From Nostocoides sp. F2B08 (GTDB taxonomy: Bacteria > Actinomycetota > Actinomycetes > Actinomycetales > Dermatophilaceae), in the NCBI RefSeq assembly GCF_009184895.1, contig NZ_WESE01000004.1, positions 519,164-583,163 on the forward strand: a DNA stretch of 64,000 bases, in the 5' to 3' direction. Of this stretch, positions 1-64,000 are shown one piece after another. The stretch's first letter is position 1; each line of letters opens with the position of its first letter. A program made the position numbers and the translations under genes. Below the pieces are notes generated by a model, which made no database searches, was not told where the DNA came from, and worked only from the letters and a program-made list of their open reading frames with translations.

Positions 1-1204
1 AGGGCGATCACATCCACCTGCTCGTCCCCGGGGGCCTGGCCCGGCTCGAGCAGCTGCTGCCGGGGGTGACCGACGAGATGACCACCGCCGGCGCGCACCT
101 CATCGACTCCTCGTTGTGGCGACTGCACATGGGCGGCGGGCCGGTGGACCTCACCGACGCCGACGTCCGGATCACCGGTGCGACCCGTCCGCTGCTGGAG
201 AGCGTCGTCCGCGAGCGCGTCCTGGAGATGGACGGGGTGGATCTCCTCGAGGGCTGGGGCGCACAGGAGCTGACGACGACCCCGGACCGGGACCGCGTGA
301 CGGGCGTGCGCCTGCAGTCGCAGCACGACCCGCAGCAGGAGCAGACACTGGCGGCCGATCTCGTCGTCGACACCACCGGCAAGGGCTCGCGCTCCCCTCG
401 GTGGCTGGCGGACCTCGGCTACGGACGCATCGAGGAGGTGCGCGTCGCGGTCGACATCCACTACGCGACCCGGCTGTTCCGACGCGACCCGGCCGATCTC
501 GACGGGTGCCAGAACGTGCTCGTCGACATCCCACCGGACGGCACCCGGGGTGGGGTGGCACTGGCGGTCGAGGACGACCGGTGGCTCGTGACGCTCATTG
601 GGATGCTCGGTGAGCGGCCACCCGCCGACCTCGACGGCTTCGTCGAGTATGCGCGCAGCCTCCCCTTCGCGGACCTGCACGACATCGTCCGCGACGCCGA
701 GCCCGTGAGCGAGCCCCGACAGCGCGCGTTCCCGGCGGCGTCCTGGCGACGGTTCGACCGGCTGGCCCGCCTACCCGCGAGATATCTCGTCAGCGGGGAC
801 GCGGTCTGCTCCTTCGACCCGCGCTTCGGCCAGGGCATGACCGTCGCGATCATCGAAGCCGTCGAGACCGGTCGCGTCCTCGACGACGGCGGCCTCGACG
901 ACGCCGGCCCACGGCTGCTCGCCGCTGCAGGATGGGCCGTCCATGACGCCTGGGACCTGGCGACGGGCTCCGCACTCGCCAACCCGCGGGTCGACGGGCC
1001 CGGCCGCTGTCCTGGCGGGTCACCAACGCCTACCTGCAGCGGCTGCTCCCGGTGGCCCACCGCGACCCGGTCGTCGGTGCGGCCTTCGTCCGCGTCATCG
1101 GGATGCTCGCCCGCCCGTCCGAGCTCATGCACCCCCGCATCGTCACGCGCGTCCTGGCCGGCTCGCACCGCCCCGCCCGGACCGCGGCGCCGTCGCAGAC
1201 ATGA
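1..1204 (+). pseudogene. FAD-dependent oxidoreductase (geranylgeranyl-reductase/hydroxylase-like), 5'-truncated by window, apparent frameshift
   Basis: The reading frame is open from base 3 (GDHIHLLVPGGLARLEQLLPG...), so the true start and the N-terminal FAD-binding Rossmann motif lie before the window. The middle part has features of the FAD-dependent 2-polyprenyl-6-methoxyphenol-hydroxylase-like fold, including VVDTTGKGSRSPRWL and the SGDAVCSFDPRFGQGMT motif that contacts FAD. After about base 998 the frame becomes low-complexity Arg/Pro sequence. Family-like sequence (RPLSWRVTNAYL...RVIGMLARP) continues in another frame from base 1001 to the TGA at 1202-1204. Restoring one C to the CCC run at 998-1000 would join the two parts as DGP-RPLSW. 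This is either a sequencing error in a C run or a recent inactivating deletion. The substrate is unknown. Confidence 0.7.
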
Positions 1205-1236
1205 CCTGGCCTCGAGGCGTCCTCTCTCCCGGAGGT

Positions 1237-1566
1237 TCAGTCCGTGCAGTCCACTGCGATGGCGAGAGCAGCGCAGATCTGCCGCACCCGACCCTCCGCA
1301 ACCCGTCCCAGCCGCTCGACGAGGATCGCGATCGAGACACTCTCGACCGAGTCCAGGTTGACCGCCGACCGACGTGGCACCGGGTCCTCACCGGGCTCGA
1401 GGACGACCTCGCTCGGCAGGCCCCGGATGGTTGTCGTGCACGGCGCGATCAGGGCGCGGCGGTGGCGTGGGATGACGGCGTCCCGCGAGAGGACGACCAC
1501 AGGTCTGCGGCCGATCTCGGCCACCTCGCACCACCACACCTCACCCCGGGCGGGGAGGTCCGTCAA
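1237..1566 (-). CDS. MazF/PemK-type endoribonuclease toxin
   Basis: This 109-residue protein has the MazF/PemK SH3-like barrel pattern: an N-terminal RGEVWWCE strand, [10 protein letters not shown], then [16 protein letters not shown] and [11 protein letters not shown] near the middle, and a C-terminal helix. Family members are sequence-specific mRNA interferases neutralised by a partner antitoxin. The ATG start overlaps the stop of the upstream antitoxin gene by four bases (1563-1566), the usual arrangement for a co-translated toxin-antitoxin pair. The length is normal for the family (about 105-120 aa). The cleavage specificity cannot be read from the sequence. Confidence 0.85.
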
Positions 1567-1796
1567 GAGGCCGCAGCTGCGCGCCGGAACGAGGCCAGGT
1601 CACCCCATTCGTCCGGTTCGTCGAGTGGGTGCGCGTCATAGGCCGCGTAGCCGGCGTCCACCTCGGCTGCACGATGGCGGGCGAGCAGTGCGGCAAGGGC
1701 TTCGTCGACCATGGCCGAGTCGGGCTTGCCCGAAGCTTTCCGGGCGCTGGCCAGGAGGTCTCCGTCGACCGTCGTGCTCAACCGTATGCGCGTCAT
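1563..1796 (-). CDS. Antitoxin of the MazF-type pair (ribbon-helix-helix-like)
   Basis: A 77-residue protein starting [15 protein letters not shown], typical of ribbon-helix-helix antitoxins. A short N-terminal DNA-binding strand is followed by helices and an acidic C-terminal tail ([18 protein letters not shown]) that would bind and block the toxin. A longer open frame extends upstream to 1913, but those residues do not look like the family and the ATG at 1796 gives the usual length. The gene overlaps the MazF-type toxin gene by four bases. As in other such modules, autoregulation at its own promoter is likely but not visible here. Confidence 0.8.
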
Positions 1797-1908
1797 GCCA
1801 CGATCATGCCACGGCTCGGAGGTGCGCCCCCGAACCGACATCGCGGGCGAGAGCCCGGATGAGCACCTCAGACCCCAGACGTGCCGCTGCGTGGATCGGG
1901 GCCGGGCG

Positions 1909-1914
1909 TACATT
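1909..1914 (+). promoter_or_regulatory. Candidate -10 box for a leaderless ABC exporter transcript
   Basis: TACATT ends seven bases before the ATG at 1922, so transcription would start at or next to the start codon. No ribosome-binding site is visible. Leaderless genes are common in actinobacteria. No clear -35 box was found, so this is tentative. Confidence 0.35.
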
Positions 1915-1921
1915 GACGGGC

Positions 1922-2860
1922 ATGGACTCGGTCATCACCGTCGAGGGACTGGTCAAGTCGTACGGCTCGTTCACCGCCCTCCACGGCCTGGACCTTCAGG
2001 TGGCGCGCGGGGAGGTGCACGGGTTCCTCGGCCCCAACGGCGCCGGCAAGTCCACGACGATCCGGGTCCTGCTCGGCCTGCTCAGGGCCGACGCCGGCCG
2101 GGTCGAGGTCCTCGGCGGAGACCCGTGGCACGACGTCGTCGAGCTGCACCGTCGCCTGGCCTACGTGCCCGGTGACGTCAGCCTGTGGCCTGCCTTGACC
2201 GGCGGCGAGGCGATCGACCTGCTCGGCAACCTGCGCGGCGGCCTCGACGAGACGAGGCGCGCCCACCTCATCGAGCGCTTCGAGCTCGACACGACCAAAC
2301 GCGGCCGGCAGTACTCCAAAGGGAACAAACAGAAGGTCGCCCTGGTCGCCGCCCTCTGCTCCGACGTCGAGCTGCTCATCCTCGACGAACCCACCTCCGG
2401 CCTCGACCCGCTCATGGAGATGGTGTTCCAGGAGGAGATCGAGGCCGAGAAGGCCCGCGGCCGCTCCGTCCTGCTCTCCAGCCACATCCTCTCCGAGGCC
2501 GAGGCCCTCGCCGACCGGGTCAGCATCATCCGCGACGGCGTCGTCGTCGAGACCGGCACCCTCGACCAGCTGCGCCACCGGACCCGCACCCAGGTGCGGG
2601 CCACGCTCGAGCGCGCGCCGCATACCGTCGAGGAGCTCGCCCTCCTCGAGGATGCCCACCTCGACGGCACCCACGTCTCCGGCGCGGTCGAGGCCGACCG
2701 CGTCGGCGAGGCGATGGCGCTGCTCGGCCGCTACGGGATCACGTCGCTGACCGTCTCGCCGCCCTCGCTCGAGGACCTGTTCCTCCGCCACTACGGGGAG
2801 GGCAACTCGGTGGCCGGCGACGCCGGTCACGTCGGGCGGCACGCGAAGCCGGAGGCCTGA
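1922..2860 (+). CDS. ABC transporter ATP-binding protein (drug/polyketide exporter type)
   Basis: A 312-residue ATPase subunit of an ABC-2-type exporter. Walker [10 protein letters not shown] is at residues 37-45, the signature region reads YSKGNKQK (a variant of LSGGQ) near residue 133, Walker [13 protein letters not shown] is near 152, and the H-loop SSHIL follows. A roughly 100-residue C-terminal extension resembles the regulatory tail of DrrA-like exporters. The ATG at 1922 is chosen because family homology starts there. No Shine-Dalgarno is evident, and TACATT at 1909-1914 is placed as a -10 box for a leaderless transcript. The permease gene follows two bases after the stop, so the two form an operon. 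Confidence 0.9.
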
Positions 2861-2862
2861 GT

Positions 2863-4455
2863 ATGCGCGCCCGCCTCACCGGAGCACGTCCCCTTCTGCA
2901 CGTGGCGCTCACTCAGGACCGCGTCAACATCGCGCCGTGGATCGCGCTGATCTCGGTCCTGTCGGCGAGCTCGGTGCTCGTCTACGACTGGGTGTTCCCC
3001 GATCCCGAGGCCCAGCGGATCCTGCAGCTCAACATCACCGCGAACCCGGCGATGGCGCTGATCTTCGGCAAGCCGATCGACCTGACGACAGCCGACGGGT
3101 TCAACGCCTGGCGGGCCGGCGCGCTCGGCGCGTTCTTCGCCGGGATGATGGCGATCTTCATCGTCGTGCGCAACTCGCGCGCGGACGAGGACTCCGGCCG
3201 TGCCGAGCTCGTGGCGACCGGAGTCGTGGGGCGTGCGGCGCGACCGGCGGTCGCGGTGGCGCTGGCCTTCATCGCCGCGGTCCTGCTCGGTGTGGTGTCC
3301 GCTCTCGTGACGATCGCGTTCGGCGGAGCGGTGGCGGACTCGGTCATGCTGTCGGCGACCTTCACGGCATCGGCGATGCTCTTCGCCGGGGTGGGGATCA
3401 TCGCCGCGCAGATCGGGTCCGACGCCCGGTCCGCGTCGACCGTAGCGGTCTCGGTGCTCGCGGGACTGTTCGTCGTGCGCGGATACATCGACTCCTCCGG
3501 GGCGCCCGACTGGGCCACGTGGCTCACGCCGTTCGGCTGGCTGCAGGAGACGCGGCCGGCGGTCGACAACGTGTGGTGGCCGTTGCTGTTGGTGGTCGGG
3601 CTCGCGGTCGCGCTGGTCGCGGTGGGGCTGACGCTGCACGCGCGTCGCGACTTCGGGATGGGGCTCGTGCCGCCGCGTCCGGGGCCGGGGCGCGCGGGGA
3701 TGGTCGGGAACGTCTGGGGGCTGGCGCTGCGGCTGCACCGGCCGACGATGGTCGCCTGGATGGTCGGCTTCGTCGTCCTCGGCACGCTACTGGGGTTCCT
3801 CGCCAACACCCTCACCGACGTCATCGCGGAGAACCCGGGCATCGGGCAGGTCCTCGCCTCGGGCGCGGTCTCCCAGGACGACCTCGTCGGCGAGTTCCTC
3901 CTGACGATGATCCGGATCCTCGGGATCTACGCCGCCGTCCACGGCGTGCAGATCGTCATGCGGCTGTACGCCGAGGAGACCGAGGACCGCGCCGACCCGA
4001 TGCTCGGCGGCGCGATCAGCCGGGCCACGCACCTGGCCAGCCACGCGGTCATCGCGTTCGTCTCGACCGCGGTCGGCATGCTGCTCGCCGCATCGGTCAT
4101 GGGGCTCGTGGCCGACGCCACCGGCGACACGATCGGCTTCGGCGACGTCCTCGGTCAGGCGGTCGCGACGATCCCGGCGGTGTGGGTGCTCGTCGGCCTG
4201 GCCATCGCCGTCGTCGGCGCCGAGCCCTCGAAGCGGCTCATCGGGTGGATGGCCGTCGTCGCGACCTTCGCCCTGACCATCCTCGGTCCGCTGTTCGACC
4301 TCGACGAGTGGGTGCTCGACATCTCCCCGCTCTGGCACGTGCCCAACGTCGGCGCCACCGACCCGGCCTGGTTCGGACTGGTCGGGCTCGCCGTCGTGGC
4401 GGCGCTCTTCACCGCAGTGGGGTTCGTCGGCTACCGGCGGCGGGACATCGCCTGA
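2863..4455 (+). CDS. ABC-2 type exporter permease (polyketide-antibiotic exporter-like)
   Basis: A 530-residue integral membrane protein with about twelve hydrophobic segments in two similar halves (first half about residues 25-250, second about 285-525). This is the duplicated layout of large actinobacterial ABC-2 permeases often annotated as polyketide antibiotic exporters. Short polar loops include RADEDSGRAELVATG and EETEDRADPMLGGAISR, a repeated D/E-R-A-(E/D)-(L/P)-(V/M)-L type motif seen once in each half of such permeases. It starts two bases after the ATPase stop, so it is co-translated with it and forms the membrane channel. The cargo is unknown; both flanks are toxin-antitoxin modules. 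Confidence 0.85.
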   Translation: MRARLTGARPLLHVALTQDRVNIAPWIALISVLSASSVLVYDWVFPDPEAQRILQLNITANPAMALIFGKPIDLTTADGFNAWRAGALGAFFAGMMAIFIVVRNSRADEDSGRAELVATGVVGRAARPAVAVALAFIAAVLLGVVSALVTIAFGGAVADSVMLSATFTASAMLFAGVGIIAAQIGSDARSASTVAVSVLAGLFVVRGYIDSSGAPDWATWLTPFGWLQETRPAVDNVWWPLLLVVGLAVALVAVGLTLHARRDFGMGLVPPRPGPGRAGMVGNVWGLALRLHRPTMVAWMVGFVVLGTLLGFLANTLTDVIAENPGIGQVLASGAVSQDDLVGEFLLTMIRILGIYAAVHGVQIVMRLYAEETEDRADPMLGGAISRATHLASHAVIAFVSTAVGMLLAASVMGLVADATGDTIGFGDVLGQAVATIPAVWVLVGLAIAVVGAEPSKRLIGWMAVVATFALTILGPLFDLDEWVLDISPLWHVPNVGATDPAWFGLVGLAVVAALFTAVGFVGYRRRDIA

Positions 4456-4479
4456 GGGGCGTCGCCGGTGGGCACGACG

Positions 4480-4526
4480 GATGGTGTTGCGCACGCTGAA
4501 GGGCCGAAAACGTGCGCACAACCATC
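4480..4526. terminator. Imperfect intergenic hairpin after the ABC permease gene
   Basis: Arms at 4480-4495 and 4511-4526 pair over 16 positions with two mismatches around a 15-base loop. The hairpin lies 25 bases after the permease stop, between convergent genes, which suits a terminator. There is no clear U-tract. Confidence 0.5.
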
Positions 4527-4550
4527 TCTCGTCACATCGTGTGTCGCGAC

Positions 4551-4573
4551 CGATGATCGAGCTCGGATCATCG
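4551..4573 (-). terminator. Small perfect hairpin at the 3' end of the RelE-type gene
   Basis: CGATGATC (4551-4558) and GATCATCG (4566-4573) form a perfect 8-bp stem with a 7-base loop, directly abutting the stop codon of the RelE-type toxin gene on the minus strand. Confidence 0.45.
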
Positions 4574-4837
4574 TCAGCGGTATGCGTCACGGCGGTGCTG
4601 GATGGTGATCACCTCGACGAGGATGCGGCCGTCGTCGATGCGATAGATGACTCTGAACTCGCCGCGGCGCGCGGAGTGCCGACCCTCGAGTCGGCCACGG
4701 AGCGGCTTGCCGACGCGATGAGGGTTCTCCGCGAGAGGACCTCGGATGAACTCGAAGCACGCGGCGGCGGCCGCTTGGGGTAGGACATCGGTCAACGCCC
4801 GCCTGGCGCTCGCGGATAGAACTATGCGATACGTCAC
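4574..4837 (-). CDS. RelE/ParE-superfamily toxin
   Basis: An 87-residue protein with the RelE fold pattern: YRIVLSASARRAL at the N terminus, a central ENPHRVGKPLRGRLEGRHSARRGEFRVIYRI and a terminal VEVITIQHRRDAYR. The G-K-x-L-x-G-...-R-R-G-x-(F/Y)-R-V-x-Y pattern and the C-terminal HRRDAYR are hallmarks of ribosome-dependent mRNA-cleaving RelE toxins. The start overlaps the antitoxin stop by four bases. It is the second toxin-antitoxin pair within 4 kb, on the other side of the ABC exporter. Confidence 0.9.
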   Translation of the reverse strand: MTYRIVLSASARRALTDVLPQAAAAACFEFIRGPLAENPHRVGKPLRGRLEGRHSARRGEFRVIYRIDDGRILVEVITIQHRRDAYR

Positions 4838-5124
4838 GACCCGGTCTGGGTGCGGGCTGCAAGAGCAGCTCCGACCTCGTCCACGGTGCTGGTCTCCTCG
4901 CGGCGGATCTCTGCCTCCCCCTCGACGATGGCGGCCACAAGCTCGGAGTCACTCAGGACGTCGAGAGTCTCCATGATCGAGTCGAAGTCGTCGACACTCA
5001 GGATGACCGCCGCACGACGTCCGTTCTTCGTCACCTCGATGCGCTCGTGCGTCATCATCGCCTCGTCGACCAACCTGGACAGGTTCGCTCGGGCTTCGGC
5101 CAGGGGGATCGTGATCATGTACAT
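4834..5124 (-). CDS. Phd/YefM-family antitoxin
   Basis: A 96-residue protein with the Phd/YefM N-terminal domain (MITIPLAEARANLSRLVDEAM...ERIEVTKNGRRAAVILSVDDFDSIMETLD), followed by an acidic toxin-binding tail. Phd/YefM proteins bind and inhibit RelE-type toxins and repress their own operon. The start could be ATG 5124 or ATG 5118 (MYMITIP or MITIP). There is no clear Shine-Dalgarno, and the upstream region is relatively AT-rich (taatt near 5125), as expected for its promoter/operator. Confidence 0.88.
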   Translation of the reverse strand: MYMITIPLAEARANLSRLVDEAMMTHERIEVTKNGRRAAVILSVDDFDSIMETLDVLSDSELVAAIVEGEAEIRREETSTVDEVGAALAARTQTGS

Positions 5125-5311
5125 AATTCTAGCGTGCGCTTCAGTGGACAGGGATCGCGATCTCGCACGACATAGGTGGAGCCGGAGGATGACCACTGTT
5201 CCGGCACCAGGAAGAGTGTGCCGAGCTCAAGGACGCACTGCACATCCAACTGCAGCTCTGAGGTTGTCATGCGGAAGGCGCCAGCCCACCTCCTCGGCAT
5301 CCGCCCGGGGG

Positions 5312-6277
5312 TCAGACAGGGGCCCTGACCCGGATCCGATCCGCGAGTGCCTCGGTGGCCTCGTCCGGCACCGCCACCGACGGCTGCTCACTGCGCTTCT
5401 CGTGCAGGGCCAGCCCGACGACGGCGGTCAGGAGGACGACGAAGCCGACCCATTGCGAGACCTCGGGGCGAGCGCCCAACGCGGCGACCCCGACGACCGC
5501 GGCTGTGAGCGGGAAGGCGAGCTCGGCGAGGGTCGCGCGGGACGCGGGCGTGTGGCTGAGCCCCCGGTAGTAGAGAACGAGCGCGAGCAGCCCGGGGAGG
5601 AGGGCGAGCAGGGCGATGTTCACCGCCGCGTCGGTGCCGATCGTCAGGGGCGTGTCGGTGACGACCGCGGTGACGGCGAGGGTGACGAACCCGAGGGCGA
5701 ACCGGAGAGCCGTCAGGTCCGAGAAGCGCAGCTCGGCGCTCGCGGCCCGGCCGAGCACCGTGCCCGCCGCCCACAGCGCGGCGGCGCCGACCGCGAACAG
5801 CGCCGCCTGCGCGCTCGCCACCGACACCGACAGGGGGTCGGGGAAGGCGAGCAGCCACGCCCCGACGATCGCCGGAGCAGCGAACCACAGATAGCTGGGC
5901 CGCAGCCGCTCGCGCAGGATCACCGCGGCGAGCGCGATGGCGATGAGCGGCTGCAGCTTCTGCAGCACCTGCGGGGTGACCGGGTCGCCGAGGCGGAAGG
6001 CCGCCGTGAACAGGACCGTCGCGAGGGCGGAGGAGCCGGCGCCGATGACGAGCACGCTCAGCTTCGTGCGAACGGAGGCTAGGGCCAGGCGGCGCAGCGC
6101 GGGTCGCAGCCACCACAGCGTGAGCAGCGTGAGAACGACGTGCTCCCAGAACACGATCGTCAGCGACGGGTACTCCCGGGCGAGCGGGCCGCGCCACAGC
6201 GAGGAGATGCCCCAGAGGGACGCCGCGACTGCGATCAGCCAGGTGCGGTCACCACGGCGACCGGTCGTCGGTGTCAT
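5312..6277 (-). CDS. EamA/DMT-family transporter
   Basis: A 321-residue membrane protein with ten predicted hydrophobic segments in two EamA repeats (WLIAVAASLWGISSLWRGP... and ALWAAGTVLGRAASAEL...). The drug/metabolite transporter superfamily exports or imports small metabolites, and the substrate cannot be predicted. Start ATG 6277 (MTPTTGRRGDRTWLIAV) is chosen because the upstream residues are Arg/Pro-rich and unlike the family. The preceding luciferase-like gene stops at 6315, so the two may be co-transcribed. Confidence 0.85.
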   Translation of the reverse strand: MTPTTGRRGDRTWLIAVAASLWGISSLWRGPLAREYPSLTIVFWEHVVLTLLTLWWLRPALRRLALASVRTKLSVLVIGAGSSALATVLFTAAFRLGDPVTPQVLQKLQPLIAIALAAVILRERLRPSYLWFAAPAIVGAWLLAFPDPLSVSVASAQAALFAVGAAALWAAGTVLGRAASAELRFSDLTALRFALGFVTLAVTAVVTDTPLTIGTDAAVNIALLALLPGLLALVLYYRGLSHTPASRATLAELAFPLTAAVVGVAALGARPEVSQWVGFVVLLTAVVGLALHEKRSEQPSVAVPDEATEALADRIRVRAPV

Positions 6278-6314
6278 CGGTGCTCTCTGATGGGGTCGGT
6301 CGCGGTCGTGGTGC

Positions 6315-7301
6315 TCAGGCGGCCTCGACCTTGGGCATGATCTCCTCCTTGAGGCGCTTGAGGTCATCGAGTGTCTTCGACACCGGCACGTCCGCGAAGG
6401 GCGGCCAGAGCAGCGGCATGGTGAGCCCCGCCTCCTTGTACCGCTTGAGCATGTCGGCGATCTGGTCGGCCGTCCCGACGAGGATGTTGGAGACCTTGCC
6501 GTTGTCGGTCTGGTCGACCTCCTCGTCGGTGATCGTGAACCAGATCATGCTGCACATGTCGAGGTCGTCGATGGACTTGCCGAGCTCCTCCAGCTCGCGC
6601 GCGATGGCGGTCCGCCATTCGGTGAACTCGCGCGGGGTGTCCTGGATGCCGATCCACCCCGCGAGGCCGTACTTCGCGACCCGGTTGGCCGACCGCTTCG
6701 GGTCGCGCAGGCCGCTGAAGTAGATCGGCGGGTGCGGGTCCTGCAGCGGCTTGTGGCCGAAGCCGCACGGCTCGAAGTCGGCGAACTCGCCGTGGTACTC
6801 GAACAGCTCGTTGGTCCAGATCCCCTTGCAGATCTCGATCGTCTCGCGCACATGGGCGTGCCGACGGGGGAACCGGTCGGCGGCGCTGGCCGCCGCGAAC
6901 TCCTCGGGCATCCAGCCGGAGCCGATGCCGACATTGAGGCGACCGTTGGAGAGGTGGTCGACGGTCGCGCACTCGGCGGCGAAGACGCCGGGGCCGCGGA
7001 ACGGGGTGTTCGTGATGCTCATGCCGATCCGCAGCTTCTCCGTGCGTGCCGCGAGCCACGGCAGCAACGGCCAGCCCTGGAACCACTTGCCCCGCGACTC
7101 CACCGGCAGCTGGGTCGGGAACTCCTTCATCATCCCGAAGGAGTACTGCAGCTCACCGCGATCCGAGGCCTCGGGCACGACGACCCGGTCGAGGGTCCAG
7201 ACGGAGTCGAAGTCGAGCTCCTCGGCGAGGTCGGTGAGGTCGGCGAGCTCCTGGACCGTGACGTGGTTGCGGAACGTCGGCAGGTAGAGGGCGAGCTTCA
7301 T
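6315..7301 (-). CDS. LLM-class F420-dependent oxidoreductase
   Basis: A 328-residue luciferase-like TIM-barrel protein. Family segments are MKLALYLPTFRNHVTVQELADL at the start, RIGMSITNTPFRGPGVFAAECATVDHLSNGRL (flavin/F420 binding strand and helix), GIGSGWMPEEF, and DPHPPIYFSG. Related actinobacterial enzymes use coenzyme F420 for hydride transfer. The ATG is preceded by GAAGGAGATGTGACCG, a strong Shine-Dalgarno. The physiological substrate is unknown. A second, distinct LLM protein (12803-13732) and the F420 gene cofC lie nearby, which supports F420 rather than FMN. Confidence 0.88.
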   Translation of the reverse strand: MKLALYLPTFRNHVTVQELADLTDLAEELDFDSVWTLDRVVVPEASDRGELQYSFGMMKEFPTQLPVESRGKWFQGWPLLPWLAARTEKLRIGMSITNTPFRGPGVFAAECATVDHLSNGRLNVGIGSGWMPEEFAAASAADRFPRRHAHVRETIEICKGIWTNELFEYHGEFADFEPCGFGHKPLQDPHPPIYFSGLRDPKRSANRVAKYGLAGWIGIQDTPREFTEWRTAIARELEELGKSIDDLDMCSMIWFTITDEEVDQTDNGKVSNILVGTADQIADMLKRYKEAGLTMPLLWPPFADVPVSKTLDDLKRLKEEIMPKVEAA

Positions 7302-7474
7302 CGGTCACATCTCCTTCGGGCGGTCGTGGCCGGGCCGTCCGGGGCTGGGCTCCAGTCCCGGTCGGCCCTTGTGACGTAGACAACCCCGCGGCCCGCGGCC
7401 CCGCAAGGGGTCCGGACCTCATGGTTTCCTCAACGCTGCTTCCTCAACACGACCCAGACCCCGCCCCCGCCGCG

Positions 7475-9016
7475 CTATCGCGCCGCCCCGTCCCGCAGCT
7501 GCTCGCGTAGCTCCCGCTTGAGGACCTTGCCGTAGTTGTTCGTCGGCAGCGCGTCGACGAAGTGGTACTCCTTCGGGCGCTTGTAGCGGGCGATCCGCTC
7601 GACGCAGGTGCGGTCCAGGTCCTCCCCGGTGGGCGCGGCACCGTCGCCGCCTGCGACGACGAAGGCCACCACCGACTCACCCCACTCCGGGTCGGCCCGG
7701 CCGACGACGGCGACGGCCTGCACCCCGGGGTGGGTCATGATCGCCTCCTCGACCTCACGGGGGTAGATGTTCATCCCCCCGCTGATGATGAGGTCCTTGG
7801 ACCGGTCGTGCAGCGTCAGGTACCCGTGCTCGTCGAAGCTGCCGACGTCGCCGGTGTGCAGCCAGCCGCCGCGCAGCGTCTCGCGCGTCGCCTCCGGCTG
7901 GTCCCAGTAGCCCGCCATGACGACGCCACCGCGCACGACGACCTCGCCGGCCTCGCCCGGCGGGAGCTCCCGCTCGTCCGCGTCGACGACCCGGACCTCG
8001 ACGTCGGTGCGTGTCGAGCCGACGCTCTGCATCCGTTCCCGCCACCGCGGGTGGTCACGGTCGGCGTGGTCGGCCTTCGACAGCCCGGTGATCGTCATCG
8101 GCGACTCGCCCTGCCCGTAGATCTGCGCCAGACGGGGACCGAACGTCTCGAGAGCCGCTTCGAGATCGGGCAGGTACATCGGGGCGCCGCCGTAGATGAC
8201 CGTCTTGAGCCCCGACAGGTCTGCACCCGCCAGGGCAGGGTCGGCGGCCAGGCGCCGCACCATGATCGGCGCCGCGAAGAACGACATCCCCGGCCAGCGT
8301 TCGAGGAGGGTGAGCAGCTCGGCGCCGTCGAGCGGACCCGAGGCAGGGATGACGCTCACCGCGCCCTTGGCGATGTGGGGCATGCCGTAGAGCCCCGACC
8401 CGTGCGAGAGCGGCGCAGCGTGCAGGACGCTGTCGTCGGCGGACACCGCGTCGATGTCGGCGAAGTAGCTCAACGAGGCCATCAGCAGGTTGCCGTGCGT
8501 GAGGGTCGCGCCCTTCGGACGTCCGGTCGTACCGCTCGTGTAGAACAGCCACGCCGGGTCGGCGGCGGCCCGGTCGACGAGGCCCATCGGCGCAGCTGAC
8601 AGCAGCTCGTCCCACTCGGGACCCGGGGCGACGATGACCCGCTCCACAGAGTCGACCGAGACCTCGAGCGGGGTGACGTCGCCTGCGTGCGCCTCGTCGA
8701 TGAGCACGACGCGGGTGCCGCTGTGGTCGAGGATGTAGCCGATCTCGTCGGGGTGCAGGCGGGCGTTGACCGGAACGGCGACGAGCCCCGCGTGCCAGGC
8801 CGCGAGCATGGCCTCGAGGTACTCGGGCCGGTTGTTCATGACGATCGCCACGCGGTCGCCGGCGGACAGACCGAGTCCCTCGCGCATACCTCCTGCGAGC
8901 GTTGCCACGCGCTCGCTGAACCCGCCCCAGGTGGCGTGCACCTGCTCGCCGACGGCCACCGCAGGCCGGTCCCGCAGTCGGCGTCCGTTGCGCTCCACCC
9001 AGGCGGCGAGGTTCAT
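7475..9016 (-). CDS. Acyl-CoA synthetase (AMP-binding, long-chain fatty acid/aryl ligase family)
   Basis: A 513-residue adenylate-forming enzyme. The P-loop YTSGTTGRPKGATLTHGN, the A5-type IYGQGESPMT, the hinge GWLHTGDVGSFDEHGYL...DRSKDLIISGGMNIYPREVEEAI and the C-terminal catalytic lysine region LPTNNYGKVLKREL are all present, so it should be active. It would activate a carboxylate as acyl-AMP and transfer it to CoA. The exact acid is unknown; similarity is to fatty-acid/short aryl acid ligases. ATG 9016 (MNLAAWVERNGRRL) is chosen because upstream residues are low-complexity. It diverges from the F420-type gene at 9136. Confidence 0.87.
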   Translation of the reverse strand: MNLAAWVERNGRRLRDRPAVAVGEQVHATWGGFSERVATLAGGMREGLGLSAGDRVAIVMNNRPEYLEAMLAAWHAGLVAVPVNARLHPDEIGYILDHSGTRVVLIDEAHAGDVTPLEVSVDSVERVIVAPGPEWDELLSAAPMGLVDRAAADPAWLFYTSGTTGRPKGATLTHGNLLMASLSYFADIDAVSADDSVLHAAPLSHGSGLYGMPHIAKGAVSVIPASGPLDGAELLTLLERWPGMSFFAAPIMVRRLAADPALAGADLSGLKTVIYGGAPMYLPDLEAALETFGPRLAQIYGQGESPMTITGLSKADHADRDHPRWRERMQSVGSTRTDVEVRVVDADERELPPGEAGEVVVRGGVVMAGYWDQPEATRETLRGGWLHTGDVGSFDEHGYLTLHDRSKDLIISGGMNIYPREVEEAIMTHPGVQAVAVVGRADPEWGESVVAFVVAGGDGAAPTGEDLDRTCVERIARYKRPKEYHFVDALPTNNYGKVLKRELREQLRDGAAR

Positions 9017-9135
9017 GCGGCCAACATCCCGGCTCGGCCGCGGGGCGTCAAGGCGCCTCCCGCCGCGTTGAGAGAACGATGATGTCGCGCACCTAGTCTG
9101 AAGTCTCCCGCCCGCGACCACGAAGGAGCCGAGCG

Positions 9136-9567
9136 ATGAGACTCTCCGCCGAGAAGGCACGCGCCCGCCTGGACGCCGAGGTGCACGGTGTGCTGTGCAC
9201 GCTCCACCCCGAGCGTGGTCCGGACCCGCAGCCGGTCGTGTATGCGGTGAGCGGGGACGGTCATATCGGTGTCCCGATCGATCGGGTCAAGCCGAAACGC
9301 TCCTCGCGGCTGCAGCGCGAGGACAACCTCGAGTCGGACCCGCGCGCCTCGCTCCTCATCGAGCACTGGGACAGCGAGGACTGGTCCCGGCTGTGGTGGG
9401 TCCGGGCCCGGCTCGAGCATGTGGACGACCCGCCGGAGACGCTGACCGACGAGCTCGCCGACCGGTTGTCGCGGACCGTTCCGCAGTATGCGGACAAGCC
9501 GTTCCATAAGGTGCTCGTCTGCCGGATCGTCGACGTCACCGGATGGGCGGCCTCAGACAGCGCGTGA
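9136..9567 (+). CDS. PPOX-class probable F420-dependent enzyme (TIGR03668-like)
   Basis: A 143-residue split beta-barrel protein of the pyridoxamine-5'-phosphate-oxidase-like class, closest by pattern to the Rv0121/TIGR03668 group (GVLCTLHPERGPDPQPVVYAVSGDGHIGVPIDRVKPKRSSRLQR..., and a C-terminal RIVDVTGWAA). These small proteins bind F420 or a flavin; most have no assigned substrate. The start has GAAGGAG eight bases upstream. It converges with cofC, three bases apart, in keeping with an F420 theme across 6-14 kb. Confidence 0.85.
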   Translation: MRLSAEKARARLDAEVHGVLCTLHPERGPDPQPVVYAVSGDGHIGVPIDRVKPKRSSRLQREDNLESDPRASLLIEHWDSEDWSRLWWVRARLEHVDDPPETLTDELADRLSRTVPQYADKPFHKVLVCRIVDVTGWAASDSA

Positions 9568-9570
9568 GGG

Positions 9571-10209
9571 TCACGCGGGCCGTGCCTCGGTGAGGGTGGC
9601 GACCGCAGCCGCGGTTCGGGGCCCGACGCCGAGGGTCAGTGCGACGTCCAGGTCCTCGAGGGTGTCGACGTCGTGACGTGCGCGTGGGGGTGCCTGCTCG
9701 AGCGGTGTCAGGCCGAGCTCGCGGTGGCGAGCGGCGGACCCCGGGCCGTAGCGGGTTGCGGCCGACCGACCTGCGGCGTGGACGACGATGGTCGTCCCGG
9801 TGCCCCCGTGGTCCGGGACGAAGGCGCCGTCCGTCTCCTGGCCGAGGCGGACGACCCGCTCGACGTCCTCCGGGCGGAGCGACGGGAGGTCGGCCGGGAC
9901 GACCACAACGCCGAGGCCCGGCCAACACACCGCAGCGGCCGCGATGCCGACGGCCACCGCGTCGTGCAGGGCGGTGGTGTCGTCGGGCACCACGGCGACG
10001 CCCGTCCGATGCAGATGGGAGGCGACCTCGGGGTCGGAGGTGACGACGAGGACGCCGGCGACCACGGGACTGGCACGCAGCGCGTCGACGGTGTCGAGGG
10101 CGAAGGCGAGCGCCAGAGCAGCGCGCTGGTCGGAGGGGAGCCGCAGCCGTGACTTCGCGGCCGCCAGACGCTTGACCGGGACGACCGCCGCTACTCGCGT
10201 GTCGCTCAC
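9571..10209 (-). CDS. cofC: 2-phospho-L-lactate/phosphoenolpyruvate guanylyltransferase (coenzyme F420 biosynthesis)
   Basis: A 212-residue nucleotidyltransferase: VAAVVPVKRLAAAKSRL (GTP-binding N terminus), LVVTSDPEVASHLHRTG, GLGVVVVPADLPSLRPEDVERVV (metal-binding PADLP) and HDVDTLEDLDVAL. CofC/FbiD makes the GDP/GPP-activated three-carbon unit that CofD joins to FO on the way to dehydro-F420 and F420. In mycobacteria the substrate is phosphoenolpyruvate; which one is used here is not visible. The GTG start at 10209 overlaps the stop of the histidine kinase gene (GTGA), so cofC is the third gene of a regulator-kinase-cofC operon. fbiA/fbiB/fbiC are not in the window. Confidence 0.9.
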   Translation of the reverse strand: MSDTRVAAVVPVKRLAAAKSRLRLPSDQRAALALAFALDTVDALRASPVVAGVLVVTSDPEVASHLHRTGVAVVPDDTTALHDAVAVGIAAAAVCWPGLGVVVVPADLPSLRPEDVERVVRLGQETDGAFVPDHGGTGTTIVVHAAGRSAATRYGPGSAARHRELGLTPLEQAPPRARHDVDTLEDLDVALTLGVGPRTAAAVATLTEARPA

Positions 10210-11918
10210 GAGGACGCCTCGGGTCGCGGGAGCCGCAGCGTGATCGAGGTGCCGGTCGAGGTCGAGCGGCTGAGGGCCAGGTCGCCCCCCATGGCGTCCA
10301 TGAGCCCGTGGGCCAGTCCGAGGCCGAGGCCGATGCCGTCCTCGTGCGGGCCGTCGGCCGCTGCCTCCGTCGCGGGCGGCTCGTCGGCCGACGCGGCGCT
10401 GGGCCGGGCGAACGCGGTGAACGCCCGCGGCAGGAAGTCGGGCGGGATGCCGGGGCCGTCGTCGTCGACCGACAGCACCACCCAGGTCGGGTCGGCGGTC
10501 CGTAGGACCCGGACGTCGACGCTTCCGCCGGTGTTGCCGTGCCGGACCGAGTTGCCGACGAGGTTGAGCAGGACCTGACGGAGCCGGCGCCGGTCGGCGA
10601 GCACCACCTGGTCGTCGACGTCGTGCGAGAGCCCGACTCGGCGCTGCTCCGCCTTCGCCGACAGCAGCGCGAACACTTCGTCGACGACCTCGTCGACCCG
10701 AACCGGCTCGAGCGCGAGCGGCAGCGCGCCTGCCTCGAGGCGGCTGAGGTCGAGGACGTCGGTGAGCAGGTCCATGACGTGCCCCGCGGCCGCGCTGATG
10801 TGGTCGAGAGCCTCGCGGCGCCGCTCCGGCTCGAGGTCGATGGTGCCGAGCAGTTCGGCGAAGCCGACGATCGCCTGGATCGGGGTGCGCACCTCGTGCC
10901 CCACTGCGGCGAGCAGCTCGGACTTGACGTGCGAGAGCTCCTCCGCCGTGCGGCGCGCCGTCTCGGCCTCGAGCAGCGCGCGGCGGTGCCGCTCGGCAGC
11001 CCGGCGCTCGGTGAGGTCGAGGACGTTGACGATGTATTGCGCAGGCCCGCCGTCGTGGCCGTGCAGCAGCGACATCGTCGCCTCGATGTCGACGTCGGGG
11101 CGGCCGGCCCGGTGCAATGCGGCCTCGAAGACGACCCGGGCCGCGTGACCCCCGTCGAGTGTCTCGAAGCGGTCGTCGAGGGACCCTTGGGTCGGCGTGA
11201 GCAGGGCGGTGAACGGGCGGCCGACCGGCTCGGAGCCGTCGAGGGCCAAGGTCGTCAGGGCGGTGTTGCACCGGGCGATCACCCGGTCGGGACCGAGGAT
11301 GGCCATGCCGATGGGGTTGTCGTCGAAGGACCGGCGGAAACGTTCCTCGCTGCTGACGAGATCGCCGATGAGGGCGGCGTGCGCGATGGCGACCGCGGTG
11401 AGGTGGGTGAAGCGCTCGACGAACAGCGCCTCTCGCCGGGTCGGGCTGTGCGGCACATGGTGATAGACGGCGAAGGTGCCCACGGGCAGCCCGTCGGGAC
11501 CGTCGATGGGGGTCGACCAGCAGCTGCGGAGCGCGGCCGAGTCGGCGATGTGCCGGAACCGGATCCACCGAGGGTCGGTGCGGACGTCGGTCGCGACGAC
11601 AGCCGTGTTGAGAGCGGCGGCCGTCCCGCACGAGCCGGCGTCCGCGCCGATCGCCATGCCGTCGATCGCGGCGACGTAGTGCTCGGGCAGGCTCGGCGCG
11701 GCGCCGTGGTGGAGGGTCCCACGATCCCGATCGAGGAGCAGCACGGAGCACCGGGCGCCCGGCATCAAGGACTCGAGCGAGGTGAGGATCTCGGTGAGCA
11801 CCTCGTGCAGCGGTGCGGCGCGGGCGATGAGCTCGAGCACCTGCGTCTGGCGGGCCAGCATCAGCTCGTCGTCGGAGACGGCCCCCGGACTGTGGCGGAG
11901 CGGCTCGGCCGTGCTCAC
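10206..11918 (-). CDS. Cytosolic GAF-PAS sensor histidine kinase
   Basis: A 570-residue kinase without membrane segments. A GAF domain spans about residues 40-185 (SLMPGARCSVLLLDRDRGTL...DRYGL-type VGTFAVYHH), a PAS domain about 195-305 (FRRSFDDNPIGMAILGPD...), HisKA has H341 in GHEVRTP, and the HATPase domain carries N-box NLVGNSVRHGN, G1 DDDGPGIP and G2 GIGLGLGLAHGLM. It senses an intracellular signal through GAF/PAS and phosphorylates the adjacent OmpR-type regulator. The GTG start at 11918 overlaps the regulator stop (GTGA), and its own stop overlaps cofC. The gene order suggests the signal may relate to redox or F420 state, which is an inference only. Confidence 0.88.
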   Translation of the reverse strand: MSTAEPLRHSPGAVSDDELMLARQTQVLELIARAAPLHEVLTEILTSLESLMPGARCSVLLLDRDRGTLHHGAAPSLPEHYVAAIDGMAIGADAGSCGTAAALNTAVVATDVRTDPRWIRFRHIADSAALRSCWSTPIDGPDGLPVGTFAVYHHVPHSPTRREALFVERFTHLTAVAIAHAALIGDLVSSEERFRRSFDDNPIGMAILGPDRVIARCNTALTTLALDGSEPVGRPFTALLTPTQGSLDDRFETLDGGHAARVVFEAALHRAGRPDVDIEATMSLLHGHDGGPAQYIVNVLDLTERRAAERHRRALLEAETARRTAEELSHVKSELLAAVGHEVRTPIQAIVGFAELLGTIDLEPERRREALDHISAAAGHVMDLLTDVLDLSRLEAGALPLALEPVRVDEVVDEVFALLSAKAEQRRVGLSHDVDDQVVLADRRRLRQVLLNLVGNSVRHGNTGGSVDVRVLRTADPTWVVLSVDDDGPGIPPDFLPRAFTAFARPSAASADEPPATEAAADGPHEDGIGLGLGLAHGLMDAMGGDLALSRSTSTGTSITLRLPRPEASS

Positions 11919-12649
11919 GACTCGTCCATGAGCTGGTAGCCGATACCGCGCACGGTGCGCAGCAGGCGCGGGTGGGACGGGTCGGCCTCGAGCTTGAGGC
12001 GGAGCCGGTGCACGTGCTCGGTCACGGTCGCCTCGCCGAGCCACTCGGAGGACGAGTGCCAGACCTTCTCGAGCAGCTGGGCACGGGTGAACACCTGACG
12101 AGGATGCACCGCCAGGAAGGCGATGAGGTCGAACTCCTTCGGCGTGAGCTCCACCTCGACGCCGTCGACGGTGACTCGTCGGCTCGCCACGTCGACGTGG
12201 AGGGGGCCCACCACATGCGCCTCTCCGGTCAGCTCCGGGCTGACGCGCCGCAGCACCGACCGGACCCGCGCCGCGAGCTCACCGGGTGAGAACGGTTTGA
12301 TGAGGTAGTCATCAGCCCCGAGGTCGAGGCCCACGATGCGGTCGGTCTCTCCGCTGCGTCCGGACAGCACGATGATCGGCAGGTCGGTGCGCCCGGTGCC
12401 GCCCCCGCGCACCTCTCGCAGGACGTCGAGACCCCCGAGCCTGGGCAGTGATAGGTCGAGGACGACGAGAGCCGGGTGGTCGTCCCGGATCCGGCGCAGC
12501 GCGGCAGCGCCGTCCTCCGCCTCGAGCACGCGATACCCCGCATAGTCCAGCTGCCAGCGGACCACGGTGCGGATCGCCTCGTCGTCGTCGACGACCAGCA
12601 CCGTCGGGCCGCCGACGTCGGCGGGACGCTCGCGCGCGGTCTGGCTCAC
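11915..12649 (-). CDS. OmpR/PhoB-family response regulator
   Basis: A 244-residue regulator. The receiver domain has acidic pocket DDD at 21-23, phospho-acceptor D65 in VVLDLSLP, and K in LIKPFSPGELAAR. The C-terminal winged helix has VELTPKEFDLIAFLAVHPRQVFTRAQLLEKVW and the HVHRLRLKLEADP...VRGIGYQL motif. The GTG at 12649 is preferred because the receiver follows directly; an ATG at 12721 would add 24 residues after a GAGGG. It is the first gene of the regulator-kinase-cofC operon and the likely direct target of the GAF-PAS kinase. Confidence 0.88.
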   Translation of the reverse strand: MSQTARERPADVGGPTVLVVDDDEAIRTVVRWQLDYAGYRVLEAEDGAAALRRIRDDHPALVVLDLSLPRLGGLDVLREVRGGGTGRTDLPIIVLSGRSGETDRIVGLDLGADDYLIKPFSPGELAARVRSVLRRVSPELTGEAHVVGPLHVDVASRRVTVDGVEVELTPKEFDLIAFLAVHPRQVFTRAQLLEKVWHSSSEWLGEATVTEHVHRLRLKLEADPSHPRLLRTVRGIGYQLMDES

Positions 12650-12802
12650 CTCACGATGGCTACCACACGCGGGCGCAAAGGTCACCTCTGGGGCCGGGCC
12701 GTTGTGGCCTCGTTGAGACATGCATCCCTCAGGTCGGTCCGGACGTCGAGAGCGAAGGGTCGAGAGAGAAGAGTCGGTCGGTCGTCGTGCCACAGTGTTC
12801 CG

Positions 12803-13732
12803 GTGACCTCGAACCGCCCCCTGCTCGGGTTCGGCCTGCCGGTGTCCGGGCCGTGGGCGACGCGGGAGACGATCATCCGGGTCGCGCGTCGGGCGGAAGA
12901 GCTCGGCTACGCCTCGCTGTGGGCGTACCAACGCATCCTCTCGCCGGCCGACGGACGGCTCGGGCCGGCCCACCGCAGCGTCCTCGACCCCGCGGTCGCC
13001 CTCGCGCTGGCGGCCGGGCACACCGAGCGGATCGGTCTGGGCACGGCGACGGTATGCGCGCCGTTCACCTCTCCCGCACAGCTCGCCTCCACGATGGCCT
13101 CGCTGGACGTCGTCTCCGGCGGCCGGCTGACCGTGGGCGTCGGGATGGGCTGGCTGCCCGAGGAGCACATCGCCGCCGGCGTCCCGATGGAGCGGCGGGG
13201 CGCCCGCTTCGAGGAGTACCTGCGCTGTCTGCAGGCGCTGTGGACGCAGCGACCCGTCGAGTTCTCCGGCGAGTTCTACACCGTGCCGGCCTCGTTCCTC
13301 TCTCCGGCCCCGGTGCAGCAGCCGCACCCTCCGATCCTCGTCGGAGCGAGCGCCGAGCCGGCGTTGCGCCGGGCCGGCCGACTCGCCCAGGGCTGGATCG
13401 CGAGCAGCACCCACGACTCTGGGACGATCGCGCGCAGCGTCGAGACCGTGCGTGAGGGTGCGATGGACGCGGGGCGCGACCCGCATACCCTGCGTATCCT
13501 CGCGCGAGTCGTCCCGGACCTGTGGGACAACGAGGCGGGTCCCGAACGCAGACCGTTCCAGGGCAGCACGCGGCAGATCCTCGCCGACCTCGAGCGGCTC
13601 GGGTCCGACGGTGCCACCGAGGTTCTTCTCGACCTCAACCTCTCCCCTCGCGTCGACCGCCTGTCCAGCCACCCCCGCGAGGCGCTGGCCTACGCCGAAC
13701 GCGTCCTCGACGAGTTCGCTCCGCACCGCTGA
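12803..13732 (+). CDS. LLM-class F420-dependent oxidoreductase
   Basis: A 309-residue luciferase-like protein with LLGFGLPVSGPWATRETIIRVARRAEELGYASLWAYQRI, IGLGTATVCAPFTSPAQLASTMASLDVVSGGRLTVGVGMGW and QQPHPPILVG blocks typical of actinobacterial F420-dependent oxidoreductases. It is only distantly similar to the LLM protein at 6315-7301, so it is not a recent duplicate. It starts with GTG at 12803 with a weak ribosome site. It diverges from the response regulator operon, whose last gene makes an F420 precursor. The substrate is unknown. Confidence 0.85.
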   Translation: MTSNRPLLGFGLPVSGPWATRETIIRVARRAEELGYASLWAYQRILSPADGRLGPAHRSVLDPAVALALAAGHTERIGLGTATVCAPFTSPAQLASTMASLDVVSGGRLTVGVGMGWLPEEHIAAGVPMERRGARFEEYLRCLQALWTQRPVEFSGEFYTVPASFLSPAPVQQPHPPILVGASAEPALRRAGRLAQGWIASSTHDSGTIARSVETVREGAMDAGRDPHTLRILARVVPDLWDNEAGPERRPFQGSTRQILADLERLGSDGATEVLLDLNLSPRVDRLSSHPREALAYAERVLDEFAPHR

Positions 13733-13807
13733 CGCGGTTCGCCGGGTCGGACGTCGCCACACCCTCAGCGGGTTCGCGGCACGGCCGCGACGAACGAGGC
13801 GCCGTAT

Positions 13808-14287
13808 CTAGCGTTCGTCCGTTGCCGAGAGGAACGCGTGCGAGGTGAGAGGCCCGGCGATAGCGGTCATGACCTCCTGCAGAGCCTTCGTCTGGGCCGC
13901 GCTGAGGTGGTCGAAGACGAGGTTGCGGACGTCGGCGAGATGCTGCCGGTACACCCGCTCGACCTTCTCGCGTCCCTGGTCGGTGAGGACGACGACCACC
14001 CCTCGCCGGTCGTGTTGGTCGGGGCGCCGCGCGATGTCCCCAGCGGCCTCCAGACCCTTGAGGCGGTGGGAAAGCCGGCTCGAGCTGATCCCCGCCAGGT
14101 CTGCGAGCTCGCCCGCGGGCATCGCGCTCTCGGGCTGCTCGGCGAGGACGGCCAGGAAGCCGTACTCCAGGTGGCTCAGCCCCACCCGGCGGAAGGTGCG
14201 CTCCAGCTTCGGGAGACCCAGCCGCCAGAACACGACCATGGCGCGCCAGGCGGCAGCCTCGGTCGGATCGAGGTCCCGTACATTCAC
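13808..14287 (-). CDS. MarR-family transcriptional regulator
   Basis: A 159-residue winged-helix protein. LSHLEYGFLAVLAEQPESAMPAGELADLAGISSSRLSHRLKGLEAAGDIARRPDQHDRRGVVVVLTDQGREKVE is the MarR core, including the DxR wing motif (DQHDRRG). MarR proteins usually repress a divergent gene and release DNA on binding a small phenolic or lipophilic ligand. The divergent gene at 14413 encodes a tandem-ABM protein. Repeated motifs overlapping its promoter (14307-14349) are candidate operators. Confidence 0.88.
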   Translation of the reverse strand: MNVRDLDPTEAAAWRAMVVFWRLGLPKLERTFRRVGLSHLEYGFLAVLAEQPESAMPAGELADLAGISSSRLSHRLKGLEAAGDIARRPDQHDRRGVVVVLTDQGREKVERVYRQHLADVRNLVFDHLSAAQTKALQEVMTAIAGPLTSHAFLSATDER

Positions 14288-14300
14288 CCGGTCAGAATAG

Positions 14301-14330
14301 TTGACCCTTCAGGTAATCCGCTCATAAGAT
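14301..14330 (+). promoter_or_regulatory. Promoter of the tandem-ABM gene
   Basis: TTGACC (14301-14306) and TAAGAT (14325-14330) are separated by 18 bases. This is a good sigma-70-type promoter in an unusually AT-rich patch between the divergent MarR gene and the gene at 14413. Confidence 0.65.
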
Positions 14331-14349
14331 ATCTGAAACTTCAGGTAAT
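14307..14349. promoter_or_regulatory. Candidate MarR operator (direct repeat CTTCAGGTAAT x2 with inverted CTGAA/TTCAG)
   Basis: CTTCAGGTAAT occurs exactly at 14307-14317 and 14339-14349, 32 bases apart (about three helix turns). The second copy is also part of an inverted repeat CTGAA-AC-TTCAG at 14333-14344. One copy lies inside the -35/-10 spacer and the other just downstream of the -10, so a bound MarR dimer would block initiation. Confidence 0.6.
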
Positions 14350-14412
14350 ACTCAGAGATGAGGTCCCCGTGTCCGACCATCCAGCCCGCCTTCCCCAGCA
14401 GGGAGCACGACG

Positions 14413-15054
14413 ATGACCCACGTCCACGAGATAGCCGTCCGCAAGGTCAAACCGGGCAAGGAGCAGACCTTCCGCGAGCGTCGGGCCGCCTTCATCCGGG
14501 TGCTCAAGCAGCAGCCGGCCGCGCTCGTCGACCGCGAGTTCGAGTCCTTCCTCGCGATGCCGACCCCGGACGAGACGGATGTCTTCATCGGGATGACGAC
14601 CTACGAGAGCCTGGCCGCCAACGCGCGGATCCAGCGCAACCCCCGGGTGGTCTGGAACTTCCTGCGCTTCGCCCGGACCATGGATCTCAAGGCCTACGTC
14701 TACGTCGAGCCCACCGAGGGCCCCGCGTTCGATCTCGCCGACCTGGCCTCGAAGCCCGGCCAGGTCCTGGAGGTCGGCGTGCGGCGGGTCACCGACCGCT
14801 CGCGCTTCGAGAAGACAAGACCGGAGTTCATCCGGCTCCTCTCCGAACAGCCCGGCGTGCGCGACAGCTGGGAGTTCCGCGTCGTAAAGGGCAAGGACGC
14901 CGACGACCTCGCGGTCGGGATGACCGTCTACGACGACCGCGCCGCCCTGGAGGCGGTCATGGCCTCGATCCTCGGCGACCCCGTGACCCAGGCCTACTTC
15001 GCCACCTTCGAGCCGGTGGCCCTTCAGTACGCCACGTCGACGACCAACGACTGA
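14413..15054 (+). CDS. Tandem antibiotic-biosynthesis-monooxygenase (ABM)-like protein
   Basis: A 213-residue protein made of two similar ferredoxin-like halves. Each begins with a strand and the pattern (I/V)xVRxVK/T...R...FxxxRxxFIRLL/VLxQQPG/A: VHEIAVRKVKPGKEQTFRERR at residues 3-23 and LEVGVRRVTDRSRFEKTRPE at about 120-139. ABM domains occur in monooxygenases and in heme- or quinone-related dimeric barrels; here two copies in one chain would form the barrel internally. The start is 60-80 bases downstream of a MarR-regulated promoter, so expression is probably inducible. The catalytic activity is unknown. Confidence 0.7.
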   Translation: MTHVHEIAVRKVKPGKEQTFRERRAAFIRVLKQQPAALVDREFESFLAMPTPDETDVFIGMTTYESLAANARIQRNPRVVWNFLRFARTMDLKAYVYVEPTEGPAFDLADLASKPGQVLEVGVRRVTDRSRFEKTRPEFIRLLSEQPGVRDSWEFRVVKGKDADDLAVGMTVYDDRAALEAVMASILGDPVTQAYFATFEPVALQYATSTTND

Positions 15055-15074
15055 CTCCTGCGCGAACCGTCGGC

Positions 15075-16664
15075 TCAGAGTCCGAGGACCCCTGGGTTGA
15101 GAACGCCGCGCGGGTCGAGGGCGGCCTTGACAGCCCGAAGGGCGGCGGCGAACGGCTCGGGACGCTGTCGCGCGTACCAGGGGGCGTGGTCGCGACCGAC
15201 CGCGTGGTGGTGGGTGATCGTCCCACCGTGGGCGATGATCGCCTCGGAGACGCCGGCCTTGATCTCGTCCCACATCGGCACCAGGGAACCCCACCGTCCC
15301 GAGGCGTAGACGCCGTAGTAGGGCGCAGGACCGTCCGGATAGACGTGCGTGAAGCGGCAGGTGAGGACCCCGGGAGCGCCGACCGACGTCATGACGTCGT
15401 AGGCAGCCGTCGTGATCGCCGCGTGCAGCTCGTCGAACCGGTCCCACGTGCAGGCCGTCTCGAAGGTCTCGACGATCAGGCTCCGGCGGGCGACGGCGTC
15501 GCGTTGGTAGGGCATCCGCAGGAAGGACGAACGCCATGCGTCGGCCGGGCTCGTCGGCGGCGGGGAGTCCCGGCCCGGCTCCTTGGCCACGACCCGCCCG
15601 GGGTGGCCGCCGTGGTCGCGGACGATCTCCAGCCCGCGATCCAGCCACGGGCCGACCGGGTGGTCGGCAGACTCGAACGCAAGCACGAGCAGTCCGCCCT
15701 TCGTCGAGAGGCCCGCGCCAACCATGGACTCCATCGGGTCGAGGAGCCGGCAGTTGCTCGGATGCAGTCCGGACTGGGCGACGGCACGCGTCGCCGCGGC
15801 CGCGTCGTCGAAGGAGTCGAAGTCGACGGTCACCGACCGCTGCCAGCCGGGACGGTCCTGGAGGCGGACCCACGCCTCTGTGATCACGCCGAGCGCCCCC
15901 TCCGAGCCGAGGAACAGTCGGTCCGGGGACGGTCCTGCGCCCGACCCGGGCAGCCGTCGCGACTCGCTGACGCCCGCCGGCGTCACGACTCGCAGGCTCT
16001 CGGTCAGGTCGTCGATGTGGGTGAGCACGGTCGCGTAGTGACCACCCGCACGGGTCGAGAGCCAGCCGCCCAGACTGGAGAACTCGAAGGACTGCGGAAA
16101 GTGGCGCAGCGTCAGCCCATGGGGACGCAGCTGGTCCTCGAGTGCCGGCCCGAGGACCCCGGCCTGGACGCGGGCGGCCCGGCTGGCGCGGTCGATCTCC
16201 AGCACCTGGTCGAGGCCGGTCAGATCGAGGCTGGCGGCAGGCGCGTCGAAGCGCGGCTCGACCCCACCGACCACCGAGGTGCCGCCGCCGTACGGCACGA
16301 TCGCCACGCCGGCCGAGGCCGCCCAGTCGAGGGCGTCGACGACGTCCTGCTCGCCACGTGGTCGCAGGACGACGTCGGGAGTATGCGCGAGGTCGCCTTC
16401 GAGATTGCGCACCACATCTCGGTAGGCCTTGCCACGGGCATGCGCCACTCGGTCCTCCGGGTCCGGCGACGCGATCGCCGCCAGGGCGTTCGGGACGACC
16501 ACACGGGACGGCGGCAGGTCGAGGTCGCTGACCTCGGGCGGCTGGTGCACGGTGAAGTCATGGTCGGGCAGGAGCCCCGCCACCCGGGCGACCAGCGCGT
16601 CCTCCTCGGCGCCGGTGACGGCATCCTCGACGTTGCCCCAGCCCCACCAGGATCTCGGTGCCAT
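15075..16664 (-). CDS. FAD-linked oxidase, alkyldihydroxyacetonephosphate-synthase (AGPS)-like
   Basis: A 529-residue flavoprotein. It begins APRSWWGWGNVEDAV, a signature of the AGPS-like group. The PCMH FAD-binding domain holds VVLRPRGEQDVVDALDWA, IVPYGGGTSVVGGVEP and ESRRLPGSGAGPSPDRLFLGSEGALGVITEAWVRL. The C-terminal cap has the His cluster GGTITHHHAVGRDHAPWY seen in ADPS-family active sites. Eukaryotic AGPS makes ether lipids; bacterial homologs are often uncharacterised and may oxidise 2-hydroxyacids or synthesise ether-linked lipids. ATG 16664 is taken as the start because the family signature begins there. It converges with the ABM gene. Confidence 0.8.
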   Translation of the reverse strand: MAPRSWWGWGNVEDAVTGAEEDALVARVAGLLPDHDFTVHQPPEVSDLDLPPSRVVVPNALAAIASPDPEDRVAHARGKAYRDVVRNLEGDLAHTPDVVLRPRGEQDVVDALDWAASAGVAIVPYGGGTSVVGGVEPRFDAPAASLDLTGLDQVLEIDRASRAARVQAGVLGPALEDQLRPHGLTLRHFPQSFEFSSLGGWLSTRAGGHYATVLTHIDDLTESLRVVTPAGVSESRRLPGSGAGPSPDRLFLGSEGALGVITEAWVRLQDRPGWQRSVTVDFDSFDDAAAATRAVAQSGLHPSNCRLLDPMESMVGAGLSTKGGLLVLAFESADHPVGPWLDRGLEIVRDHGGHPGRVVAKEPGRDSPPPTSPADAWRSSFLRMPYQRDAVARRSLIVETFETACTWDRFDELHAAITTAAYDVMTSVGAPGVLTCRFTHVYPDGPAPYYGVYASGRWGSLVPMWDEIKAGVSEAIIAHGGTITHHHAVGRDHAPWYARQRPEPFAAALRAVKAALDPRGVLNPGVLGL

Positions 16665-16801
16665 GAGCCGACAGTAGGGCAAACCGAAGATCGGAGTTCT
16701 CCTGCGCCTCGGGGAGCAGCGGCGTACCGTCGGAAGAGACGCGATGGCGCCGACCTGAGCCTCGATGGCCGAGGCCGGAGCGGCCTGTCGAAGGAGGGGC
16801 C

Positions 16802-18007
16802 ATGACCAGACGGAGGAGGATGGCAGTGGTTCTCGCGGTCGCGATGGCCGCCGCGACGGGAGGAACGGCCTCGGCCGGGGGTGCTGCCGGATCGACCCCG
16901 ACGACGGTCGACAGCCTCAGGTACTACCAGGCGTCGGTGTTCGTCGATGGCGGGCCTGGGGAGCTCGTGGGCGCCGTCGGCTTCCGCAGCGTCGTCAAGG
17001 GTGAGGTCACCGTCGACGTGTTCTTCGGCAGCGAGGAGCCGGTTTCGTGCCCGGACGGGAGCGAGGACGTGCGCACCGAGACGGTGCGCACCGAGGACCC
17101 GTTCGCCTCGCGGCCCGGGCCCATGGTGTTCGACGTCGACCCGCGGCTGCTGACCGCGCACGGCGAAGGCGTCGTGGACCTGGTGCACAGCGTCGTCGCC
17201 GGCTGCGGCGCCGACGAGGTGACGACCGTGCTTCCCGCGCGGCACGTCTCGATCGACGTCACCGGAACCACCGAACTCATTCGCGCGCGAATGACCGGCT
17301 CCGCTTCCGCACGGAACGCCTTCGACCGGGCGCGCGTCACGAGCATCGCCCGCGACGGTACGGGCCAAGCCGTCATCGACGGCTTCGTGGACGCGGACAG
17401 CGACGCGGCGTGGCTGAAGTACGCCGTCGAGCACTTCGTGCGCCGCGGCACCCAGCCGGAGGTCCCTGACAGTGTCGCCCCAGAGGGCGGACTCGGCGCC
17501 GTGGGCGGCGCGTCGGCCTTCTACGAGCCCGAGAGCGGCTTGGGAGTGCTCTTCGAGGACGCCATCGTGGCCGCGACCGTCGGCCCGGCACCCGCGAAGA
17601 AGATGCTCCTGACGGCCTCGGCGCTGGGTGTGACCGCGGTCGAGTGCGCCGACGGCGAGATCGGCTACCGATACCGGGACACCTTCGGGGAGGTCGCGAC
17701 ACCGGTGCAGGTCAGTCACCGCCTCGATGCCGCCGATGCCGCAGCCACGGCGCAGCTGACGGAGATCACGTACGACGAGTGCACCGGCGCGGAGAGCAGT
17801 CGCATCGTGGCGGCACCCGTCGCTCTCGACCTGGTCGCGACCGGCCCGCCCGTGCGCGTGCGCGACACGTACTACTTCTCCGCCCCGCCGCAGCCGACCA
17901 CCCGCATCAACGGGTGGTCGCTGCGACGGCCGGCCGCCGGCACGGTCAGGGTCGGCACGTTCAGGGAATCCACGGATTTCGGCGCCATCTCGCGCGCCAG
18001 TCGTTGA
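16802..18007 (+). CDS. Secreted protein of unknown function
   Basis: A 401-residue protein with a clear signal peptide (MTRRRRMAVVLAVAMAAATGGTASAG, cleavage near residue 25). No domain is recognised. The mature part is beta-rich, with conserved-looking aromatic strands (YYQASVFVDGGPGELVGAVGFRSV, TYYFSAPPQPTTRINGWSLRRP) and four cysteines (PVSCPD, AGCGAD, VECADG, YDECTG) that could pair as disulfides. A strong ribosome site (GAAGGAGGGG) precedes the ATG. It may be co-transcribed with the small membrane protein 43 bases downstream. Confidence 0.7.
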   Translation: MTRRRRMAVVLAVAMAAATGGTASAGGAAGSTPTTVDSLRYYQASVFVDGGPGELVGAVGFRSVVKGEVTVDVFFGSEEPVSCPDGSEDVRTETVRTEDPFASRPGPMVFDVDPRLLTAHGEGVVDLVHSVVAGCGADEVTTVLPARHVSIDVTGTTELIRARMTGSASARNAFDRARVTSIARDGTGQAVIDGFVDADSDAAWLKYAVEHFVRRGTQPEVPDSVAPEGGLGAVGGASAFYEPESGLGVLFEDAIVAATVGPAPAKKMLLTASALGVTAVECADGEIGYRYRDTFGEVATPVQVSHRLDAADAAATAQLTEITYDECTGAESSRIVAAPVALDLVATGPPVRVRDTYYFSAPPQPTTRINGWSLRRPAAGTVRVGTFRESTDFGAISRASR

Positions 18008-18050
18008 CCGCCAGCACGCCTATCCACGACAGAGAGGGAAGGACCACCCC

Positions 18051-18275
18051 ATGGCCAAGAAGAAGTGGGACGAGCTCACCACCAGACAGCGCGCCACCGC
18101 GCTGACCATGATGTCCATTCAGCTGTCTCTGGCGGTCAGCGCTTGGGCCGACCTGGCCACCCGCCCCGCGGACCAGGTGAACGGCAGCAAGGGCAAGTGG
18201 GCCGCCGTGATCGCGATCAACTACATCGGCCCGATCCTGTACTTCACGAAGGGCCGCAAGTCAGCCACCGCCTGA
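18051..18275 (+). CDS. Small membrane protein (PLDc_N-like)
   Basis: A 74-residue protein with two hydrophobic helices. The first is about residues 16-34 (ALTMMSIQLSLAVSAWADLA). The second, about 50-65 (WAAVIAINYIGPILYFTKGRK), ends in the GPxxYFxxGRK pattern typical of the phospholipase-D-nuclease N-terminal (PLDc_N) family of small membrane proteins. The role is unknown. It is followed by a long imperfect palindrome that could terminate transcription. Confidence 0.75.
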   Translation: MAKKKWDELTTRQRATALTMMSIQLSLAVSAWADLATRPADQVNGSKGKWAAVIAINYIGPILYFTKGRKSATA

Positions 18276-18292
18276 GCGAAGGCCGCGACCGG

Positions 18293-18352
18293 TTGTGTCA
18301 TGGAGACACGCCGACGAACCGTGTGCGACGTCGGCGCGTCTCCATGACACAA
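18293..18352. repeat. 60-base imperfect palindrome between convergent genes
   Basis: Two 24-base arms (18293-18316 and 18329-18352) pair with a single mismatch around a 12-base loop. The arms read TTGTGTCATGGAGACACG... and its complement. The hairpin starts 17 bases after the small membrane protein stop and lies 47 bases from the stop of the convergent gene, so it could act as a bidirectional terminator. It is much longer than a normal terminator stem and has no U-tract, which suggests a dispersed repeat of REP/MITE type. Confidence 0.75.
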
Positions 18353-18399
18353 CGCCCGGATGCGGAGCAAGCGGAGCCGCACCGCCTCCGAGTACGCGC

Positions 18400-19164
18400 T
18401 CAGTACGCCTGCTCTTCCTCGCGCGGCAGCGGGGGCGCGTCCCACTCGTCGTCGCTCGTCCGCAGCACGGCGAGCGCGACGATCGCAAAGCCGAGCGTCG
18501 TCGCACCCCAGCCCCCGATGACGTCGAGCGCCCGGCTCGGGACGAGGACAGCCGAGATGACGTGGACCGGCTGCGCGACGACGATGAGCACGCCGACCCA
18601 CCAGTGCACGAGCCCCGAGCGCGCGACCGCGATGCCGAGCAGGATCAGTCCGAGCAGATGGCCGAAGACGAAGGCGAGGATGCCGACCAGCCCGGTCGGG
18701 TGATCCATGACGAGGGTGGACACGTCGACCACCGTCGCGTCGTCGTAGCCGGCTCGCAGCATCGCCTCGGCAACGACGTCGCTCGACCCGACCATCGCCC
18801 CGAGCGCGTACGCCATGAACAGCACCCCTGAGCCGATCGTGGCGAGCACCGGCACCCGGCGCCGCAGCGCGAAGCCGAGCGCCAGCGCACCGAGCAGCAT
18901 GAACGGATAGCCGAGCAGCGCCAACCAGTTGAGCGCCGCCATCCCGCCGAGGTTGTCGGCCATGATGGGGACCGCCTCGTCCGTCGTCTGGTCCGTCCAG
19001 TACGGCATGACCCACCGCATGAAGGTCACCGCCAACGGCCCGAGCGGGATGACGATCGCGGCGAGGATCCGCCAGGTGCGGCGCAGGTCCCGCCGCGTCG
19101 CGACCGCGACGGGCACGGCCGCTGGCGCACCGGACGACGGTGGTGGGGTGAGGGTCTCGGACAT
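18400..19164 (-). CDS. Integral membrane protein of unknown function
   Basis: A 254-residue protein with about seven hydrophobic segments (ILAAIVIPLGPLAVTFMRWVMPYW; GMAALNWLALLGYPFMLLGALALGFAL; VLATIGSGVLFMAYALGAMVGSS; and others). The N-terminal 35 residues are Pro/Ala-rich. The composition resembles actinobacterial DUF4386-like or unnamed multi-pass proteins; no catalytic motif is seen. ATG 19164 is supported by AGGAGG five bases upstream. It diverges from the NarL-type histidine kinase gene at 19337. Confidence 0.75.
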   Translation of the reverse strand: MSETLTPPPSSGAPAAVPVAVATRRDLRRTWRILAAIVIPLGPLAVTFMRWVMPYWTDQTTDEAVPIMADNLGGMAALNWLALLGYPFMLLGALALGFALRRRVPVLATIGSGVLFMAYALGAMVGSSDVVAEAMLRAGYDDATVVDVSTLVMDHPTGLVGILAFVFGHLLGLILLGIAVARSGLVHWWVGVLIVVAQPVHVISAVLVPSRALDVIGGWGATTLGFAIVALAVLRTSDDEWDAPPLPREEEQAY

Positions 19165-19336
19165 GTCAGCCTCCTGGACTGTGCTGTGACTGGGACGTCG
19201 ACTAGGACTGGACCAGTGCCGGGCGGCGGTTCGCCCGACCCCTGCCAGCCTGTCGGCGGCGGCCCGCGAAAGCCTCGTGGCGCATACCGAATCCGTCGCC
19301 CGGGCGGACCCCGACAAAGCCTCCGTGCCTGCACTG

Positions 19337-21337
19337 ATGACGCGGCCGCCGCCGCGGCCCTACCGTGGGCTCGTGCCCTGGCCCAAGCGCGTGACGGTGG
19401 CCCTGTGGGCCGCTACGGCGGTGTTGTTGCTCCTCTCGCTCTGGGCGACCATCGACCTCGGCGGGCGCGCCAACATCTTCGTCACCGCCCTCTCATGGGT
19501 CGTCGTCATCGCGCCGCTCGCGGCCGGCTACCTCGTCATCCGTCACGACCCGGCCAACTGGGTCGGCACGTGGCTCACCGCCGCCGGCACGGCGATCGCG
19601 CTCATCAACGCGCACGGCACATGGCAGGACGCCCTCGCCGCCGAGCCGAGCGGACTGCCTGCGAGCCCCCTCCTGTGGGTCCTCACCCAGGGCGTGTGGA
19701 TGGCGTGGTTCGTGCCGTATGCGATGGTCGTCGCCCTCTTTCCCGACGGCCGACCCTGGGGTCGGGTCGGGCGGGCGAGCGTCGTGGCGCTGCTGACGAT
19801 TCCCGTGCTGTTCAACCTGCTCACCGCGGTCATCCCCGAGCCGCTCATGCCGCCGCTGGACGACTGGCCGCGCCCGCTCGGCACGCATCCGGTCGGCTAC
19901 CTCTCCCTCGCGCTGCTGCCGTTCTTCCTGCTGGCGCTCATCGGCCCGGGCGTCTCGCTATGGCGTAGGCACGCGGCGAGCACCGACCCGCGCGCACGCG
20001 CCCAGATGCGCTGGATGCTGCTCGCCGCGTCGCTCCTGCCCGCCACGCTCGTGCTGTGCTGGGTGGGCTACCTCGTCGTCGGCGGACCCGAGCCGGTCGT
20101 CGTCGGCCTCGTCGCGTTCAACCTCGCGATGCCGGCCGCGACGTTCGTCGCGATGCTGCGCCACGACCTCTACGACGTGGACCGGGCGATCGTGCTCGCC
20201 GGCGTCTACGGGATCCTCGCCGTCGGCGTCCTCGCAGGGTATGCGCTGGTCTCGGGCCTCCTCGGCCGCACCCTGGGCGCGGACTCGGTCACCGCCGCCG
20301 TCGTCGCGACGGTGGCGGTGATGATCGCGCTCCTCCCGGCCCGCTCGTTCCTGCTCCGCGTGCTGGGACGCCGTCTTCACCCGCGGCGCGCAGCCGCCCT
20401 GGACGCCGTTGCCGCGCTGGCCGAGCGGGTCGGCGCCGGGCGCGACGAACCGGAGCGGCTGGAGGAGGTGCTGCGCGAGGCATTGCGGGACGACGGCCTG
20501 CGGGTGGGCTACCGACGGCCCGGGGGCACCGCATACCTCGACGTCTCCGGCGAGCCGGTCGAGGACGTGCGGGGACAGCCGATCCGCTCCGGCGGGCACG
20601 ATGTCGGGCTCGTCGTGCCAGGGCCACGTGGAGCGCCGGTGCCGAGCGAGATCCTCACGGCCAGTGGGCTGCTCGCCGACCAGGTCCGGCTGCGGCGCGA
20701 GCTCGCCGACGCACTGGCCGAGGTCGAGGCGAGCCGCGAGCGGCTGCTGGAGGCGGGCTACGAAGAGCGGCGGCGCCTGGAGACGGACCTGCACGACGGC
20801 GCGCAGCAGCGGCTCGTCTCGCTCGGCATGCGGCTGCGGGTGGCTCAGCGGCACGCGGCGTCCGGGCAGCCGGTCGACCTCGACACCCTCGTCGACACAG
20901 CCGTCACCCAGATCGCCGACGCGGTCGGCGAGCTGCGCGCCATCGCCCACGGCCTGCGCCCCAGCTCACTCGACGACGGGCTGCCGGCGGCGCTTGACAA
21001 CCTCACCCGCTCCAGCGCCCTGCCGGTCGAGGTGTCGTACTCGGCCAACGGCATCCCCGACCACGTCAGCCTCACTGCGTACTACGTTGCGAGCGAGGGC
21101 GTCGCGAACGCCGTCAAACACGCCGGCGCATCGCGGGTCGCGATCGACGTGCGACACGACGACGAGCACCTGCGGGTCGTCGTCCGCGACGACGGGGCCG
21201 GTGGGGCGAAGGTCGTGCCGGGCTCGGGGCTGGCGCGGCTGCGGGACCGGGTGCACGCTCACGGCGGGTCGCTCGACGTGAGCAGCCCTCTCGCGCAGGG
21301 CACCTCGATCGAGGCGGTGATCCCGTGCGGATCGTGA
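19337..21337 (+). CDS. NarL-type membrane sensor histidine kinase
   Basis: A 666-residue protein. The N-terminal half (about residues 18-340) has roughly nine transmembrane helices. The C-terminal half is a HisKA_3 domain with phospho-acceptor H486 in RRRLETDLHDGAQQRLVSLGMRLR, followed by an HATPase domain (EGVANAVKHAG N-box, VRDDGAGGAKVVPGSGLARLRDRV). It probably senses a membrane or envelope signal and phosphorylates the LuxR-type regulator whose gene overlaps it by 13 bases. ATG 19337 is preferred over an upstream in-frame GTG at 19277, because membrane-kinase homology begins close to it. Confidence 0.88.
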   Translation: MTRPPPRPYRGLVPWPKRVTVALWAATAVLLLLSLWATIDLGGRANIFVTALSWVVVIAPLAAGYLVIRHDPANWVGTWLTAAGTAIALINAHGTWQDALAAEPSGLPASPLLWVLTQGVWMAWFVPYAMVVALFPDGRPWGRVGRASVVALLTIPVLFNLLTAVIPEPLMPPLDDWPRPLGTHPVGYLSLALLPFFLLALIGPGVSLWRRHAASTDPRARAQMRWMLLAASLLPATLVLCWVGYLVVGGPEPVVVGLVAFNLAMPAATFVAMLRHDLYDVDRAIVLAGVYGILAVGVLAGYALVSGLLGRTLGADSVTAAVVATVAVMIALLPARSFLLRVLGRRLHPRRAAALDAVAALAERVGAGRDEPERLEEVLREALRDDGLRVGYRRPGGTAYLDVSGEPVEDVRGQPIRSGGHDVGLVVPGPRGAPVPSEILTASGLLADQVRLRRELADALAEVEASRERLLEAGYEERRRLETDLHDGAQQRLVSLGMRLRVAQRHAASGQPVDLDTLVDTAVTQIADAVGELRAIAHGLRPSSLDDGLPAALDNLTRSSALPVEVSYSANGIPDHVSLTAYYVASEGVANAVKHAGASRVAIDVRHDDEHLRVVVRDDGAGGAKVVPGSGLARLRDRVHAHGGSLDVSSPLAQGTSIEAVIPCGS

Positions 21338-21978
21338 TCGGCGAGGACTCGGCGCTGTTCCGTGAGGGGCTGGCGGCGCTGTTGGGTGAGCTGGGACACG
21401 AGGTCGTCGCCTCGGCCGCGGACGCGCCCTCCGCGCTCGCGGCGGTCCTCGAGCACCGGCCCGATGTCGCCGTGCTCGACATCCGGATGCCGCCGAACAA
21501 TGCCCACGACGGCGCCGAGGTCGCCGCCGAGGTGCGGCGGCGGGCACCCGAGGTGGGGGTGCTCCTGCTGTCGCAACACGTCGAGACGCGGCTCTCCGTA
21601 GAGCTGGTCGCGACCGGCCGGTTCGGCTACCTGCTCAAGGACCGGGTGCTCGACGTCGACGAGTTCGTCGACGCGCTCAGTCGCGTTGCGGCGGGCGGCT
21701 CGGCGCTCGACCCCGAGGTCGTCGCGCGACTGCTGGCCGGCGGTCGCGACTCCCTGTCCGCGCTCACGCGACGCGAGCTCGAAGTGCTCGCGCTCATGGC
21801 CGAGGGCCTCGCCAACCCCGGAATCGCCGCTCGGCTCGTCCTCGCCGAGCGAACCGTCGAGTCGCATGTCGGCAGCATCCTCGCCAAGCTCGGCCTCAGC
21901 GAGGGCGGCCCGTCGGAGCACCGCCGGGTCCGCGCCGTGCTCGCCTACCTCGAGGCGCGCCACGGGAGGGCCGGCTGA
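21325..21978 (+). CDS. NarL/LuxR-family response regulator
   Basis: A 217-residue regulator. The receiver domain has D8 (GEDSALF), phospho-acceptor D52 (VAVLDIRMPP) and K in YLLKDRV. A C-terminal LuxR-type HTH follows (LTRRELEVLALMAEGLANPGIAARLVLAERTVESHVGSILAKLGL). The GTG start at 21325 lies within the last codons of the kinase gene, so the pair is translationally coupled. It ends eight bases from the convergent amidohydrolase gene. Confidence 0.9.
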   Translation: MRIVIGEDSALFREGLAALLGELGHEVVASAADAPSALAAVLEHRPDVAVLDIRMPPNNAHDGAEVAAEVRRRAPEVGVLLLSQHVETRLSVELVATGRFGYLLKDRVLDVDEFVDALSRVAAGGSALDPEVVARLLAGGRDSLSALTRRELEVLALMAEGLANPGIAARLVLAERTVESHVGSILAKLGLSEGGPSEHRRVRAVLAYLEARHGRAG

Positions 21979-21985
21979 GCCCGTC

Positions 21986-23197
21986 TCAGCCGCCCGCGAT
22001 GACGTGGCCGTCGCGGACCACCCACTGCGGCGCGGCGTGCTCGCGCAGGACGTCGACGACCCGCTCCTGGTCATGGATGCAGAGATTGGCCGGATTCCCC
22101 TCGTGAATGCGGTGGCCAGGCAGTCCGAGCACGTCGGCCGCGCGGGTGGTGACGAGCTCGAGCAGGTGTCGCTGCTCGACCGCGCTGAGGAAGCCGAGGA
22201 GGTGCGCGGCGAGGAAGGCGACCTCGAGCATGTTGTGCCGACCGAACGGGTAGTACGCGTCCTCGATGTCGTCCTGCCCGAGTGCGACCGGCAGCCCCTC
22301 GTCGATGAACCGGCGCACCGGCAGGTGCAGCGGCCCGGTGTGCGGGTCGGAGACGAAGCCGAGTCCGGCCCTGCGCGCCAGCCCGATGAGTCGCAGCAGT
22401 GAGGGTTCCGGATAGGTGCCCAACGCCCGTGCGTGGCATGCCACCCCGCGTCCCAGGAGGTCGTGGCGGAGCATCGCCTCGGCGAGCATCCCCGTCGTGC
22501 GCAGCGAGGGGTCACCTGAGTCGTCGACGAGCATCGCCACCCGCCTGCCCTGCGCGGAGGCGAGGGAGCAGGCCCACTCGACGTGCGCATACGCATCGGT
22601 ATCCGTGTGCTCGATCCACGGGATGCCGCCGACGACATCGGCCCCCATCCGCAGCGCCTCCTCGCACAGCTCGGCCGCGCCCTCGTCGCGGATGAGACCG
22701 TCCTGCGGGAACGCGACCACCTGCAGGTCGACCCGCCCGCGGTACTCCTCGCGCACGGCGAGGACCGACTCCATCCCGACCAGCCCAGCGGTCGTGTCGA
22801 CGTCGACGAAGGCCAGCACGTGGAGTGTGCCGTAGCGGACCGCCTCGTCCAGCGCGCGCCGCACGTTGGGCTCGATCCAGGACCGGTCGTACTGCCGCTT
22901 GACCGCCGACGCGAGCTCGATCGAGGTCATCGCGCCGCCCATCGACCCGGCGGTGTAGGCCCCGAGTGCCTCGTCCCCGACCATCGGGAGCGTGTAGACC
23001 TTCTCGAGGTGCATGTGACCGTTGACGAACGACTCCGTGACGAGTCGGCCGTCGGCGTCGAGCACGTCTGCCGCCTCTTGCTCGGGAGTGCGGACGTCGG
23101 ATGCATCGGCGATGCGCGCATACCGGCCGTCGCGGATGTCGATCGACACGACCCGCCCATCGACGAGGCGGGCGTTGCGGATGAGGAGGTCGCTCAT
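21986..23197 (-). CDS. Amidohydrolase, cytosine-deaminase (CodA)-like
   Basis: A 403-residue metal-dependent hydrolase. The Zn/Fe ligand motif FVNGHMHLEK places H61 and H63 as in E. coli CodA. Further conserved segments are GIPWIEHTD, VAMLVDDSGDP (where CodA usually has HVDE), GVACHARALGTYP and LPVALGQDDIEDAYYPFG, whose Asp serves as catalytic acid. It could deaminate cytosine, creatinine or a related ring, or act on N-acyl substrates. The change from HVDE to LVDD removes a residue important for cytosine deamination, so the substrate probably differs. Confidence 0.78.
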   Translation of the reverse strand: MSDLLIRNARLVDGRVVSIDIRDGRYARIADASDVRTPEQEAADVLDADGRLVTESFVNGHMHLEKVYTLPMVGDEALGAYTAGSMGGAMTSIELASAVKRQYDRSWIEPNVRRALDEAVRYGTLHVLAFVDVDTTAGLVGMESVLAVREEYRGRVDLQVVAFPQDGLIRDEGAAELCEEALRMGADVVGGIPWIEHTDTDAYAHVEWACSLASAQGRRVAMLVDDSGDPSLRTTGMLAEAMLRHDLLGRGVACHARALGTYPEPSLLRLIGLARRAGLGFVSDPHTGPLHLPVRRFIDEGLPVALGQDDIEDAYYPFGRHNMLEVAFLAAHLLGFLSAVEQRHLLELVTTRAADVLGLPGHRIHEGNPANLCIHDQERVVDVLREHAAPQWVVRDGHVIAGG

Positions 23198-23324
23198 GAC
23201 CCGACCCTAGGGTGCGCCTGCAGCGGTGGTGTCTTTCGCATCGACTCAGCGGCGACTTCGCCTGGCCCGGCTCGTTCATCGGCTGATCCTGCGAGAGTCC
23301 AGACGACGCCAGCGCAGACCGAGG

Positions 23325-23349
23325 GCCCGGCACCAGTTGGGTGCCGGGC
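23325..23349 (-). terminator. Terminator hairpin of the cyclase-STAND gene
   Basis: GCCCGGCACC (23325-23334) and GGTGCCGGGC (23340-23349) form a perfect 10-bp GC stem with a 5-base loop, 30 bases downstream of the minus-strand stop at 23380. Confidence 0.65.
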
Positions 23350-23379
23350 GGTGGCGTCCTCACAGACCCGTGCGCGCCT

Positions 23380-26289
23380 TCACAAAGCCGGCTGCGCGCG
23401 ACGAAGCTGGTGCTCGGCCAGGTCGAGCGCCTCGTCGATGTCGAGGACCGCATCATCCGTGCCGGCCGGCGTCGACTCCGCATCGAGCCGCAACTCAGCC
23501 GACTCCCACTGGTCGAGGAGCCGCCGAGGAACGAGCGGGGTGAGTGGGACACCGAGCTCTGCGCGGCCACGCGTCGCCGCTGCCAGGAGGCGCGCAGCCA
23601 CCGTTTCCTGCCCGGAGGCGGCGAGCACCGTTCCGGACGCCTCGAGCGCGTCGAGCCGCAGGTCGCTACCGAGGGTGCGACTCAGCTCGGCGGCCCGCAG
23701 GGCGTCGCCCGCAGCCACGCCGAGGTCGCCGAGGAGTGCTCGGCACGAGGCCAGCTGGGCTAGGGCCAGCGACATCCGCGGATGGAAGCCCAGTTCGCTC
23801 GCAATGGCCAGCGAGCGCTCGAGCAACGGAACCGCCTCGTCGAGCCGGCCCTGCTGGATCCTCGCCTCGGCGAGCGACTCGGCCGCCTCTCCGATCCCCT
23901 CGGGCGTATTCAGCGACTCGAACATGCTCAGGCTCGACCCCAGCAGCTCTTCTGCTTCGTCGAACCGCCCCTCGGTCGCGGCGATATAGCCGAGGTTGTT
24001 CAGCGCGTGCGCCTGCCCCCACGTGTTCCCCGCCCCTTGCATCAGCACCAGGGCAGAGTTGAGCTCTTCGACCGCCTCCGCTCGCCGATCCGCCATCGCC
24101 AGCACCGCACCCACACGTATGCGCAGCTCACCTTCCCCGACCGGGTCGTGAACCCTGCGGAAGGCCTCGATGGCCTCCACGGCGCGGCTCTCCGGCATGC
24201 CGCCAGGCCGCCGGAGGTCGAGCGCGAGCTGCTCGGAGAGTACCTGCGACAGCAGTGCGTCCTCGCCACGCTCGCGCAGCAGCCGCTCCGCTGCCGCCAG
24301 CGTCACCTCCACCTGGGCGAAGTCGGCCTGCTCCACCCCGAGCCTGGCGGCCACGAGCAGCAGCGACGCGTGCAGAACCGGGTCGGTCGGGCGCTCGGCC
24401 AGGACCCGCTTGACCAGGTGGCGTCCGGTCGTGAGCTGCGCTCGGAGCCGCCAGTACCCGTGCATCCCGACGGCGATCCGCCCCGCCCGGTCCGGGTCGC
24501 CCTGCTCCAGACACCAGCCGATCGCCGCCACCACGTCGGCGGACTCCTCCTCGGCCCGGTTGAGGAGCTCTGCCTGGCGCGGCCCGAACAGGTCGGCGGC
24601 GATCTCCTCTGTGAGCGCCTCATAGTGCCGGGCGTGCTCATCGCGGCACCGCGGCAGGTCCTCGGCCACCTCCTGCGCGTAGGCCTTGACCGACTCGAGC
24701 ATGGCGAAGCGCGATCGCCCGTCGGGCGTGGCCAGTCGACGCAGGAAGCTCTTGTTCACCAGGGAGGTCAACACGTCCAGCACCGGCTCTGCATCGTCGG
24801 CGGTGACCTGCTCCGCCGTGGCGAGCAGCACCGGTGCGGCGAACACGCTCAACTGCTCGAGGAGCCGCCGCTCCGGGGGGCCGAGCAGTTCGTGGCTCCA
24901 GGCGATCGCGCCGCGGAGCGTCCGCTGCCGTTCGGGCAGGTCCGACGGGCCTCCGGTGAGCACCCCCAGGCGGCTCTCCAACCGGGTGGCGAGCTCCTGC
25001 GGTGACAGCACGCCCACCCGCGCCGCTGCGAGCTCGATGGCCAGCGGCAGACCCTCCAACCGGTGGGCCACCTCGGCCAGCGCGCCGGCGTTGGTCTCAT
25101 CCACCTCGAAGCCCGGCACGACCGCCTGCGCCCGGTCGACGAAGAGGCGGACGGCGTCGATGTCGCGCAGCCGCTGCGGCGACATCGGCGTACCCGCCGG
25201 GGGCACCGGGAGGGTGTCCACGACATAGGCCTGCTCGCCGCGGATCCGCAGCACCTCGCGGCTGGTCACGACCACGGAGATCCCGGGGGCCTCGTCGAGC
25301 AGCTCGGCGACGGTGCCGGCCGCTGACATGAGGTGCTCGACGTTGTCGAGCAGCACGAGGTGGCGCTGACCGCGGGTGTACTCCCCCAGGGCGACGACCG
25401 GGTCGCGCTCTGCGACATCTGCCAGTCCCATCGCGCCGGTGATCGCGGCTCCGACCAGACCCGGATCCTGGACCTCGGCGAGACGGACCAGCCACACCCC
25501 GTTCGGGAATTCCGCGAGCGCATTCCGCGCCAGATGGAGCGCCAGGCGCGTCTTGCCGGTGCCGCCGGGCCCGGTCAGCGTGATGAGCCTTCGGGTGGGC
25601 AGCAGAGCAGCCAGCTCATCGAGCTCCGCGGTGCGGCCGACAAAGCTCGTGCGCTCCCGGGGCAGGTTCGTCGGCGTCGCGGTCTGCGTCGACAGCGGAG
25701 GGAAGTCCCTGGTCAGGCCATCGCCGACGAGCTGGAAGAGGTGCTCCGGTTCGGAGATGTCCTTGAGACGATGCAGTCCGACGTCGATGACGTCGAGCCC
25801 CGGAGGCAGCGGCGCGGCCAGCGCACGCGTCGCCGAGGACAGCAGGACCTGGCCTCCGTGGGCAGCGCCGCTGATGCGGGCGGCGCGGTTGACGTCGTGT
25901 CCCACATAGGAGCCCGGCCCGTGCTCCGGCGTGCCGGTGTGCAGGCCCATCCGCACCTTGACATCGACCCTGTCCGGCCATCGGTGGGCTGCCAGCGCAA
26001 GTTGCGCCTCGGCTGCTGCGGCCAGGGCGTCGCGCGCCCGTGCGAAGACCGCGAACATGGCGTCACCCTCGGTGCCGAACTCGAGCCCACCGTTTGCTGC
26101 AATGCTGCTGCGGAGCAGCTGGAAGTGGTCGCTCAGCACGGTCGCGAACTTCGAGCCGAGACGCTCCACCAGCCGCGTGGACCCCTGCAGGTCGGTGAAC
26201 AGCAACGTGACGGTGCCGCTCGGCAGCCGACCACCCCGACCTTCGGGCGCGTCCGACCTGGTCGTTGTGGGCCCCACGTCGTTCATCAT
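23380..26289 (-). CDS. Adenylate/guanylate cyclase - NB-ARC/AAA - TPR regulator (STAND protein)
   Basis: A 969-residue multidomain protein. A class III nucleotide cyclase domain spans residues 25-190, with metal-binding D33 (FTDLQGST) and D76 (GTEGDAMF) and the VRMGLHTG and VGHDVNRAARI motifs. A STAND NTPase follows, with Walker A GPGGTGKTR at 240-248, Walker B HLVLLDNVEHL near 355, and SVVVTSREVLRI. The rest (about 600-969) is helical TPR-like repeats. Such proteins are thought to couple nucleotide cyclisation to sensing through an ATP-switched oligomer. There is no C-terminal LuxR HTH, unlike many relatives. It is monocistronic, with a terminator 30 bases after the stop. It diverges from the UBP zinc-finger gene. 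Confidence 0.85.
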   Translation of the reverse strand: MMNDVGPTTTRSDAPEGRGGRLPSGTVTLLFTDLQGSTRLVERLGSKFATVLSDHFQLLRSSIAANGGLEFGTEGDAMFAVFARARDALAAAAEAQLALAAHRWPDRVDVKVRMGLHTGTPEHGPGSYVGHDVNRAARISGAAHGGQVLLSSATRALAAPLPPGLDVIDVGLHRLKDISEPEHLFQLVGDGLTRDFPPLSTQTATPTNLPRERTSFVGRTAELDELAALLPTRRLITLTGPGGTGKTRLALHLARNALAEFPNGVWLVRLAEVQDPGLVGAAITGAMGLADVAERDPVVALGEYTRGQRHLVLLDNVEHLMSAAGTVAELLDEAPGISVVVTSREVLRIRGEQAYVVDTLPVPPAGTPMSPQRLRDIDAVRLFVDRAQAVVPGFEVDETNAGALAEVAHRLEGLPLAIELAAARVGVLSPQELATRLESRLGVLTGGPSDLPERQRTLRGAIAWSHELLGPPERRLLEQLSVFAAPVLLATAEQVTADDAEPVLDVLTSLVNKSFLRRLATPDGRSRFAMLESVKAYAQEVAEDLPRCRDEHARHYEALTEEIAADLFGPRQAELLNRAEEESADVVAAIGWCLEQGDPDRAGRIAVGMHGYWRLRAQLTTGRHLVKRVLAERPTDPVLHASLLLVAARLGVEQADFAQVEVTLAAAERLLRERGEDALLSQVLSEQLALDLRRPGGMPESRAVEAIEAFRRVHDPVGEGELRIRVGAVLAMADRRAEAVEELNSALVLMQGAGNTWGQAHALNNLGYIAATEGRFDEAEELLGSSLSMFESLNTPEGIGEAAESLAEARIQQGRLDEAVPLLERSLAIASELGFHPRMSLALAQLASCRALLGDLGVAAGDALRAAELSRTLGSDLRLDALEASGTVLAASGQETVAARLLAAATRGRAELGVPLTPLVPRRLLDQWESAELRLDAESTPAGTDDAVLDIDEALDLAEHQLRRAQPAL

Positions 26290-26364
26290 TGCGTCCGCCC
26301 GCCTCGCACGTCCAGAACGACCCGCACAGGTCTAGCATCGAAGCAGTCGTTCCGAGGAGGAGCC

Positions 26365-26670
26365 ATGGCGGAGCCGCCCTGCCAGCACCTTGACCGCGTG
26401 CGCGATGTGCGACCGTCGGCCCAGGGATGCGAAGACTGCCTCGCGATGGGAGCGCGGTGGGTGCACCTGCGGATCTGCATGACCTGCGGGCACATCGGCT
26501 GCTGCGACAGCTCGCCGAACCGGCACGCCACCGAGCACTGGCACGCCCACGGGGACCACCCGTTGGTGCGCTCGTTCGAGCCGGGGGAGAACTGGTGGTG
26601 GTGCTACCCCGACCACGTGGCGTTCGAGGTCGAGGGCGCCGAACCGGCGCCGTCGTACGCGCGGACATGA
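26365..26670 (+). CDS. UBP-type zinc finger protein
   Basis: A 101-residue protein made almost entirely of a UBP-type (ZnF-UBP) zinc finger: CQHLDRV...CEDCLAMG..WVHLRICMTCGHIGCCDSSPNRHATEHWHAHGDHPLVRSFEPGENWWWCY. All the Cys/His ligands of the family appear present. In eukaryotes this fold binds the free C terminus of ubiquitin; bacterial copies, common in actinobacteria, have no known partner. GAGGAGG lies eight bases before the ATG. Its stop overlaps the start of the DUF5996 gene (ATGA), so the two are co-translated. Confidence 0.88.
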   Translation: MAEPPCQHLDRVRDVRPSAQGCEDCLAMGARWVHLRICMTCGHIGCCDSSPNRHATEHWHAHGDHPLVRSFEPGENWWWCYPDHVAFEVEGAEPAPSYART

Positions 26671-27575
26671 GCGCCGCCGACTCCGCCTGGCCGGAGCTGC
26701 CGGTCGCGACGTGGGCGGACACCCGCGACACCCTCACCCTCTGGCTGCAGGTGGTCGGCAAGGTCCGGATCGCCCGGACGCCGCTGCTCAACCACTGGTG
26801 GAACTCGCCGCTCTACCTCACCGCCCGCGGCCTGACGACGTCGCTCATCCCCGACCGGCCGGGACGCAGCTTCGCCATCGACCTCGACCTCGTCGACCAC
26901 CGGCTCGACATCACGGCGACGACCGGCGAATCCCGCTCGATGGCGTTGGAGTCGCGCTCGGTCCGCGACTTCCACGCCGAGCTCATGGCGCGGCTGGACG
27001 AGCTCGACCTGACGACCGAGATCTGGCCGGTGCCGGTCGAGCTGCCCGATGCGATCCCGTTCCCGGACGACGAGGTGCACACCGCATACGACCCGGCGGC
27101 GGTGACCACCTTCTGGCGGATGCTCGTCGAGATCGAGCGGGTCTTCGACCGCTTCCGGGCCGACTTCGTCGGCAAGTCCAGCCCGGTGCACCTGTTCTGG
27201 GGTGCCCTCGACCTCGCGACGACGCGGTTCTCCGGGCGGACAGCGCCACCGCACCCCGGTGGTGCGCCGAACTGCGGACCGCACGTCATGCACGAGGCGT
27301 ACTCGCACGAGGTCAGCAGCGCCGGCTTCTGGCCGGGCGGGGACGGCGAGGGGCTCTTCTACTCGTATGCGTACCCCGAGCCGGACGGGTACCGCACCTA
27401 TGCCGTGGGGCCGGATGGAGCGCACTTCGACGAGGCGATGGGCGAGTTCGTCCTGCCGTATGCGGTGGTCCGGACCGCGGCGGACCCCGACGCCGCGCTG
27501 CTCGAGTTTCTACAGGGGACCTACGAGGCTGCCGCCGAGCTCGCCGGCTGGGACCGGGCGGTACTGGAGCGGTGA
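26667..27575 (+). CDS. DUF5996 family protein
   Basis: A 302-residue protein with the DUF5996 pattern: WPELPVATWADTRDTLTLWLQVVGKVRI, HWWNSPLYLTARGLTTSLIP, VHLFWGALDLATTRFSGR, and PHVMHEAYSHEVSSAGFWPG. The conserved Trp, His and Tyr residues suggest a ligand- or metal-binding pocket, but no activity is assigned to the family. It is translationally coupled to the preceding UBP zinc-finger gene, so the two may act together. Confidence 0.82.
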   Translation: MSAADSAWPELPVATWADTRDTLTLWLQVVGKVRIARTPLLNHWWNSPLYLTARGLTTSLIPDRPGRSFAIDLDLVDHRLDITATTGESRSMALESRSVRDFHAELMARLDELDLTTEIWPVPVELPDAIPFPDDEVHTAYDPAAVTTFWRMLVEIERVFDRFRADFVGKSSPVHLFWGALDLATTRFSGRTAPPHPGGAPNCGPHVMHEAYSHEVSSAGFWPGGDGEGLFYSYAYPEPDGYRTYAVGPDGAHFDEAMGEFVLPYAVVRTAADPDAALLEFLQGTYEAAAELAGWDRAVLER

Positions 27576-27679
27576 GGCTCCGCGCGGGAGGAAAGGCGAA
27601 CGCTTAGCCGCCCCGCGCATACCGACATATGCCAAGGTGAGGGCACCTTTCATCCCGTCTACGTCTGCAGGGGGACGTC

Positions 27680-29149
27680 ATGACGCCGGAAAGCATCGGC
27701 TTCGCACTGCTGGTTCTCGGACTGTTCCTGCTCATCGGCAAGGTCATCCGCGTCAAGGTCGGCATCGTCCAGCGATTGTTCCTCCCGAGCTCGGTCATCG
27801 GCGGAGCGCTCATTCTTTTGCTGGGACCGCAGGTTCTCGGGCAACTGGCGAGCCCGTGGGCCGAGAACGGCCTCTTCACCGAGACGATGATCGAGGTGTG
27901 GCGGGTCCTGCCCGGACTGCTCATCAGCGTCGTGTTCGCGACGATGTTCCTCGGTCAGGAGCTGCCCACTCCACGACGTGCCGCTCGTCTGGTGGGGCCG
28001 CAGCTCTCGCTCGGCGTCGCTCTCGGCTCCGGGCAGTACGTCGTCGGGCTCCTGCTCGCCGCGCTCATTCTCGTACCGGCATTCGCGGCCAGCCCGATGA
28101 CCGGCGCACTCATCGAGATGGGCTTCGAGGGCGGCCACGGCACGGCGGCCGGGATGCGCGGCGTGATGGAGGATCTCGGGTTCGGCGAGGGCGCCGATCT
28201 CGCCGTCGGGCTGGCCACCGTCGGTATCGTCGGCGGCATCGTCGTCGGCATCGCGCTGATCAACTGGGGGGTGCGCACCGGTCGCACCGAGATCCTCACC
28301 GGCGACGTCGAGGCCTCGGTGGAGGAGCAGAAGGGCCTGTTCCGCGAGGACGAGAACTACACCGCCGGCACGATGACGAGCCGACCCGCATCCGTCGAGC
28401 CGCTCTCCCTGCACATCGCCGTCGTCGCCGTCGCGATCCTCATCGGCTGGTGCATCCTCGAGGCGCTGCGATGGATCGAACAGCAGACCTATGCGAGCGT
28501 CCTCATCAACGGCGACACCCCGCTGGAGATCTTCGCCTACGTGCCGCTGTTCCCCCTCGCACTTCTCGGCGGGGTCATCCTCCAGGTCATCGCCGTAAGG
28601 GTCGGTGCCGACCACCTCATCGACCACCAGATCATGCTGCGCATCCAGGGCTGGGCGCTCGACTTCCTCATCGTCGCCGCCATCGGCACCCTCTCGCTGC
28701 AGGCGATCGGCGAGAACCTCGCCGCCTTCGCGATCCTCGCCGTCGCGGGGATCGCCGTCAATGTGGGGATCTTCCTCTGGCTGGCCCCCCGGATCATCGG
28801 GCGCTACTGGTTCGAGCGCGGCATCGGCGACTTCGGCCAGTCGATGGGCGTCACCGCGACGGGCCTGATCCTCATGCGCGTCACGGACCCCGAGGGCAAG
28901 AGCCCTGCCTTCGAGGCGTTCGGCTACAAGCAACTCGTCTTCGAGCCGTTCTTCGGCGGCGGGCTGGTCACCGCACTGGCGGTCCCGATCATCTTCCTCA
29001 CCGGAATCTGGCCGTTGTTCTTCGCCATGCTCACCGTGTGGCTCATCGCTGTCGGGTTCGGCTGGTTCTACTTCAAACCCCGGGCCGAGAAGGAGCGTGC
29101 AGAGGTGGCGGCGGCAGGCAAGGACGGCGCCGAGGCGGTCACGACCTGA
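27680..29149 (+). CDS. Sodium/glutamate symporter (GltS)-like transporter
   Basis: A 489-residue membrane protein with about twelve hydrophobic helices. It has the two GltS family re-entrant motifs: ALIEMGFEGGHGTAAGMRGVMEDLGFGEG in the first half and IGDFGQSMGVTATGLILMRVTDPEGKSPA in the second. GltS carriers import glutamate with Na+. It is longer than E. coli GltS (401 aa), with an extended loop around residues 210-250 (VEASVEEQKGLFREDENYT), so substrate specificity may differ. The ATG at 27680 follows CAGGGGGACGTC. No co-transcribed partner is evident. Confidence 0.82.
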   Translation: MTPESIGFALLVLGLFLLIGKVIRVKVGIVQRLFLPSSVIGGALILLLGPQVLGQLASPWAENGLFTETMIEVWRVLPGLLISVVFATMFLGQELPTPRRAARLVGPQLSLGVALGSGQYVVGLLLAALILVPAFAASPMTGALIEMGFEGGHGTAAGMRGVMEDLGFGEGADLAVGLATVGIVGGIVVGIALINWGVRTGRTEILTGDVEASVEEQKGLFREDENYTAGTMTSRPASVEPLSLHIAVVAVAILIGWCILEALRWIEQQTYASVLINGDTPLEIFAYVPLFPLALLGGVILQVIAVRVGADHLIDHQIMLRIQGWALDFLIVAAIGTLSLQAIGENLAAFAILAVAGIAVNVGIFLWLAPRIIGRYWFERGIGDFGQSMGVTATGLILMRVTDPEGKSPAFEAFGYKQLVFEPFFGGGLVTALAVPIIFLTGIWPLFFAMLTVWLIAVGFGWFYFKPRAEKERAEVAAAGKDGAEAVTT

Positions 29150-29332
29150 GGCTCGCCCCATGCGACGTGCCGACGATCGGGCTGATGGCTCGCGCCGAAC
29201 TGGGAGAGAGGCACCCATCGCGGAGGGGCACGGCAAGGTGGCCGCAAGGAGCTGCCCCCGCGTCAGACGTCGTCGCAGATCAGCGGCCCGGCGAGGGTTC
29301 CGCGGACGGCGCGCACCGCATACGGTCGCCGG

Positions 29333-29722
29333 ATGGACATCCTCAGCACCCACCCGAGCAAGGACACCTTCGACCTGGCACAGCTGCGAGCCGCGATCGA
29401 CGCGGCGAGCGCCTGCGCCACCACCTGCGCGAGCTGCGCCGACGCCTGCCTGCACGAGGACGACCCGAAGTCGATGACCCGCTGCATCGACCTGTGCACC
29501 CAGTGCGCGGCCATCTGCCGGACCACCGCCGAGATCCTCTCCCGCCCCGGCCCCAACGGTGACAGCTGGCGCTCGATCGTCGAGGCATGTATCGCCGCCT
29601 GCCGCGAGTGCGCCGACGAGTGCGATCAGCACGCCGGTCACCACGAGCACTGCCGGATCTGCGCCGAGGAGTGCCGCCGCTGCGCCGACGCGTGCGAGGC
29701 CCTGCTCGGCGTCGCCGACTGA
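29333..29722 (+). CDS. Four-helix-bundle copper-binding protein (Csp/DUF326-like)
   Basis: A 129-residue cytosolic protein with 17 cysteines, mostly in Cys-x3-Cys or Cys-x2-Cys spacing on four helices (ACATTCASCADAC, RCIDLCTQCAAIC, ACIAACRECADEC, HCRICAEECRRCADAC). This is the pattern of bacterial copper storage proteins, which fill a four-helix bundle with Cu(I) thiolates. No signal peptide is present, so it would store or buffer copper in the cytosol. It is monocistronic and followed by a perfect 12-bp terminator stem. No copper-responsive operator was recognised upstream. Confidence 0.88.
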   Translation: MDILSTHPSKDTFDLAQLRAAIDAASACATTCASCADACLHEDDPKSMTRCIDLCTQCAAICRTTAEILSRPGPNGDSWRSIVEACIAACRECADECDQHAGHHEHCRICAEECRRCADACEALLGVAD

Positions 29723-29732
29723 GCGGGGCCCT

Positions 29733-29764
29733 GGCCCTCCTTCCCCCCACCCGGAAGGAGGGCC
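29733..29764 (+). terminator. Terminator of the copper-binding protein gene
   Basis: GGCCCTCCTTCC (29733-29744) pairs perfectly with GGAAGGAGGGCC (29753-29764) across an 8-base loop, 10 bases after the stop codon at 29722. Confidence 0.75.
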
Positions 29765-29961
29765 ACCTCTGCCGCAGGGGACCCACGGCCGGCGCACCAC
29801 ATTCAACGGGACCACCCGAAGCGGGTGAAGCCGAAACGCCCGTCTCCGCACACTTCCGTACCGCCCTGAGCACGACCCCCGCACGGACCCGTACAAGTCC
29901 GTACACCGAACGAACGACCCCTTTTGTCACCGTTGCCCCCACCTGAGCCCGAGGCCGTACC

Positions 29962-29967
29962 TATATT
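29962..29967 (+). promoter_or_regulatory. -10 box for a leaderless STAND/WD40 transcript
   Basis: TATATT ends seven bases before the ATG at 29974, and no Shine-Dalgarno is present, so the mRNA probably starts at the ATG. The surrounding DNA is otherwise very GC-rich. No convincing -35 was found. Confidence 0.5.
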
Positions 29968-29973
29968 GCGCGC

Positions 29974-32900
29974 ATGGGTGGAACCACGGGGGGTATGCCG
30001 ATGACGAGCGACGGCGCCACATCGGGTATGCCGTTCGACCCGGCCGAGATCGACTCGCCTGCGGCCTTCGCCGACCTCCTCACCGAGGCGCGACTGCGGG
30101 CGGGAATGTCGATCAGGGACGTCTCTCGGCGGACCGAGGTGCCGGTCAGCACCCTCGGCGGCTACTTCGGCGGACGCCATCTGCCTCCGCCCAACCGTCC
30201 CGAGGCGCTCCGTGAGCTCCTCGCGGCCATCCGGGTTCCGGAGAAGGACCACGACCGGTGGCTCGCCGCGCTCCGTCGCGCCGCCAAGGGCAGGCGCACC
30301 CCCGCCCCCACGGTCAGCACCCCGTACCCCGGACTGCGGCCGTACGGCACGGACGACGCCGCCACCTTCTTCGGCCGGGAGCGCGCGACCGCCGACCTGA
30401 CTCGCCTCGTCCACCGGGCACGCACGGAGTCCGACACCCCGCTCGTCGTCGTCACCGGCGCGAGCGGCTCCGGCAAGTCGTCGTTGCTGCGGGCCGGACT
30501 GGCACCCGCCCTCACCGGCTGGCACGTCGTCGTGCTGGAGGTCGGCGACGATCCGGCGGGGAGTCTCGACCGCATACCCGATCCGGCGGAGGACGCCGTC
30601 GGGCTCTGCCTCGTCGTCGACCAGGCCGAGCGGCTCTGGTCGACGACGGATGCCATGGGTCGCGCCGAGTTCCTCGAGCGCCTCACCGCGTGGGCGCGAC
30701 CCACCTCCGCCGCGGCTCCTCCCGATGACGCACCACCGCGCCCGACCCGCCCGCGGGTGGCCGTCATCGGACTGCGCGCCGACTTCTACGCCCAGGCAGC
30801 CGAGCACGAGACCCTGCGCACGGCGCTGCAGACCAGCCATTACATCGTCGCTCCGCTCACGGCCACCGAGCTCGCCGAGGTGATCGTCGAGCCCGCCAAG
30901 CTCGCCGGCGCCACCGTCAGTCCGGACCTCGTGGCGGTCATCGTCGAGGAGTGCATGGCCTCGAGCGGCGGCGGGGCCAGCTTCCTGCCGCACCTCGCCC
31001 ACTGCCTGTCGCGGATGTGGACCAAACGGCGGGGCGGCGAGCTCACCCTCGCGATGTACCGGGACTGCGGTGGGCTGCGCACGGTCATGCGGGAGTCCGC
31101 CGAGAGCGCCTGGCAGACCCTGTCGGAGGACCGGAGACCGCTCGCCCGCCGGCTCCTGCTCGCCATGGTGCAGATCGACCCGGAGCTGCCCACGACCTCA
31201 CGGGCCATCGCGCTGGACCCCCTTTCCCCGGGTGAGCGGGACATCCTTGCCGCCTTCACCGAGGCGCGGGTCGTCACCGTGTCGGAGGACTCGGCCTCCC
31301 TCTCGCACGAGACGCTCATCGCCGCCTGGCCGCGACTGCGCGAGTGGATCGAGGAGGACCATGAACGGCTCACCCTCGTCCGGTCGCTCGAGCGCGAGGC
31401 CGGCGAGTGGTCCTCCTCAGGGCGAGACGAGGACCTGCTGCTCCGAGGCTCCAGACTGGTCGCCTTCGAGGACCTCGCCGAGTCCGGCCAGACCTACATC
31501 GGCGCCACCGAGTCCGAGTTCCTCGCCGCCAGCCGGGTCGTCGCCGACCGTGCGGAGCAGGCCCGACGTCGCCGCGAGCGACAGACCACGGCGCTGCTCG
31601 TCGCCGCCTCCGTGCTGGCCCTGGCGGCGATCGTGGCGGTCATCGGATACGTCACGGCGAACCGCAACCTCGGACTCGAGCGCGACGCCGCCGCATCCCG
31701 CCAGCTCGCAGTGCTCGCCTCGCAGGCCGGCGAGTCGAACCAGAGCGCCGGCATCGGCCTGGCCCTGTCCGCCCTGCGCACGGCAGACACCCTCGAGGCC
31801 CGCTCGGCGCTGATCTCCACCTCCCTGCTCGGCGAGGTGACCCGCTTCGCCGGGCCGGTCGGGCACCGTGTCGTGGCCACCTCGCCAGACGGCACGGTCA
31901 TGGCGGTGGCCGGGGCGGACCGCTCGATCCTCCTCTACGACGCCTCCGGAGAGGCACTCACCGAGATGGGGTCCGTCGCCGCGCCAGGCGGCGACGGCGA
32001 CATCGTCTTCGCGCTCGAGTTCTCGCCCGACGGCCGCACCCTCGCGTCCGGCGGAACGGGTGGCGTCGTCCGGCTCGTCGACGTGTCCGACCCCCGCGCG
32101 CCCGCCGCCGGTCCCGAGGTCGGCACCGACGGCACCGTGTATGCGCTGGCCTGGTCGGGCGGGTCCGACCTGCTCGCCGGGACCCAGAACCCGAACGTGC
32201 TGCGGTGGCGCCACGAGGGTGACACCCTCACCCCGTTGGCGCCCCTGCCGACCGAGAGCGCCGTCCTCGCCCTCGCGACGCGGAGCAGCACCGTCGCCGC
32301 CGGCGACGAGGGCGGCGTGGTCACGCTCTGGACGGTCGACGGGAACGATGCCACCGAGACGGCGCGCGCCAGTATCGGGGCCGGCGGCATTCCCGCCGTC
32401 GCGATCGAGGACTCAGGCGACCTGCTCGTGGGTGGGCGCGACCGCATCCTCAGGCGGATTCCCGTGGGCGAGGACCTCGGCGAAGCCACCGAGCTCCTCC
32501 GCTTCGGTTCGTGGGTCAACGCGATCGCCACCACGGAAGGCTTCGTCGCGGCCGGGTCGTCGGACTCGACCGTGCGGGTGCTGCGCTCGGCGGACGACAC
32601 CACCGGCTCCGAGCTGCCCTTCGCCGCTCCGGTCACCGCTGTGCGCCCCCTCGCCCAGTCCCGGCTCGCCGTGAGCCTGACCAACGGCGAGACGCACGTC
32701 GTCGACCTGAGCCGGGCGCGGGTCTTTCCCGGACCGGGGAACGTCTTCACGACCCGCTACTCGGCCGACGGCGAGCGGCTGCTCGTCGTGCCCGGGACGG
32801 TCAACCGGGCCTCGGTCTACGACACGTCGGTGCCGGGCGAGCCCAGCCTCCTCACGACGATCGAGGGCGACGACGAGGCCGGCTTCCACGGCGTCGGCGC

Positions 32901-33750
32901 GATCAGCCCCGACGGCGGCCTCGTGGTCGTCGCCCGCCGGGACGGGGTCGTGCTCGGGTTCGACCTCACGGGGGCGGGCGAGCCCCGGCGGGTCTTCTCG
33001 CTGCCCGTGAGCGACCAGATGCCGGAGCAGCTGGCGTTCTCACCGAGCGGCGGCTACTTCGTCGTCGGCGGCGACGACCAGCAGGTGCACGTCGTCTCGC
33101 TCGTCGGCGGGGAGGCAGTCGTCGAGGCCTCCTTGGACGGGCCGGACAACTACGTGCTCGGCGTCGCGATCGCGCCCGACGACTCGACCATCGCGGCCGC
33201 GAGCCTGGACGGTTCCCTCCACCGGTGGGCCCGCTCGGACGAGGGGTGGGAGGCGATCGCGCCGATCGAGGTCGGCAGCCAGCTCCTGACCGTCGCCTTC
33301 CATCCCGACGGCGACCTGCTCGCCGCCTCCGGGACCGACCGGATCGTGCGGGTCTGGGATGTGCGCGACCCGGGCGCACCCGAGCTGCTCGAGGAGCTGG
33401 CCGGTCCGGACAACGAGGTCTACCAGCTCGGCTACTCGCGCGAGGGAGAGCTGGCTGCCGCCTCGCTCGACCAGACGGTGACCACCTGGTCCAGCACCGG
33501 CTCGGGGGCCGACGTGAGCCACGTCAAGGAGTTCGTCCTGCGGCCCGGATCAGGCGCGTTGTTCGCCGTGGACTGGCGTCCCGGCGGCGACGAGCTGGTC
33601 GCCGGCGGCGTCGACGGCGCGGTGCACATCTGGGACACCGACCTCGCCCAGATCCGCGATCAGGTATGCGGTGGTGGCGGCGACCTCCTCGGTCCCGACG
33701 AGTGGGAGCGCCTCGTCGGCGGACTCGAGTTCCGGCCGCCCTGTGGGTGA
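29974..33750 (+). CDS. HTH - nSTAND1 NTPase - transmembrane - WD40 repeat protein
   Basis: A 1258-residue signalling protein. An XRE-like HTH lies at residues 31-90 (FADLLTEARLRAGMSIRDVSRRTEVPVSTLGGYFGGRHLP). The nSTAND1 domain has PYPGLRPYGTDDAATFFGRE at 117-136, Walker A GASGSGKSS at 162-170 and Walker B LCLVVDQAERLW near 211-222. One transmembrane helix lies at about 540-562 (LLVAASVLALAAIVAVIGYV). The remaining 650 residues are WD40 repeats forming one or two beta-propellers (LLAASGTDRIVRVWDVRDP, ELVAGGVDGAVHIWDTD). This architecture is common in actinobacteria. The NTPase and HTH would be cytosolic and the propellers on the other side of the single helix, suggesting transmembrane sensing, but the partner is unknown. 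Confidence 0.87.
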   Translation: MGGTTGGMPMTSDGATSGMPFDPAEIDSPAAFADLLTEARLRAGMSIRDVSRRTEVPVSTLGGYFGGRHLPPPNRPEALRELLAAIRVPEKDHDRWLAALRRAAKGRRTPAPTVSTPYPGLRPYGTDDAATFFGRERATADLTRLVHRARTESDTPLVVVTGASGSGKSSLLRAGLAPALTGWHVVVLEVGDDPAGSLDRIPDPAEDAVGLCLVVDQAERLWSTTDAMGRAEFLERLTAWARPTSAAAPPDDAPPRPTRPRVAVIGLRADFYAQAAEHETLRTALQTSHYIVAPLTATELAEVIVEPAKLAGATVSPDLVAVIVEECMASSGGGASFLPHLAHCLSRMWTKRRGGELTLAMYRDCGGLRTVMRESAESAWQTLSEDRRPLARRLLLAMVQIDPELPTTSRAIALDPLSPGERDILAAFTEARVVTVSEDSASLSHETLIAAWPRLREWIEEDHERLTLVRSLEREAGEWSSSGRDEDLLLRGSRLVAFEDLAESGQTYIGATESEFLAASRVVADRAEQARRRRERQTTALLVAASVLALAAIVAVIGYVTANRNLGLERDAAASRQLAVLASQAGESNQSAGIGLALSALRTADTLEARSALISTSLLGEVTRFAGPVGHRVVATSPDGTVMAVAGADRSILLYDASGEALTEMGSVAAPGGDGDIVFALEFSPDGRTLASGGTGGVVRLVDVSDPRAPAAGPEVGTDGTVYALAWSGGSDLLAGTQNPNVLRWRHEGDTLTPLAPLPTESAVLALATRSSTVAAGDEGGVVTLWTVDGNDATETARASIGAGGIPAVAIEDSGDLLVGGRDRILRRIPVGEDLGEATELLRFGSWVNAIATTEGFVAAGSSDSTVRVLRSADDTTGSELPFAAPVTAVRPLAQSRLAVSLTNGETHVVDLSRARVFPGPGNVFTTRYSADGERLLVVPGTVNRASVYDTSVPGEPSLLTTIEGDDEAGFHGVGAISPDGGLVVVARRDGVVLGFDLTGAGEPRRVFSLPVSDQMPEQLAFSPSGGYFVVGGDDQQVHVVSLVGGEAVVEASLDGPDNYVLGVAIAPDDSTIAAASLDGSLHRWARSDEGWEAIAPIEVGSQLLTVAFHPDGDLLAASGTDRIVRVWDVRDPGAPELLEELAGPDNEVYQLGYSREGELAAASLDQTVTTWSSTGSGADVSHVKEFVLRPGSGALFAVDWRPGGDELVAGGVDGAVHIWDTDLAQIRDQVCGGGGDLLGPDEWERLVGGLEFRPPCG

Positions 33751-33875
33751 GGGGACGGGGGCTGTCTCGTCGGGCACATCCGCCCGCCGACCTGCGGACT
33801 GAGGCGTATACCGGAGGTGGAGACGACCTCTCCCGCCGTGCCCCGTGGCACGACGAGTCGATGGAGGTGACGGTC

Positions 33876-34340
33876 ATGACAACCCTGCACCACCGCCCCA
33901 GCCGGGTGTCGGCGAGCCGGGGCCTGAACGCTCTGGGCACCTTCCTCGTCGCCCTGCCTCTCCTGGGCGGTGTGGCCGGCCTGCTGCTCGCGCTCACCGG
34001 TCGGTTCGGCGGACCGGACAATGCCCTCACGGCGGCGTGGTACATCCCCGCGGCGATGGCGGTGTCGGCGCTGCTCGGCGCGGCGCTCCTGCTCGTCGTG
34101 CACCGGCACGACCACTGGCTCAGGCCCATGGCGCTCTGGTCGGCGCTCGCCGTGGGCGGCTGGGTCTTCGCGATGGGGTCCGCGCAGATCACCGGACTGG
34201 CGCAGTCCGAGACGATCGAGCACGCGACGCTCGCGAAGGGTCTCCTCTTGGCAGGCTTGGCGGTCTATCTCGTCGCGCTGGTCGCCCTCACGGTCGTCGG
34301 CGTGCGTGCGAGCGCACCGCCCGAGGACGACTGGTACTGA
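33876..34340 (+). CDS. Small four-helix membrane protein, unknown function
   Basis: A 154-residue protein with four hydrophobic helices (about residues 20-42, 55-78, 88-108 and 120-143). It is basic at the N terminus and has an acidic C-terminal tail (SAPPEDDWY). No family is recognised. The ATG at 33876 is preferred over the in-frame ATG at 33861 because GGAGG lies inside that interval at good spacing (GGAGGTGACGGTC-ATG). Confidence 0.65.
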   Translation: MTTLHHRPSRVSASRGLNALGTFLVALPLLGGVAGLLLALTGRFGGPDNALTAAWYIPAAMAVSALLGAALLLVVHRHDHWLRPMALWSALAVGGWVFAMGSAQITGLAQSETIEHATLAKGLLLAGLAVYLVALVALTVVGVRASAPPEDDWY

Positions 34341-34484
34341 GCGGAGCGATCGGACCTCCGGCCGTGGGGCTGGCGTGACGACGCCGACGCCGGTCCCTCA
34401 CCGAGCAGTTCTTCACCTCGCGGTCACCGGTTGTACGACGTTTGTCCTAGGCGCATCGTCCCAGGTGAGGCGTACTCTCGAAGG

Positions 34485-35882
34485 GTGAGTACGGTGGGCT
34501 ACCACGAGGGTGTCGGGCGACTGCTGGACAGCTACCTCGCGGTGCCCGAGGGTGAGCCGGTCCGTCTCGCCAAACGAACCTCCAACCTCTTCCGCTCACG
34601 GTCCGGGTCCACGAGGCCCGGACTCGACGTCTCCGGCCTGACCGGCGTGATCGACATCGACCCGGAGCGGCGCACCGCCGATGTCGCCGGGATGTGCACC
34701 TACGAGGACCTCGTCGCCGCCACCCTCCCGCACGGCCTGACCCCGCTGGTCGTGCCGCAGCTCAAGACGATCACGCTCGGCGGCGCCGTCACCGGGCTGG
34801 GGATCGAGTCCACCTCGTTCCGCAACGGCCTGCCGCACGAGTCAATGCTCGAGCTCGACGTCCTGACCGGCGCGGGTGAGGTCGTGACGGCCTCACCCGA
34901 AGGTGAGCACGCCGACCTGTTCCGCGGCTTCCCGAACTCCTACGGCAGTCTCGGCTACGCGACCCGGCTGAGGATCGAGCTCGAGCCGGTCCGCTCCAGG
35001 GTCGCACTCCGGCACTACCGGTTCGGCGACCTCGGCGAGCTCCTCGACGCGGTGGGTCGGATCGTGGCGAGCCGCGAGTGGGAGGGCCAGCCGGTCGACT
35101 ACCTCGACGGGGTCGTGTTCACCGCCGACGAGTCCTACCTGGCCCTCGGCCGGCGCAGCGACGAGGCGGGCGCGACGAGCGACTATACGAAGGACCGCAT
35201 CTACTACCGCTCGATCCAGCACGACGTGGCCACCCCCAAGCACGACCTCCTCACCACCCACGACTACCTCTGGCGATGGGACACGGACTGGTTCTGGTGC
35301 TCTCGCGCGTTCGGCGCGCAGAACCCCCGCCTCCGAAGGGTCTGGCCGCGGCGGCTCCTGCGCTCGAGCGTGTACTGGCGGCTCGTCGCTCTCGACCACC
35401 GCTTCGGGATCGCCGACCGCATCGAGGCAAGGAACGGCCGACCCCCTCGCGAGCGCGTCGTCCAGGACGTCGAGATCCCGCTCGAGCGCACCGAGGAGTT
35501 CCTCCGGTGGTTCCTCGACGAGGTCCCGATCGAGCCGATCTGGCTGTGTCCGCTGCGGCTCCGCGAGGTGCCCGGGGATCCGCTGGCGTCCCTGGGGCAG
35601 CCGTGGAGCCTCTACCCACTGCGACGCGGCGAGACCTACGTCAACGTCGGCTTCTGGTCCACGGTCCCCGCCACGCCCGGCGAGCCCGGCGCCACGAACC
35701 GGCGCATCGAGGCCGCGGTCGGCGCGCTCGGCGGACACAAGTCGCTCTATTCCGACAGTTACTACGACGAGGACACCTTCGACCGGCTCTACGGCGGCGC
35801 CGAGCTCGCCGACCTCAAGGAGCGCTACGACCCGAAGGCACGCCTCCTCGACCTCTACAGCAAGGCGGTGCGCAGACGATGA
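34485..35882 (+). CDS. bfaA: FAD-binding reductase of 10-methyl fatty acid synthesis (BfaA/TmsA-like)
   Basis: A 465-residue flavoprotein of the DHCR24-like FAD-binding PCMH family. The FAD-binding segment GVIDIDPERRTADVAGMCTYEDLVAATLPHGLTPLVVPQLKTITLGGAVTGLGIESTSFRNGLPHES is conserved. In mycobacteria BfaA (Rv3719) reduces the 10-methylene intermediate made by BfaB to 10-methylstearic (tuberculostearic) acid. Immediate linkage to a BfaB-like methyltransferase, with a four-base overlap, supports the same role here. The start is GTG at 34485; TACTCT, about 11 bases upstream, could be a -10 for a short leader. Assignment rests on gene pairing as much as on sequence. Confidence 0.8.
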   Translation: MSTVGYHEGVGRLLDSYLAVPEGEPVRLAKRTSNLFRSRSGSTRPGLDVSGLTGVIDIDPERRTADVAGMCTYEDLVAATLPHGLTPLVVPQLKTITLGGAVTGLGIESTSFRNGLPHESMLELDVLTGAGEVVTASPEGEHADLFRGFPNSYGSLGYATRLRIELEPVRSRVALRHYRFGDLGELLDAVGRIVASREWEGQPVDYLDGVVFTADESYLALGRRSDEAGATSDYTKDRIYYRSIQHDVATPKHDLLTTHDYLWRWDTDWFWCSRAFGAQNPRLRRVWPRRLLRSSVYWRLVALDHRFGIADRIEARNGRPPRERVVQDVEIPLERTEEFLRWFLDEVPIEPIWLCPLRLREVPGDPLASLGQPWSLYPLRRGETYVNVGFWSTVPATPGEPGATNRRIEAAVGALGGHKSLYSDSYYDEDTFDRLYGGAELADLKERYDPKARLLDLYSKAVRRR

Positions 35883-37165
35883 CGGCAGTGACATCCACCG
35901 AGACGATGACCCTCGGTCAGGTGGTCGAGGAGTTCACGGGAGGGACGATGCCGGTGCGGTTCACCGCCTACGACGGCTCGACCGCCGGTCCGGACGAGGC
36001 ACCGTACGGCCTGGACCTGAAGACGCCCCGGGGCGCCGCATACCTCGCGACGGCCCCGAGCGACCTCGGTCTGGCGCGTGCCTACGTCGCCGGCGACCTC
36101 GACCCGGTCGGCGTCCATCCGGGTGACCCGTACGACCTGCTCGTCGAGCTCAAGAACATGCACTTCGAGCCGCCGACACCGGCGCGGGCGCTCACCCTGA
36201 TCAAGGCTCTCGGCCTGCGGGGGATCGTCCCACCCGAGCCGCCGCCGCAGGAGAGCCTTCCGCGCTGGCGGCGGATCGCGGAGGGTATGCGGCACAACCT
36301 CCGTCGTGACGCCGCCGCCATCCACCACCACTATGACGTCTCGAACCGGTTCTACGAGCGGGTGCTGGGCCCGTCGATGACGTACACCTGTGCGGTCTAC
36401 CCGATCCCGCGGGCCTCTCTCGAGGAGGCGCAGGAGAACAAGTACCGGCTGATCTTCGACAAGCTCGGCCTCTCGGCCGGGTACCGCCTGCTCGACATCG
36501 GCTGCGGCTGGGGCGGGATGGTGCGGTATGCGGCGGCTCGCGGAGTGCGCGTGCTCGGCGTGACCCTGTCGGCGCAGCAGGCGCAGTGGGCGCAGCAGCG
36601 GATCCGCGAGGAAGGGCTCGAGGACCTCGCCGAGGTGCGGCACGCGGACTACCGGTCCGTCACCGAGACGGGCTTCGACGCTGTCTCGTCGATCGGGCTC
36701 ACCGAGCACATCGGGGTGCGCAACTACCCGGCGTACTTCGGCTTCATCCGCGACCGGCTGCGCGAGGGCGGCATGCTGCTCAACCACTGCATCACCCGAC
36801 CGCACAACCGGCGCCAGGAGACCGGGGCGTTCATCGACCGCTACGTCTTCCCCGACGGCGAGCTCACCGGGTCGGGCCGGATCATCAGCGACGCCCAGGA
36901 CTCGGGCCTCGAGGTGCTGCACACCGAGAACCTCCGACCGCACTACGCCCTCACGCTCGCCGCCTGGTGCCGCAACCTCGTCGAGAACTGGGACGACTGC
37001 GTCGCCGAGGTCGGCGAGGGCACGGCGCGGGTCTGGGGGTTGTACATGGCGGGCTCCCGGCTCGGCTTCGAGCTCGGCGACGTCCAGCTGCACCACGTGC
37101 TGGCAGCGAAGACGTGCCGCCACTCCAGCGCCGAGATCCCGCTCCGACCGTGGTGGGAGGACTGA
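35879..37165 (+). CDS. bfaB: SAM-dependent fatty-acyl methyltransferase, cyclopropane-synthase family (BfaB/TmsB-like)
   Basis: A 428-residue member of the cyclopropane-fatty-acid synthase family. The N-terminal lipid-binding part is followed by HHHYDVSNRFYERVLGPSMTYTCAVY, the SAM motif YRLLDIGCGWGGM, GVTLSAQQAQWAQ, IGLTEHIG, and NHCITRPHNRRQETGAFIDRYVFPDGEL. In mycobacteria BfaB (Rv3720) transfers a methyl from SAM to the double bond of oleoyl phospholipid, giving a 10-methylene chain. The ATG overlaps the bfaA stop (ATGA), so the two are co-translated. A simple cyclopropane synthase is the alternative; the reductase partner argues for the methyl branch. Confidence 0.84.
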   Translation: MTAVTSTETMTLGQVVEEFTGGTMPVRFTAYDGSTAGPDEAPYGLDLKTPRGAAYLATAPSDLGLARAYVAGDLDPVGVHPGDPYDLLVELKNMHFEPPTPARALTLIKALGLRGIVPPEPPPQESLPRWRRIAEGMRHNLRRDAAAIHHHYDVSNRFYERVLGPSMTYTCAVYPIPRASLEEAQENKYRLIFDKLGLSAGYRLLDIGCGWGGMVRYAAARGVRVLGVTLSAQQAQWAQQRIREEGLEDLAEVRHADYRSVTETGFDAVSSIGLTEHIGVRNYPAYFGFIRDRLREGGMLLNHCITRPHNRRQETGAFIDRYVFPDGELTGSGRIISDAQDSGLEVLHTENLRPHYALTLAAWCRNLVENWDDCVAEVGEGTARVWGLYMAGSRLGFELGDVQLHHVLAAKTCRHSSAEIPLRPWWED

Positions 37166-37204
37166 GGTCGCGCTCCGGCTGGATCGCGACTTCAGCGACC
37201 GGTC

Positions 37205-37873
37205 ATGAACGTCGACCCGCTCCGCCTCGTCACCCCGGAGGAGCGCGTCGTCGCGATCAGTCTGCTGCGGCGGGCCGCCGAGAAGGGCAGGCTGAGCGAC
37301 GCCGAGCTCCAGCGACGGCTCACCGCGGCCCGGCAGGCGCAGCTCGTCGGAGGTCTGGCCTTCGCCCTGGAGGGGATCGACCACTTCCCGTTCGACGCCC
37401 CGACGATCGAGTGGCCGACCTTGCCGGCACCACCGACGTCCGTCGTGGCGGAGCAGAACGGTCGCAGACCCTCCGTGACGCTCGGCCACCGGCCCGAGGA
37501 ACCCCTCACCGTCACGGCCGTGTTCCAGAGCGAGCGCATCGGAGGCCCGTGGATCGTGCCGCCCTACCTGCGGCTGCAGGCCCTGCTGTCGTCGGTGAAG
37601 ATCGACTGCCGCCGCGCCCATGCCGCCGCCTCGACGATCGACGTCGAGGTCCGGGCGGGCACGATGACCGTCGTCGTGGTCGTCCCGCCCGGCTGGGGGG
37701 CCGTTGCCGGAGCCGTCTCGAGGGATCTCGGCACCCTGCGGCTCAAGGTTCCGCAGAGCCCTGCGAGCGGGTGCCCGGCCGTGGTGTTCCACGGCCGGCT
37801 CGGCATCACGACGCTTGTCGTGCGACACGAGAGCGCGTACGACCGCTGGCGTGACTCGCCCGAGGTGGTCTGA
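37205..37873 (+). CDS. DUF1707 domain protein
   Basis: A 222-residue protein. The N terminus (PEERVVAISLLRRAAEKGRLSDAELQRRLTAARQAQLVGGLAFALEGI) matches the DUF1707 SHOCT-like helical domain of actinobacteria. The C-terminal half is beta-rich (LRLQALLSSVKIDCRRAHAAASTIDVEVRAGTMTVVVVVPPGWG...), resembling the cell-wall-active-antibiotic-response LiaF-like fold. No membrane helix is present. It lies 39 bases after bfaB and converges with a small membrane protein gene. The function is unknown. Confidence 0.75.
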   Translation: MNVDPLRLVTPEERVVAISLLRRAAEKGRLSDAELQRRLTAARQAQLVGGLAFALEGIDHFPFDAPTIEWPTLPAPPTSVVAEQNGRRPSVTLGHRPEEPLTVTAVFQSERIGGPWIVPPYLRLQALLSSVKIDCRRAHAAASTIDVEVRAGTMTVVVVVPPGWGAVAGAVSRDLGTLRLKVPQSPASGCPAVVFHGRLGITTLVVRHESAYDRWRDSPEVV

Positions 37874-37877
37874 GGCT

Positions 37878-38117
37878 TCAGCCGCGGTGGCGGCGCCCCT
37901 GGACGTGCCACATGCCGCCGAGCATGAGGAACACCAACAGGATCGGCACCGCCACCCCGACCCCTGGTGAGTCCGTGATGAGGTAGGCGATGAACAGCAG
38001 GACGAGCCCGATCACGCCGATGACGAGCCAGGCGTTCCCGAACGTGCGCAGTGACTCGCTGCCCTGTTCCGGCGGATCCTCGTCGCCCGGGGCGACCTGC
38101 GGCTGCTGATCGCTCAT
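37878..38117 (-). CDS. Small two-helix membrane protein
   Basis: A 79-residue protein. The acidic N terminus (MSDQQPQVAPGDEDPPEQGSE) is followed by two hydrophobic helices at about 30-47 (WLVIGVIGLVLLFIAYLI) and 52-68 (GVGVAVPILLVFLMLGG), ending in a basic tail. No family is recognised. ATG 38117 gives a normal small-protein start. The upstream region carries repeated CGCAGAW motifs. Confidence 0.65.
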   Translation of the reverse strand: MSDQQPQVAPGDEDPPEQGSESLRTFGNAWLVIGVIGLVLLFIAYLITDSPGVGVAVPILLVFLMLGGMWHVQGRRHRG

Positions 38118-38140
38118 CACTCGACGGTAGACCGCATACC

Positions 38141-38291
38141 CGCAGATGGGAAGGCTGCGCCCCCGGTGGCCGGCGGGGGGCGGCGGTCTGAGCCGGTGGC
38201 CCACATCTGCGCAGATGCCGCAGATCTCGGCTCCTGACGCAGAAATTGCTGCGCCCCCTGCCGGTTTCTGCGGCACCTGCCGACTTCTGCG
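38141..38291. repeat. Cluster of CGCAGAW/WTCTGCG motifs in intergenic DNA
   Basis: CGCAGAT or CGCAGAA, in either orientation, occurs at 38141, 38205 (inverted), 38210, 38219, 38238, 38266 (inverted) and 38285 (inverted). CATCTGCGCAGATG at 38204-38217 is a perfect 14-base palindrome. The cluster sits between the gluconokinase stop and the start of the small membrane protein gene. It may be an operator array or a repeat element. Confidence 0.55.
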
Positions 38292-38315
38292 TCCCCCGCG
38301 CGCTTCCGCGTCAGG

Positions 38316-39863
38316 TCAGTGCGCGAGCCAGGGTGCGCCGGCACCGCCGACCAGGCCGATCGGCGCGGCGAGCCGCGCGTAGGTCTCGGACGCACCGGCA
38401 CGCCACACCCGGTACGCGGTGACGTCGTCCGGCGCCGGCTCATAGGTGACCACGGACGTCTCCGCGGGGGCGAGCGCCGAGGCCCCGTCGGCGAGGGAAG
38501 CGGCCTGGCCCAGCGCATACAGGGCCAGGGCGGCCGCACCACGGGCCGAGCCGGCGGCGCTGTCGGTGACGACGACCGGAAGCTCGGTGAGGGCGGCGAG
38601 CACCCGACCCCAGACCGGGGCGCGGAAGGCACCACCCGTGGCGCGGATCTCGGTCACCTCCTCGAGGAGACGGATCTGCTCGACGACCGCCGCGAGCTGG
38701 ACCGCGACACCCTCGACGGTGGCACGGACCAGGTGGGCGCCGGTGTGGTGGTGCCGCAGACCCAGGACGGCGCCGGGGATGTCGACGTCCCACAGCGGTG
38801 ACCGTTCCGGGCGCAGGTAGGGCACGACGTAGAGCCCGTCGCTGCCCGGGCTCACCTGCCCGGCGGCCGCCAGCGCCTCCGTCTCGTCGTCGCCGTCCCG
38901 GTCCTGCTGGTGCAGCAGGTCGACCACCCAGCGGCTGGCCGAGCCGCCGTTGCTCGCGGCCCCTCCGACCACCCAGAGGTCGTCGGCGAGCGCGTAGCAG
39001 AACAGGCCCCGGGGCAGGTCGAGGACCGGCCCGGGAAGGACCGCGCGGGCGGCTGCGCTCGTGCCGATCGAGACCCCGATGGTCCCCGGATGGATCGCGT
39101 CGGTGCCGAGGTTGCCGGTCGGTCCGTCGCCGGCGCCGATGACGACCGGGGTCCCGGGTGGCAGGCCGGTGACCTCCGCCGTTTCCGTGGCGAGCGGCAT
39201 CGAGTGGGTGGTGGGCACGATCGGCGGGAGACGCTCGGCGCCGATCCCCGCCCACGCCAAAGCCCCCTGATGCCACGTGCCGGTCGCGCGGTTGAGCAGC
39301 CCGCTGTCGGAGGCCGACGACAGGTCGCAGACGACCTGCGCCGTCAAGCCGCGGACGATCCAGGTCTTGAGGCCGACCCACTGGTCGACGGCGGCGCTGA
39401 GCTCCGGCTCGTTGCGGGTGAACCACATGATCTTGGCCAGCGGGGACATGGGATGGACCGGCGTGCCGGTGGCCCGGTGCAGCTCGAGGTCCTGTCCCGA
39501 CTCGCGCAGCGCCTCTACCTCGTCGACGGCCCTCGTGTCGGCCCACGTGACCAGTGGGGTGAGCGGTGTGCCGTCCTCCGCCAGCCCGATCAGCCCGTGC
39601 ATCGCCGTGCTCACCCCGAGGCCGACGACCTGAGCCTCGCCGATCGCGCCGACGCACTCGGTCAGTCCCTCGAGGACCGCGGACATCAACTCCGCCGGGT
39701 CCTGCTCGTGCCAGCCGGGATTGGGATGCTCGGTCGGGTAGGTGCGCGACGCGACATGGGTCCACCTGATGTCCAGTCCGAACGCGACGACCTTGGTGGC
39801 CGTGGTCCCGACGTCGACACCGATGACCACCCGGGTGGGTCGGGTGGGTGGCGCGGTGCTCAT
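38316..39863 (-). CDS. gntK: Gluconokinase, FGGY family
   Basis: A 515-residue FGGY sugar kinase. The N-terminal phosphate-binding GVDVGTTATKVVAF, the substrate-domain block STAMHGLIGLAEDGTPLTPLVTWADTRA (the TAMH...WADxR signature of gluconokinases), the ATP domain VVIGAGDGPTGNLGTDAIHPGTIGVSIGTSAA and the C-terminal RATGGAFRAPVWGRVLA are present. It phosphorylates D-gluconate to 6-phosphogluconate. The ATG has GGAGAG upstream. Gnd in the same region would use the product. A GTTGCC-N4-GTTGCC site lies 116 bases before the start. Xylulokinase is the alternative, but the WADTR motif and context favour gluconate. Confidence 0.84.
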   Translation of the reverse strand: MSTAPPTRPTRVVIGVDVGTTATKVVAFGLDIRWTHVASRTYPTEHPNPGWHEQDPAELMSAVLEGLTECVGAIGEAQVVGLGVSTAMHGLIGLAEDGTPLTPLVTWADTRAVDEVEALRESGQDLELHRATGTPVHPMSPLAKIMWFTRNEPELSAAVDQWVGLKTWIVRGLTAQVVCDLSSASDSGLLNRATGTWHQGALAWAGIGAERLPPIVPTTHSMPLATETAEVTGLPPGTPVVIGAGDGPTGNLGTDAIHPGTIGVSIGTSAAARAVLPGPVLDLPRGLFCYALADDLWVVGGAASNGGSASRWVVDLLHQQDRDGDDETEALAAAGQVSPGSDGLYVVPYLRPERSPLWDVDIPGAVLGLRHHHTGAHLVRATVEGVAVQLAAVVEQIRLLEEVTEIRATGGAFRAPVWGRVLAALTELPVVVTDSAAGSARGAAALALYALGQAASLADGASALAPAETSVVTYEPAPDDVTAYRVWRAGASETYARLAAPIGLVGGAGAPWLAH

Positions 39864-39978
39864 GCGTGGCTCTCCAGACGGGCGGGGCGTGATGGGCGTG
39901 ATCGGCGGGACGAGGCGGGGCGTCGACCGCGATGGGCTGCTCTCCTGTCTACCCGCAGGCGGCGTCCGGCGCGCAGGG

Positions 39979-39994
39979 GTTGCCAGAAGTTGCC
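39979..39994. promoter_or_regulatory. Regulon motif copy, upstream of gluconokinase
   Basis: GTTGCC-AGAA-GTTGCC: two direct GTTGCC half-sites, ten bases start to start. It lies between the lacI stop and the gntK start, consistent with gntK having its own regulated promoter. The same layout recurs at 46544, 56809 and (inverted) 56867. Confidence 0.7.
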
Positions 39995-40020
39995 GACCCA
40001 CACCGACCGGTCGACGCGAC

Positions 40021-41034
40021 TCATGTCCTCGCGGGGCCGGTCGACTCCCGCACGACGAGGTGCACCGGCAGCACCGTCGCCTGGTCGGTGCGCGGCTGGG
40101 CGCCCTGGCGCATCGCGACGAGCGTCTGCACGCCGCTGCGGCCCAGCAGCACCGAGGGTGAGGCGACCGTCGTCAGGCCTGGCACGACGAGGTCGGCCGG
40201 CAGCGTGTCGTCGAAGCCGACGACGCTCACCTGACCCGGCACGTCCACCCCGGCCGCGCGCAGGCCCTTGAGGACGCCGACACCGACGAGGTCGTTGTAG
40301 GTCTGGACCGCGGTGTGGTCGCCGCGCGCGATGTCGAGTGCGGCCGCCATGCCGCCCCGGACCGTTGGGGCGACCGGGCCGATCCGCTGCGCAGCCAGCC
40401 CCAGCTCGAAGGCGGCCTCGCGCAGGGCCCGCCACCGCATACCGTCGGCCCAGGACGCCTCCGGGCCGGCGACATAGACGATCGAGGTGTGTCCGAGCTC
40501 GCCGAGGTGCTCGGCGGCGCGCTTGACCCCCCGCGTGTTGTCCGGGACGAAGCACGGCAGTCCGCGCACCTGGCGGTTGAGGACGACGACCGGCTTGATC
40601 CGGGCCAGGCCGCGCAGGTCGGTGTCGGACAGCCGGGAGGAGGTGATGACGAGACCGTCGACGAGGTGGAGCTGGCGGTCGAGCATCTCCCGTTCGGCCG
40701 CTGCCGACTCGTATGCGTCGCCCACGACCAGCGTCAGCCCCGCCTCCGCGGCGGCCCGCTCCGCGCCGCGGATGACCCCGAAGTAGAACGGGTTGGTGAT
40801 GTCGCTGACGGCGAGACCGATGATGCTGTGCCTGTGGGTGGCGGCCGGCCGGAAGATCTCCTCCTGGCGGTAGCCGAGCCGGTCGGCGACGGCGCGGATG
40901 TGGGCACCGGTCTCGCTGCTGACCCGCCCGGGCCGGGCGAAGGCCCGTGACACCGTCGACGGGCTCACCCCCGCCTCCTTCGCCACGTCGTAGATCGTCA
41001 CGCGGCGGGTGCTCGGCCCCTCGGGCGCTCCCAT
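40021..41034 (-). CDS. LacI-family transcriptional regulator of the glucuronide regulon
   Basis: A 337-residue LacI/GalR regulator. The N-terminal HTH and hinge (VTIYDVAKEAGVSPSTVSRAFARPGRVSSETGAHIRAVADRLGY) are followed by a periplasmic-binding-like ligand domain (IIGLAVSDITNPFYFGVIRGAERAA...GFDDTLPADLVVPGLTTV). It sits between gluconokinase and beta-glucuronidase and diverges from the latter, so it likely represses both. The effector would be glucuronate, fructuronate, mannonate or gluconate. The repeated GGCAAC/GTTGCC motif found at several promoters of this region is its best candidate operator. Confidence 0.85.
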   Translation of the reverse strand: MGAPEGPSTRRVTIYDVAKEAGVSPSTVSRAFARPGRVSSETGAHIRAVADRLGYRQEEIFRPAATHRHSIIGLAVSDITNPFYFGVIRGAERAAAEAGLTLVVGDAYESAAAEREMLDRQLHLVDGLVITSSRLSDTDLRGLARIKPVVVLNRQVRGLPCFVPDNTRGVKRAAEHLGELGHTSIVYVAGPEASWADGMRWRALREAAFELGLAAQRIGPVAPTVRGGMAAALDIARGDHTAVQTYNDLVGVGVLKGLRAAGVDVPGQVSVVGFDDTLPADLVVPGLTTVASPSVLLGRSGVQTLVAMRQGAQPRTDQATVLPVHLVVRESTGPART

Positions 41035-41078
41035 GCCTGCGACCTTACCGGCGGAGTCGAGCGCCCGGGCCAACACAT

Positions 41079-41116
41079 GGCAACCGGTTGGCAACCGCCT
41101 CACCTGCGCGGTTGCC
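41079..41116. promoter_or_regulatory. Variant regulon motif between lacI and uidA
   Basis: GGCAAC at 41079-41084 and 41090-41095 (spacer of 5 rather than 4), with an inverted GTTGCC at 41111-41116. CAACCGGTTG at 41081-41090 is a perfect palindrome. The block lies in the divergent lacI-uidA promoter region and would allow autoregulation plus uidA control. Confidence 0.65.
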
Positions 41117-41165
41117 TGAAGGGATCACCCGACGCTTCCGTCACCGATCTCACGAAGGAGAGCAC

Positions 41166-42959
41166 ATGATCCGCCCCCAGGACACGTCCACGAGAGAGCG
41201 CAAGAACCTGAACGGGCTCTGGAGCTTCCGCCTCGACCACGACGGGGTGGGTCGGGAGCAGCAGTGGGCCAGCGGGCCGGTGCCCGAGGCGTCCGAGATG
41301 GCCGTTCCCGCGTCCTACAACGACATCTTCGCCGACGCGACGGCCCGCGACTTCTCCGGCGACGCGTACTACCAGCGCAGCGTGCGCATACCGCGCGGTT
41401 GGGACGGACAGCGGATCACGCTGTACGTCGAGTCGGCGACCCACCACGCGACGGTCTGGGTCGACGGGATCGAGGTCGCCCAGCACGCCGGCGGCTACCT
41501 GCCGTTCGAAGCCGACCTCACCCCACATGTGAGCGCCGGCCAGGAGGTCCTCCTGACGATCTGCGTCAACAACGTGCTGACCTTCCAGACCATCCCGCCC
41601 GGTGTCGTCGAGGACTCCCCGACCGGCCCGAAGCAGATCTACTGGCACGACTTCTACAACTACGCCGGACTGCACCGCACCGTCTGGCTCGCGGCCAGCG
41701 CGCCGACCCGGGTCGAGGACGTCACAGTGCGGACCGAGGTCGACGGGACCACCGGAAGGGTTGCATACGACGTGGTCGTCGAGGGCGGCGAGAGTGGCGG
41801 CGAGAGCGTTACGGTCCGTACCGAGCTGCGCGACGCGGACGGTGCGGTGGTCGCCACCGGGACCGGCTCGAGCGGTGAGCTCGTCGTCGAGGACGTCACC
41901 CTGTGGCAGCCGGGCGCCGCATACCTCTATGACCTGCGGGTCGAGGTGACCGTCGGCGACGAGGTCGTCGACAGCGTCGACCAGACCGTGGGCGTGCGCA
42001 CCGTCGCCGTCGACGGTACCCGTTTCCTCATCAACGGCGAGCCGTTCCACTTCACCGGCTTCGGCATGCACGAGGACCACGACACCGTCGGCAAGGCCCA
42101 CGTCGACGCGCTCATGCTGCGCGACTTCCACCTCCTCGAGTGGATCGGCGCGAACAGCTTCCGCACCTCGCACTACCCCTACAGCGAGGACGTCATGGAC
42201 TACGCCGACCGGGCCGGGATCGTCGTCATCGACGAGACGCCCGCGGTCGGGCTCAACGCGGGGATCGGCGGGGGCATCTTCGGCGGCCAGGGCTACACTA
42301 CTTTCTCTCCCGACACGATCAACGACGCGACGCGGGAGGTGCACGCCCAGGTCATCCGCGACCTCATCGCGCGCGACAAGAACCACCCGAGCGTCGTGCT
42401 GTGGTCGATCGCCAACGAGCCGGAGTCCGACACAGAGGGCGCCGAGGAGTACTTCCGGCCGCTCTTCGACGTCGCCCGCGAGGCCGACCCCACCCGTCCG
42501 GTCGGGTTCGTCAACGTCATGCTCGCTCCGCATGGCACATGCCGGGTGAGCCAGTTCGCGGACGTCATCATGCTCAACCGCTACTACGGCTGGTACGTCA
42601 ACACCGGCGACCTCGCGAACGCCGAGCTGGCCTGGACGGCGGAGATCGAGGGCTGGGCGAGCGACGGCAAGCCGATCATCATCACGGAGTACGGCGCGGA
42701 CACGATGCCGGGTCTGCACCAGGTGCCGGCCGCGCCGTGGTCGGAGGAGTACCAGGTGGAGTACCTCGAGATGAACCACCGCGTCTTCGACGCCTGTGAG
42801 GCCGTCGTCGGCGAGCAGGTATGGAACTTCGCCGACTTCGCCACGACCCCCGGCATCATGCGGGTCGGCGGCAACAAGAAGGGCGTCTTCACCCGCGACC
42901 GCCAGCCCAAGGCCGCCGCCCACTACCTGCGGCGTCGCTGGACGAAGCCGACCGACTGA
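41166..42959 (+). CDS. uidA: Beta-glucuronidase, GH2
   Basis: A 597-residue GH2 enzyme, close in length to E. coli UidA (603 aa). A jelly-roll sugar-binding domain (VPASYNDIF...YYQRSVRIP), an Ig-like domain and a TIM barrel are recognisable. Acid/base E418 lies in SIANEPESD and nucleophile E508 in IITEYGADT. The N-x-K motif that binds the glucuronate carboxylate is present as GGNKKGVFTRDRQPKAAA, which separates true beta-glucuronidases from beta-galactosidases. It is cytosolic (no signal peptide), so it cleaves imported glucuronides. GAAGGAGAG precedes the ATG. It diverges from the LacI gene across candidate operators. Confidence 0.94.
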   Translation: MIRPQDTSTRERKNLNGLWSFRLDHDGVGREQQWASGPVPEASEMAVPASYNDIFADATARDFSGDAYYQRSVRIPRGWDGQRITLYVESATHHATVWVDGIEVAQHAGGYLPFEADLTPHVSAGQEVLLTICVNNVLTFQTIPPGVVEDSPTGPKQIYWHDFYNYAGLHRTVWLAASAPTRVEDVTVRTEVDGTTGRVAYDVVVEGGESGGESVTVRTELRDADGAVVATGTGSSGELVVEDVTLWQPGAAYLYDLRVEVTVGDEVVDSVDQTVGVRTVAVDGTRFLINGEPFHFTGFGMHEDHDTVGKAHVDALMLRDFHLLEWIGANSFRTSHYPYSEDVMDYADRAGIVVIDETPAVGLNAGIGGGIFGGQGYTTFSPDTINDATREVHAQVIRDLIARDKNHPSVVLWSIANEPESDTEGAEEYFRPLFDVAREADPTRPVGFVNVMLAPHGTCRVSQFADVIMLNRYYGWYVNTGDLANAELAWTAEIEGWASDGKPIIITEYGADTMPGLHQVPAAPWSEEYQVEYLEMNHRVFDACEAVVGEQVWNFADFATTPGIMRVGGNKKGVFTRDRQPKAAAHYLRRRWTKPTD

Positions 42960-42991
42960 GCGGTATGCCGTGGTTCCGCGGGCCGCGATCG

Positions 42992-43033
42992 CGAAATGGC
43001 CGTTCCGGTGCAGTCACCGGAACGGCCCTTTCG
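42992..43033. terminator. Bidirectional terminator between uidA and tal
   Basis: A perfect 13-bp stem (42998-43010 with 43015-43027) and a CAGT tetraloop, flanked by CGAAA on the left and TTTCG on the right. It therefore carries a T-run in both directions between the convergent uidA and transaldolase genes. Confidence 0.8.
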
Positions 43034-43187
43034 TGTGGGTTCGCGCTACCTGACCCACTATGTGCTCCTGCCGACCGCTCGCCGTTCCGCTCGCCGTTTC
43101 GGTCCTATTCGGAAGAAGTGGCGAGCCCGGACGCCGCCACCGGGAGTCTTCCCGTGACGGCGTCCCTGTCGGTATGCGGTAGTCGCC

Positions 43188-44297
43188 TTACCGAGCCGCC
43201 GACCGCTCGGAGATGGCCGCGTCGACCGATTCGAGCAGCTCGTTCCACGCGTTCTCGAAGGACTCGACGCCCTGCTCCTCGAGGGTGTGGGTGATGTCGT
43301 CGAGCTCGACGCCGACCTGGCGCAGGCCCGTGATCACCGCCGCTGCGTCGTCGTAGTTCGACCGCACGGTGTCGCCGCGGACCTCGCCGTGGTCGGCGAC
43401 CGCCTCGAGCGTCGCCTCTGGCATCGTGTTGACCGTGCCGGGGGCGACCAACTCGGTGACGTAGAGCGTGTCCGCGTACTCCGGGTTCTTCACGCCCGTG
43501 GACGCCCAGAGCGGACGCTGCGGCCAGGCGCCGGCCTCACGCAAACGCTCCCAGCGCTCACCGCTGAAGGTCTCCTCGTACGCCCGGTACGCCAGGCGCG
43601 CGTTGGCGACGGCGGCCTTCCCGCGCAGCTCGAGCGCCTCGGGCGTGCCGATCTCCTCGAGCCGGGAGTCAACGGCGGTGTCGACCCGGCTGACGAAGAA
43701 GCTCGCGACCGAGGCGATCCCGGCGACGGACTCGCCGGCGGCCAGTCGCTGCTCGAGTCCGGCGAGGTAGGCCTCCATCACCGCGCGATAGCGCTCCAGG
43801 GAGAAGATCAGGGTCACGTTGACGCTGATGCCCTCGGCGATCGCCGACCGGATGGCGGGCAGGCCGGCGAGGGTCGCGGGGATCTTGACGAGCATGTTGG
43901 GCCGGTCGACCTCGTGCCACAGCTCGTGCGCCTGGATGAGGGTCGAGTCGGCGTTGTGGGCGAGTCGCGGGTCGACCTCGATGGAGACCCGACCGTCGAC
44001 GCCGCCGGAGCGCTCATGGACGGGCGCCAGGAGGTCGCAGGCCTCGCGCACGTCGTCGGTCGTCAGCGCGCGGACGACGCCGTCGGCACCGGCCTTGGCG
44101 TACTGCGCGATCTGCTCGTCGTAGAGGTCCGAGCCGGTGATCGCGGCCTTGAAGATCGAGGGGTTCGTCGTCACACCGACGACCGATCCGTCGGCGACCA
44201 GCGCGGCGAGGCTGCCGCTCACGAGTCGCTCTCGCGACAGGTCGTCGAGCCAGACGGATACGCCCTCTCGGGCGAGGTCGTGCAGGGGGTTGGTCAT
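43188..44297 (-). CDS. tal: Transaldolase
   Basis: A 369-residue transaldolase of the actinobacterial Tal type. [15 protein letters not shown] is at 39-53, Schiff-base lysine K138 in [23 protein letters not shown], and [14 protein letters not shown]. It interconverts sedoheptulose-7-P/glyceraldehyde-3-P and erythrose-4-P/fructose-6-P in the non-oxidative pentose phosphate pathway. It follows tkt by 86 bases in the same direction, a usual actinobacterial tkt-tal order. AGGAG precedes the ATG. In this context it returns ribulose-5-P made by Gnd to glycolysis. Confidence 0.93.
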
Positions 44298-44383
44298 GAG
44301 CTCTCCTGTGGGTTGGGTTGGTGTCGTGTACGCGGTGGTCGACGCTCGCAGGCCGCGACCAGGTGTCGCTCGATGAGCCGGCG

Positions 44384-46459
44384 TCACGATCCGTGCAACG
44401 CGATCTGGGCGCGGGCCTGCTCGACGACGGCCTCGGGGGTGAAGCCGAACTTCGTGAGCAGCTCCTTGAGCGGCGCCGAGGCGCCGAAGGTCGACATGCC
44501 GATGACGGCCCCTTCGGAGCCGACGTAGCGCGCCCAGCCGAGCGTCGAGGCCTGCTCGACCGCGACCCGGGCCTTCACCGCGGGCGGCAGCACCGAGTCG
44601 CGGTACGGCTGGTCCTGCCGGTCGAAGATCTCCCACGACGGCATGGAGACGACCCGGGCGGCGACGCCCTCGGCCGTGAGCGTCTCGTAGGCAGAGACGG
44701 CGAGCGCGACCTCCGACCCGGTCGCGATGAGGATGACCTCCGGCGCGGCACCCGACTGGGGGTCGGCCAGGACATAGGCGCCGCGCGAGAGGCCCGCGGC
44801 CGACGCATACCGGCTGCGGTCCAGCGTGGGCAGCGGCTGGCGGGACAGGAACAGCGCGACCGGGTCGTGGCGGCGCGGCATGAGCCAGCGCCAGGCCTCG
44901 GCGACCTCGTTGGCGTCGGCCGGACGCAGGTCGACCAGGCCGGGCATGGCCCGCAGGGAGACGATCTGCTCGACCGGCTGATGGGTGGGGCCGTCCTCGC
45001 CGACGCCGATCGAGTCGTGCGTGAAGATGTGAACGACCGGCAGCTCCATGAGGGCGGACAGCCGGATCGCGCCACGCTGGAAGTCGGAGAAGATCAGGAA
45101 GCCGGCCTGGAACGGGCGGACCTTGCTCAGCGCGAGGCCGTTGGCGATGCAGCCGGCGGCGTGCTCGCGGACGCCGAAGTGCAGGTTGCGACCCGAGCGG
45201 TCCTGCGGTGAGAACGACCCGGCGTCGGGCCCGGTGATGGTGGTCTTGGTGGACGGAGCAAGGTCGGCGGCACCGCCGATGAGCCACGGGACGCGACCGG
45301 CGACGGCGTTCAGGACCTTACCCGAGGCCTCCCGGCCGGCGACGCCCTTGACGTCCGGCTCGAAGGCGGGGATGTCGGCGTCCCAGTCCTCCGGCAGCTC
45401 GCGGCGCTGCATGCGCTCGACCTGGTCGGCGAGGTCCGGGTACTCCTGGGCATAGGCCGCGAAGGCCGCCTCCCACTCCTCGCGCGCCGTGTGGCCGCGC
45501 GCACCGATGCCGTCGGCGAAGTGCTCGTAGACGTCCTCGGGGACGAGGAAGTCGCTGTCCTCGGGCCAGCCGTAGAACCGCTTGGCGCCGCGGATCTCGT
45601 CCGCCCCGAGCGGCTCGCCGTGGGCGCCGTGGGTGCCCTCCTTGGTCGGCGCACCATAGGCGATTCGGGAGTCGACGATGATCAGCGTCGGCCGGTTCTG
45701 CTCCGCCTTGAACGACGCGAACGCCCGGGCCAGCATCCGGCGGTCGTTGGCGTCGCCGACGCGGGTGACGTTCCAGCCGAGGGCGACGAACTTCGTCGCG
45801 ATGTCGTCCGAGAAGGCCAGTTCGGTGTCGCCCTCGATGGTGATCTCGTTGTTGTCGTAGACCCAGCAGAGGTTGGCCAGGCGCAGGTGTCCGGCCAGTG
45901 ACGCCGCCTCCTGGGCGACGCCCTCCATCATGTCGCCGTCGCCGCCGATGGCGTAGACGTCGTAGTCGAACAGCTCGTAGCCCGGACGGTTGTAGGTCGC
46001 GCCCTGCCAGAGGGAGGCCATCGCCATGCCGACGCTCGTCGCGAAGCCGGTGCCGAGCGGTCCGGTCGTCGCCTCGACACCGGCGGTCCAGCGGTACTCC
46101 GGGTGGCCAGGGGTCTTGGAATCGAGCTGCCGGAAGCTGCGCAGGTCGTCGAGGGACACCGACGGCTCGCCGAGCGTCTCGTACTCGGGGTTGACCGAGC
46201 GGACCCCGGTCAGGTGCAGCAGGGAGTACAGGAGCGTCGAGGCGTGACCGGCCGAGAGGACGAAGCGGTCGCGGTTGGGCCAGATCGGCGCCTGTGGGTC
46301 GAACCGGAGGAACTCCTGCCACAGCGTGTATGCGACGGGCGCCAACGCGACCGGCGTCCCGGGGTGTCCGGAGTCGGCAGCCTGGACCGCGTCCATGGCG
46401 AGGGTTCGGATCGTCGCCACCGCGCGGTCGGCGGGGTCGGGAATGGTCACGGACGTCAT
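44384..46459 (-). CDS. tkt: Transketolase
   Basis: A 691-residue transketolase. ThDP-binding GGDGDMMEG with [43 protein letters not shown] and [19 protein letters not shown] (pyrimidine domain) are all present. It transfers two-carbon units between pentose and hexose phosphates. AAGGGAGACTCC precedes the ATG. Upstream, between tkt and the divergent larE, lies a GTTGCC-N4-GTTGCC site. A housekeeping tkt-tal pair commonly has zwf, pgl or opcA beside it. Here the neighbours are sugar-acid genes, so this may be a dedicated or co-regulated copy. Confidence 0.94.
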
Positions 46460-46543
46460 GGAGTCTCCCTTGTGCTGGGGTGGGTTCTGGCGGCATACGG
46501 GTTCGCGTCCAGCCTTGTCGAGCCGGGAGCCGACGGCTAAACG

Positions 46544-46559
46544 ATTGCCGCTTGTTGCC
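46544..46559. promoter_or_regulatory. Regulon motif copy between tkt and larE
   Basis: ATTGCC-GCTT-GTTGCC, ten bases start to start, in the 137-base divergent region between tkt and larE. It matches the sites upstream of gntK and between uxaC and the kinase-like gene except for the first base. Confidence 0.65.
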
Positions 46560-46596
46560 GTGGAGTGGCCGATCGCCTTGCCCCGAGGCAGGACCC

Positions 46597-47466
46597 ATGG
46601 GAGAGACTGGCCGGGTGGACAACGCGAGCCGTCGACCGGAGCCGCTCGAGCTGGCCGCCCGGGTCCAGGAGCGGATCCGGGACGTGGCCCGGCTCGGGGT
46701 GGCCTTCTCCGGTGGCGCCGACTCCTCGGTGCTGCTGGCCCTCGCCCTGCGCGAGCTCGGGCCGGACCGCGTCGTCGCTCTGCTCGGGGTCTCGCCGTCA
46801 CTCGCCGCCCGGGAGCGCAAGTCCGCGCACGAGGTGGCCCGCGCCCTCGGCGCTCGTCTCGTCGAGATCGAGACCCACGAAGGGGACGACGCGGACTACC
46901 GGCGCAACGGGCCGGACCGTTGCTTCTTCTGCAAGCAGGAGCTGTTCCGTCGCATCGACGACGAGGTCGCCGACCGCTTCGGCCTGACCGCGATCGCCTA
47001 CGGCGAGAACGCCGACGACGTGCTCCGCCCCGACCGTCCCGGGTCCGAGGCGGCGCGCCGACACGCAGTGCTCGCCCCGCTCGCCGACGCCGGGCTGACA
47101 AAGGCGGATGTTCGTGCGGTCGGCCGCGCCCTCGGGGTGCCCTCGGCCGACAAGCCGGCCGCGCCGTGCCTCGCCTCCCGCGTTCCGCACCTGCGCGAGG
47201 TCACGCCCGAGATCCTCGGCCAGATCGAGCGGGCCGAGGACGCCCTTCACGACCTCGGGTATGCCGTGCTCCGCGTCCGCCATCACGGCACCCTGGCGCG
47301 GGTCGAGCTGGGTGACGAGGAACTCGTCAGGGTTACGGGCAGTGACGACGAGCGTGAGGCCGTCGTGGTTGCCGTGCGCGCGGCCGGGTTCGAGGAGGTC
47401 GAGATCGACCCGCGCGGTCTGCGGTCCGGGGCGAACACGCTCGCCGCGCTTGAGGGGGCCCGGTGA
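46597..47466 (+). CDS. larE: LarE, ATP-dependent sacrificial sulfur transferase (nickel-pincer cofactor synthesis)
   Basis: A 289-residue PP-loop enzyme. SGGADSS at 38-44 binds ATP, RCFFCKQELF at 108-117, AYGENADD at 134-141, and C191 in KPAAPCLASRVP corresponds to the sacrificial cysteine (C176) of L. plantarum LarE. LarE adenylates a carboxylate of the biscarboxylated pyridinium mononucleotide and donates sulfur from that cysteine, twice per cofactor. ATG 46597 (GAGGCAGGA upstream) is preferred; GTG 46615 is possible. Its stop overlaps larB (GTGA). It diverges from tkt over a shared regulon motif. Confidence 0.92.
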   Translation: MGETGRVDNASRRPEPLELAARVQERIRDVARLGVAFSGGADSSVLLALALRELGPDRVVALLGVSPSLAARERKSAHEVARALGARLVEIETHEGDDADYRRNGPDRCFFCKQELFRRIDDEVADRFGLTAIAYGENADDVLRPDRPGSEAARRHAVLAPLADAGLTKADVRAVGRALGVPSADKPAAPCLASRVPHLREVTPEILGQIERAEDALHDLGYAVLRVRHHGTLARVELGDEELVRVTGSDDEREAVVVAVRAAGFEEVEIDPRGLRSGANTLAALEGAR

Positions 47467-48194
47467 GCGAGCAGTCAGCCGACCTGCCTGCGGGCGTCGA
47501 CACCCGGCACGGGATCGAGCTCGACCTCGGCCGTGGCGAGCGTCGGGGCTATCCCGAGGCGGTGTACTGCGAGGGCAAGACCGCCGACCAGGTGGGCCGC
47601 ATCGCGCGGCTCGTCGCCGAGGCCCACGACGAGTCCTGCGAGGGCACCGGATCTGGGGTCACGCTCTTCACCCGAGCCCGACCCGAGCATGCGGCGGCGA
47701 TCCTCGCGGAGCTGCCCGACGCATACCTCGACGAGCGGGCGCGCCTGCTGGCCTGGCCTCCGATGCCGCCCGAGCCGACCGGGGGTCTGGTCGTCGTCGC
47801 AGCCGCCGGCACGTCCGACCAGCCGGTCGCCCTGGAGGCTGCGCACACCGCTCGGTTCCTCGGCCGGGAGGTCGAGTCGGTCGACGACGTCGGCATCGCC
47901 GGAGTGCACCGCACGCTGGCCCGGGTCGACCTGCTGCGGTCAGCGGCGGCCATCGTCGTCGTTGCCGGGATGGACGGTGCACTGCCCGGGCTCATCGCCG
48001 GTCTGGTTCCCGCGCCGGTCGTCGCGGTTCCGACATCGGTCGGGTATGGGGCGGCGTTCGAGGGGATCGCCGCGCTGCTGACGATGCTCAACGCGTGCGC
48101 CCCTGGGGTGGCAGTCGTCAACATCGACAACGGCTACGGCGCCGGGCACATGGCCGCCCAGATCGCGCGCCACGCCCCTCCGCCGACGGGCTGA
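47463..48194 (+). CDS. larB: LarB, NaAD carboxylase/hydrolase (nickel-pincer cofactor synthesis)
   Basis: A 243-residue protein close to the length of L. plantarum LarB (246 aa). The N terminus carries YPEAVYCEGKTADQV. The C-terminal AIR-carboxylase (PurE)-like domain has VVAAAGTSDQPVALEA, GMDGALPGLIAGLVPAPVVAVPTSVGYG and LNACAPGVAVVNIDNGYGAG, including C212, which corresponds to the catalytic cysteine. LarB carboxylates nicotinic acid adenine dinucleotide and releases AMP, giving the dicarboxylated precursor for LarE. The GTG start overlaps larE, so larE-larB are co-translated. Confidence 0.93.
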   Translation: MSEQSADLPAGVDTRHGIELDLGRGERRGYPEAVYCEGKTADQVGRIARLVAEAHDESCEGTGSGVTLFTRARPEHAAAILAELPDAYLDERARLLAWPPMPPEPTGGLVVVAAAGTSDQPVALEAAHTARFLGREVESVDDVGIAGVHRTLARVDLLRSAAAIVVVAGMDGALPGLIAGLVPAPVVAVPTSVGYGAAFEGIAALLTMLNACAPGVAVVNIDNGYGAGHMAAQIARHAPPPTG

Positions 48195-48213
48195 AGCGCC
48201 GGGCGCAAGGCCG

Positions 48214-48242
48214 TTGTCGGCGCAGAGCAGCGGCAATAGACT
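48214..48242 (+). promoter_or_regulatory. Promoter of the first small zinc-ribbon gene
   Basis: TTGTCG (48214-48219) and TAGACT (48237-48242) are spaced 17 bases apart, 31 bases before the ATG at 48274. Confidence 0.6.
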
Positions 48243-48273
48243 TGAGGAACCCTGCACCACGTGGAGGTGGATC

Positions 48274-48432
48274 ATGGGTCGTCTCTTGTGCCTCATCGGC
48301 CGGCACCACTGGGTGCATCACGTCAACCGGGAGGCCAGCGGTCCGGGCGGGGGCTACGACCTGTGCTCGCGCTGCGGACGTGAGAAGAACGTGTACGAGC
48401 CCGGCAGAGGACCTGTCGGCGGAAGTGTGTGA
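48274..48432 (+). CDS. Small CxxC zinc-ribbon-like protein, copy 1
   Basis: A 52-residue protein: MGRLLCLIGRHHWVHHVNRE..., then YDLCSRCGREK with a CxxC metal knuckle, plus C6 and several histidines. It resembles short actinobacterial and phage proteins of the pattern M-R-x-L-x-C-x-x-G-x-H-x-W...C-x-R-C. A second, similar gene follows 82 bases later, each with its own promoter and a GGAGGTGGA ribosome site. It lies between larB and larC. The function is unknown. Confidence 0.7.
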   Translation: MGRLLCLIGRHHWVHHVNREASGPGGGYDLCSRCGREKNVYEPGRGPVGGSV

Positions 48433-48454
48433 TGCGCCGTTCGGCGCAGAGCCA

Positions 48455-48483
48455 TTGTGAGCGCAGGTCGGCGGTCCTAATCT
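48455..48483 (+). promoter_or_regulatory. Promoter of the second small zinc-ribbon gene
   Basis: TTGTGA (48455-48460) and TAATCT (48478-48483) are spaced 17 bases apart, the same spacing and distance to the ATG as in copy 1. Confidence 0.65.
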
Positions 48484-48514
48484 GGGAAGACTCTGCAACA
48501 CCCGGAGGTGGACC

Positions 48515-48679
48515 ATGCGTCGTCTCATGTGCCTGATCGGTATGCACCGCTGGCAGCATCACATCAACCGGGAGGCCAGCGGCAAGGACGGGGGCTACGA
48601 CCTCTGCGCGCGTTGCGGCCGCGAGAAGAACTCGTACGAGTCCGGCAACGGGTCGTTCAAGAGGCCGATGATCCTCTGA
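48515..48679 (+). CDS. Small CxxC zinc-ribbon-like protein, copy 2
   Basis: A 54-residue protein: MRRLMCLIGMHRWQHHINRE..., then YDLCARCGREKNSYE. It shares most residues and the NREASG...GGYDLC(S/A)RCGREKN block with copy 1, with a different C-terminal tail. The GGAGGTGGA ribosome site is identical in position. The two genes and their promoters form a tandem duplication of about 240 bases. It converges with larC, two bases apart. Confidence 0.7.
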   Translation: MRRLMCLIGMHRWQHHINREASGKDGGYDLCARCGREKNSYESGNGSFKRPMIL

Positions 48680-48681
48680 CG

Positions 48682-49944
48682 TCAGGCCGGCGTCCCGGGA
48701 CTGCGCTCGGCGCGAGCGTCGTCGGGCACCGGTGCTCCGGCGACAATGCCCCGCTCGGCTGCGGCCTGCACCGCTGACTCGAGCACGTCACGCACCGGGC
48801 GGTCGAGCCGAGTCGCGGCGGCGACTGCGTCGTCGAACTCGGCGACCACGCGCAGCACCATCCCGTCGCGGATTGCCAGCTTGACCTGGACGCCCTCGCC
48901 TTCGACGAACACGTCGACCCAAGCGCGCTCGAGGGCGATCCGGTCGACCCGCGTGACGCGGTAGCCGAGTGAGGACGTCTCCTCGAGCACGAACGAGCCA
49001 AGTCGTGCGGTGTCCTCCGGTCGGCAGAGAACATGGAGGACGTGGGCAGGGCGGCCCTTCTTCATGAGGGCGGGCACGAGCCAGGCGTCGAGCGCTCCAC
49101 CGTCGAGGAGTCGGGTCAGGACGGTCGGCCAGACACGCGGATCGAGATCGTCGACCGTGCAGGCGATCTCGTCGAGCATGCTCGCGCCGCCACTGTCCAC
49201 ATCCGACGCGGTCACCTCGAGGACGAGCGCGCGGACGACGTTGGCCCGGTCGGGCCGGTCTCGCGTCCCGGCACCCACACCGACGGCGACGAGCCGGCCG
49301 GTCGGGACATGGCCCTGGCGCTCCGCCAGTGTGACGGCAAGTGCCGCGCCGGTCGGGGTCGCGAGCTCTCCATCGCCACCGCTCGAGATCTCCCATCCGC
49401 GGAGGAGCTCGGTGACACCGGGCACGGGGACGGAGAGGACGCCGTGCGCCGCGCGGACGTGCCCGGAGCCGACGGCGATCGGGCTGACGACGACCTCGTC
49501 GATGTCGAGCATGGTGAGGGCTGCGCAGGCTCCGACGATGTCGGCGATCGAGTCCCAGCCGCCGACCTCGTGCAGGTGCACCGACTCCGGCGGCATGCCG
49601 TGGACGGCGCTCTCCGCCGCGACGATCCGGTCGAACACGCGCGACGCGAGCTCGCGGACCGCCTCCGGCAGCTCGTCGGAGTCGAGGACGCCGCGGATGC
49701 CGGCGACCGAGCGGTTCGGCACCGAGCCCTCGGCGGAGACGATGGCCCGCAGTCCGCGCAGGCCTGCTCGGGTCGTTCCCTCCCATGCGATCCGAACCTC
49801 CGGCGCGACTGCCCCGACCACCCTGGAGACCTCATCACGGTCGGCGCCCGCGTCGACGAGGGCAGCGAGCACCATGTCGCCGGCGATACCCGCCGAGGCG
49901 TCGAGCCACAGCACCCGGCGCGGACGAGTCATGTCCGCCAGCAT
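48682..49944 (-). CDS. larC: LarC, CTP-dependent nickel insertase (nickel-pincer cofactor synthesis)
   Basis: A 420-residue full-length LarC in one frame, without the programmed frameshift seen in L. plantarum larC1/larC2. The N-terminal VLWLDASAGIAGDMVLAALVDAGAD and HLHEVGGWDSIADIVGACAAL are conserved, as is the C-terminal ALMKKGRPAHVLHVLCRPEDTARL nickel-insertion domain. LarC uses CTP and Mn2+ to insert nickel and form the Ni-C bond. GGGAGG lies eight bases before ATG 49944; ATG 49932 is an in-frame alternative. With larE and larB it completes the set needed to activate LarA. Confidence 0.93.
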   Translation of the reverse strand: MLADMTRPRRVLWLDASAGIAGDMVLAALVDAGADRDEVSRVVGAVAPEVRIAWEGTTRAGLRGLRAIVSAEGSVPNRSVAGIRGVLDSDELPEAVRELASRVFDRIVAAESAVHGMPPESVHLHEVGGWDSIADIVGACAALTMLDIDEVVVSPIAVGSGHVRAAHGVLSVPVPGVTELLRGWEISSGGDGELATPTGAALAVTLAERQGHVPTGRLVAVGVGAGTRDRPDRANVVRALVLEVTASDVDSGGASMLDEIACTVDDLDPRVWPTVLTRLLDGGALDAWLVPALMKKGRPAHVLHVLCRPEDTARLGSFVLEETSSLGYRVTRVDRIALERAWVDVFVEGEGVQVKLAIRDGMVLRVVAEFDDAVAAATRLDRPVRDVLESAVQAAAERGIVAGAPVPDDARAERSPGTPA

Positions 49945-49996
49945 AGGTGTGGCCTCCCTTGGGCATCGGACGGCCTGAACGTCAAGTCCGTCGTCG

Positions 49997-51490
49997 TCAC
50001 GCGGACACCACTGACCGTTGTGTGTCCTCGCGATCCGCTGCCACGCGTGGCTGCGATCCGGGATCGTGTCGCGCCGGTGGTGGGTGGCTGGTGTAGGTGT
50101 GGCCGGTGGGGGTGGTCAGGGTGACGGCCCGCTCTCGATGGACGGAGCCACCGCCGCCGGTGAGGGTGGCGCCGCCGCCGGTGAAGGTGGTGTCGGTGGC
50201 GGCTGTCGTGGTGTCGGTGACCTCTGCGGTCCAGCCGGGTGCTTCTTTGGCGTGGTTGCACGCGGCGCACACGCCGCGGCCGTTGCGGTAGCTCGTGGGT
50301 CCGCCGGCCCGGTGCGGGACGGTGTGGTCGATGTGCCGGATCGGGGCCCCGCAGTACGGCGTCGCGCAGACCCGGTCGCGGTACTCGATGAGGCGCCGCA
50401 GCAGCCGCGGGAACGAGCGGCGTTTCGAGTCCAGCGCGACCAGGTGCCGCCCGTCCGCAGAGGTGTACAGCCGGCGCAGCCACACCCGACCCTGCTCGAA
50501 CCGCGCCCGCCGCACCTGCGGGTCACTGTCACCCACGTGCTCGTCGGAGTCCCCGTCGTCTTCGTCGTCGGTGTCGAGAAGGGAGAGGATCCAGCGGCGG
50601 GCGGTCTCGGCGGGGATCGGGCCGTACCCGGGCACCTGCGCCGGCTCCTCCCCGCCGCCGAGCAGGGCGGTGTCGGTGATGATCAGCTGCAGCTCGACCG
50701 GATGCTCGGCGCTGCTCACGCCGGTGACCCGCTCGACGAGGGTGTCGGCCATCACCTGACCCCGGGAGCGGCCGTCCCCTGACGCGGCGGCCGCCTTGGC
50801 TGCGGCATCCAACGCCGCGTACACCGCGACACCGTCCTCGACCGGGAGCAGCCCGGTCAGGTACGTCATCGTCTCCGGCGCGGGACGGCAGGTGACCCGC
50901 CGGTCCGCGCGGGCCTTGGCGGCCTTCCGGACGACGGCGTGCGGGTCGAGGCGGTACACCCGCTCCTTGGTCTCGGCCTCCACCCGCCCGTCCCCGAGCT
51001 CGGGCAGCCGCTCGGCGAGGCCGGCATCGACCTGACGGCGCTGCTCACTGTCGAGGATGCTGGTCTCTTTGGCGATGATGCCCGCCCGGTGCTCACTGGT
51101 CTCCCCCCGCGCCAAGGCCGCGAGGGTGTTCGGCAGGTCCTCGAGCAGTGCGCGGGCGGTGGCCAGCATCCGCCCACCCTTGTGTGGGGAGTTCCGCGTG
51201 GCCAGGGCCACCTGGGCGCCGACCCCCGAGCCCCGGTCCTTCGCTTTGACGCCGCGGCTGACCTGGTCGTCGAGCTGGGAGTCGGCGAAGGCGACCAGGT
51301 CGTGTGCTTGGGCCGCCGCAGCGGCCGCCTTCAACGCCTCGAGCATCCCGATCCGGTCGATCCGTGCCGGGTCGTCCCCGGCCGGCGACTCGGCTGCGAG
51401 CCGCCCGATGAACGCGGCGATGTCGGCCGTGGTCAACGCGGCGGCCGCAGGCTCGGGCGCGGTGGTGGTGTCGGTGGTGGTGGGGTTCAT
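49997..51490 (-). CDS. DUF222 / HNH endonuclease domain protein (13E12-repeat family)
   Basis: A 497-residue protein. An N-terminal DUF222 helical region (TADIAAFIGRLAAE...VALATRNSPHKGGRMLATARALLEDLPNTLAALARGETSEHRA) is followed by a C-terminal HNH nuclease: RDRVCATPYCGAPIRHIDHTVPHRAGGPTSYRNGRGVCAACNHAKEAPGW, with the zinc cysteines and the H-I-D-H and N...H residues. The family is highly repeated in actinobacterial genomes and its role is unclear. The Thr/Gly-rich tail after residue 430 is low-complexity. It interrupts the sugar-acid/lar gene block between larC and gnd. The upstream region holds two DnaA-box-like sequences. Confidence 0.88.
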   Translation of the reverse strand: MNPTTTDTTTAPEPAAAALTTADIAAFIGRLAAESPAGDDPARIDRIGMLEALKAAAAAAQAHDLVAFADSQLDDQVSRGVKAKDRGSGVGAQVALATRNSPHKGGRMLATARALLEDLPNTLAALARGETSEHRAGIIAKETSILDSEQRRQVDAGLAERLPELGDGRVEAETKERVYRLDPHAVVRKAAKARADRRVTCRPAPETMTYLTGLLPVEDGVAVYAALDAAAKAAAASGDGRSRGQVMADTLVERVTGVSSAEHPVELQLIITDTALLGGGEEPAQVPGYGPIPAETARRWILSLLDTDDEDDGDSDEHVGDSDPQVRRARFEQGRVWLRRLYTSADGRHLVALDSKRRSFPRLLRRLIEYRDRVCATPYCGAPIRHIDHTVPHRAGGPTSYRNGRGVCAACNHAKEAPGWTAEVTDTTTAATDTTFTGGGATLTGGGGSVHRERAVTLTTPTGHTYTSHPPPARHDPGSQPRVAADREDTQRSVVSA

Positions 51491-51540
51491 GTCGACAACG
51501 CTAGAGGGCACCACTGACAGCGCTACCCGAGTGAATCGGG

Positions 51541-51614
51541 TTATCCACAAACGCGATTCGCCGCGTCTGGCACCACACCGCGACACGCCGGACACCCCAC
51601 CCGGATGTGGACAA
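51541..51614. promoter_or_regulatory. Two DnaA-box-like sequences
   Basis: TTATCCACA at 51541-51549 (plus strand) and TGTGGACAA at 51606-51614 (the complement of TTGTCCACA). Both match actinobacterial DnaA-box consensus forms. They lie in the 232-base non-coding gap between the HNH gene start and the gnd stop. They could titrate DnaA or be part of the HNH-gene promoter. Confidence 0.5.
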
Positions 51615-51722
51615 CGCCACGGACGGCGCAGCGGTGGCCACCACCCCCGATAGCCACCGCCGAACCGTCCCTCGCGGGTTGGCGGGGCCGATCGGCAGCC
51701 CGAGCGACCGGACTGCAGACCG

Positions 51723-53156
51723 TCAGACACGAACCTCGGCACGGTCGGTCGACCAGTTCGTGTGGAACACGCCTTCGTCGTCGATCCGCTTGTAGGTGTG
51801 CGCGCCGAAGAAGTCGCGCAGCCCCTGCGTCAGGGCGGCGTTTCCACGCGGCGCCCGGACCAGGTCGTAGTAGCCGAGCGCACCGGCGAACCCGGGCACC
51901 GGCACCCCGGCCGTCACGGCCGCCGCCACGACCCGTCGCCAGGACCCCTGCGCGTCGGCGAGTCCGTCCCGCACCGAGGGAGCCTCGAGGAGGGTCACGA
52001 GACTGTTCGCCGCATACTCGCTGCGGATCCGCTCCAGGAGCCGGGCGCGGATGATGCAGCCGGCCCGCCAGATCCGGGCGACGGCGGCGATGTCGACGTC
52101 CCAGCCGTAGGCCTTCCCGGCCTGCCGGATGAGGTCCAGGCCCTGCGCATACGCGACGACCTTGGCCGACCACAGCGCCTGGCGGACGTCCTCGACGAAC
52201 GCGTCCCGGTCGGCGACCCCGATGACCGACGACGGGCCGGCCAGAGCCGCCTGCGCCGCACTGCGCAGCTCCGCGGAGGACGACGCCGCCCGCGCGAAGA
52301 CCGCCTCGGCGATGGCGTTCGCGGGCACGCCGAGCTCGAGCGCGGACTGGACCGTCCACGTCCCGGTGCCCTTCATGCCGGCGGCGTCCTTGATGACGTC
52401 GACCAGCGGGTTGCCGGTGCGCGCGTCGACCTGACGCAGCACGTCCGCCGTGATCTCGATGAGGTACGAATCCAGGTCGCCGGTGTTCCATCCGGCGAAC
52501 ACGTCGGCTGCCTCGACCGCGGACAACCCGATGGCCTTGAGCAGCTCGTAGGCCTCGCCGATGAACTGCATGTCGGCGTACTCGATGCCGTTGTGCACCA
52601 TCTTCACGAAGTGGCCCGCGCCGTCGGGACCGATGTATGCGCAGCACGGCTCCCCGTCGACCGTCGCCGAGATGCGCTCGAGGATCGGGCCGAGCGCCGC
52701 ATACGACTCGGGTGATCCACCCGGCATGATCGACGGCCCCTCCAGCGCGCCCACCTCGCCGCCCGAGATGCCGGCGCCGACGAAATGCAGACCCTCGGCG
52801 CTCAGCCGCTGCTCGCGGCGGCGGGTGTCCTCGAAGTGCGAGTTGCCTCCGTCGACGATGATGTCGCCCTCCTCGAGGAAGGGCTTGAGGCTGTCGATCG
52901 TGAAGTCGGTGGCCGCGCCGGCCTGGACCATGAGGATGATCCGGCGGGGCCGCTCGAGCGAGGCGACGAAGGACTCGACGTCCTCGGCGGGCACGAACTC
53001 GCCCTCCTCGCCGTAGAGCCGCATGACCGCCTCGGTCTTGGCGGGGGTGCGGTTGAACAGCGCGACGCGGTATCCGTTGCGGGCGATGTTGCGGGCCAGG
53101 TTGCTGCCCATGACGGCCATTCCGACGACGCCGACATCGGCCAGTCGCTCGTTCAT
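51723..53156 (-). CDS. gnd: 6-phosphogluconate dehydrogenase, decarboxylating
   Basis: A 477-residue dehydrogenase, near the usual long form (E. coli 468 aa). N-terminal Rossmann motif VGVVGMAVMGSNLARNIARNG, NRTPAKTEA (NADP-type), DGGNSHFEDTRRRE, GAGISGGEVGALEGPSIMPGG, catalytic K and N in GAGHFVKMVHNGIEYADMQ, and GWNTGDLDSYLIEIT are conserved. It oxidises 6-phosphogluconate to ribulose-5-phosphate and CO2 with NADP+. It follows larA by 58 bases in the same direction and is the last gene of the kinase-like/transporter/larA/gnd operon. Its neighbours strongly suggest a catabolic copy for sugar acids. Confidence 0.93.
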   Translation of the reverse strand: MNERLADVGVVGMAVMGSNLARNIARNGYRVALFNRTPAKTEAVMRLYGEEGEFVPAEDVESFVASLERPRRIILMVQAGAATDFTIDSLKPFLEEGDIIVDGGNSHFEDTRRREQRLSAEGLHFVGAGISGGEVGALEGPSIMPGGSPESYAALGPILERISATVDGEPCCAYIGPDGAGHFVKMVHNGIEYADMQFIGEAYELLKAIGLSAVEAADVFAGWNTGDLDSYLIEITADVLRQVDARTGNPLVDVIKDAAGMKGTGTWTVQSALELGVPANAIAEAVFARAASSSAELRSAAQAALAGPSSVIGVADRDAFVEDVRQALWSAKVVAYAQGLDLIRQAGKAYGWDVDIAAVARIWRAGCIIRARLLERIRSEYAANSLVTLLEAPSVRDGLADAQGSWRRVVAAAVTAGVPVPGFAGALGYYDLVRAPRGNAALTQGLRDFFGAHTYKRIDDEGVFHTNWSTDRAEVRV

Positions 53157-53214
53157 GGTGGTTCTCTCTTCCTGAGGTGGTCGGGCGGTCTCGCCCGGAT
53201 TCGGTGGTCTGGTG

Positions 53215-54540
53215 CTAGCCGTTCTGCGGCTTGCGCAGGCGGTAGAGGATCTCGCCCGCATTGGGGACGACGACGGTGCCCGGCTCCTGCGCGAGCGTGT
53301 CGAGGTCGACGGTCGCCGGGTCGAGGTAGCCGAGGTTGATCGACTCACACACCTCGCGCGGGATCTGGGTGGCGAGCGTGACCCGCACGCGCAGGGTCTC
53401 GATGCCGGTATGCGCGTCGTAGCTCCCCTGTCCGCGCAGGTGGGTCGAGTGGGCCAGGACTCCCCAGTGGACGTCCTTGAAGCGGTCCCACTGCTGGACG
53501 AAGTAGTCGCGGCAGTGGTAGCCGATCTCGTAGATCTCGTGGTGGGTCTCGCTGACCTCGGTGACGTGCGGGGCGTAGATGACGACCTCGCCGCCGTCGG
53601 CGACGGCCGGCTCGAGCTTGTAGAAGCCCTTCGCCGCGGTCCAGATGTCCTCGTACCGCGTGGGCATGACCGAGATGACCCGCTGGAACGGCTCGTCGAC
53701 GTAGCGGACGTGGGTCTCGGCCGCGATCGCAGCGGTGGCGGCCCAGGCATCCTCGGCCGTGCCGAACGCGGCGGCCTCGAGCTCGCCGGTGCCGGACTCG
53801 ACGACGAGACAGAGCGCCAGACGCAGGGTGGGGATGAGCGCCGCTCCCTCGTTGATCATGGCGCGCACCGGCGTGATGCCGGTCGTGCCGATGATCTCGT
53901 AGCTCGTGATGAGAGCACCGACCCAGTGGGTCATGTCGATGAACTCCTGGGACGCGACGCCCGGGATGAAGTACTTGTTGCCGCCGGAGATGCCGACGAC
54001 CTCGTGCGGGAAGACCGGGCCCACGACGATCGCGATGTCCGCCTCGACGACGTGCCGGTTGATGACGATCGGCGCATCCTTGACGAGCAGTCCACCGGAC
54101 AGCTCCTCGATCCGCGATGCGGGGATCGTGCCGACGTGGACGAGCATCGACGGGTCGGCCCACTCGTGGTTGACGACGGTCATGCCCGGGTATGCGTCGG
54201 CCAGGTTCGCCGGTTGGCCCGGCCCACCCACGCCGAACCAGCGGTCGATCTCGTCGGGCTCCATGTAGCTGTGCGTGCCGAGCGCGATGACCGCGGTCAG
54301 GCCGGCCACACGCCCGCTCAGGTGGCGGTGCATCGTCGCCATGAGCATGGGGAGCGGGCACGACCTCGTCGCGTCCGGGACGACGAGCGCCACGGTCCTG
54401 CCGTCGAGGTCGAGGTCGGCGCACGAGGCCGCGACGAGCTCGTCGAGCTGGCTCTCGGTGACGTGGGCGTCGGCTCCGCCGACGACCCGGCACTCGATGG
54501 GCCCGCCGGTGGATGCGATCCTCGTCGTGCTCTCGCTCAT
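53215..54540 (-). CDS. larA: LarA-family nickel-pincer hydroxyacid racemase/epimerase (candidate D-mannonate/D-gluconate 2-epimerase)
   Basis: A 441-residue LarA homolog. The DxxR motif D56-R59 (PDATRSCP), H90 (LGTH), H179, K189 (SGGNK, which covalently binds the nickel-pincer cofactor) and H205 align in spacing with L. plantarum D72/R75, H108, H174, K184 and H200, so the enzyme should bind the cofactor. LarA moves a hydride at C2 of a 2-hydroxyacid. Characterised relatives, as I recall, include enzymes acting on D-gluconate rather than lactate. No lactate genes are nearby. The flanking transporter, UxuB-like, GntK and Gnd genes suggest C2 epimerisation of mannonate to gluconate. The substrate is inferred. 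Confidence 0.88.
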   Translation of the reverse strand: MSESTTRIASTGGPIECRVVGGADAHVTESQLDELVAASCADLDLDGRTVALVVPDATRSCPLPMLMATMHRHLSGRVAGLTAVIALGTHSYMEPDEIDRWFGVGGPGQPANLADAYPGMTVVNHEWADPSMLVHVGTIPASRIEELSGGLLVKDAPIVINRHVVEADIAIVVGPVFPHEVVGISGGNKYFIPGVASQEFIDMTHWVGALITSYEIIGTTGITPVRAMINEGAALIPTLRLALCLVVESGTGELEAAAFGTAEDAWAATAAIAAETHVRYVDEPFQRVISVMPTRYEDIWTAAKGFYKLEPAVADGGEVVIYAPHVTEVSETHHEIYEIGYHCRDYFVQQWDRFKDVHWGVLAHSTHLRGQGSYDAHTGIETLRVRVTLATQIPREVCESINLGYLDPATVDLDTLAQEPGTVVVPNAGEILYRLRKPQNG

Positions 54541-54605
54541 CGTTCTCTCCTCGGTCGTCGTGTCGTCGGGTGGTTGTCGTCAGCTGCAGGACCGTTGCTC
54601 CCAGT

Positions 54606-54637
54606 CTGCGCGTCCAGGCCGAAGCCTGGACGCGCAG
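54606..54637 (-). terminator. Intercistronic hairpin between transporter and larA
   Basis: CTGCGCGTCCAGGC (54606-54619) pairs perfectly with its complement (54624-54637) over 14 bp with a CGAA loop, eight bases after the transporter stop and 65 bases before larA. There is no U-tract. It may attenuate read-through or stabilise the upstream mRNA. Confidence 0.65.
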
Positions 54638-54644
54638 CGAGGGG

Positions 54645-56090
54645 TCAGAATCCGCGGGACGCCGCTTCTTTGGCGATCCGGCGGTCGGCGATCTCCTGGA
54701 CGATCTTCTTGTACAGCGCGTCGGTCAGCGGGTAGAAGTACATGACCAGCGCCGCGAGGATCGAGAAGAGGGCGACGAGGCCACCGGCCCAGAGCTGGAT
54801 GTTGTCGCCGACTCCGGCGTCCTGGGCCTCTCCGCCTGAGGCCCGAGCGGCGCTGAAGCCGGCGATGGTCAGCGCGATGCCGCCGATGAAGCCGCCGAGC
54901 GCCTGGCCCATCTTGCGGGTGAAGGAGAACACCGCATAGGTCGTGCCCTCGGTGCGGGCTCCGGTCTTCCACTCGCCGAACTCGACCGTGTCGGCCTCGA
55001 GGGCCCACATGAAGGTGTTCACGCCGTTGATGCCGAGTCCCATGATGAAGAAGGCGACCAGACCCCACCACGGCGCCGTGGACAGCGGTGCGAAGGCGAG
55101 GACTGCGGCTCCGGCGACCGTGATGAGCGCGAGGGCGACGTAGCCGGTTTTCTTGCCGACGGTGCGCACGATCGACGGGACGAGCGGGCCGACGACGAGC
55201 AGCGCACCGACCTGGGCGAGGATGTTCCACGCGATGAACTGGGCGTCCTGCTGGACGTAGATCGCGATGTACGACCCCAGAGTGGTCAGGGCGGTCATGC
55301 CGCTGAGGTAGAGCACGGCACTGCCGGACAGGAGCAGCAGCGGACGGTTCTTGCGCAGCGTCGCGAAGCTCTGCTTCATCGACACCGGCTCGGGCGAGCG
55401 GGCCACCTGCTCCCTGGTGCTCCAGATCAGGAAGCCGTAGAGCAGGGCACCGATGACGACGAAGGACGCGGTGATCGTGAAGAGCCGCTGCTGGAGCACC
55501 TGGGGGTCGTCGGCGATGCCGCGCAGCTGTGGGCCGACGAGGAAGGCGAGGAAGAGCAGGCCGGTCATCGCGCCGTACATGCGGAAGGTCGCGAGCTTGC
55601 CGCGCTCGGTCGGCACCTGGGTCATCGACGGAGCCATCGAGCCGTAGGGGATGTTCACGAGGGTGTAGAACACCGAGCCCATCAGGATGTACGTGACGTA
55701 CATGTAGACCACGGCCGCGGTCCCGCTGATGTCCGGGAAGAACTGCTTGGCGGAGTAGATCGCCATGCTCGACAGCAGCAACGGGAGCGCGAAGATCAGG
55801 ATCAGCGGGCGGAACTTGCCGAGCCTGCCGGGGCGCCGGGTGTCGACGAAGCGGCCCGCGAGCAGGTCGGTGATGCCGTCGAAGAAGCGGACGACGAGGA
55901 ACATCGTGCCGACGACGGCCGCGCCGATCCCGACGACGTTCGTGTAGTAGAGGATGAGGAACATCCCGGCCATCGAGAACGTGAGGTTGTTCGCGAAGTC
56001 GCCGGCCGCATACCCGAGGTAGTTGCGGATCGTGAGCGGTTTGGCGGTGGTGCTGGGCGCGGGAGCCGCGGTGGTGGCGCTGGTGGCCAT
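54645..56090 (-). CDS. GPH-family glycoside/hexuronide:cation symporter
   Basis: A 481-residue transporter with twelve hydrophobic helices. The first loop motif (NYLGYAAGDFANNLTFSMAGMFLILYYTN) and VVRFFDGITDLLAGRFVDTRRPGRLGKFRP (the D-x-x-x-D-x-x-x-G and R-x-G-R-x-R/K-P signature) mark the glycoside-pentoside-hexuronide family, which includes E. coli UidB and XylP/MelB. It would import a glucuronide, or another hexuronide, with H+ or Na+. It lies between the kinase-like gene and larA in the minus-strand operon. The RLGKFRP segment is the hallmark loop. Confidence 0.88.
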   Translation of the reverse strand: MATSATTAAPAPSTTAKPLTIRNYLGYAAGDFANNLTFSMAGMFLILYYTNVVGIGAAVVGTMFLVVRFFDGITDLLAGRFVDTRRPGRLGKFRPLILIFALPLLLSSMAIYSAKQFFPDISGTAAVVYMYVTYILMGSVFYTLVNIPYGSMAPSMTQVPTERGKLATFRMYGAMTGLLFLAFLVGPQLRGIADDPQVLQQRLFTITASFVVIGALLYGFLIWSTREQVARSPEPVSMKQSFATLRKNRPLLLLSGSAVLYLSGMTALTTLGSYIAIYVQQDAQFIAWNILAQVGALLVVGPLVPSIVRTVGKKTGYVALALITVAGAAVLAFAPLSTAPWWGLVAFFIMGLGINGVNTFMWALEADTVEFGEWKTGARTEGTTYAVFSFTRKMGQALGGFIGGIALTIAGFSAARASGGEAQDAGVGDNIQLWAGGLVALFSILAALVMYFYPLTDALYKKIVQEIADRRIAKEAASRGF

Positions 56091-56120
56091 GGCCTTCTCC
56101 TTCGAAGGTCGATGTGACAG

Positions 56121-56735
56121 TTAGAGTGCGGCGCCCAGGGCGTCGACGATGGCGGCGGTGGCGTGCTCCACCGGGATGCGGGAGGTGTTGAGGACGAGGT
56201 CGTAGGCGTCGGGCTGGCGGGGGTCCCAGCCGTAGAGCGTGATCGACATGTCGGCACGCACCTGGTCCTCACGCCGCTGGCGCTCGGTGGCCTCCTCGAC
56301 GGAGATACCGTCCCGCTGCGCCGCGTAGGCGATGCGGGCCTCGACCGAGCCGGTGAGGAGCACATGGAGGGTGCTCGGGCGGTTCTTGAGGATCACGGCG
56401 CCGTTGCGGCCCATGATGACTCCGCCGGCTTCCGCCTCGTCCCACACGGCGCGGGTGTTCGAGACGGTGAGCTCGTACTTCTCGCGCTGGACGGTCGCCA
56501 CGTCGCGGCTCTCGATGCCTCCGTACGCGCCGCCCAGGACCGAGAGGACCCGCACCAGCTCCGCGGCCTCGGCAGTCGCGGCCCCCGGATCGGAGAGCTG
56601 CTCGGACGAGAACGCCTGGGCGTGGAACGGCAGGCCGAGACGCTCGGCCACGGCGCGGCCGATCTCCTCGCCACGGGCTCCGTAGTACTCGTAGATCGTG
56701 ACAACAGGTGGTATCGACTGTGTCGGCTCGGACAT
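56121..56735 (-). CDS. Cytidylate-kinase-like family protein
   Basis: A 204-residue protein of the cytidylate-kinase-like family: VVTIYEYYGARGEEIGRAVAERLGLPFH at the N terminus, MGRNGAVILKNRPSTLHVLLTGSVEARIAYA in the middle, and a lid-like REDQVRADMSITLYGWDPRQPDAYDLVLNTSRIP. The usual P-loop glycines are modified (YGARGEE), as is normal for this family, whose substrate is unknown. It is the first gene of the minus-strand operon with the transporter, larA and gnd, with GAGGAGGGG before the ATG. Its presence in a sugar-acid operon hints at a kinase or regulatory role there. Confidence 0.78.
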   Translation of the reverse strand: MSEPTQSIPPVVTIYEYYGARGEEIGRAVAERLGLPFHAQAFSSEQLSDPGAATAEAAELVRVLSVLGGAYGGIESRDVATVQREKYELTVSNTRAVWDEAEAGGVIMGRNGAVILKNRPSTLHVLLTGSVEARIAYAAQRDGISVEEATERQRREDQVRADMSITLYGWDPRQPDAYDLVLNTSRIPVEHATAAIVDALGAAL

Positions 56736-56808
56736 GGCCCCTCCTCGGGTCGGTTCGTGATGTCCTTCGCTCATCAGAGTGGGGGTGGCCCGGCGGGGTC
56801 GGCACCGT

Positions 56809-56824
56809 GTTGCCACATGTTGCC
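56809..56824. promoter_or_regulatory. Regulon motif copy A in the uxaC/kinase-like divergent promoter
   Basis: GTTGCC-ACAT-GTTGCC, 74 bases upstream of the kinase-like gene start. It is a perfect match to the direct-repeat motif of this region. Confidence 0.75.
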
Positions 56825-56846
56825 GCCGACGGTGGCACCCCGCCCC

Positions 56847-56852
56847 TTGACG
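56847..56852 (+). promoter_or_regulatory. -35 box of the uxaC operon
   Basis: TTGACG. The matching -10 position (17-18 bases downstream, about 56870) falls inside motif copy B, so a protein bound there would block RNA polymerase. The -10 sequence itself is weak. Confidence 0.5.
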
Positions 56853-56866
56853 GCGCCGGGCGCCCA

Positions 56867-56882
56867 GGCAACTTGTGGCAAC
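56867..56882. promoter_or_regulatory. Regulon motif copy B in the uxaC/kinase-like divergent promoter
   Basis: GGCAAC-TTGT-GGCAAC, the reverse-strand form of GTTGCC-ACAA-GTTGCC; it differs from copy A at one spacer base. It overlaps the expected -10 region of uxaC. Confidence 0.75.
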
Positions 56883-56920
56883 TCCTGTCTCGCGCAGGCT
56901 GCCGGCGGGACTGTGGATGC

Positions 56921-58330
56921 GTGACCTCACTAGCCCTCCACCCCGACCGGCTCTTCCCCGCCGACCCCTCGACCCGCGAGGTGGCGCGGCGGCTCTACGA
57001 CTCCGTCAAGGACCTGCCGATCATCTCCCCGCACTCGCACGTGCCGCCGGAGTGGATCAGCGACGACATCCCGTTCCGCGACCCGACCTCCCTGCTCATC
57101 ACGCCGGACCACTACGTCACCCGGCTGCTGCACGCCCACGGCGTGCCGCTGCACGAGCTGGGCGTCGGTGCGGGCGAGCTCGACGAGGACGCCTCGCGCG
57201 CCGCCTTCCGGCACCTGTGCGCCCACTGGGGTGTCTACGCCGGCACCCCGGTCCGCTACTGGCTCGAGTCCGAGCTCGTCGACATCTTCGGTGTCACCGA
57301 GGTCCCGACCGCCCAGAACGCCGATGCCGTCTATGACCAGGTCGCCGAGTGGATCGCCCGGGACTCCTCGCGACCGCGGGCACTCATGGAGTCCTTCGAC
57401 ATCGAGGTGCTCGCGACGACGGACGACCCGTGCGACGACCTCGCCCACCACAAAGCTCTCTCCGAGGACCCGACGTTCTCCCGGCGGATGGTCCCGACCT
57501 TCCGGCCCGACCGCTACCTGGAGCCGGGTCGCACCGACTGGAACGCGCATACCGACCGGCTCGCCGAGGTCAGCGGCATCGCCTGCGACAGCTGGGCCGG
57601 CTGGGTGGCCGCGATGGAGAACCGCCGCGAGCACTTCCGCGCGCACGGCGCCGTCTCGACCGACCACAGCCACAAGGACCTGCGCACCGATGTGCTCGAG
57701 GTCGCCGACGCCGAGCGCATCTACGCCGCGGCGCGGTCGGGGTCGATCACCGCGCACCAGGCTGAGGCGCTGCAGCGGCACATGCTCACCGAGATGGCCC
57801 GGATGGCCACCGACGACGGCATGACGATGACCCTGCACCCGGCCGTCGCCCGCAACCACCACGGCCCGACCTTCGAGCGCTACGGCGCCGACGTCGGCGC
57901 GGACATCCCGGTCGACGTCGAGGTCACCCGCGCGTTGGCGCCACTGCTGAACCGCTACGGCACCTCGCCGAACCTCAGGCTCGTCGTCTTCACCATGGAC
58001 GAGACCGTCTTCTCCCGCGAGCTCGGGCCGCTGGCCGGGTTCTACCCGTCGCTGTACGTCGGAGTGCCCTGGTGGTTCCTCGACGCGCCCGACGCGATCC
58101 GGCGCTTCCGCAAAGCCGTCACGGAGTCGGCCGGTTTCGGCAAGACCTCCGGCTTCATCGACGACACCCGCGCCTTCTGCTCCATCCCGGCCCGCCACGA
58201 CATGTCCCGCCGCCTCGACAGCGTCCACCTCGCCGAGCTCGTCGTCGAGCACCGGCTGCGCGAGGAGGAGGCCGCCGAGGTCGTCCACGCGCTCGTCGCC
58301 GACAACCCCAGGAAGGTGTTCAGCCTGTGA
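56921..58330 (+). CDS. uxaC: Uronate (glucuronate) isomerase
   Basis: A 469-residue protein, the same length as E. coli UxaC (470 aa). LPIISPHSHVPPEWI supplies the N-terminal HxH metal motif. Further blocks are ALMESFDIEVLATTDDPCDDL, DHSHKDL, and LHPAVARNHH...VVFTMDET and YVGVPWWFLDAPDA near the C terminus. It converts D-glucuronate to D-fructuronate (and galacturonate to tagaturonate). The start is GTG 56921; it is followed by the UxuB-like gene with a stop/start overlap (GTGA at 58327-58330). It lies downstream of TTGACG and two regulon motifs, as first gene of the plus-strand operon. Confidence 0.93.
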   Translation: MTSLALHPDRLFPADPSTREVARRLYDSVKDLPIISPHSHVPPEWISDDIPFRDPTSLLITPDHYVTRLLHAHGVPLHELGVGAGELDEDASRAAFRHLCAHWGVYAGTPVRYWLESELVDIFGVTEVPTAQNADAVYDQVAEWIARDSSRPRALMESFDIEVLATTDDPCDDLAHHKALSEDPTFSRRMVPTFRPDRYLEPGRTDWNAHTDRLAEVSGIACDSWAGWVAAMENRREHFRAHGAVSTDHSHKDLRTDVLEVADAERIYAAARSGSITAHQAEALQRHMLTEMARMATDDGMTMTLHPAVARNHHGPTFERYGADVGADIPVDVEVTRALAPLLNRYGTSPNLRLVVFTMDETVFSRELGPLAGFYPSLYVGVPWWFLDAPDAIRRFRKAVTESAGFGKTSGFIDDTRAFCSIPARHDMSRRLDSVHLAELVVEHRLREEEAAEVVHALVADNPRKVFSL

Positions 58331-59751
58331 GCACGTCACCCGTGAGCACCACCACCTCTGCCCGCCGCCTGTCGCGGGCCACCGACTCCCGGCCCGCCGC
58401 GCCCGTGCGCATCGTGCACCTCGGCGTCGGCAACTTCTTCCGAGCGCACCAGGCCTGGTACACCGAGCACGCGAGCGACGCCGCCGACTGGGGTATCGCG
58501 GCGTTCACCGGCCGCTCGGCCGCGATCGCCGAGACCCTCGCCCCTCAGGACGGGCTCTACACGCTCGTCGTCCAAGGCGCCCAAGGCAACGACTACGAGG
58601 TCATCGGCTCCCTCTCCGCGGTCCATGCGGCGCAGGATCTCGATGCGCTGCGCGGCTACCTCGCCGACCCCGCCGTCGTCATCGTCACGAGCACCGTCAC
58701 CGAGGCCGGATACCTGCGGACCCCGGACGGCGGCGCCGACCTCGCGAACCCCGCCCTGGCCGCCGACGTCGCCGCCCTCCGGGAGGACCCGGCCGGCGCC
58801 TCGGTCACGACGCTCCCCGGCAAGCTCGTCGCCGGCCTGCTCGCCCGCCGTGCCGCCGCCGGCGACGCGCCCATCACCTTCGTCCCCTGCGACAACGTCT
58901 CCGGCAACGGCGAGATGGTCGAGACCGTGCTGCGCGACACGGCTGGTGCGGTGGACCCGACCCTGGTCGAGTGGATCGACCGCACCTGCGGCTTCGTCAC
59001 GACGATGGTCGACCGCATCACCCCACGGCCGACCGAGGCCGACCTCGCCGCCGTGCGGGTCGACCGCGGCGTGGACGACCCGGCCGTCGTCGTCACCGAG
59101 CCGTTCACCGAATGGGTGCTGTCCGGTGAGTTCACCGGCGGCCACCCCGACTGGGAGAGTGCCGGCGCCCACTTCGTCGACGACATCGACCCGTTCGAGA
59201 CCCGCAAACTCTGGCTGCTCAACGGTTCGCACTCACTCATGGCCTACGCCGCCACGATCCTCGGGATCGACACCGTCTACGACGCCATCCACGACCCGCG
59301 CGTCCGCGGCTGGGTCGACGAGTGGTGGGACGTCGCCGCGCGTCACCTGCCGCTCCCCGCCGAGGAGATCCAGGGGTACCGCGACGCGCTCGTCGAGCGC
59401 TACGAGAACCCGCAGATCCACCACCTGCTCGCGCAGATCGCCGCCGACGGCTCGCAGAAGCTGCCGATCCGGATCGTGCCCGCCCTGCTCGCCGACCGGG
59501 CCGCCGGAGCCATGCCGACCGGCGCCGTCCGCGCCGTCGCCGCCTGGGTCCTGCACCTGCGAGGCCTCGGTGCACCGGTGAACGACGCCTACGCCGCCGA
59601 GGTCGTGCCGCTCGCCGAGGGACCGCTCGACGAGGCGGTCGCTCGCATCCTCCGGCGGCTCGGCGTCGACGATCCCGCGGTCGCCACCGCCGTCGTCGAC
59701 GAGGCCGAGGCGCTCGCCGAACTGTCACCCCACAACCCCGAAAGGACCTGA
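58327..59751 (+). CDS. Mannitol-dehydrogenase-family fructuronate reductase (UxuB-like)
   Basis: A 474-residue polyol dehydrogenase. NAD-binding VRIVHLGVGNFFRAHQAWY lies at 27-45, VTSTVTEAGYL at 120-130, PCDNVSGNG at 187-195, and the catalytic RKLWLLNGSHSLMAY places K294, N299 and H302 in the family's K-x4-N-x2-H pattern. In the glucuronate pathway it reduces D-fructuronate to D-mannonate with NADH. Mannitol or altronate activities are alternatives, but co-translation with uxaC favours fructuronate. No mannonate dehydratase (UxuA) gene follows, which is the puzzle that LarA may solve. Confidence 0.9.
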   Translation: MSTSPVSTTTSARRLSRATDSRPAAPVRIVHLGVGNFFRAHQAWYTEHASDAADWGIAAFTGRSAAIAETLAPQDGLYTLVVQGAQGNDYEVIGSLSAVHAAQDLDALRGYLADPAVVIVTSTVTEAGYLRTPDGGADLANPALAADVAALREDPAGASVTTLPGKLVAGLLARRAAAGDAPITFVPCDNVSGNGEMVETVLRDTAGAVDPTLVEWIDRTCGFVTTMVDRITPRPTEADLAAVRVDRGVDDPAVVVTEPFTEWVLSGEFTGGHPDWESAGAHFVDDIDPFETRKLWLLNGSHSLMAYAATILGIDTVYDAIHDPRVRGWVDEWWDVAARHLPLPAEEIQGYRDALVERYENPQIHHLLAQIAADGSQKLPIRIVPALLADRAAGAMPTGAVRAVAAWVLHLRGLGAPVNDAYAAEVVPLAEGPLDEAVARILRRLGVDDPAVATAVVDEAEALAELSPHNPERT

Positions 59752-59753
59752 CC

Positions 59754-61523
59754 ATGGTTGACCTGAGAGCCGTCCCCTACGAGCTCGACGACGAGGGCGT
59801 GGAGTGGGTGGAATCGACCCTGGCCGCGATGACCCTGGAGGAGAAGGTCGGCCAGCTCTTCGTCAACATGGGGGCCAGCCGCGACGAGGACTACCTCAAG
59901 GACGCCCTCGACCGCTACAAGTTCGCCGGCGTCCGCTACAACCCCGGGACGGCCGCCGAGGTGCACGAGCAGAACCGGATCCTCCAGGAGAACAGCGCCA
60001 TCCCGCTCCTCATCGCCGCCAACACCGAGGCGGGCGGCAACGGCGCCTGCAAGGACGGCACGGAGGTCGGCTACGAGGTCAAGGTGGGGGCGACCGCGGA
60101 CCCGCGCTACGCATACGAGCTGGGCCGGGTCTCCGGCGTCGAGGCGACCGCCATCGGCTGCAACTGGAGCTTCGCTCCGATCGTCGACATCTACTACAAC
60201 TGGCGCAACCCGATCATCTCCAACCGCTCCTTCGGCGGCGACCCGCAGCTCGTCCTCGACATGGGTCTGGCCTACATGGAGGGCTTCCAGGAGTCCGGTG
60301 CCGTCTGCGCGGCCAAGCACTTCCCCGGCGACGGCGTCGACGAGCGCGACCAGCACCTGTCGTTCTCGGTCAACTCGCTCTCCGAAGAGGAGTGGAACGA
60401 GACGTTCGGCAAGGTCTGGCGCGGCCTGATCGACGCCGGCCTGCCCTCGCTCATGGCCGGCCACATCCACCTTCCCGCGTTCCAGCGCAAGTACGACCCG
60501 GGCGTCGCCGACGAGGACCTCCTGCCCGCCACCCTGAGCAGGGAGATCATGACCGACCTGCTCCGCGGCGAGCTCGGCTTCAACGGCGTCGTCGTCACCG
60601 ACGCGAGCCACATGGTCGCGCTCACCTCCTCGATGCGGCGCGCGGACCTCGTGCCGACGGCGATCGCCGCCGGCTGCGACCTGTTCCTCTTCTTCAACGA
60701 CCCGGACGAGGACACGGAGTACATGCTCGACGGCATCCGCCGCGGGATCCTCACCGAGGAGCGGGTCGACGAGGCCGTCACCCGCACCCTCGGCCTCAAG
60801 GCCCGGATCGGTCTGCACCGGAAGGGCAAGACCGAGATCGTGCCGCCAGCCGAGGAGAGCCTGAAACTCGTCGGGCTGCCCGAGAACACGGCGGTCTTCG
60901 CGGAGATCGCCGACAGGGCGATCACCCTCGTCAAGAACACCCAGCCCCACATCCTGCCGGTGACGCCGGAGCGGTACCGGCGCATCCTCCTCGTCCCCGT
61001 CGACGGTCCGCCCAACCCGGCAGCCGCCTTCTTCGGCGCCGGCGGCGAGAAGGCCGTCGACCTCCTCGCCGCGAAGCTGCGCGAGCGTGGACACGAGGTC
61101 GAGGTGTTCGAGTCCGCGATCAGCCGGATCGGCCGGCTGCCCGAAGCGGAGCGCGGCGCGGCGCTGCAGAACATGTATGCGGGCAAGGCGCCGATCAAGG
61201 ACTTCGTCGCGAAGTACGACCTCGTCATCAACGTGGCCCAGGTCGTGGGCGGGATGCAGCCCGTCGAGCGCATCTCATGGCCGGCGAGCAAGGGCACTCC
61301 GGACCTGCCGTGGTACGTCCACGAGATCCCGACGATCTTCGTCTCCGTCAACTGCCCCTACCACCTCGCCGACGCGCCGGCGGTCAAGTGCTACATCAAC
61401 ACCTACGACCCGCGGCCGGTCACCCTCGACCTGCTGCTCGACAAGCTCGCCGTGGGCGCCCAGGCCTTCACCGGCGTCTCTCCCGCCGACGCCTTCTGCG
61501 GCTTCATCGACACGAGGATCTGA
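59754..61523 (+). CDS. GH3 glycoside hydrolase, NagZ-like
   Basis: A 589-residue protein. The TIM-barrel domain has GQLFVNMG, PLLIAANTEAGGNG, FAPIVDIYYNWRNPIISNRSFGGDP and KHFPGDGVDERDQH at 188-201. The KHFPG and D-x-H (D199, H201) pattern is that of NagZ-type beta-N-acetylhexosaminidases, whose Asp-His pair serves as acid/base. Nucleophile D283 lies in VVVTDASHM. A C-terminal alpha/beta-sandwich is present (ITLVKNTQPHILPVTP...). There is no signal peptide. Located between uxuB-like and HAD genes, it may release hexosamine from glucuronate-containing disaccharides, or be a second glucuronidase. The substrate is not provable. Confidence 0.82.
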   Translation: MVDLRAVPYELDDEGVEWVESTLAAMTLEEKVGQLFVNMGASRDEDYLKDALDRYKFAGVRYNPGTAAEVHEQNRILQENSAIPLLIAANTEAGGNGACKDGTEVGYEVKVGATADPRYAYELGRVSGVEATAIGCNWSFAPIVDIYYNWRNPIISNRSFGGDPQLVLDMGLAYMEGFQESGAVCAAKHFPGDGVDERDQHLSFSVNSLSEEEWNETFGKVWRGLIDAGLPSLMAGHIHLPAFQRKYDPGVADEDLLPATLSREIMTDLLRGELGFNGVVVTDASHMVALTSSMRRADLVPTAIAAGCDLFLFFNDPDEDTEYMLDGIRRGILTEERVDEAVTRTLGLKARIGLHRKGKTEIVPPAEESLKLVGLPENTAVFAEIADRAITLVKNTQPHILPVTPERYRRILLVPVDGPPNPAAAFFGAGGEKAVDLLAAKLRERGHEVEVFESAISRIGRLPEAERGAALQNMYAGKAPIKDFVAKYDLVINVAQVVGGMQPVERISWPASKGTPDLPWYVHEIPTIFVSVNCPYHLADAPAVKCYINTYDPRPVTLDLLLDKLAVGAQAFTGVSPADAFCGFIDTRI

Positions 61524-61524
61524 G

Positions 61525-62421
61525 ATGGACCACCCTCCCCACGCCCAGGTGCTCGTCGACTTCGAGCCGCGCCACGACGTCTTCGTCGGGATCGACTCGG
61601 ACGGCTGCGCCTTCGACGCCATGGAGATCAAGCACCAGGAGTGCTTCACCCCGAACACCATCAAGTGGTGGGGCCTGCAGGCCGTCTCGACGTATGCGCG
61701 GGAGACCGCCCTCTTCGTCAACCTGTACTCGACCTCACGTGGGCAGAACCGCTGGGTCGCGCTCAAGCGCGTCTTCGACCTGTTGCGCGAGCGGCCAGAG
61801 GTCGCCGAGCGCGGCGTGCAGGTACCGGCCGGCGACGAGCTGCAGGCTTTCCTCGACTCCGGCTACCCGTTGTCGGATCTCGGGATCCAGCAGTGGGCGA
61901 GCGAGCACCCCGGCCCGGAGATCGAACGGTGCCTGCTGTGGGGCGCCGGCGTCAACGCCTCGATCGCCGACATGGTCCACGGCGTGCCACCGTTCCCCGG
62001 CGTGCGCGAAGCGCTCCAGCAGATGAGCGCGCACGCCGACCTCATGGTGGTCTCCGCCACCCCGGGCGAGGCGCTGCAGCGGGAGTGGACCGAGCACGGG
62101 CTGGCCGACTACATGTCGGTCATCGCGGGCCAGGAGATGGGCAGCAAGGCCCAGCACGTCCAGTTCGCCGCGACCGGCAAGTATGCGGCGGACCGGATCC
62201 TGCTCATCGGCGACGCTCCCGGGGACAGGGACGCGGCGCGCACCGCTGGGTGTCTGTACTACCCGATCAACCCGCACGCCGAGGCGGCGTCATGGCGCCG
62301 GCTGCGCGAGGAGGCCTTCCCGAAGCTGCTGGACGGCACCTACGCCGGGGACTACCAGGAGGCCCTCGTCGCCGAGTTCGAGGCCCTGCTGCCCGCCGAC
62401 CCGCCGTGGGTGACGCGCTGA
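61525..62421 (+). CDS. HAD-superfamily hydrolase
   Basis: A 298-residue HAD phosphatase-like protein. Motif I is VFVGIDSDGCAFDAME (nucleophile Asp; D-x-D-G-C), motif II LMVVSATPGEAL, a lysine in EMGSKAQHVQ, and motif IV ILLIGDAPGDRDAA. A large cap of about 130 residues lies between motifs I and II. It probably dephosphorylates a sugar phosphate or acts as a mutase. The ATG lies one base after the GH3 stop (TGAG-ATG), so it is the last gene of the uxaC operon. The substrate is unknown, perhaps a stalled phosphosugar. Confidence 0.82.
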   Translation: MDHPPHAQVLVDFEPRHDVFVGIDSDGCAFDAMEIKHQECFTPNTIKWWGLQAVSTYARETALFVNLYSTSRGQNRWVALKRVFDLLRERPEVAERGVQVPAGDELQAFLDSGYPLSDLGIQQWASEHPGPEIERCLLWGAGVNASIADMVHGVPPFPGVREALQQMSAHADLMVVSATPGEALQREWTEHGLADYMSVIAGQEMGSKAQHVQFAATGKYAADRILLIGDAPGDRDAARTAGCLYYPINPHAEAASWRRLREEAFPKLLDGTYAGDYQEALVAEFEALLPADPPWVTR

Positions 62422-62447
62422 GGCGAGCAGCGCATACCTCTGCGGCT

Positions 62448-63617
62448 TCAGGACGTCGGTGAGGGCTCCGGGCTCGTCGTCTCGGTCGGCGTGGCCGTCG
62501 GTGAATCCGTCGCGGTGGCGTCGTCCGGCTCGGCGAGCGCGCGCTCGAACGCCGCCACCGTGGCTGCGTCGACGGTGCCGGTCGGCTCGACGCCGAGGTC
62601 CTCCTGCGCCTCCTGGAGTGCCTCGGTGAGCGCGTCGCTCCACTGACCGTCGACCGGACCATCCCAGTAGCCGGCGAGCGTGAGCGTCTGCTGGAGAGCC
62701 GCGGTGGAGGCTGTCTCCTCCGCTGCGGCGGCGCCACCCAGAGCAGCCAGTTCGGCCTGGAGCGCCTCCGCCGTGGCCTTGTCGACCGTCCCGGTCTGCG
62801 GCAGGTCGTTGGCCTCCTGGAGGGCCTCGACCGCCGCGACCGTCTGCGGACCGTAGACGCCGTCGACCTCACCCTCGAGGTAGCCGAGGTCCGCGAGCGC
62901 CTGCTGCAGACTGGTCGTGTAGGCGGTCACCGCTGTAGCGGCCTCCTGCTCCTGGTCCTCGCTCAGGCATCCGCTGTCGGCGAAGAGCCTCAACCAGGCG
63001 ATCTCGAGAGCCACCGCAGCCGCGTTGAACTGCTCGCTCGCCTCGCTGAGCGGCGTCCGGTCGCCGATGCCCTCCACGGCCGCGGCGAACTCGGCCTCCG
63101 CCTGCTCGACCCGGGCCACACTCGGCGGCGGCTCGACCTGCGCGGACGGTTCGGCGGTGGCGGTCTGGGGCGGGACGGTCGTGCCCGCCGCGGAGGCCGA
63201 CGCCTCGGCGAGAGCCGCCTGGGTCGCCGCGAGCTCCTCCTCGGCCGTCGCGACCGACTCGCGCGTCGCGGTGACCTCGTCGGCCGCCTGCTGGACCTCC
63301 TCGCGGGGAGCCTCGAGGTCGGCGCCGGCCTCGCGGACGTCGCCGACGGTCGGCGCGGTGTCGCTGAGCACGTCGCCGTAGCGGTCGATCGCGAGGATGT
63401 AGTCCTCGCTCGCGGTGCAGAACTCGGCCTCGGCCTCGGTGGCCGCCGACTGCGCCTCGGCCAGCGCCTCCTCGGCTCGCGTGACCTCGGCCTGGGCGGC
63501 CTCGAGCGGGGTCGGAGCGGCCTCCTCGTCGCCGCTGCACCCGGCGAGAGCCAGCCCGACAATGGCGAGCACGACGGGGACGCTGCGACGTCGGCGGAAG
63601 CGGAGGGACGCCTGCAT
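62448..63617 (-). CDS. Peptidoglycan-binding-domain lipoprotein
   Basis: A 389-residue protein with a lipoprotein signal (VLAIVGLALAGC, lipobox Cys27). An Ala/Glu-rich coiled coil (about 35-160) follows. Two PG_binding_1 domains come next: LQQALADLGYLEGEVDGVYGPQTVAAVEALQ (about 235-265) and LQQTLTLAGYWDGPVDGQWSDALTEALQ (about 300-330). A Thr/Ser/Pro-rich tail ends the protein. It is anchored in the outer leaflet of the cytoplasmic membrane and likely contacts peptidoglycan. It converges with the HAD gene and is not obviously linked to the sugar-acid system. Confidence 0.85.
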   Translation of the reverse strand: MQASLRFRRRRSVPVVLAIVGLALAGCSGDEEAAPTPLEAAQAEVTRAEEALAEAQSAATEAEAEFCTASEDYILAIDRYGDVLSDTAPTVGDVREAGADLEAPREEVQQAADEVTATRESVATAEEELAATQAALAEASASAAGTTVPPQTATAEPSAQVEPPPSVARVEQAEAEFAAAVEGIGDRTPLSEASEQFNAAAVALEIAWLRLFADSGCLSEDQEQEAATAVTAYTTSLQQALADLGYLEGEVDGVYGPQTVAAVEALQEANDLPQTGTVDKATAEALQAELAALGGAAAAEETASTAALQQTLTLAGYWDGPVDGQWSDALTEALQEAQEDLGVEPTGTVDAATVAAFERALAEPDDATATDSPTATPTETTSPEPSPTS

Positions 63618-64000
63618 CGAAGGACCTTCCTGTCGTGGACGACGCGACGGGCTGCGAAGTCCGCGGGTCCGAGCCTAGGAACGGCATCCGGCCTGGACAC
63701 CACCCCGTGAGGATGAGAGTCGGAACCGCCACGGCCCCGTGTCGAACTGCGGCGACTCATACCCTGGAGGTGATGTCGTCGGCCGATCCGTGGGACAGCC
63801 TGGGAGCACCCGCGCAGAGGAGGTGAGGCACCATGGCAGACCTCGACCGGCGGGCTGTCCTGATATGTAGGGACTTCCTGTCAAGTGGCGGGGTGAGGCG
63901 CCCGTCCCCGGGATGTGGGGGCGGGCGCCTCGGTGCTTCGTGTGCCGGTGGTGGTGGAGCGTGTCGTTGTCGACGCGCGGTCGAGGCTGATATGCGCGGG
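63618..64000. other. Region with no assigned gene up to the window edge
   Basis: No convincing complete gene is seen. A short frame MSSADPWDSLGAPAQRR (63773-63826, after GGAGG) ends just before ATG 63834, which has an excellent GAGGAGG site and begins MADLDRRAVL before turning into Gly/Arg/Cys low-complexity. This looks like a real gene start interrupted after about ten codons. A strong hairpin follows at 63895-63931. The upstream 63618-63772 probably holds the promoter of the lipoprotein gene. Confidence 0.45.
63895..63931. repeat. GC-rich hairpin near the window end
   Basis: Arms 63895-63909 and 63917-63931 (GAGGCGCCCGTCCCC and its complement with one mismatch) with a 7-base loop. It could be a terminator or the subterminal part of a mobile element continuing beyond the window. 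Confidence 0.6.

Follow-up and report, generated by a model that had tools for sequence, protein, structure and literature searches.

A LarA-family epimerase probably links glucuronide breakdown to the pentose phosphate pathway in Nostocoides sp. F2B08

The canonical bacterial route of glucuronate degradation is UxaC-UxuB-UxuA-KdgK-Eda. A gntE-gntK route was proposed for Thermotoga maritima by Rodionova et al. in 2012, as relayed in PMC6978723, PMC3750489 and PMC7583248. In 2020, Desguin et al. demonstrated the epimerisation of mannonate to gluconate by two LarA homologues, and stated that it probably admits mannonate to the pentose phosphate pathway (PMC7583248). Valk et al. showed a variant via phosphomannonate in Lactobacillus suebicus in the same year (PMC6978723). 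A sequence-only reading of the locus described here had regarded its pathway as undescribed. The proposal of 2012 and the demonstration of 2020 contradict this, and a route via a LarA epimerase is not new in kind. The new part is its glucuronide-fed, operator-linked actinobacterial form.

The genome of Nostocoides sp. F2B08 is 4.51 Mb long and has a completeness rating of 100%. The window is a stretch of 64,000 nucleotides from contig NZ_WESE01000004.1 (positions 519,164 to 583,163). Profile searches of its block 38316..62421 found genes for a beta-glucuronidase (GUS), a GPH importer, UxaC, a UxuB-like reductase, a LarA homologue, LarB, LarC, LarE, an FGGY kinase, Gnd, Tkt and Tal (Table 1), and every gene named in the sequence-only reading is present. 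These family-level identities were observed directly. GUS, UxaC, GPH, Gnd, Tkt and Tal passed the NCBIfam cut-offs of their own. LarA, the kinase, the reductase and the importer fell below the substrate-specific NCBIfam cut-offs, which counts against the reading proposed below. The block also includes a GH3 enzyme, a HAD hydrolase, a Cytidylate_kin2 protein and an HNH/DUF222 ORF, which had gone unmentioned.

Table 1. Features of the block, with positions counted from the first letter of the window.
Feature	Position	Strand	Evidence or remark
FGGY-family kinase, probable gluconokinase (gntK)	38316..39863	-	gntK_FGGY 350 bits, cut-off 648; XylB 254; start from homology
Motif copy TTGCC-N5-TTGCC	39980..39994	+	117 bp upstream of gntK
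LacI-family regulator, candidate motif reader	40021..41034	-	PF00356, PF13377; start estimated
One-mismatch motif copy (41069-41083) overlapping palindrome TGGCAACCGGTTGGCA (41078-41093)	41069..41093		between lacI and GUS
GH2 beta-glucuronidase (GUS)	41166..42959	+	PRK10150 875 bits, cut-off 544
Transaldolase, second copy	43188..44297	-	PRK03343 542 bits, cut-off 367
Transketolase, second copy	44384..46459	-	TIGR00232 777 bits, cut-off 682
Motif copy	46545..46559	+	between tkt (86 bp) and larE (38 bp)
LarE, sulfur transferase of nickel-pincer cofactor synthesis	46597..47466	+	TIGR00268 257 bits, cut-off 150
LarB, nickel-pincer cofactor synthesis	47463..48194	+	NF033503 256 bits, cut-off 175
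LarC, nickel insertion, single uninterrupted ORF	48682..49944	-	TIGR00299 188 bits, cut-off 90; NF052512; PF01969
6-phosphogluconate dehydrogenase Gnd, long form	51723..53156	-	PRK09287 689 bits, cut-off 413
LarA-family epimerase, probable D-mannonate/D-gluconate 2-epimerase	53215..54540	-	Lar_N domain, LarA fold, GntE2 nearest
GPH-family symporter, probable glucuronide importer	54645..56090	-	TIGR00792 336 bits, cut-off 231; PRK09848 409, cut-off 528
Cytidylate_kin2 protein	56121..56735	-	PF13189 99 bits
Motif copy	56810..56824	+	divergent region, GPH-larA-gnd run / uxaC
Second motif copy, same divergent region	56867..56881	-	40 bp before uxaC
UxaC, glucuronate isomerase	56921..58330	+	PRK02925 536 bits, cut-off 387
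UxuB-like reductase, mannitol dehydrogenase family, probable fructuronate reductase	58327..59751	+	PF01232, PF08125
GH3 enzyme	59754..61523	+	PF00933; best PDB 5vqd = beta-glucoside phosphorylase BglX, 389 bits
HAD-family hydrolase	61525..62421	+	PF13419, E 6e-8; weak phosphoglycolate phosphatase matches

It is likely (probability about 0.75) that the block is one glucuronide-utilisation regulon in which a LarA-family epimerase replaces mannonate dehydratase and feeds the pentose phosphate pathway. The GPH symporter would probably import a glucuronide, which GUS would split. UxaC, whose family assignment is firm, would convert glucuronate to fructuronate, and the UxuB-like enzyme would probably reduce this to D-mannonate. 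LarA, with the cofactor from LarB, LarC and LarE, would probably invert C2 to give D-gluconate. The FGGY kinase would probably form 6-phosphogluconate, from which Gnd would produce ribulose 5-phosphate and CO2. The Tkt and Tal of the block, as extra copies, may raise capacity downstream of ribulose 5-phosphate. The motif TTGCC-N5-TTGCC, perhaps read by LacI, would link the genes. From the observations below, we infer which substrates the enzymes use, in what order the steps run, what reads the motif and where the flux goes.

The CO2 released at Gnd had been expected to carry C1 of glucuronate, which is the wrong carbon. In established chemistry, the carboxyl carbon of glucuronate, C6, ends up as C1 in mannonate and in gluconate; thus, it is C6 that leaves. 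Apart from this carbon and the novelty in kind, the mannonate-gluconate epimerisation route claimed earlier is, as an inference, well supported. The genome, although rated complete, contains no UxuA or PF01081 match, LarA is GntE-like, gnd, tkt and tal are extra, a promoter motif is common to the genes, and relatives carry UxaC-UxuB-LarA clusters.

GUS contains the claimed NxK stretch (NKKG, residue 570 of the ORF from 41166) together with NEP and TEYG stretches. The importer passed the cut-off of the GPH symporter subfamily but missed that of the glucuronide transporter model. The UxuB-like reductase missed both the D-arabinitol 4-dehydrogenase model (250 bits, cut-off 600) and the fructuronate reductase model (242 bits, cut-off 603). 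Its two family domains are present, as is the K-x4-N-x2-H motif.

The motif TTGCC-N5-TTGCC occurs seven times in the genome, and four of the copies are upstream of gntK, tkt/larE and uxaC/GPH-larA-gnd. With up to one mismatch, it was observed at 6 places in the window against 1.46 expected, the two additional ones being in the lacI/GUS gap and inside GUS. The motif was spotted by eye in promoter regions; thus, its statistics for the window and the genome are post hoc. Three copies are outside the block, and the reversed control likewise gives three. One outside copy is followed after ~350 bp by an ORF similar to 2-oxoacid:ferredoxin oxidoreductase alpha subunits. Even with three mismatches allowed, the palindrome TGGCAACCGGTTGGCA does not recur in the window. 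The LacI consensus TGNNANCGNTNNCA has one match in the window, outside the block. The motif appears to tie the block genes together, and the LacI protein of the block is perhaps its reader.

A search for a second gnd/tkt/tal set, proposed with the earlier claim, located another tkt-tal pair and a gnd of the short form outside the block. The other tal product is 61% identical to the block Tal and the other tkt product 47% identical to the block Tkt, while no long form other than the block Gnd was seen. Thus, the block copies of gnd, tkt and tal are extra. The possibility that its tkt and tal are plain housekeeping genes was rejected, as the second pair exists.

Related LarA loci in Actinomycetes were compared in the best 80 of 571 confirmed stretches. 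UxaC or UxuB was observed near LarA in 63 of these 80 loci; neither was in the other 17, some of which are truncated by contig ends. GntK was near LarA in 16 of the 80, and Tkt or Tal in none. These last counts suit a narrower version of the main reading, compatible with it, in which the route stops at Gnd, and Tkt, Tal and perhaps the kinase are mere neighbours serving other sugars. The motif at 46545, closer to larE than to tkt, could likewise serve larE alone. We give this version a small but real chance, considering that tkt and tal are extra copies and that the motif is present before gntK too.

Among 12 families, gntK_FGGY was the best match of the FGGY kinase, below the equivalog cut-off, and the best PDB match was the gluconate kinase 3gbt (249 bits). 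The score below the gluconokinase cut-off would fit an order in which the kinase phosphorylates mannonate first and the resulting 6-phosphomannonate is epimerised by LarA to 6-phosphogluconate, with the same entry to the pentose phosphate pathway. Cell extracts of L. suebicus do so, and this organism produces a homologue of the Thermotoga gene, although the enzymes of L. suebicus are left without identification (PMC6978723). This order is improbable here, since purified GntE1, GntE2 (PMC7583248 for both) and the oomycete GntE use free mannonate.

The Lar_N domain and the LarA fold place the block LarA in the LarA superfamily, and larB, larC and larE are all within the block, each over its cut-off. 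Alignment to 2yjg indicated the catalytic and NPN-binding residues D56, R59, H90, H179, K189, H205 and K304, which correspond to LarA D72, R75, H108, H174, K184, H200 and K298 and are invariant in 21 sequences. The signature of groups 18-20 is also present: the EV/S loop as E180 V181, W206 in alpha 11, and A303, which in our reading is the A/V position in alpha 14. NF052594, the putative hexonate epimerase equivalog of group 18, is the top NCBIfam match, but the score of 152 bits is below the cut-off of 500; thus, the protein is not assigned to that equivalog. In the AlphaFold model, the stretch 181-190, which contains K189, is weak, and therefore no fine active-site claim is built on it. The nearest solved relative is GntE2 of T. 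maritima, with 30% identity in the structural alignment, and not GntE1, for which no structure is listed. In the plasmid collection, LarA relatives with E < 1e-50 are confined to two Embleya records. Judged from its sequence, the block LarA is a probable D-mannonate/D-gluconate 2-epimerase.

LarA could act on another sugar acid of uronate pathways, for instance glucarate/mannarate, which has been suggested for group 19; the gluconate genes would then serve external gluconate. For mannonate, the KM of GntE1 of Corynebacterium glutamicum is 120 mM, and the authors suspect another substrate, an aldarate or uronate (PMC7583248). For the block, however, this is very unlikely. The nearest solved relative is GntE2, and the UxaC and UxuB of the block would yield mannonate, which has no visible exit in the genome unless epimerised. 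No glucarate dehydratase of the enolase superfamily was seen, the only superfamily matches being MenC and a putative enolase.

The absence of UxuA and KDPG aldolase, claimed for the block, holds for the whole genome: UxuA (PF03786) has no match, with control genomes positive, and Eda (PF01081) has no match, with 8 of 14 control genomes positive. No mannonate dehydratase candidate was found in the genome in three families (UxuA, the enolase superfamily and ILVD/EDD). A ManD-type substitute was rejected, as PF13378 has two matches, MenC (460 bits with its own NCBIfam model) and an enolase-like ORF, which we read as enolase. An ILVD/EDD sugar-acid dehydratase was also rejected; the sole member is IlvD (1133 bits).

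UxuA was observed in 2 of 49 genomes from 50 of the 80 LarA loci (L052 excluded); these are mostly named isolates, those left out being mainly metagenome assemblies. The LarA neighbours include 23 unassigned clusters, each in at least three loci, which were scanned jointly, and 10 of them also singly. Neither KDPG aldolase nor UxuA is among the matches listed (25 of 47 families). One cluster of PfkB-type kinases was found in three loci, including L003 and L004. In a draw of 296 genomes, LarA was counted at E <= 1e-20 with up to five candidates scored per genome, and UxuA was counted in 16 genomes over the Pfam cut-off; the weaker G267 and G288, neither LarA- nor UxaC-positive, were left out. 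Among UxaC-positive genomes, UxuA was present in 0 of 12 with LarA and in 11 of 34 without it (p 0.044, kinship ignored), a weak exclusion. UxaC was absent from 3 of the 15 LarA-positive genomes. Since 23 of the 46 UxaC-positive genomes have neither UxuA nor LarA, a further route must exist somewhere. An ordinary KDG/KDPG route through a dehydratase and an aldolase of families other than those searched, with a separate job for LarA, would accord with these 23 genomes, but it is scarcely credible here given that the UxuA, MR_MLE and ILVD/EDD families hold no candidate and the motif is common to gntK, larE/tkt, larA-gnd and uxaC.

Beyond this genome, we lean towards the view that many Actinomycetes use a GntE-type LarA in place of UxuA-KdgK-Eda, in a redox-neutral route dependent on nickel, LarB, LarC and LarE, which in Nostocoides is operator-linked from import to a private gnd/tkt/tal. 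If so, glucuronide breakdown in these bacteria would depend on nickel and the nickel-pincer cofactor. The pathway would have been missed by automated annotation, as its key gene is mostly called lactate racemase in the source annotations of the LarA relatives. GntE-like LarA would gain a physiological role outside Thermotoga, testable in cultured bacteria, for example Ornithinimicrobium pekingense or Knoellia aerolata. The route would also give uronic acids a redox-neutral way into the pentose phosphates, which Valk et al. describe as useful in engineering (PMC6978723).

The canonical route and the block are alike in the first two steps, from glucuronate to mannonate. The canonical route then proceeds by dehydration to KDG and cleavage of KDPG, whereas the genome of the block has no UxuA or PF01081 match. 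In another genome of the same family, the UxaC and UxuA matches are ~75 bases apart. The galacturonate pathway of L. suebicus shares with the block the UxaC and UxuB steps, 6-phosphogluconate and Gnd, but phosphorylation precedes epimerisation there, and a phosphoketolase follows (PMC6978723). GntE1 (LarAH19, C. glutamicum) and GntE2 (LarAH20, T. maritima) share with the block LarA the fold, the catalytic residues, the EV/S loop and the signature W. The GntE1 group is linked to uronic acid genes (PMC7583248), as is the block LarA, which in the structural alignment is 30% identical to GntE2. The UxaR regulon of T. maritima (gnd, uxaE, uxaD, gntE, gntK) and, in the reading above, the block both lead from hexuronate to mannonate, with a GntE-type LarA, a gluconate kinase, Gnd and one regulator (PMC3750489, PMC6978723). 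That regulon is fed by pectin/galacturonate and also retains kdgA-kdgK-uxuB-uxuA (PMC3750489), whereas the genome of the block lacks UxuA/PF01081, and the block would be fed through GUS and carries its motif at tkt-tal and larE.

Candidate genes for the proposed route from glucuronate through fructuronate, mannonate, gluconate and 6-phosphogluconate to ribulose 5-phosphate are present, and the glucuronide gene block described by the sequence-only reading was confirmed. The β-glucuronidase (GUS), UxaC, Gnd, Tkt, Tal, LarB, LarC and LarE passed curated cut-offs. The importer scored above the GPH subfamily cut-off and below the glucuronide-transporter equivalog cut-off, and the UxuB-like enzyme, the FGGY kinase and the LarA homologue missed substrate-specific cut-offs. 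Context and nearest relatives suggest the substrates of these four proteins.

Features of the glucuronide block and copies of the motif TTGCC-N5-TTGCC
Feature	Location in window	Strand	Remark
Block	38316-62421	both	starts set from homology and reading frame
FGGY kinase, LacI regulator, Tal, Tkt, LarC, Gnd, LarA homologue, GPH symporter	in block	minus
GUS, LarB, UxaC, UxuB-like reductase	in block	plus	LarE-LarB adjacent
LarE	46597-47466	plus	three cysteines
DUF222/HNH endonuclease-like ORF	49997-51742	minus	between larC and gnd
Cytidylate_kin2 protein (cytK)	56121-56735	minus	first gene of GPH-larA-gnd run
GH3 enzyme	59754-61523	plus	nearest: β-glucoside phosphorylase 5vqd, 389 bits
HAD hydrolase	61525-62421	plus	last gene of probable uxaC operon
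Motif copy 1	117 bp upstream of gntK
Motif copy 2	between tkt (86 bp) and larE (38 bp)
Motif copies 3 and 4	between cytK-GPH-larA-gnd run and uxaC

The genome (4,509,588 bases in 45 contigs, completeness 100) encodes one Lar_N protein. Neither UxuA nor KDPG aldolase (PF01081) had a match in the whole genome, while 5 and 8 of 14 control genomes, respectively, were positive. The two enolase-superfamily matches were rejected as mannonate dehydratase, as they are MenC and an ORF reading as enolase; the sole ILVD/EDD protein is IlvD and was rejected as a sugar-acid dehydratase. The search for a second gnd/tkt/tal set, proposed in the sequence-only reading, found a tkt-tal pair, sharing 47% (tkt) and 61% (tal) identity with the block copies, and a short-form gnd adjoining a DnaN-like ORF. 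The pair adjoins a ctaB-like ORF and lies a few kb from ORFs reading as Tpi, Pgk and Gap. Thus, the block supplies additional copies of tkt and tal and, with its Gnd, a second 6-phosphogluconate dehydrogenase.

The uxaC and uxuB genes overlap by 4 bases, and the uxuB-GH3 and GH3-HAD gaps are 2 and 1 bases, so this run looks like a single operon. On the opposite strand, the successive gaps in the cytK-GPH-larA-gnd series are 30, 104 and 58 bases, and both runs share a single divergent region. GH3 and HAD genes were seen in only three (L003, L031, L037) of the best 80 of 571 LarA loci of related Actinomycetes, and a gene similar to cytK in one of them. The DUF222/HNH ORF may be a mobile insertion. 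We take the three-cysteine LarE to be reminiscent of the type that carries an iron-sulfur cluster instead of sacrificing its own cysteine.

Four exact copies of TTGCC-N5-TTGCC are in the window against 0.03 expected, and seven are in the genome, where the reversed control has three. The binomial probability of at least four of seven falling in the window is 1.4e-6, a post hoc value, since the motif had been spotted visually in these very regions. Related loci served as an additional test: the best 80 of 571 contain 76 copies in 1.43 Mb, distributed in 46 loci, whereas five first-order Markov simulations gave 3, 0, 1, 0 and 1. The 350 bp upstream of larA hold 29 of the copies, spread over 28 loci. 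Many relatives have GGCAA ahead of the first TTGCC. The resulting GGCAA-N4-TTGCC is similar to a LacI-type palindrome plus an additional half-site, and its left half is weak in the copies of the window. The LacI protein of the block is a candidate reader of the motif.

In the same best 80 of 571 loci, many of them cut by contig ends, the neighbours of LarA include a UxuB match (60), UxaC (57), LacI (57), Gnd (30), GntK (16) and GUS (15). At least one of UxaC and UxuB was found in 63 loci, and 54 have the two together; 36 have Gnd or GntK, 33 have any of LarB, LarC and LarE, and none has Tkt or Tal. Among the 49 loci over 21 kb, UxaC or UxuB is present in 37 and Gnd in 14. In a separate set of 49 LarA-locus genomes, chosen mostly from named isolates, UxuA was matched in two, those of L073 (183 bits) and L080 (94 bits). 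A PfkB-type kinase gene adjoins larA in two close relatives (L003:8660-9931 and L004:6615-7718); UxaC and UxuB were not seen in the 21 kb covered at the L003 locus.

In a draw of 296 genomes from the class, UxaC was found in 46, LarA of this kind in 15 and UxuA over the cut-off in 16. LarA and UxaC occur together in 12 genomes (p 1.7e-8, kinship ignored), UxuA and UxaC in 11, and LarA and UxuA in none. UxuA is present in 0 of 12 UxaC-positive genomes with LarA versus 11 of 34 without it (p 0.044, kinship ignored). As 23 of the 46 have neither UxuA nor this LarA (e.g., G051, G143 and G330), the class must contain one or more additional routes leading on from UxaC products. In G097, a genome from the same family as Nostocoides sp. 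F2B08, UxaC lies ~75 bases from a strong match to UxuA (427 bits); thus, canonical and LarA types are both present within one family.

UxaC and UxuB reverse the orientation of the molecule, and glucuronate C6 becomes mannonate C1. Therefore, Gnd releases glucuronate C6 and not C1, which the sequence-only reading had mistakenly expected to leave as CO2. One reductant would be spent at UxuB and one recovered at Gnd, so the route as far as ribulose 5-phosphate would be redox-neutral. Valk et al. 2020 (PMC6978723) state the same neutrality for their own pathway, the phospho-variant of the route that they showed.

Other reports also hold precedents. Desguin et al. 2020 (PMC7583248) showed two D-gluconate 2-epimerases (GntE), reported a link between uronic acid genes and the GntE1 group, credited the idea of converting mannonate to gluconate to Rodionova et al. 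2012 and considered that this epimerisation probably permits entry into the pentose phosphate pathway. PMC3750489 covers the Thermotoga maritima UxaR regulon, which includes gntE and gntK and also retains kdgA-kdgK-uxuB-uxuA. PMC11770544 added an oomycete GntE. The passages of PMC11796402 and PMC5301498 that were examined contain nothing on the route. No glucuronide-fed version in an actinobacterium was seen among the papers listed in searches of a literature collection with few subscription journals. It is very likely that the proposed route is correct as biochemistry for Nostocoides sp. F2B08. The sequence-only reading knew of no earlier description, but this kind of route is already known from PMC7583248 and PMC6978723; what is new here is the actinobacterial, glucuronide-fed and operator-linked form without UxuA.
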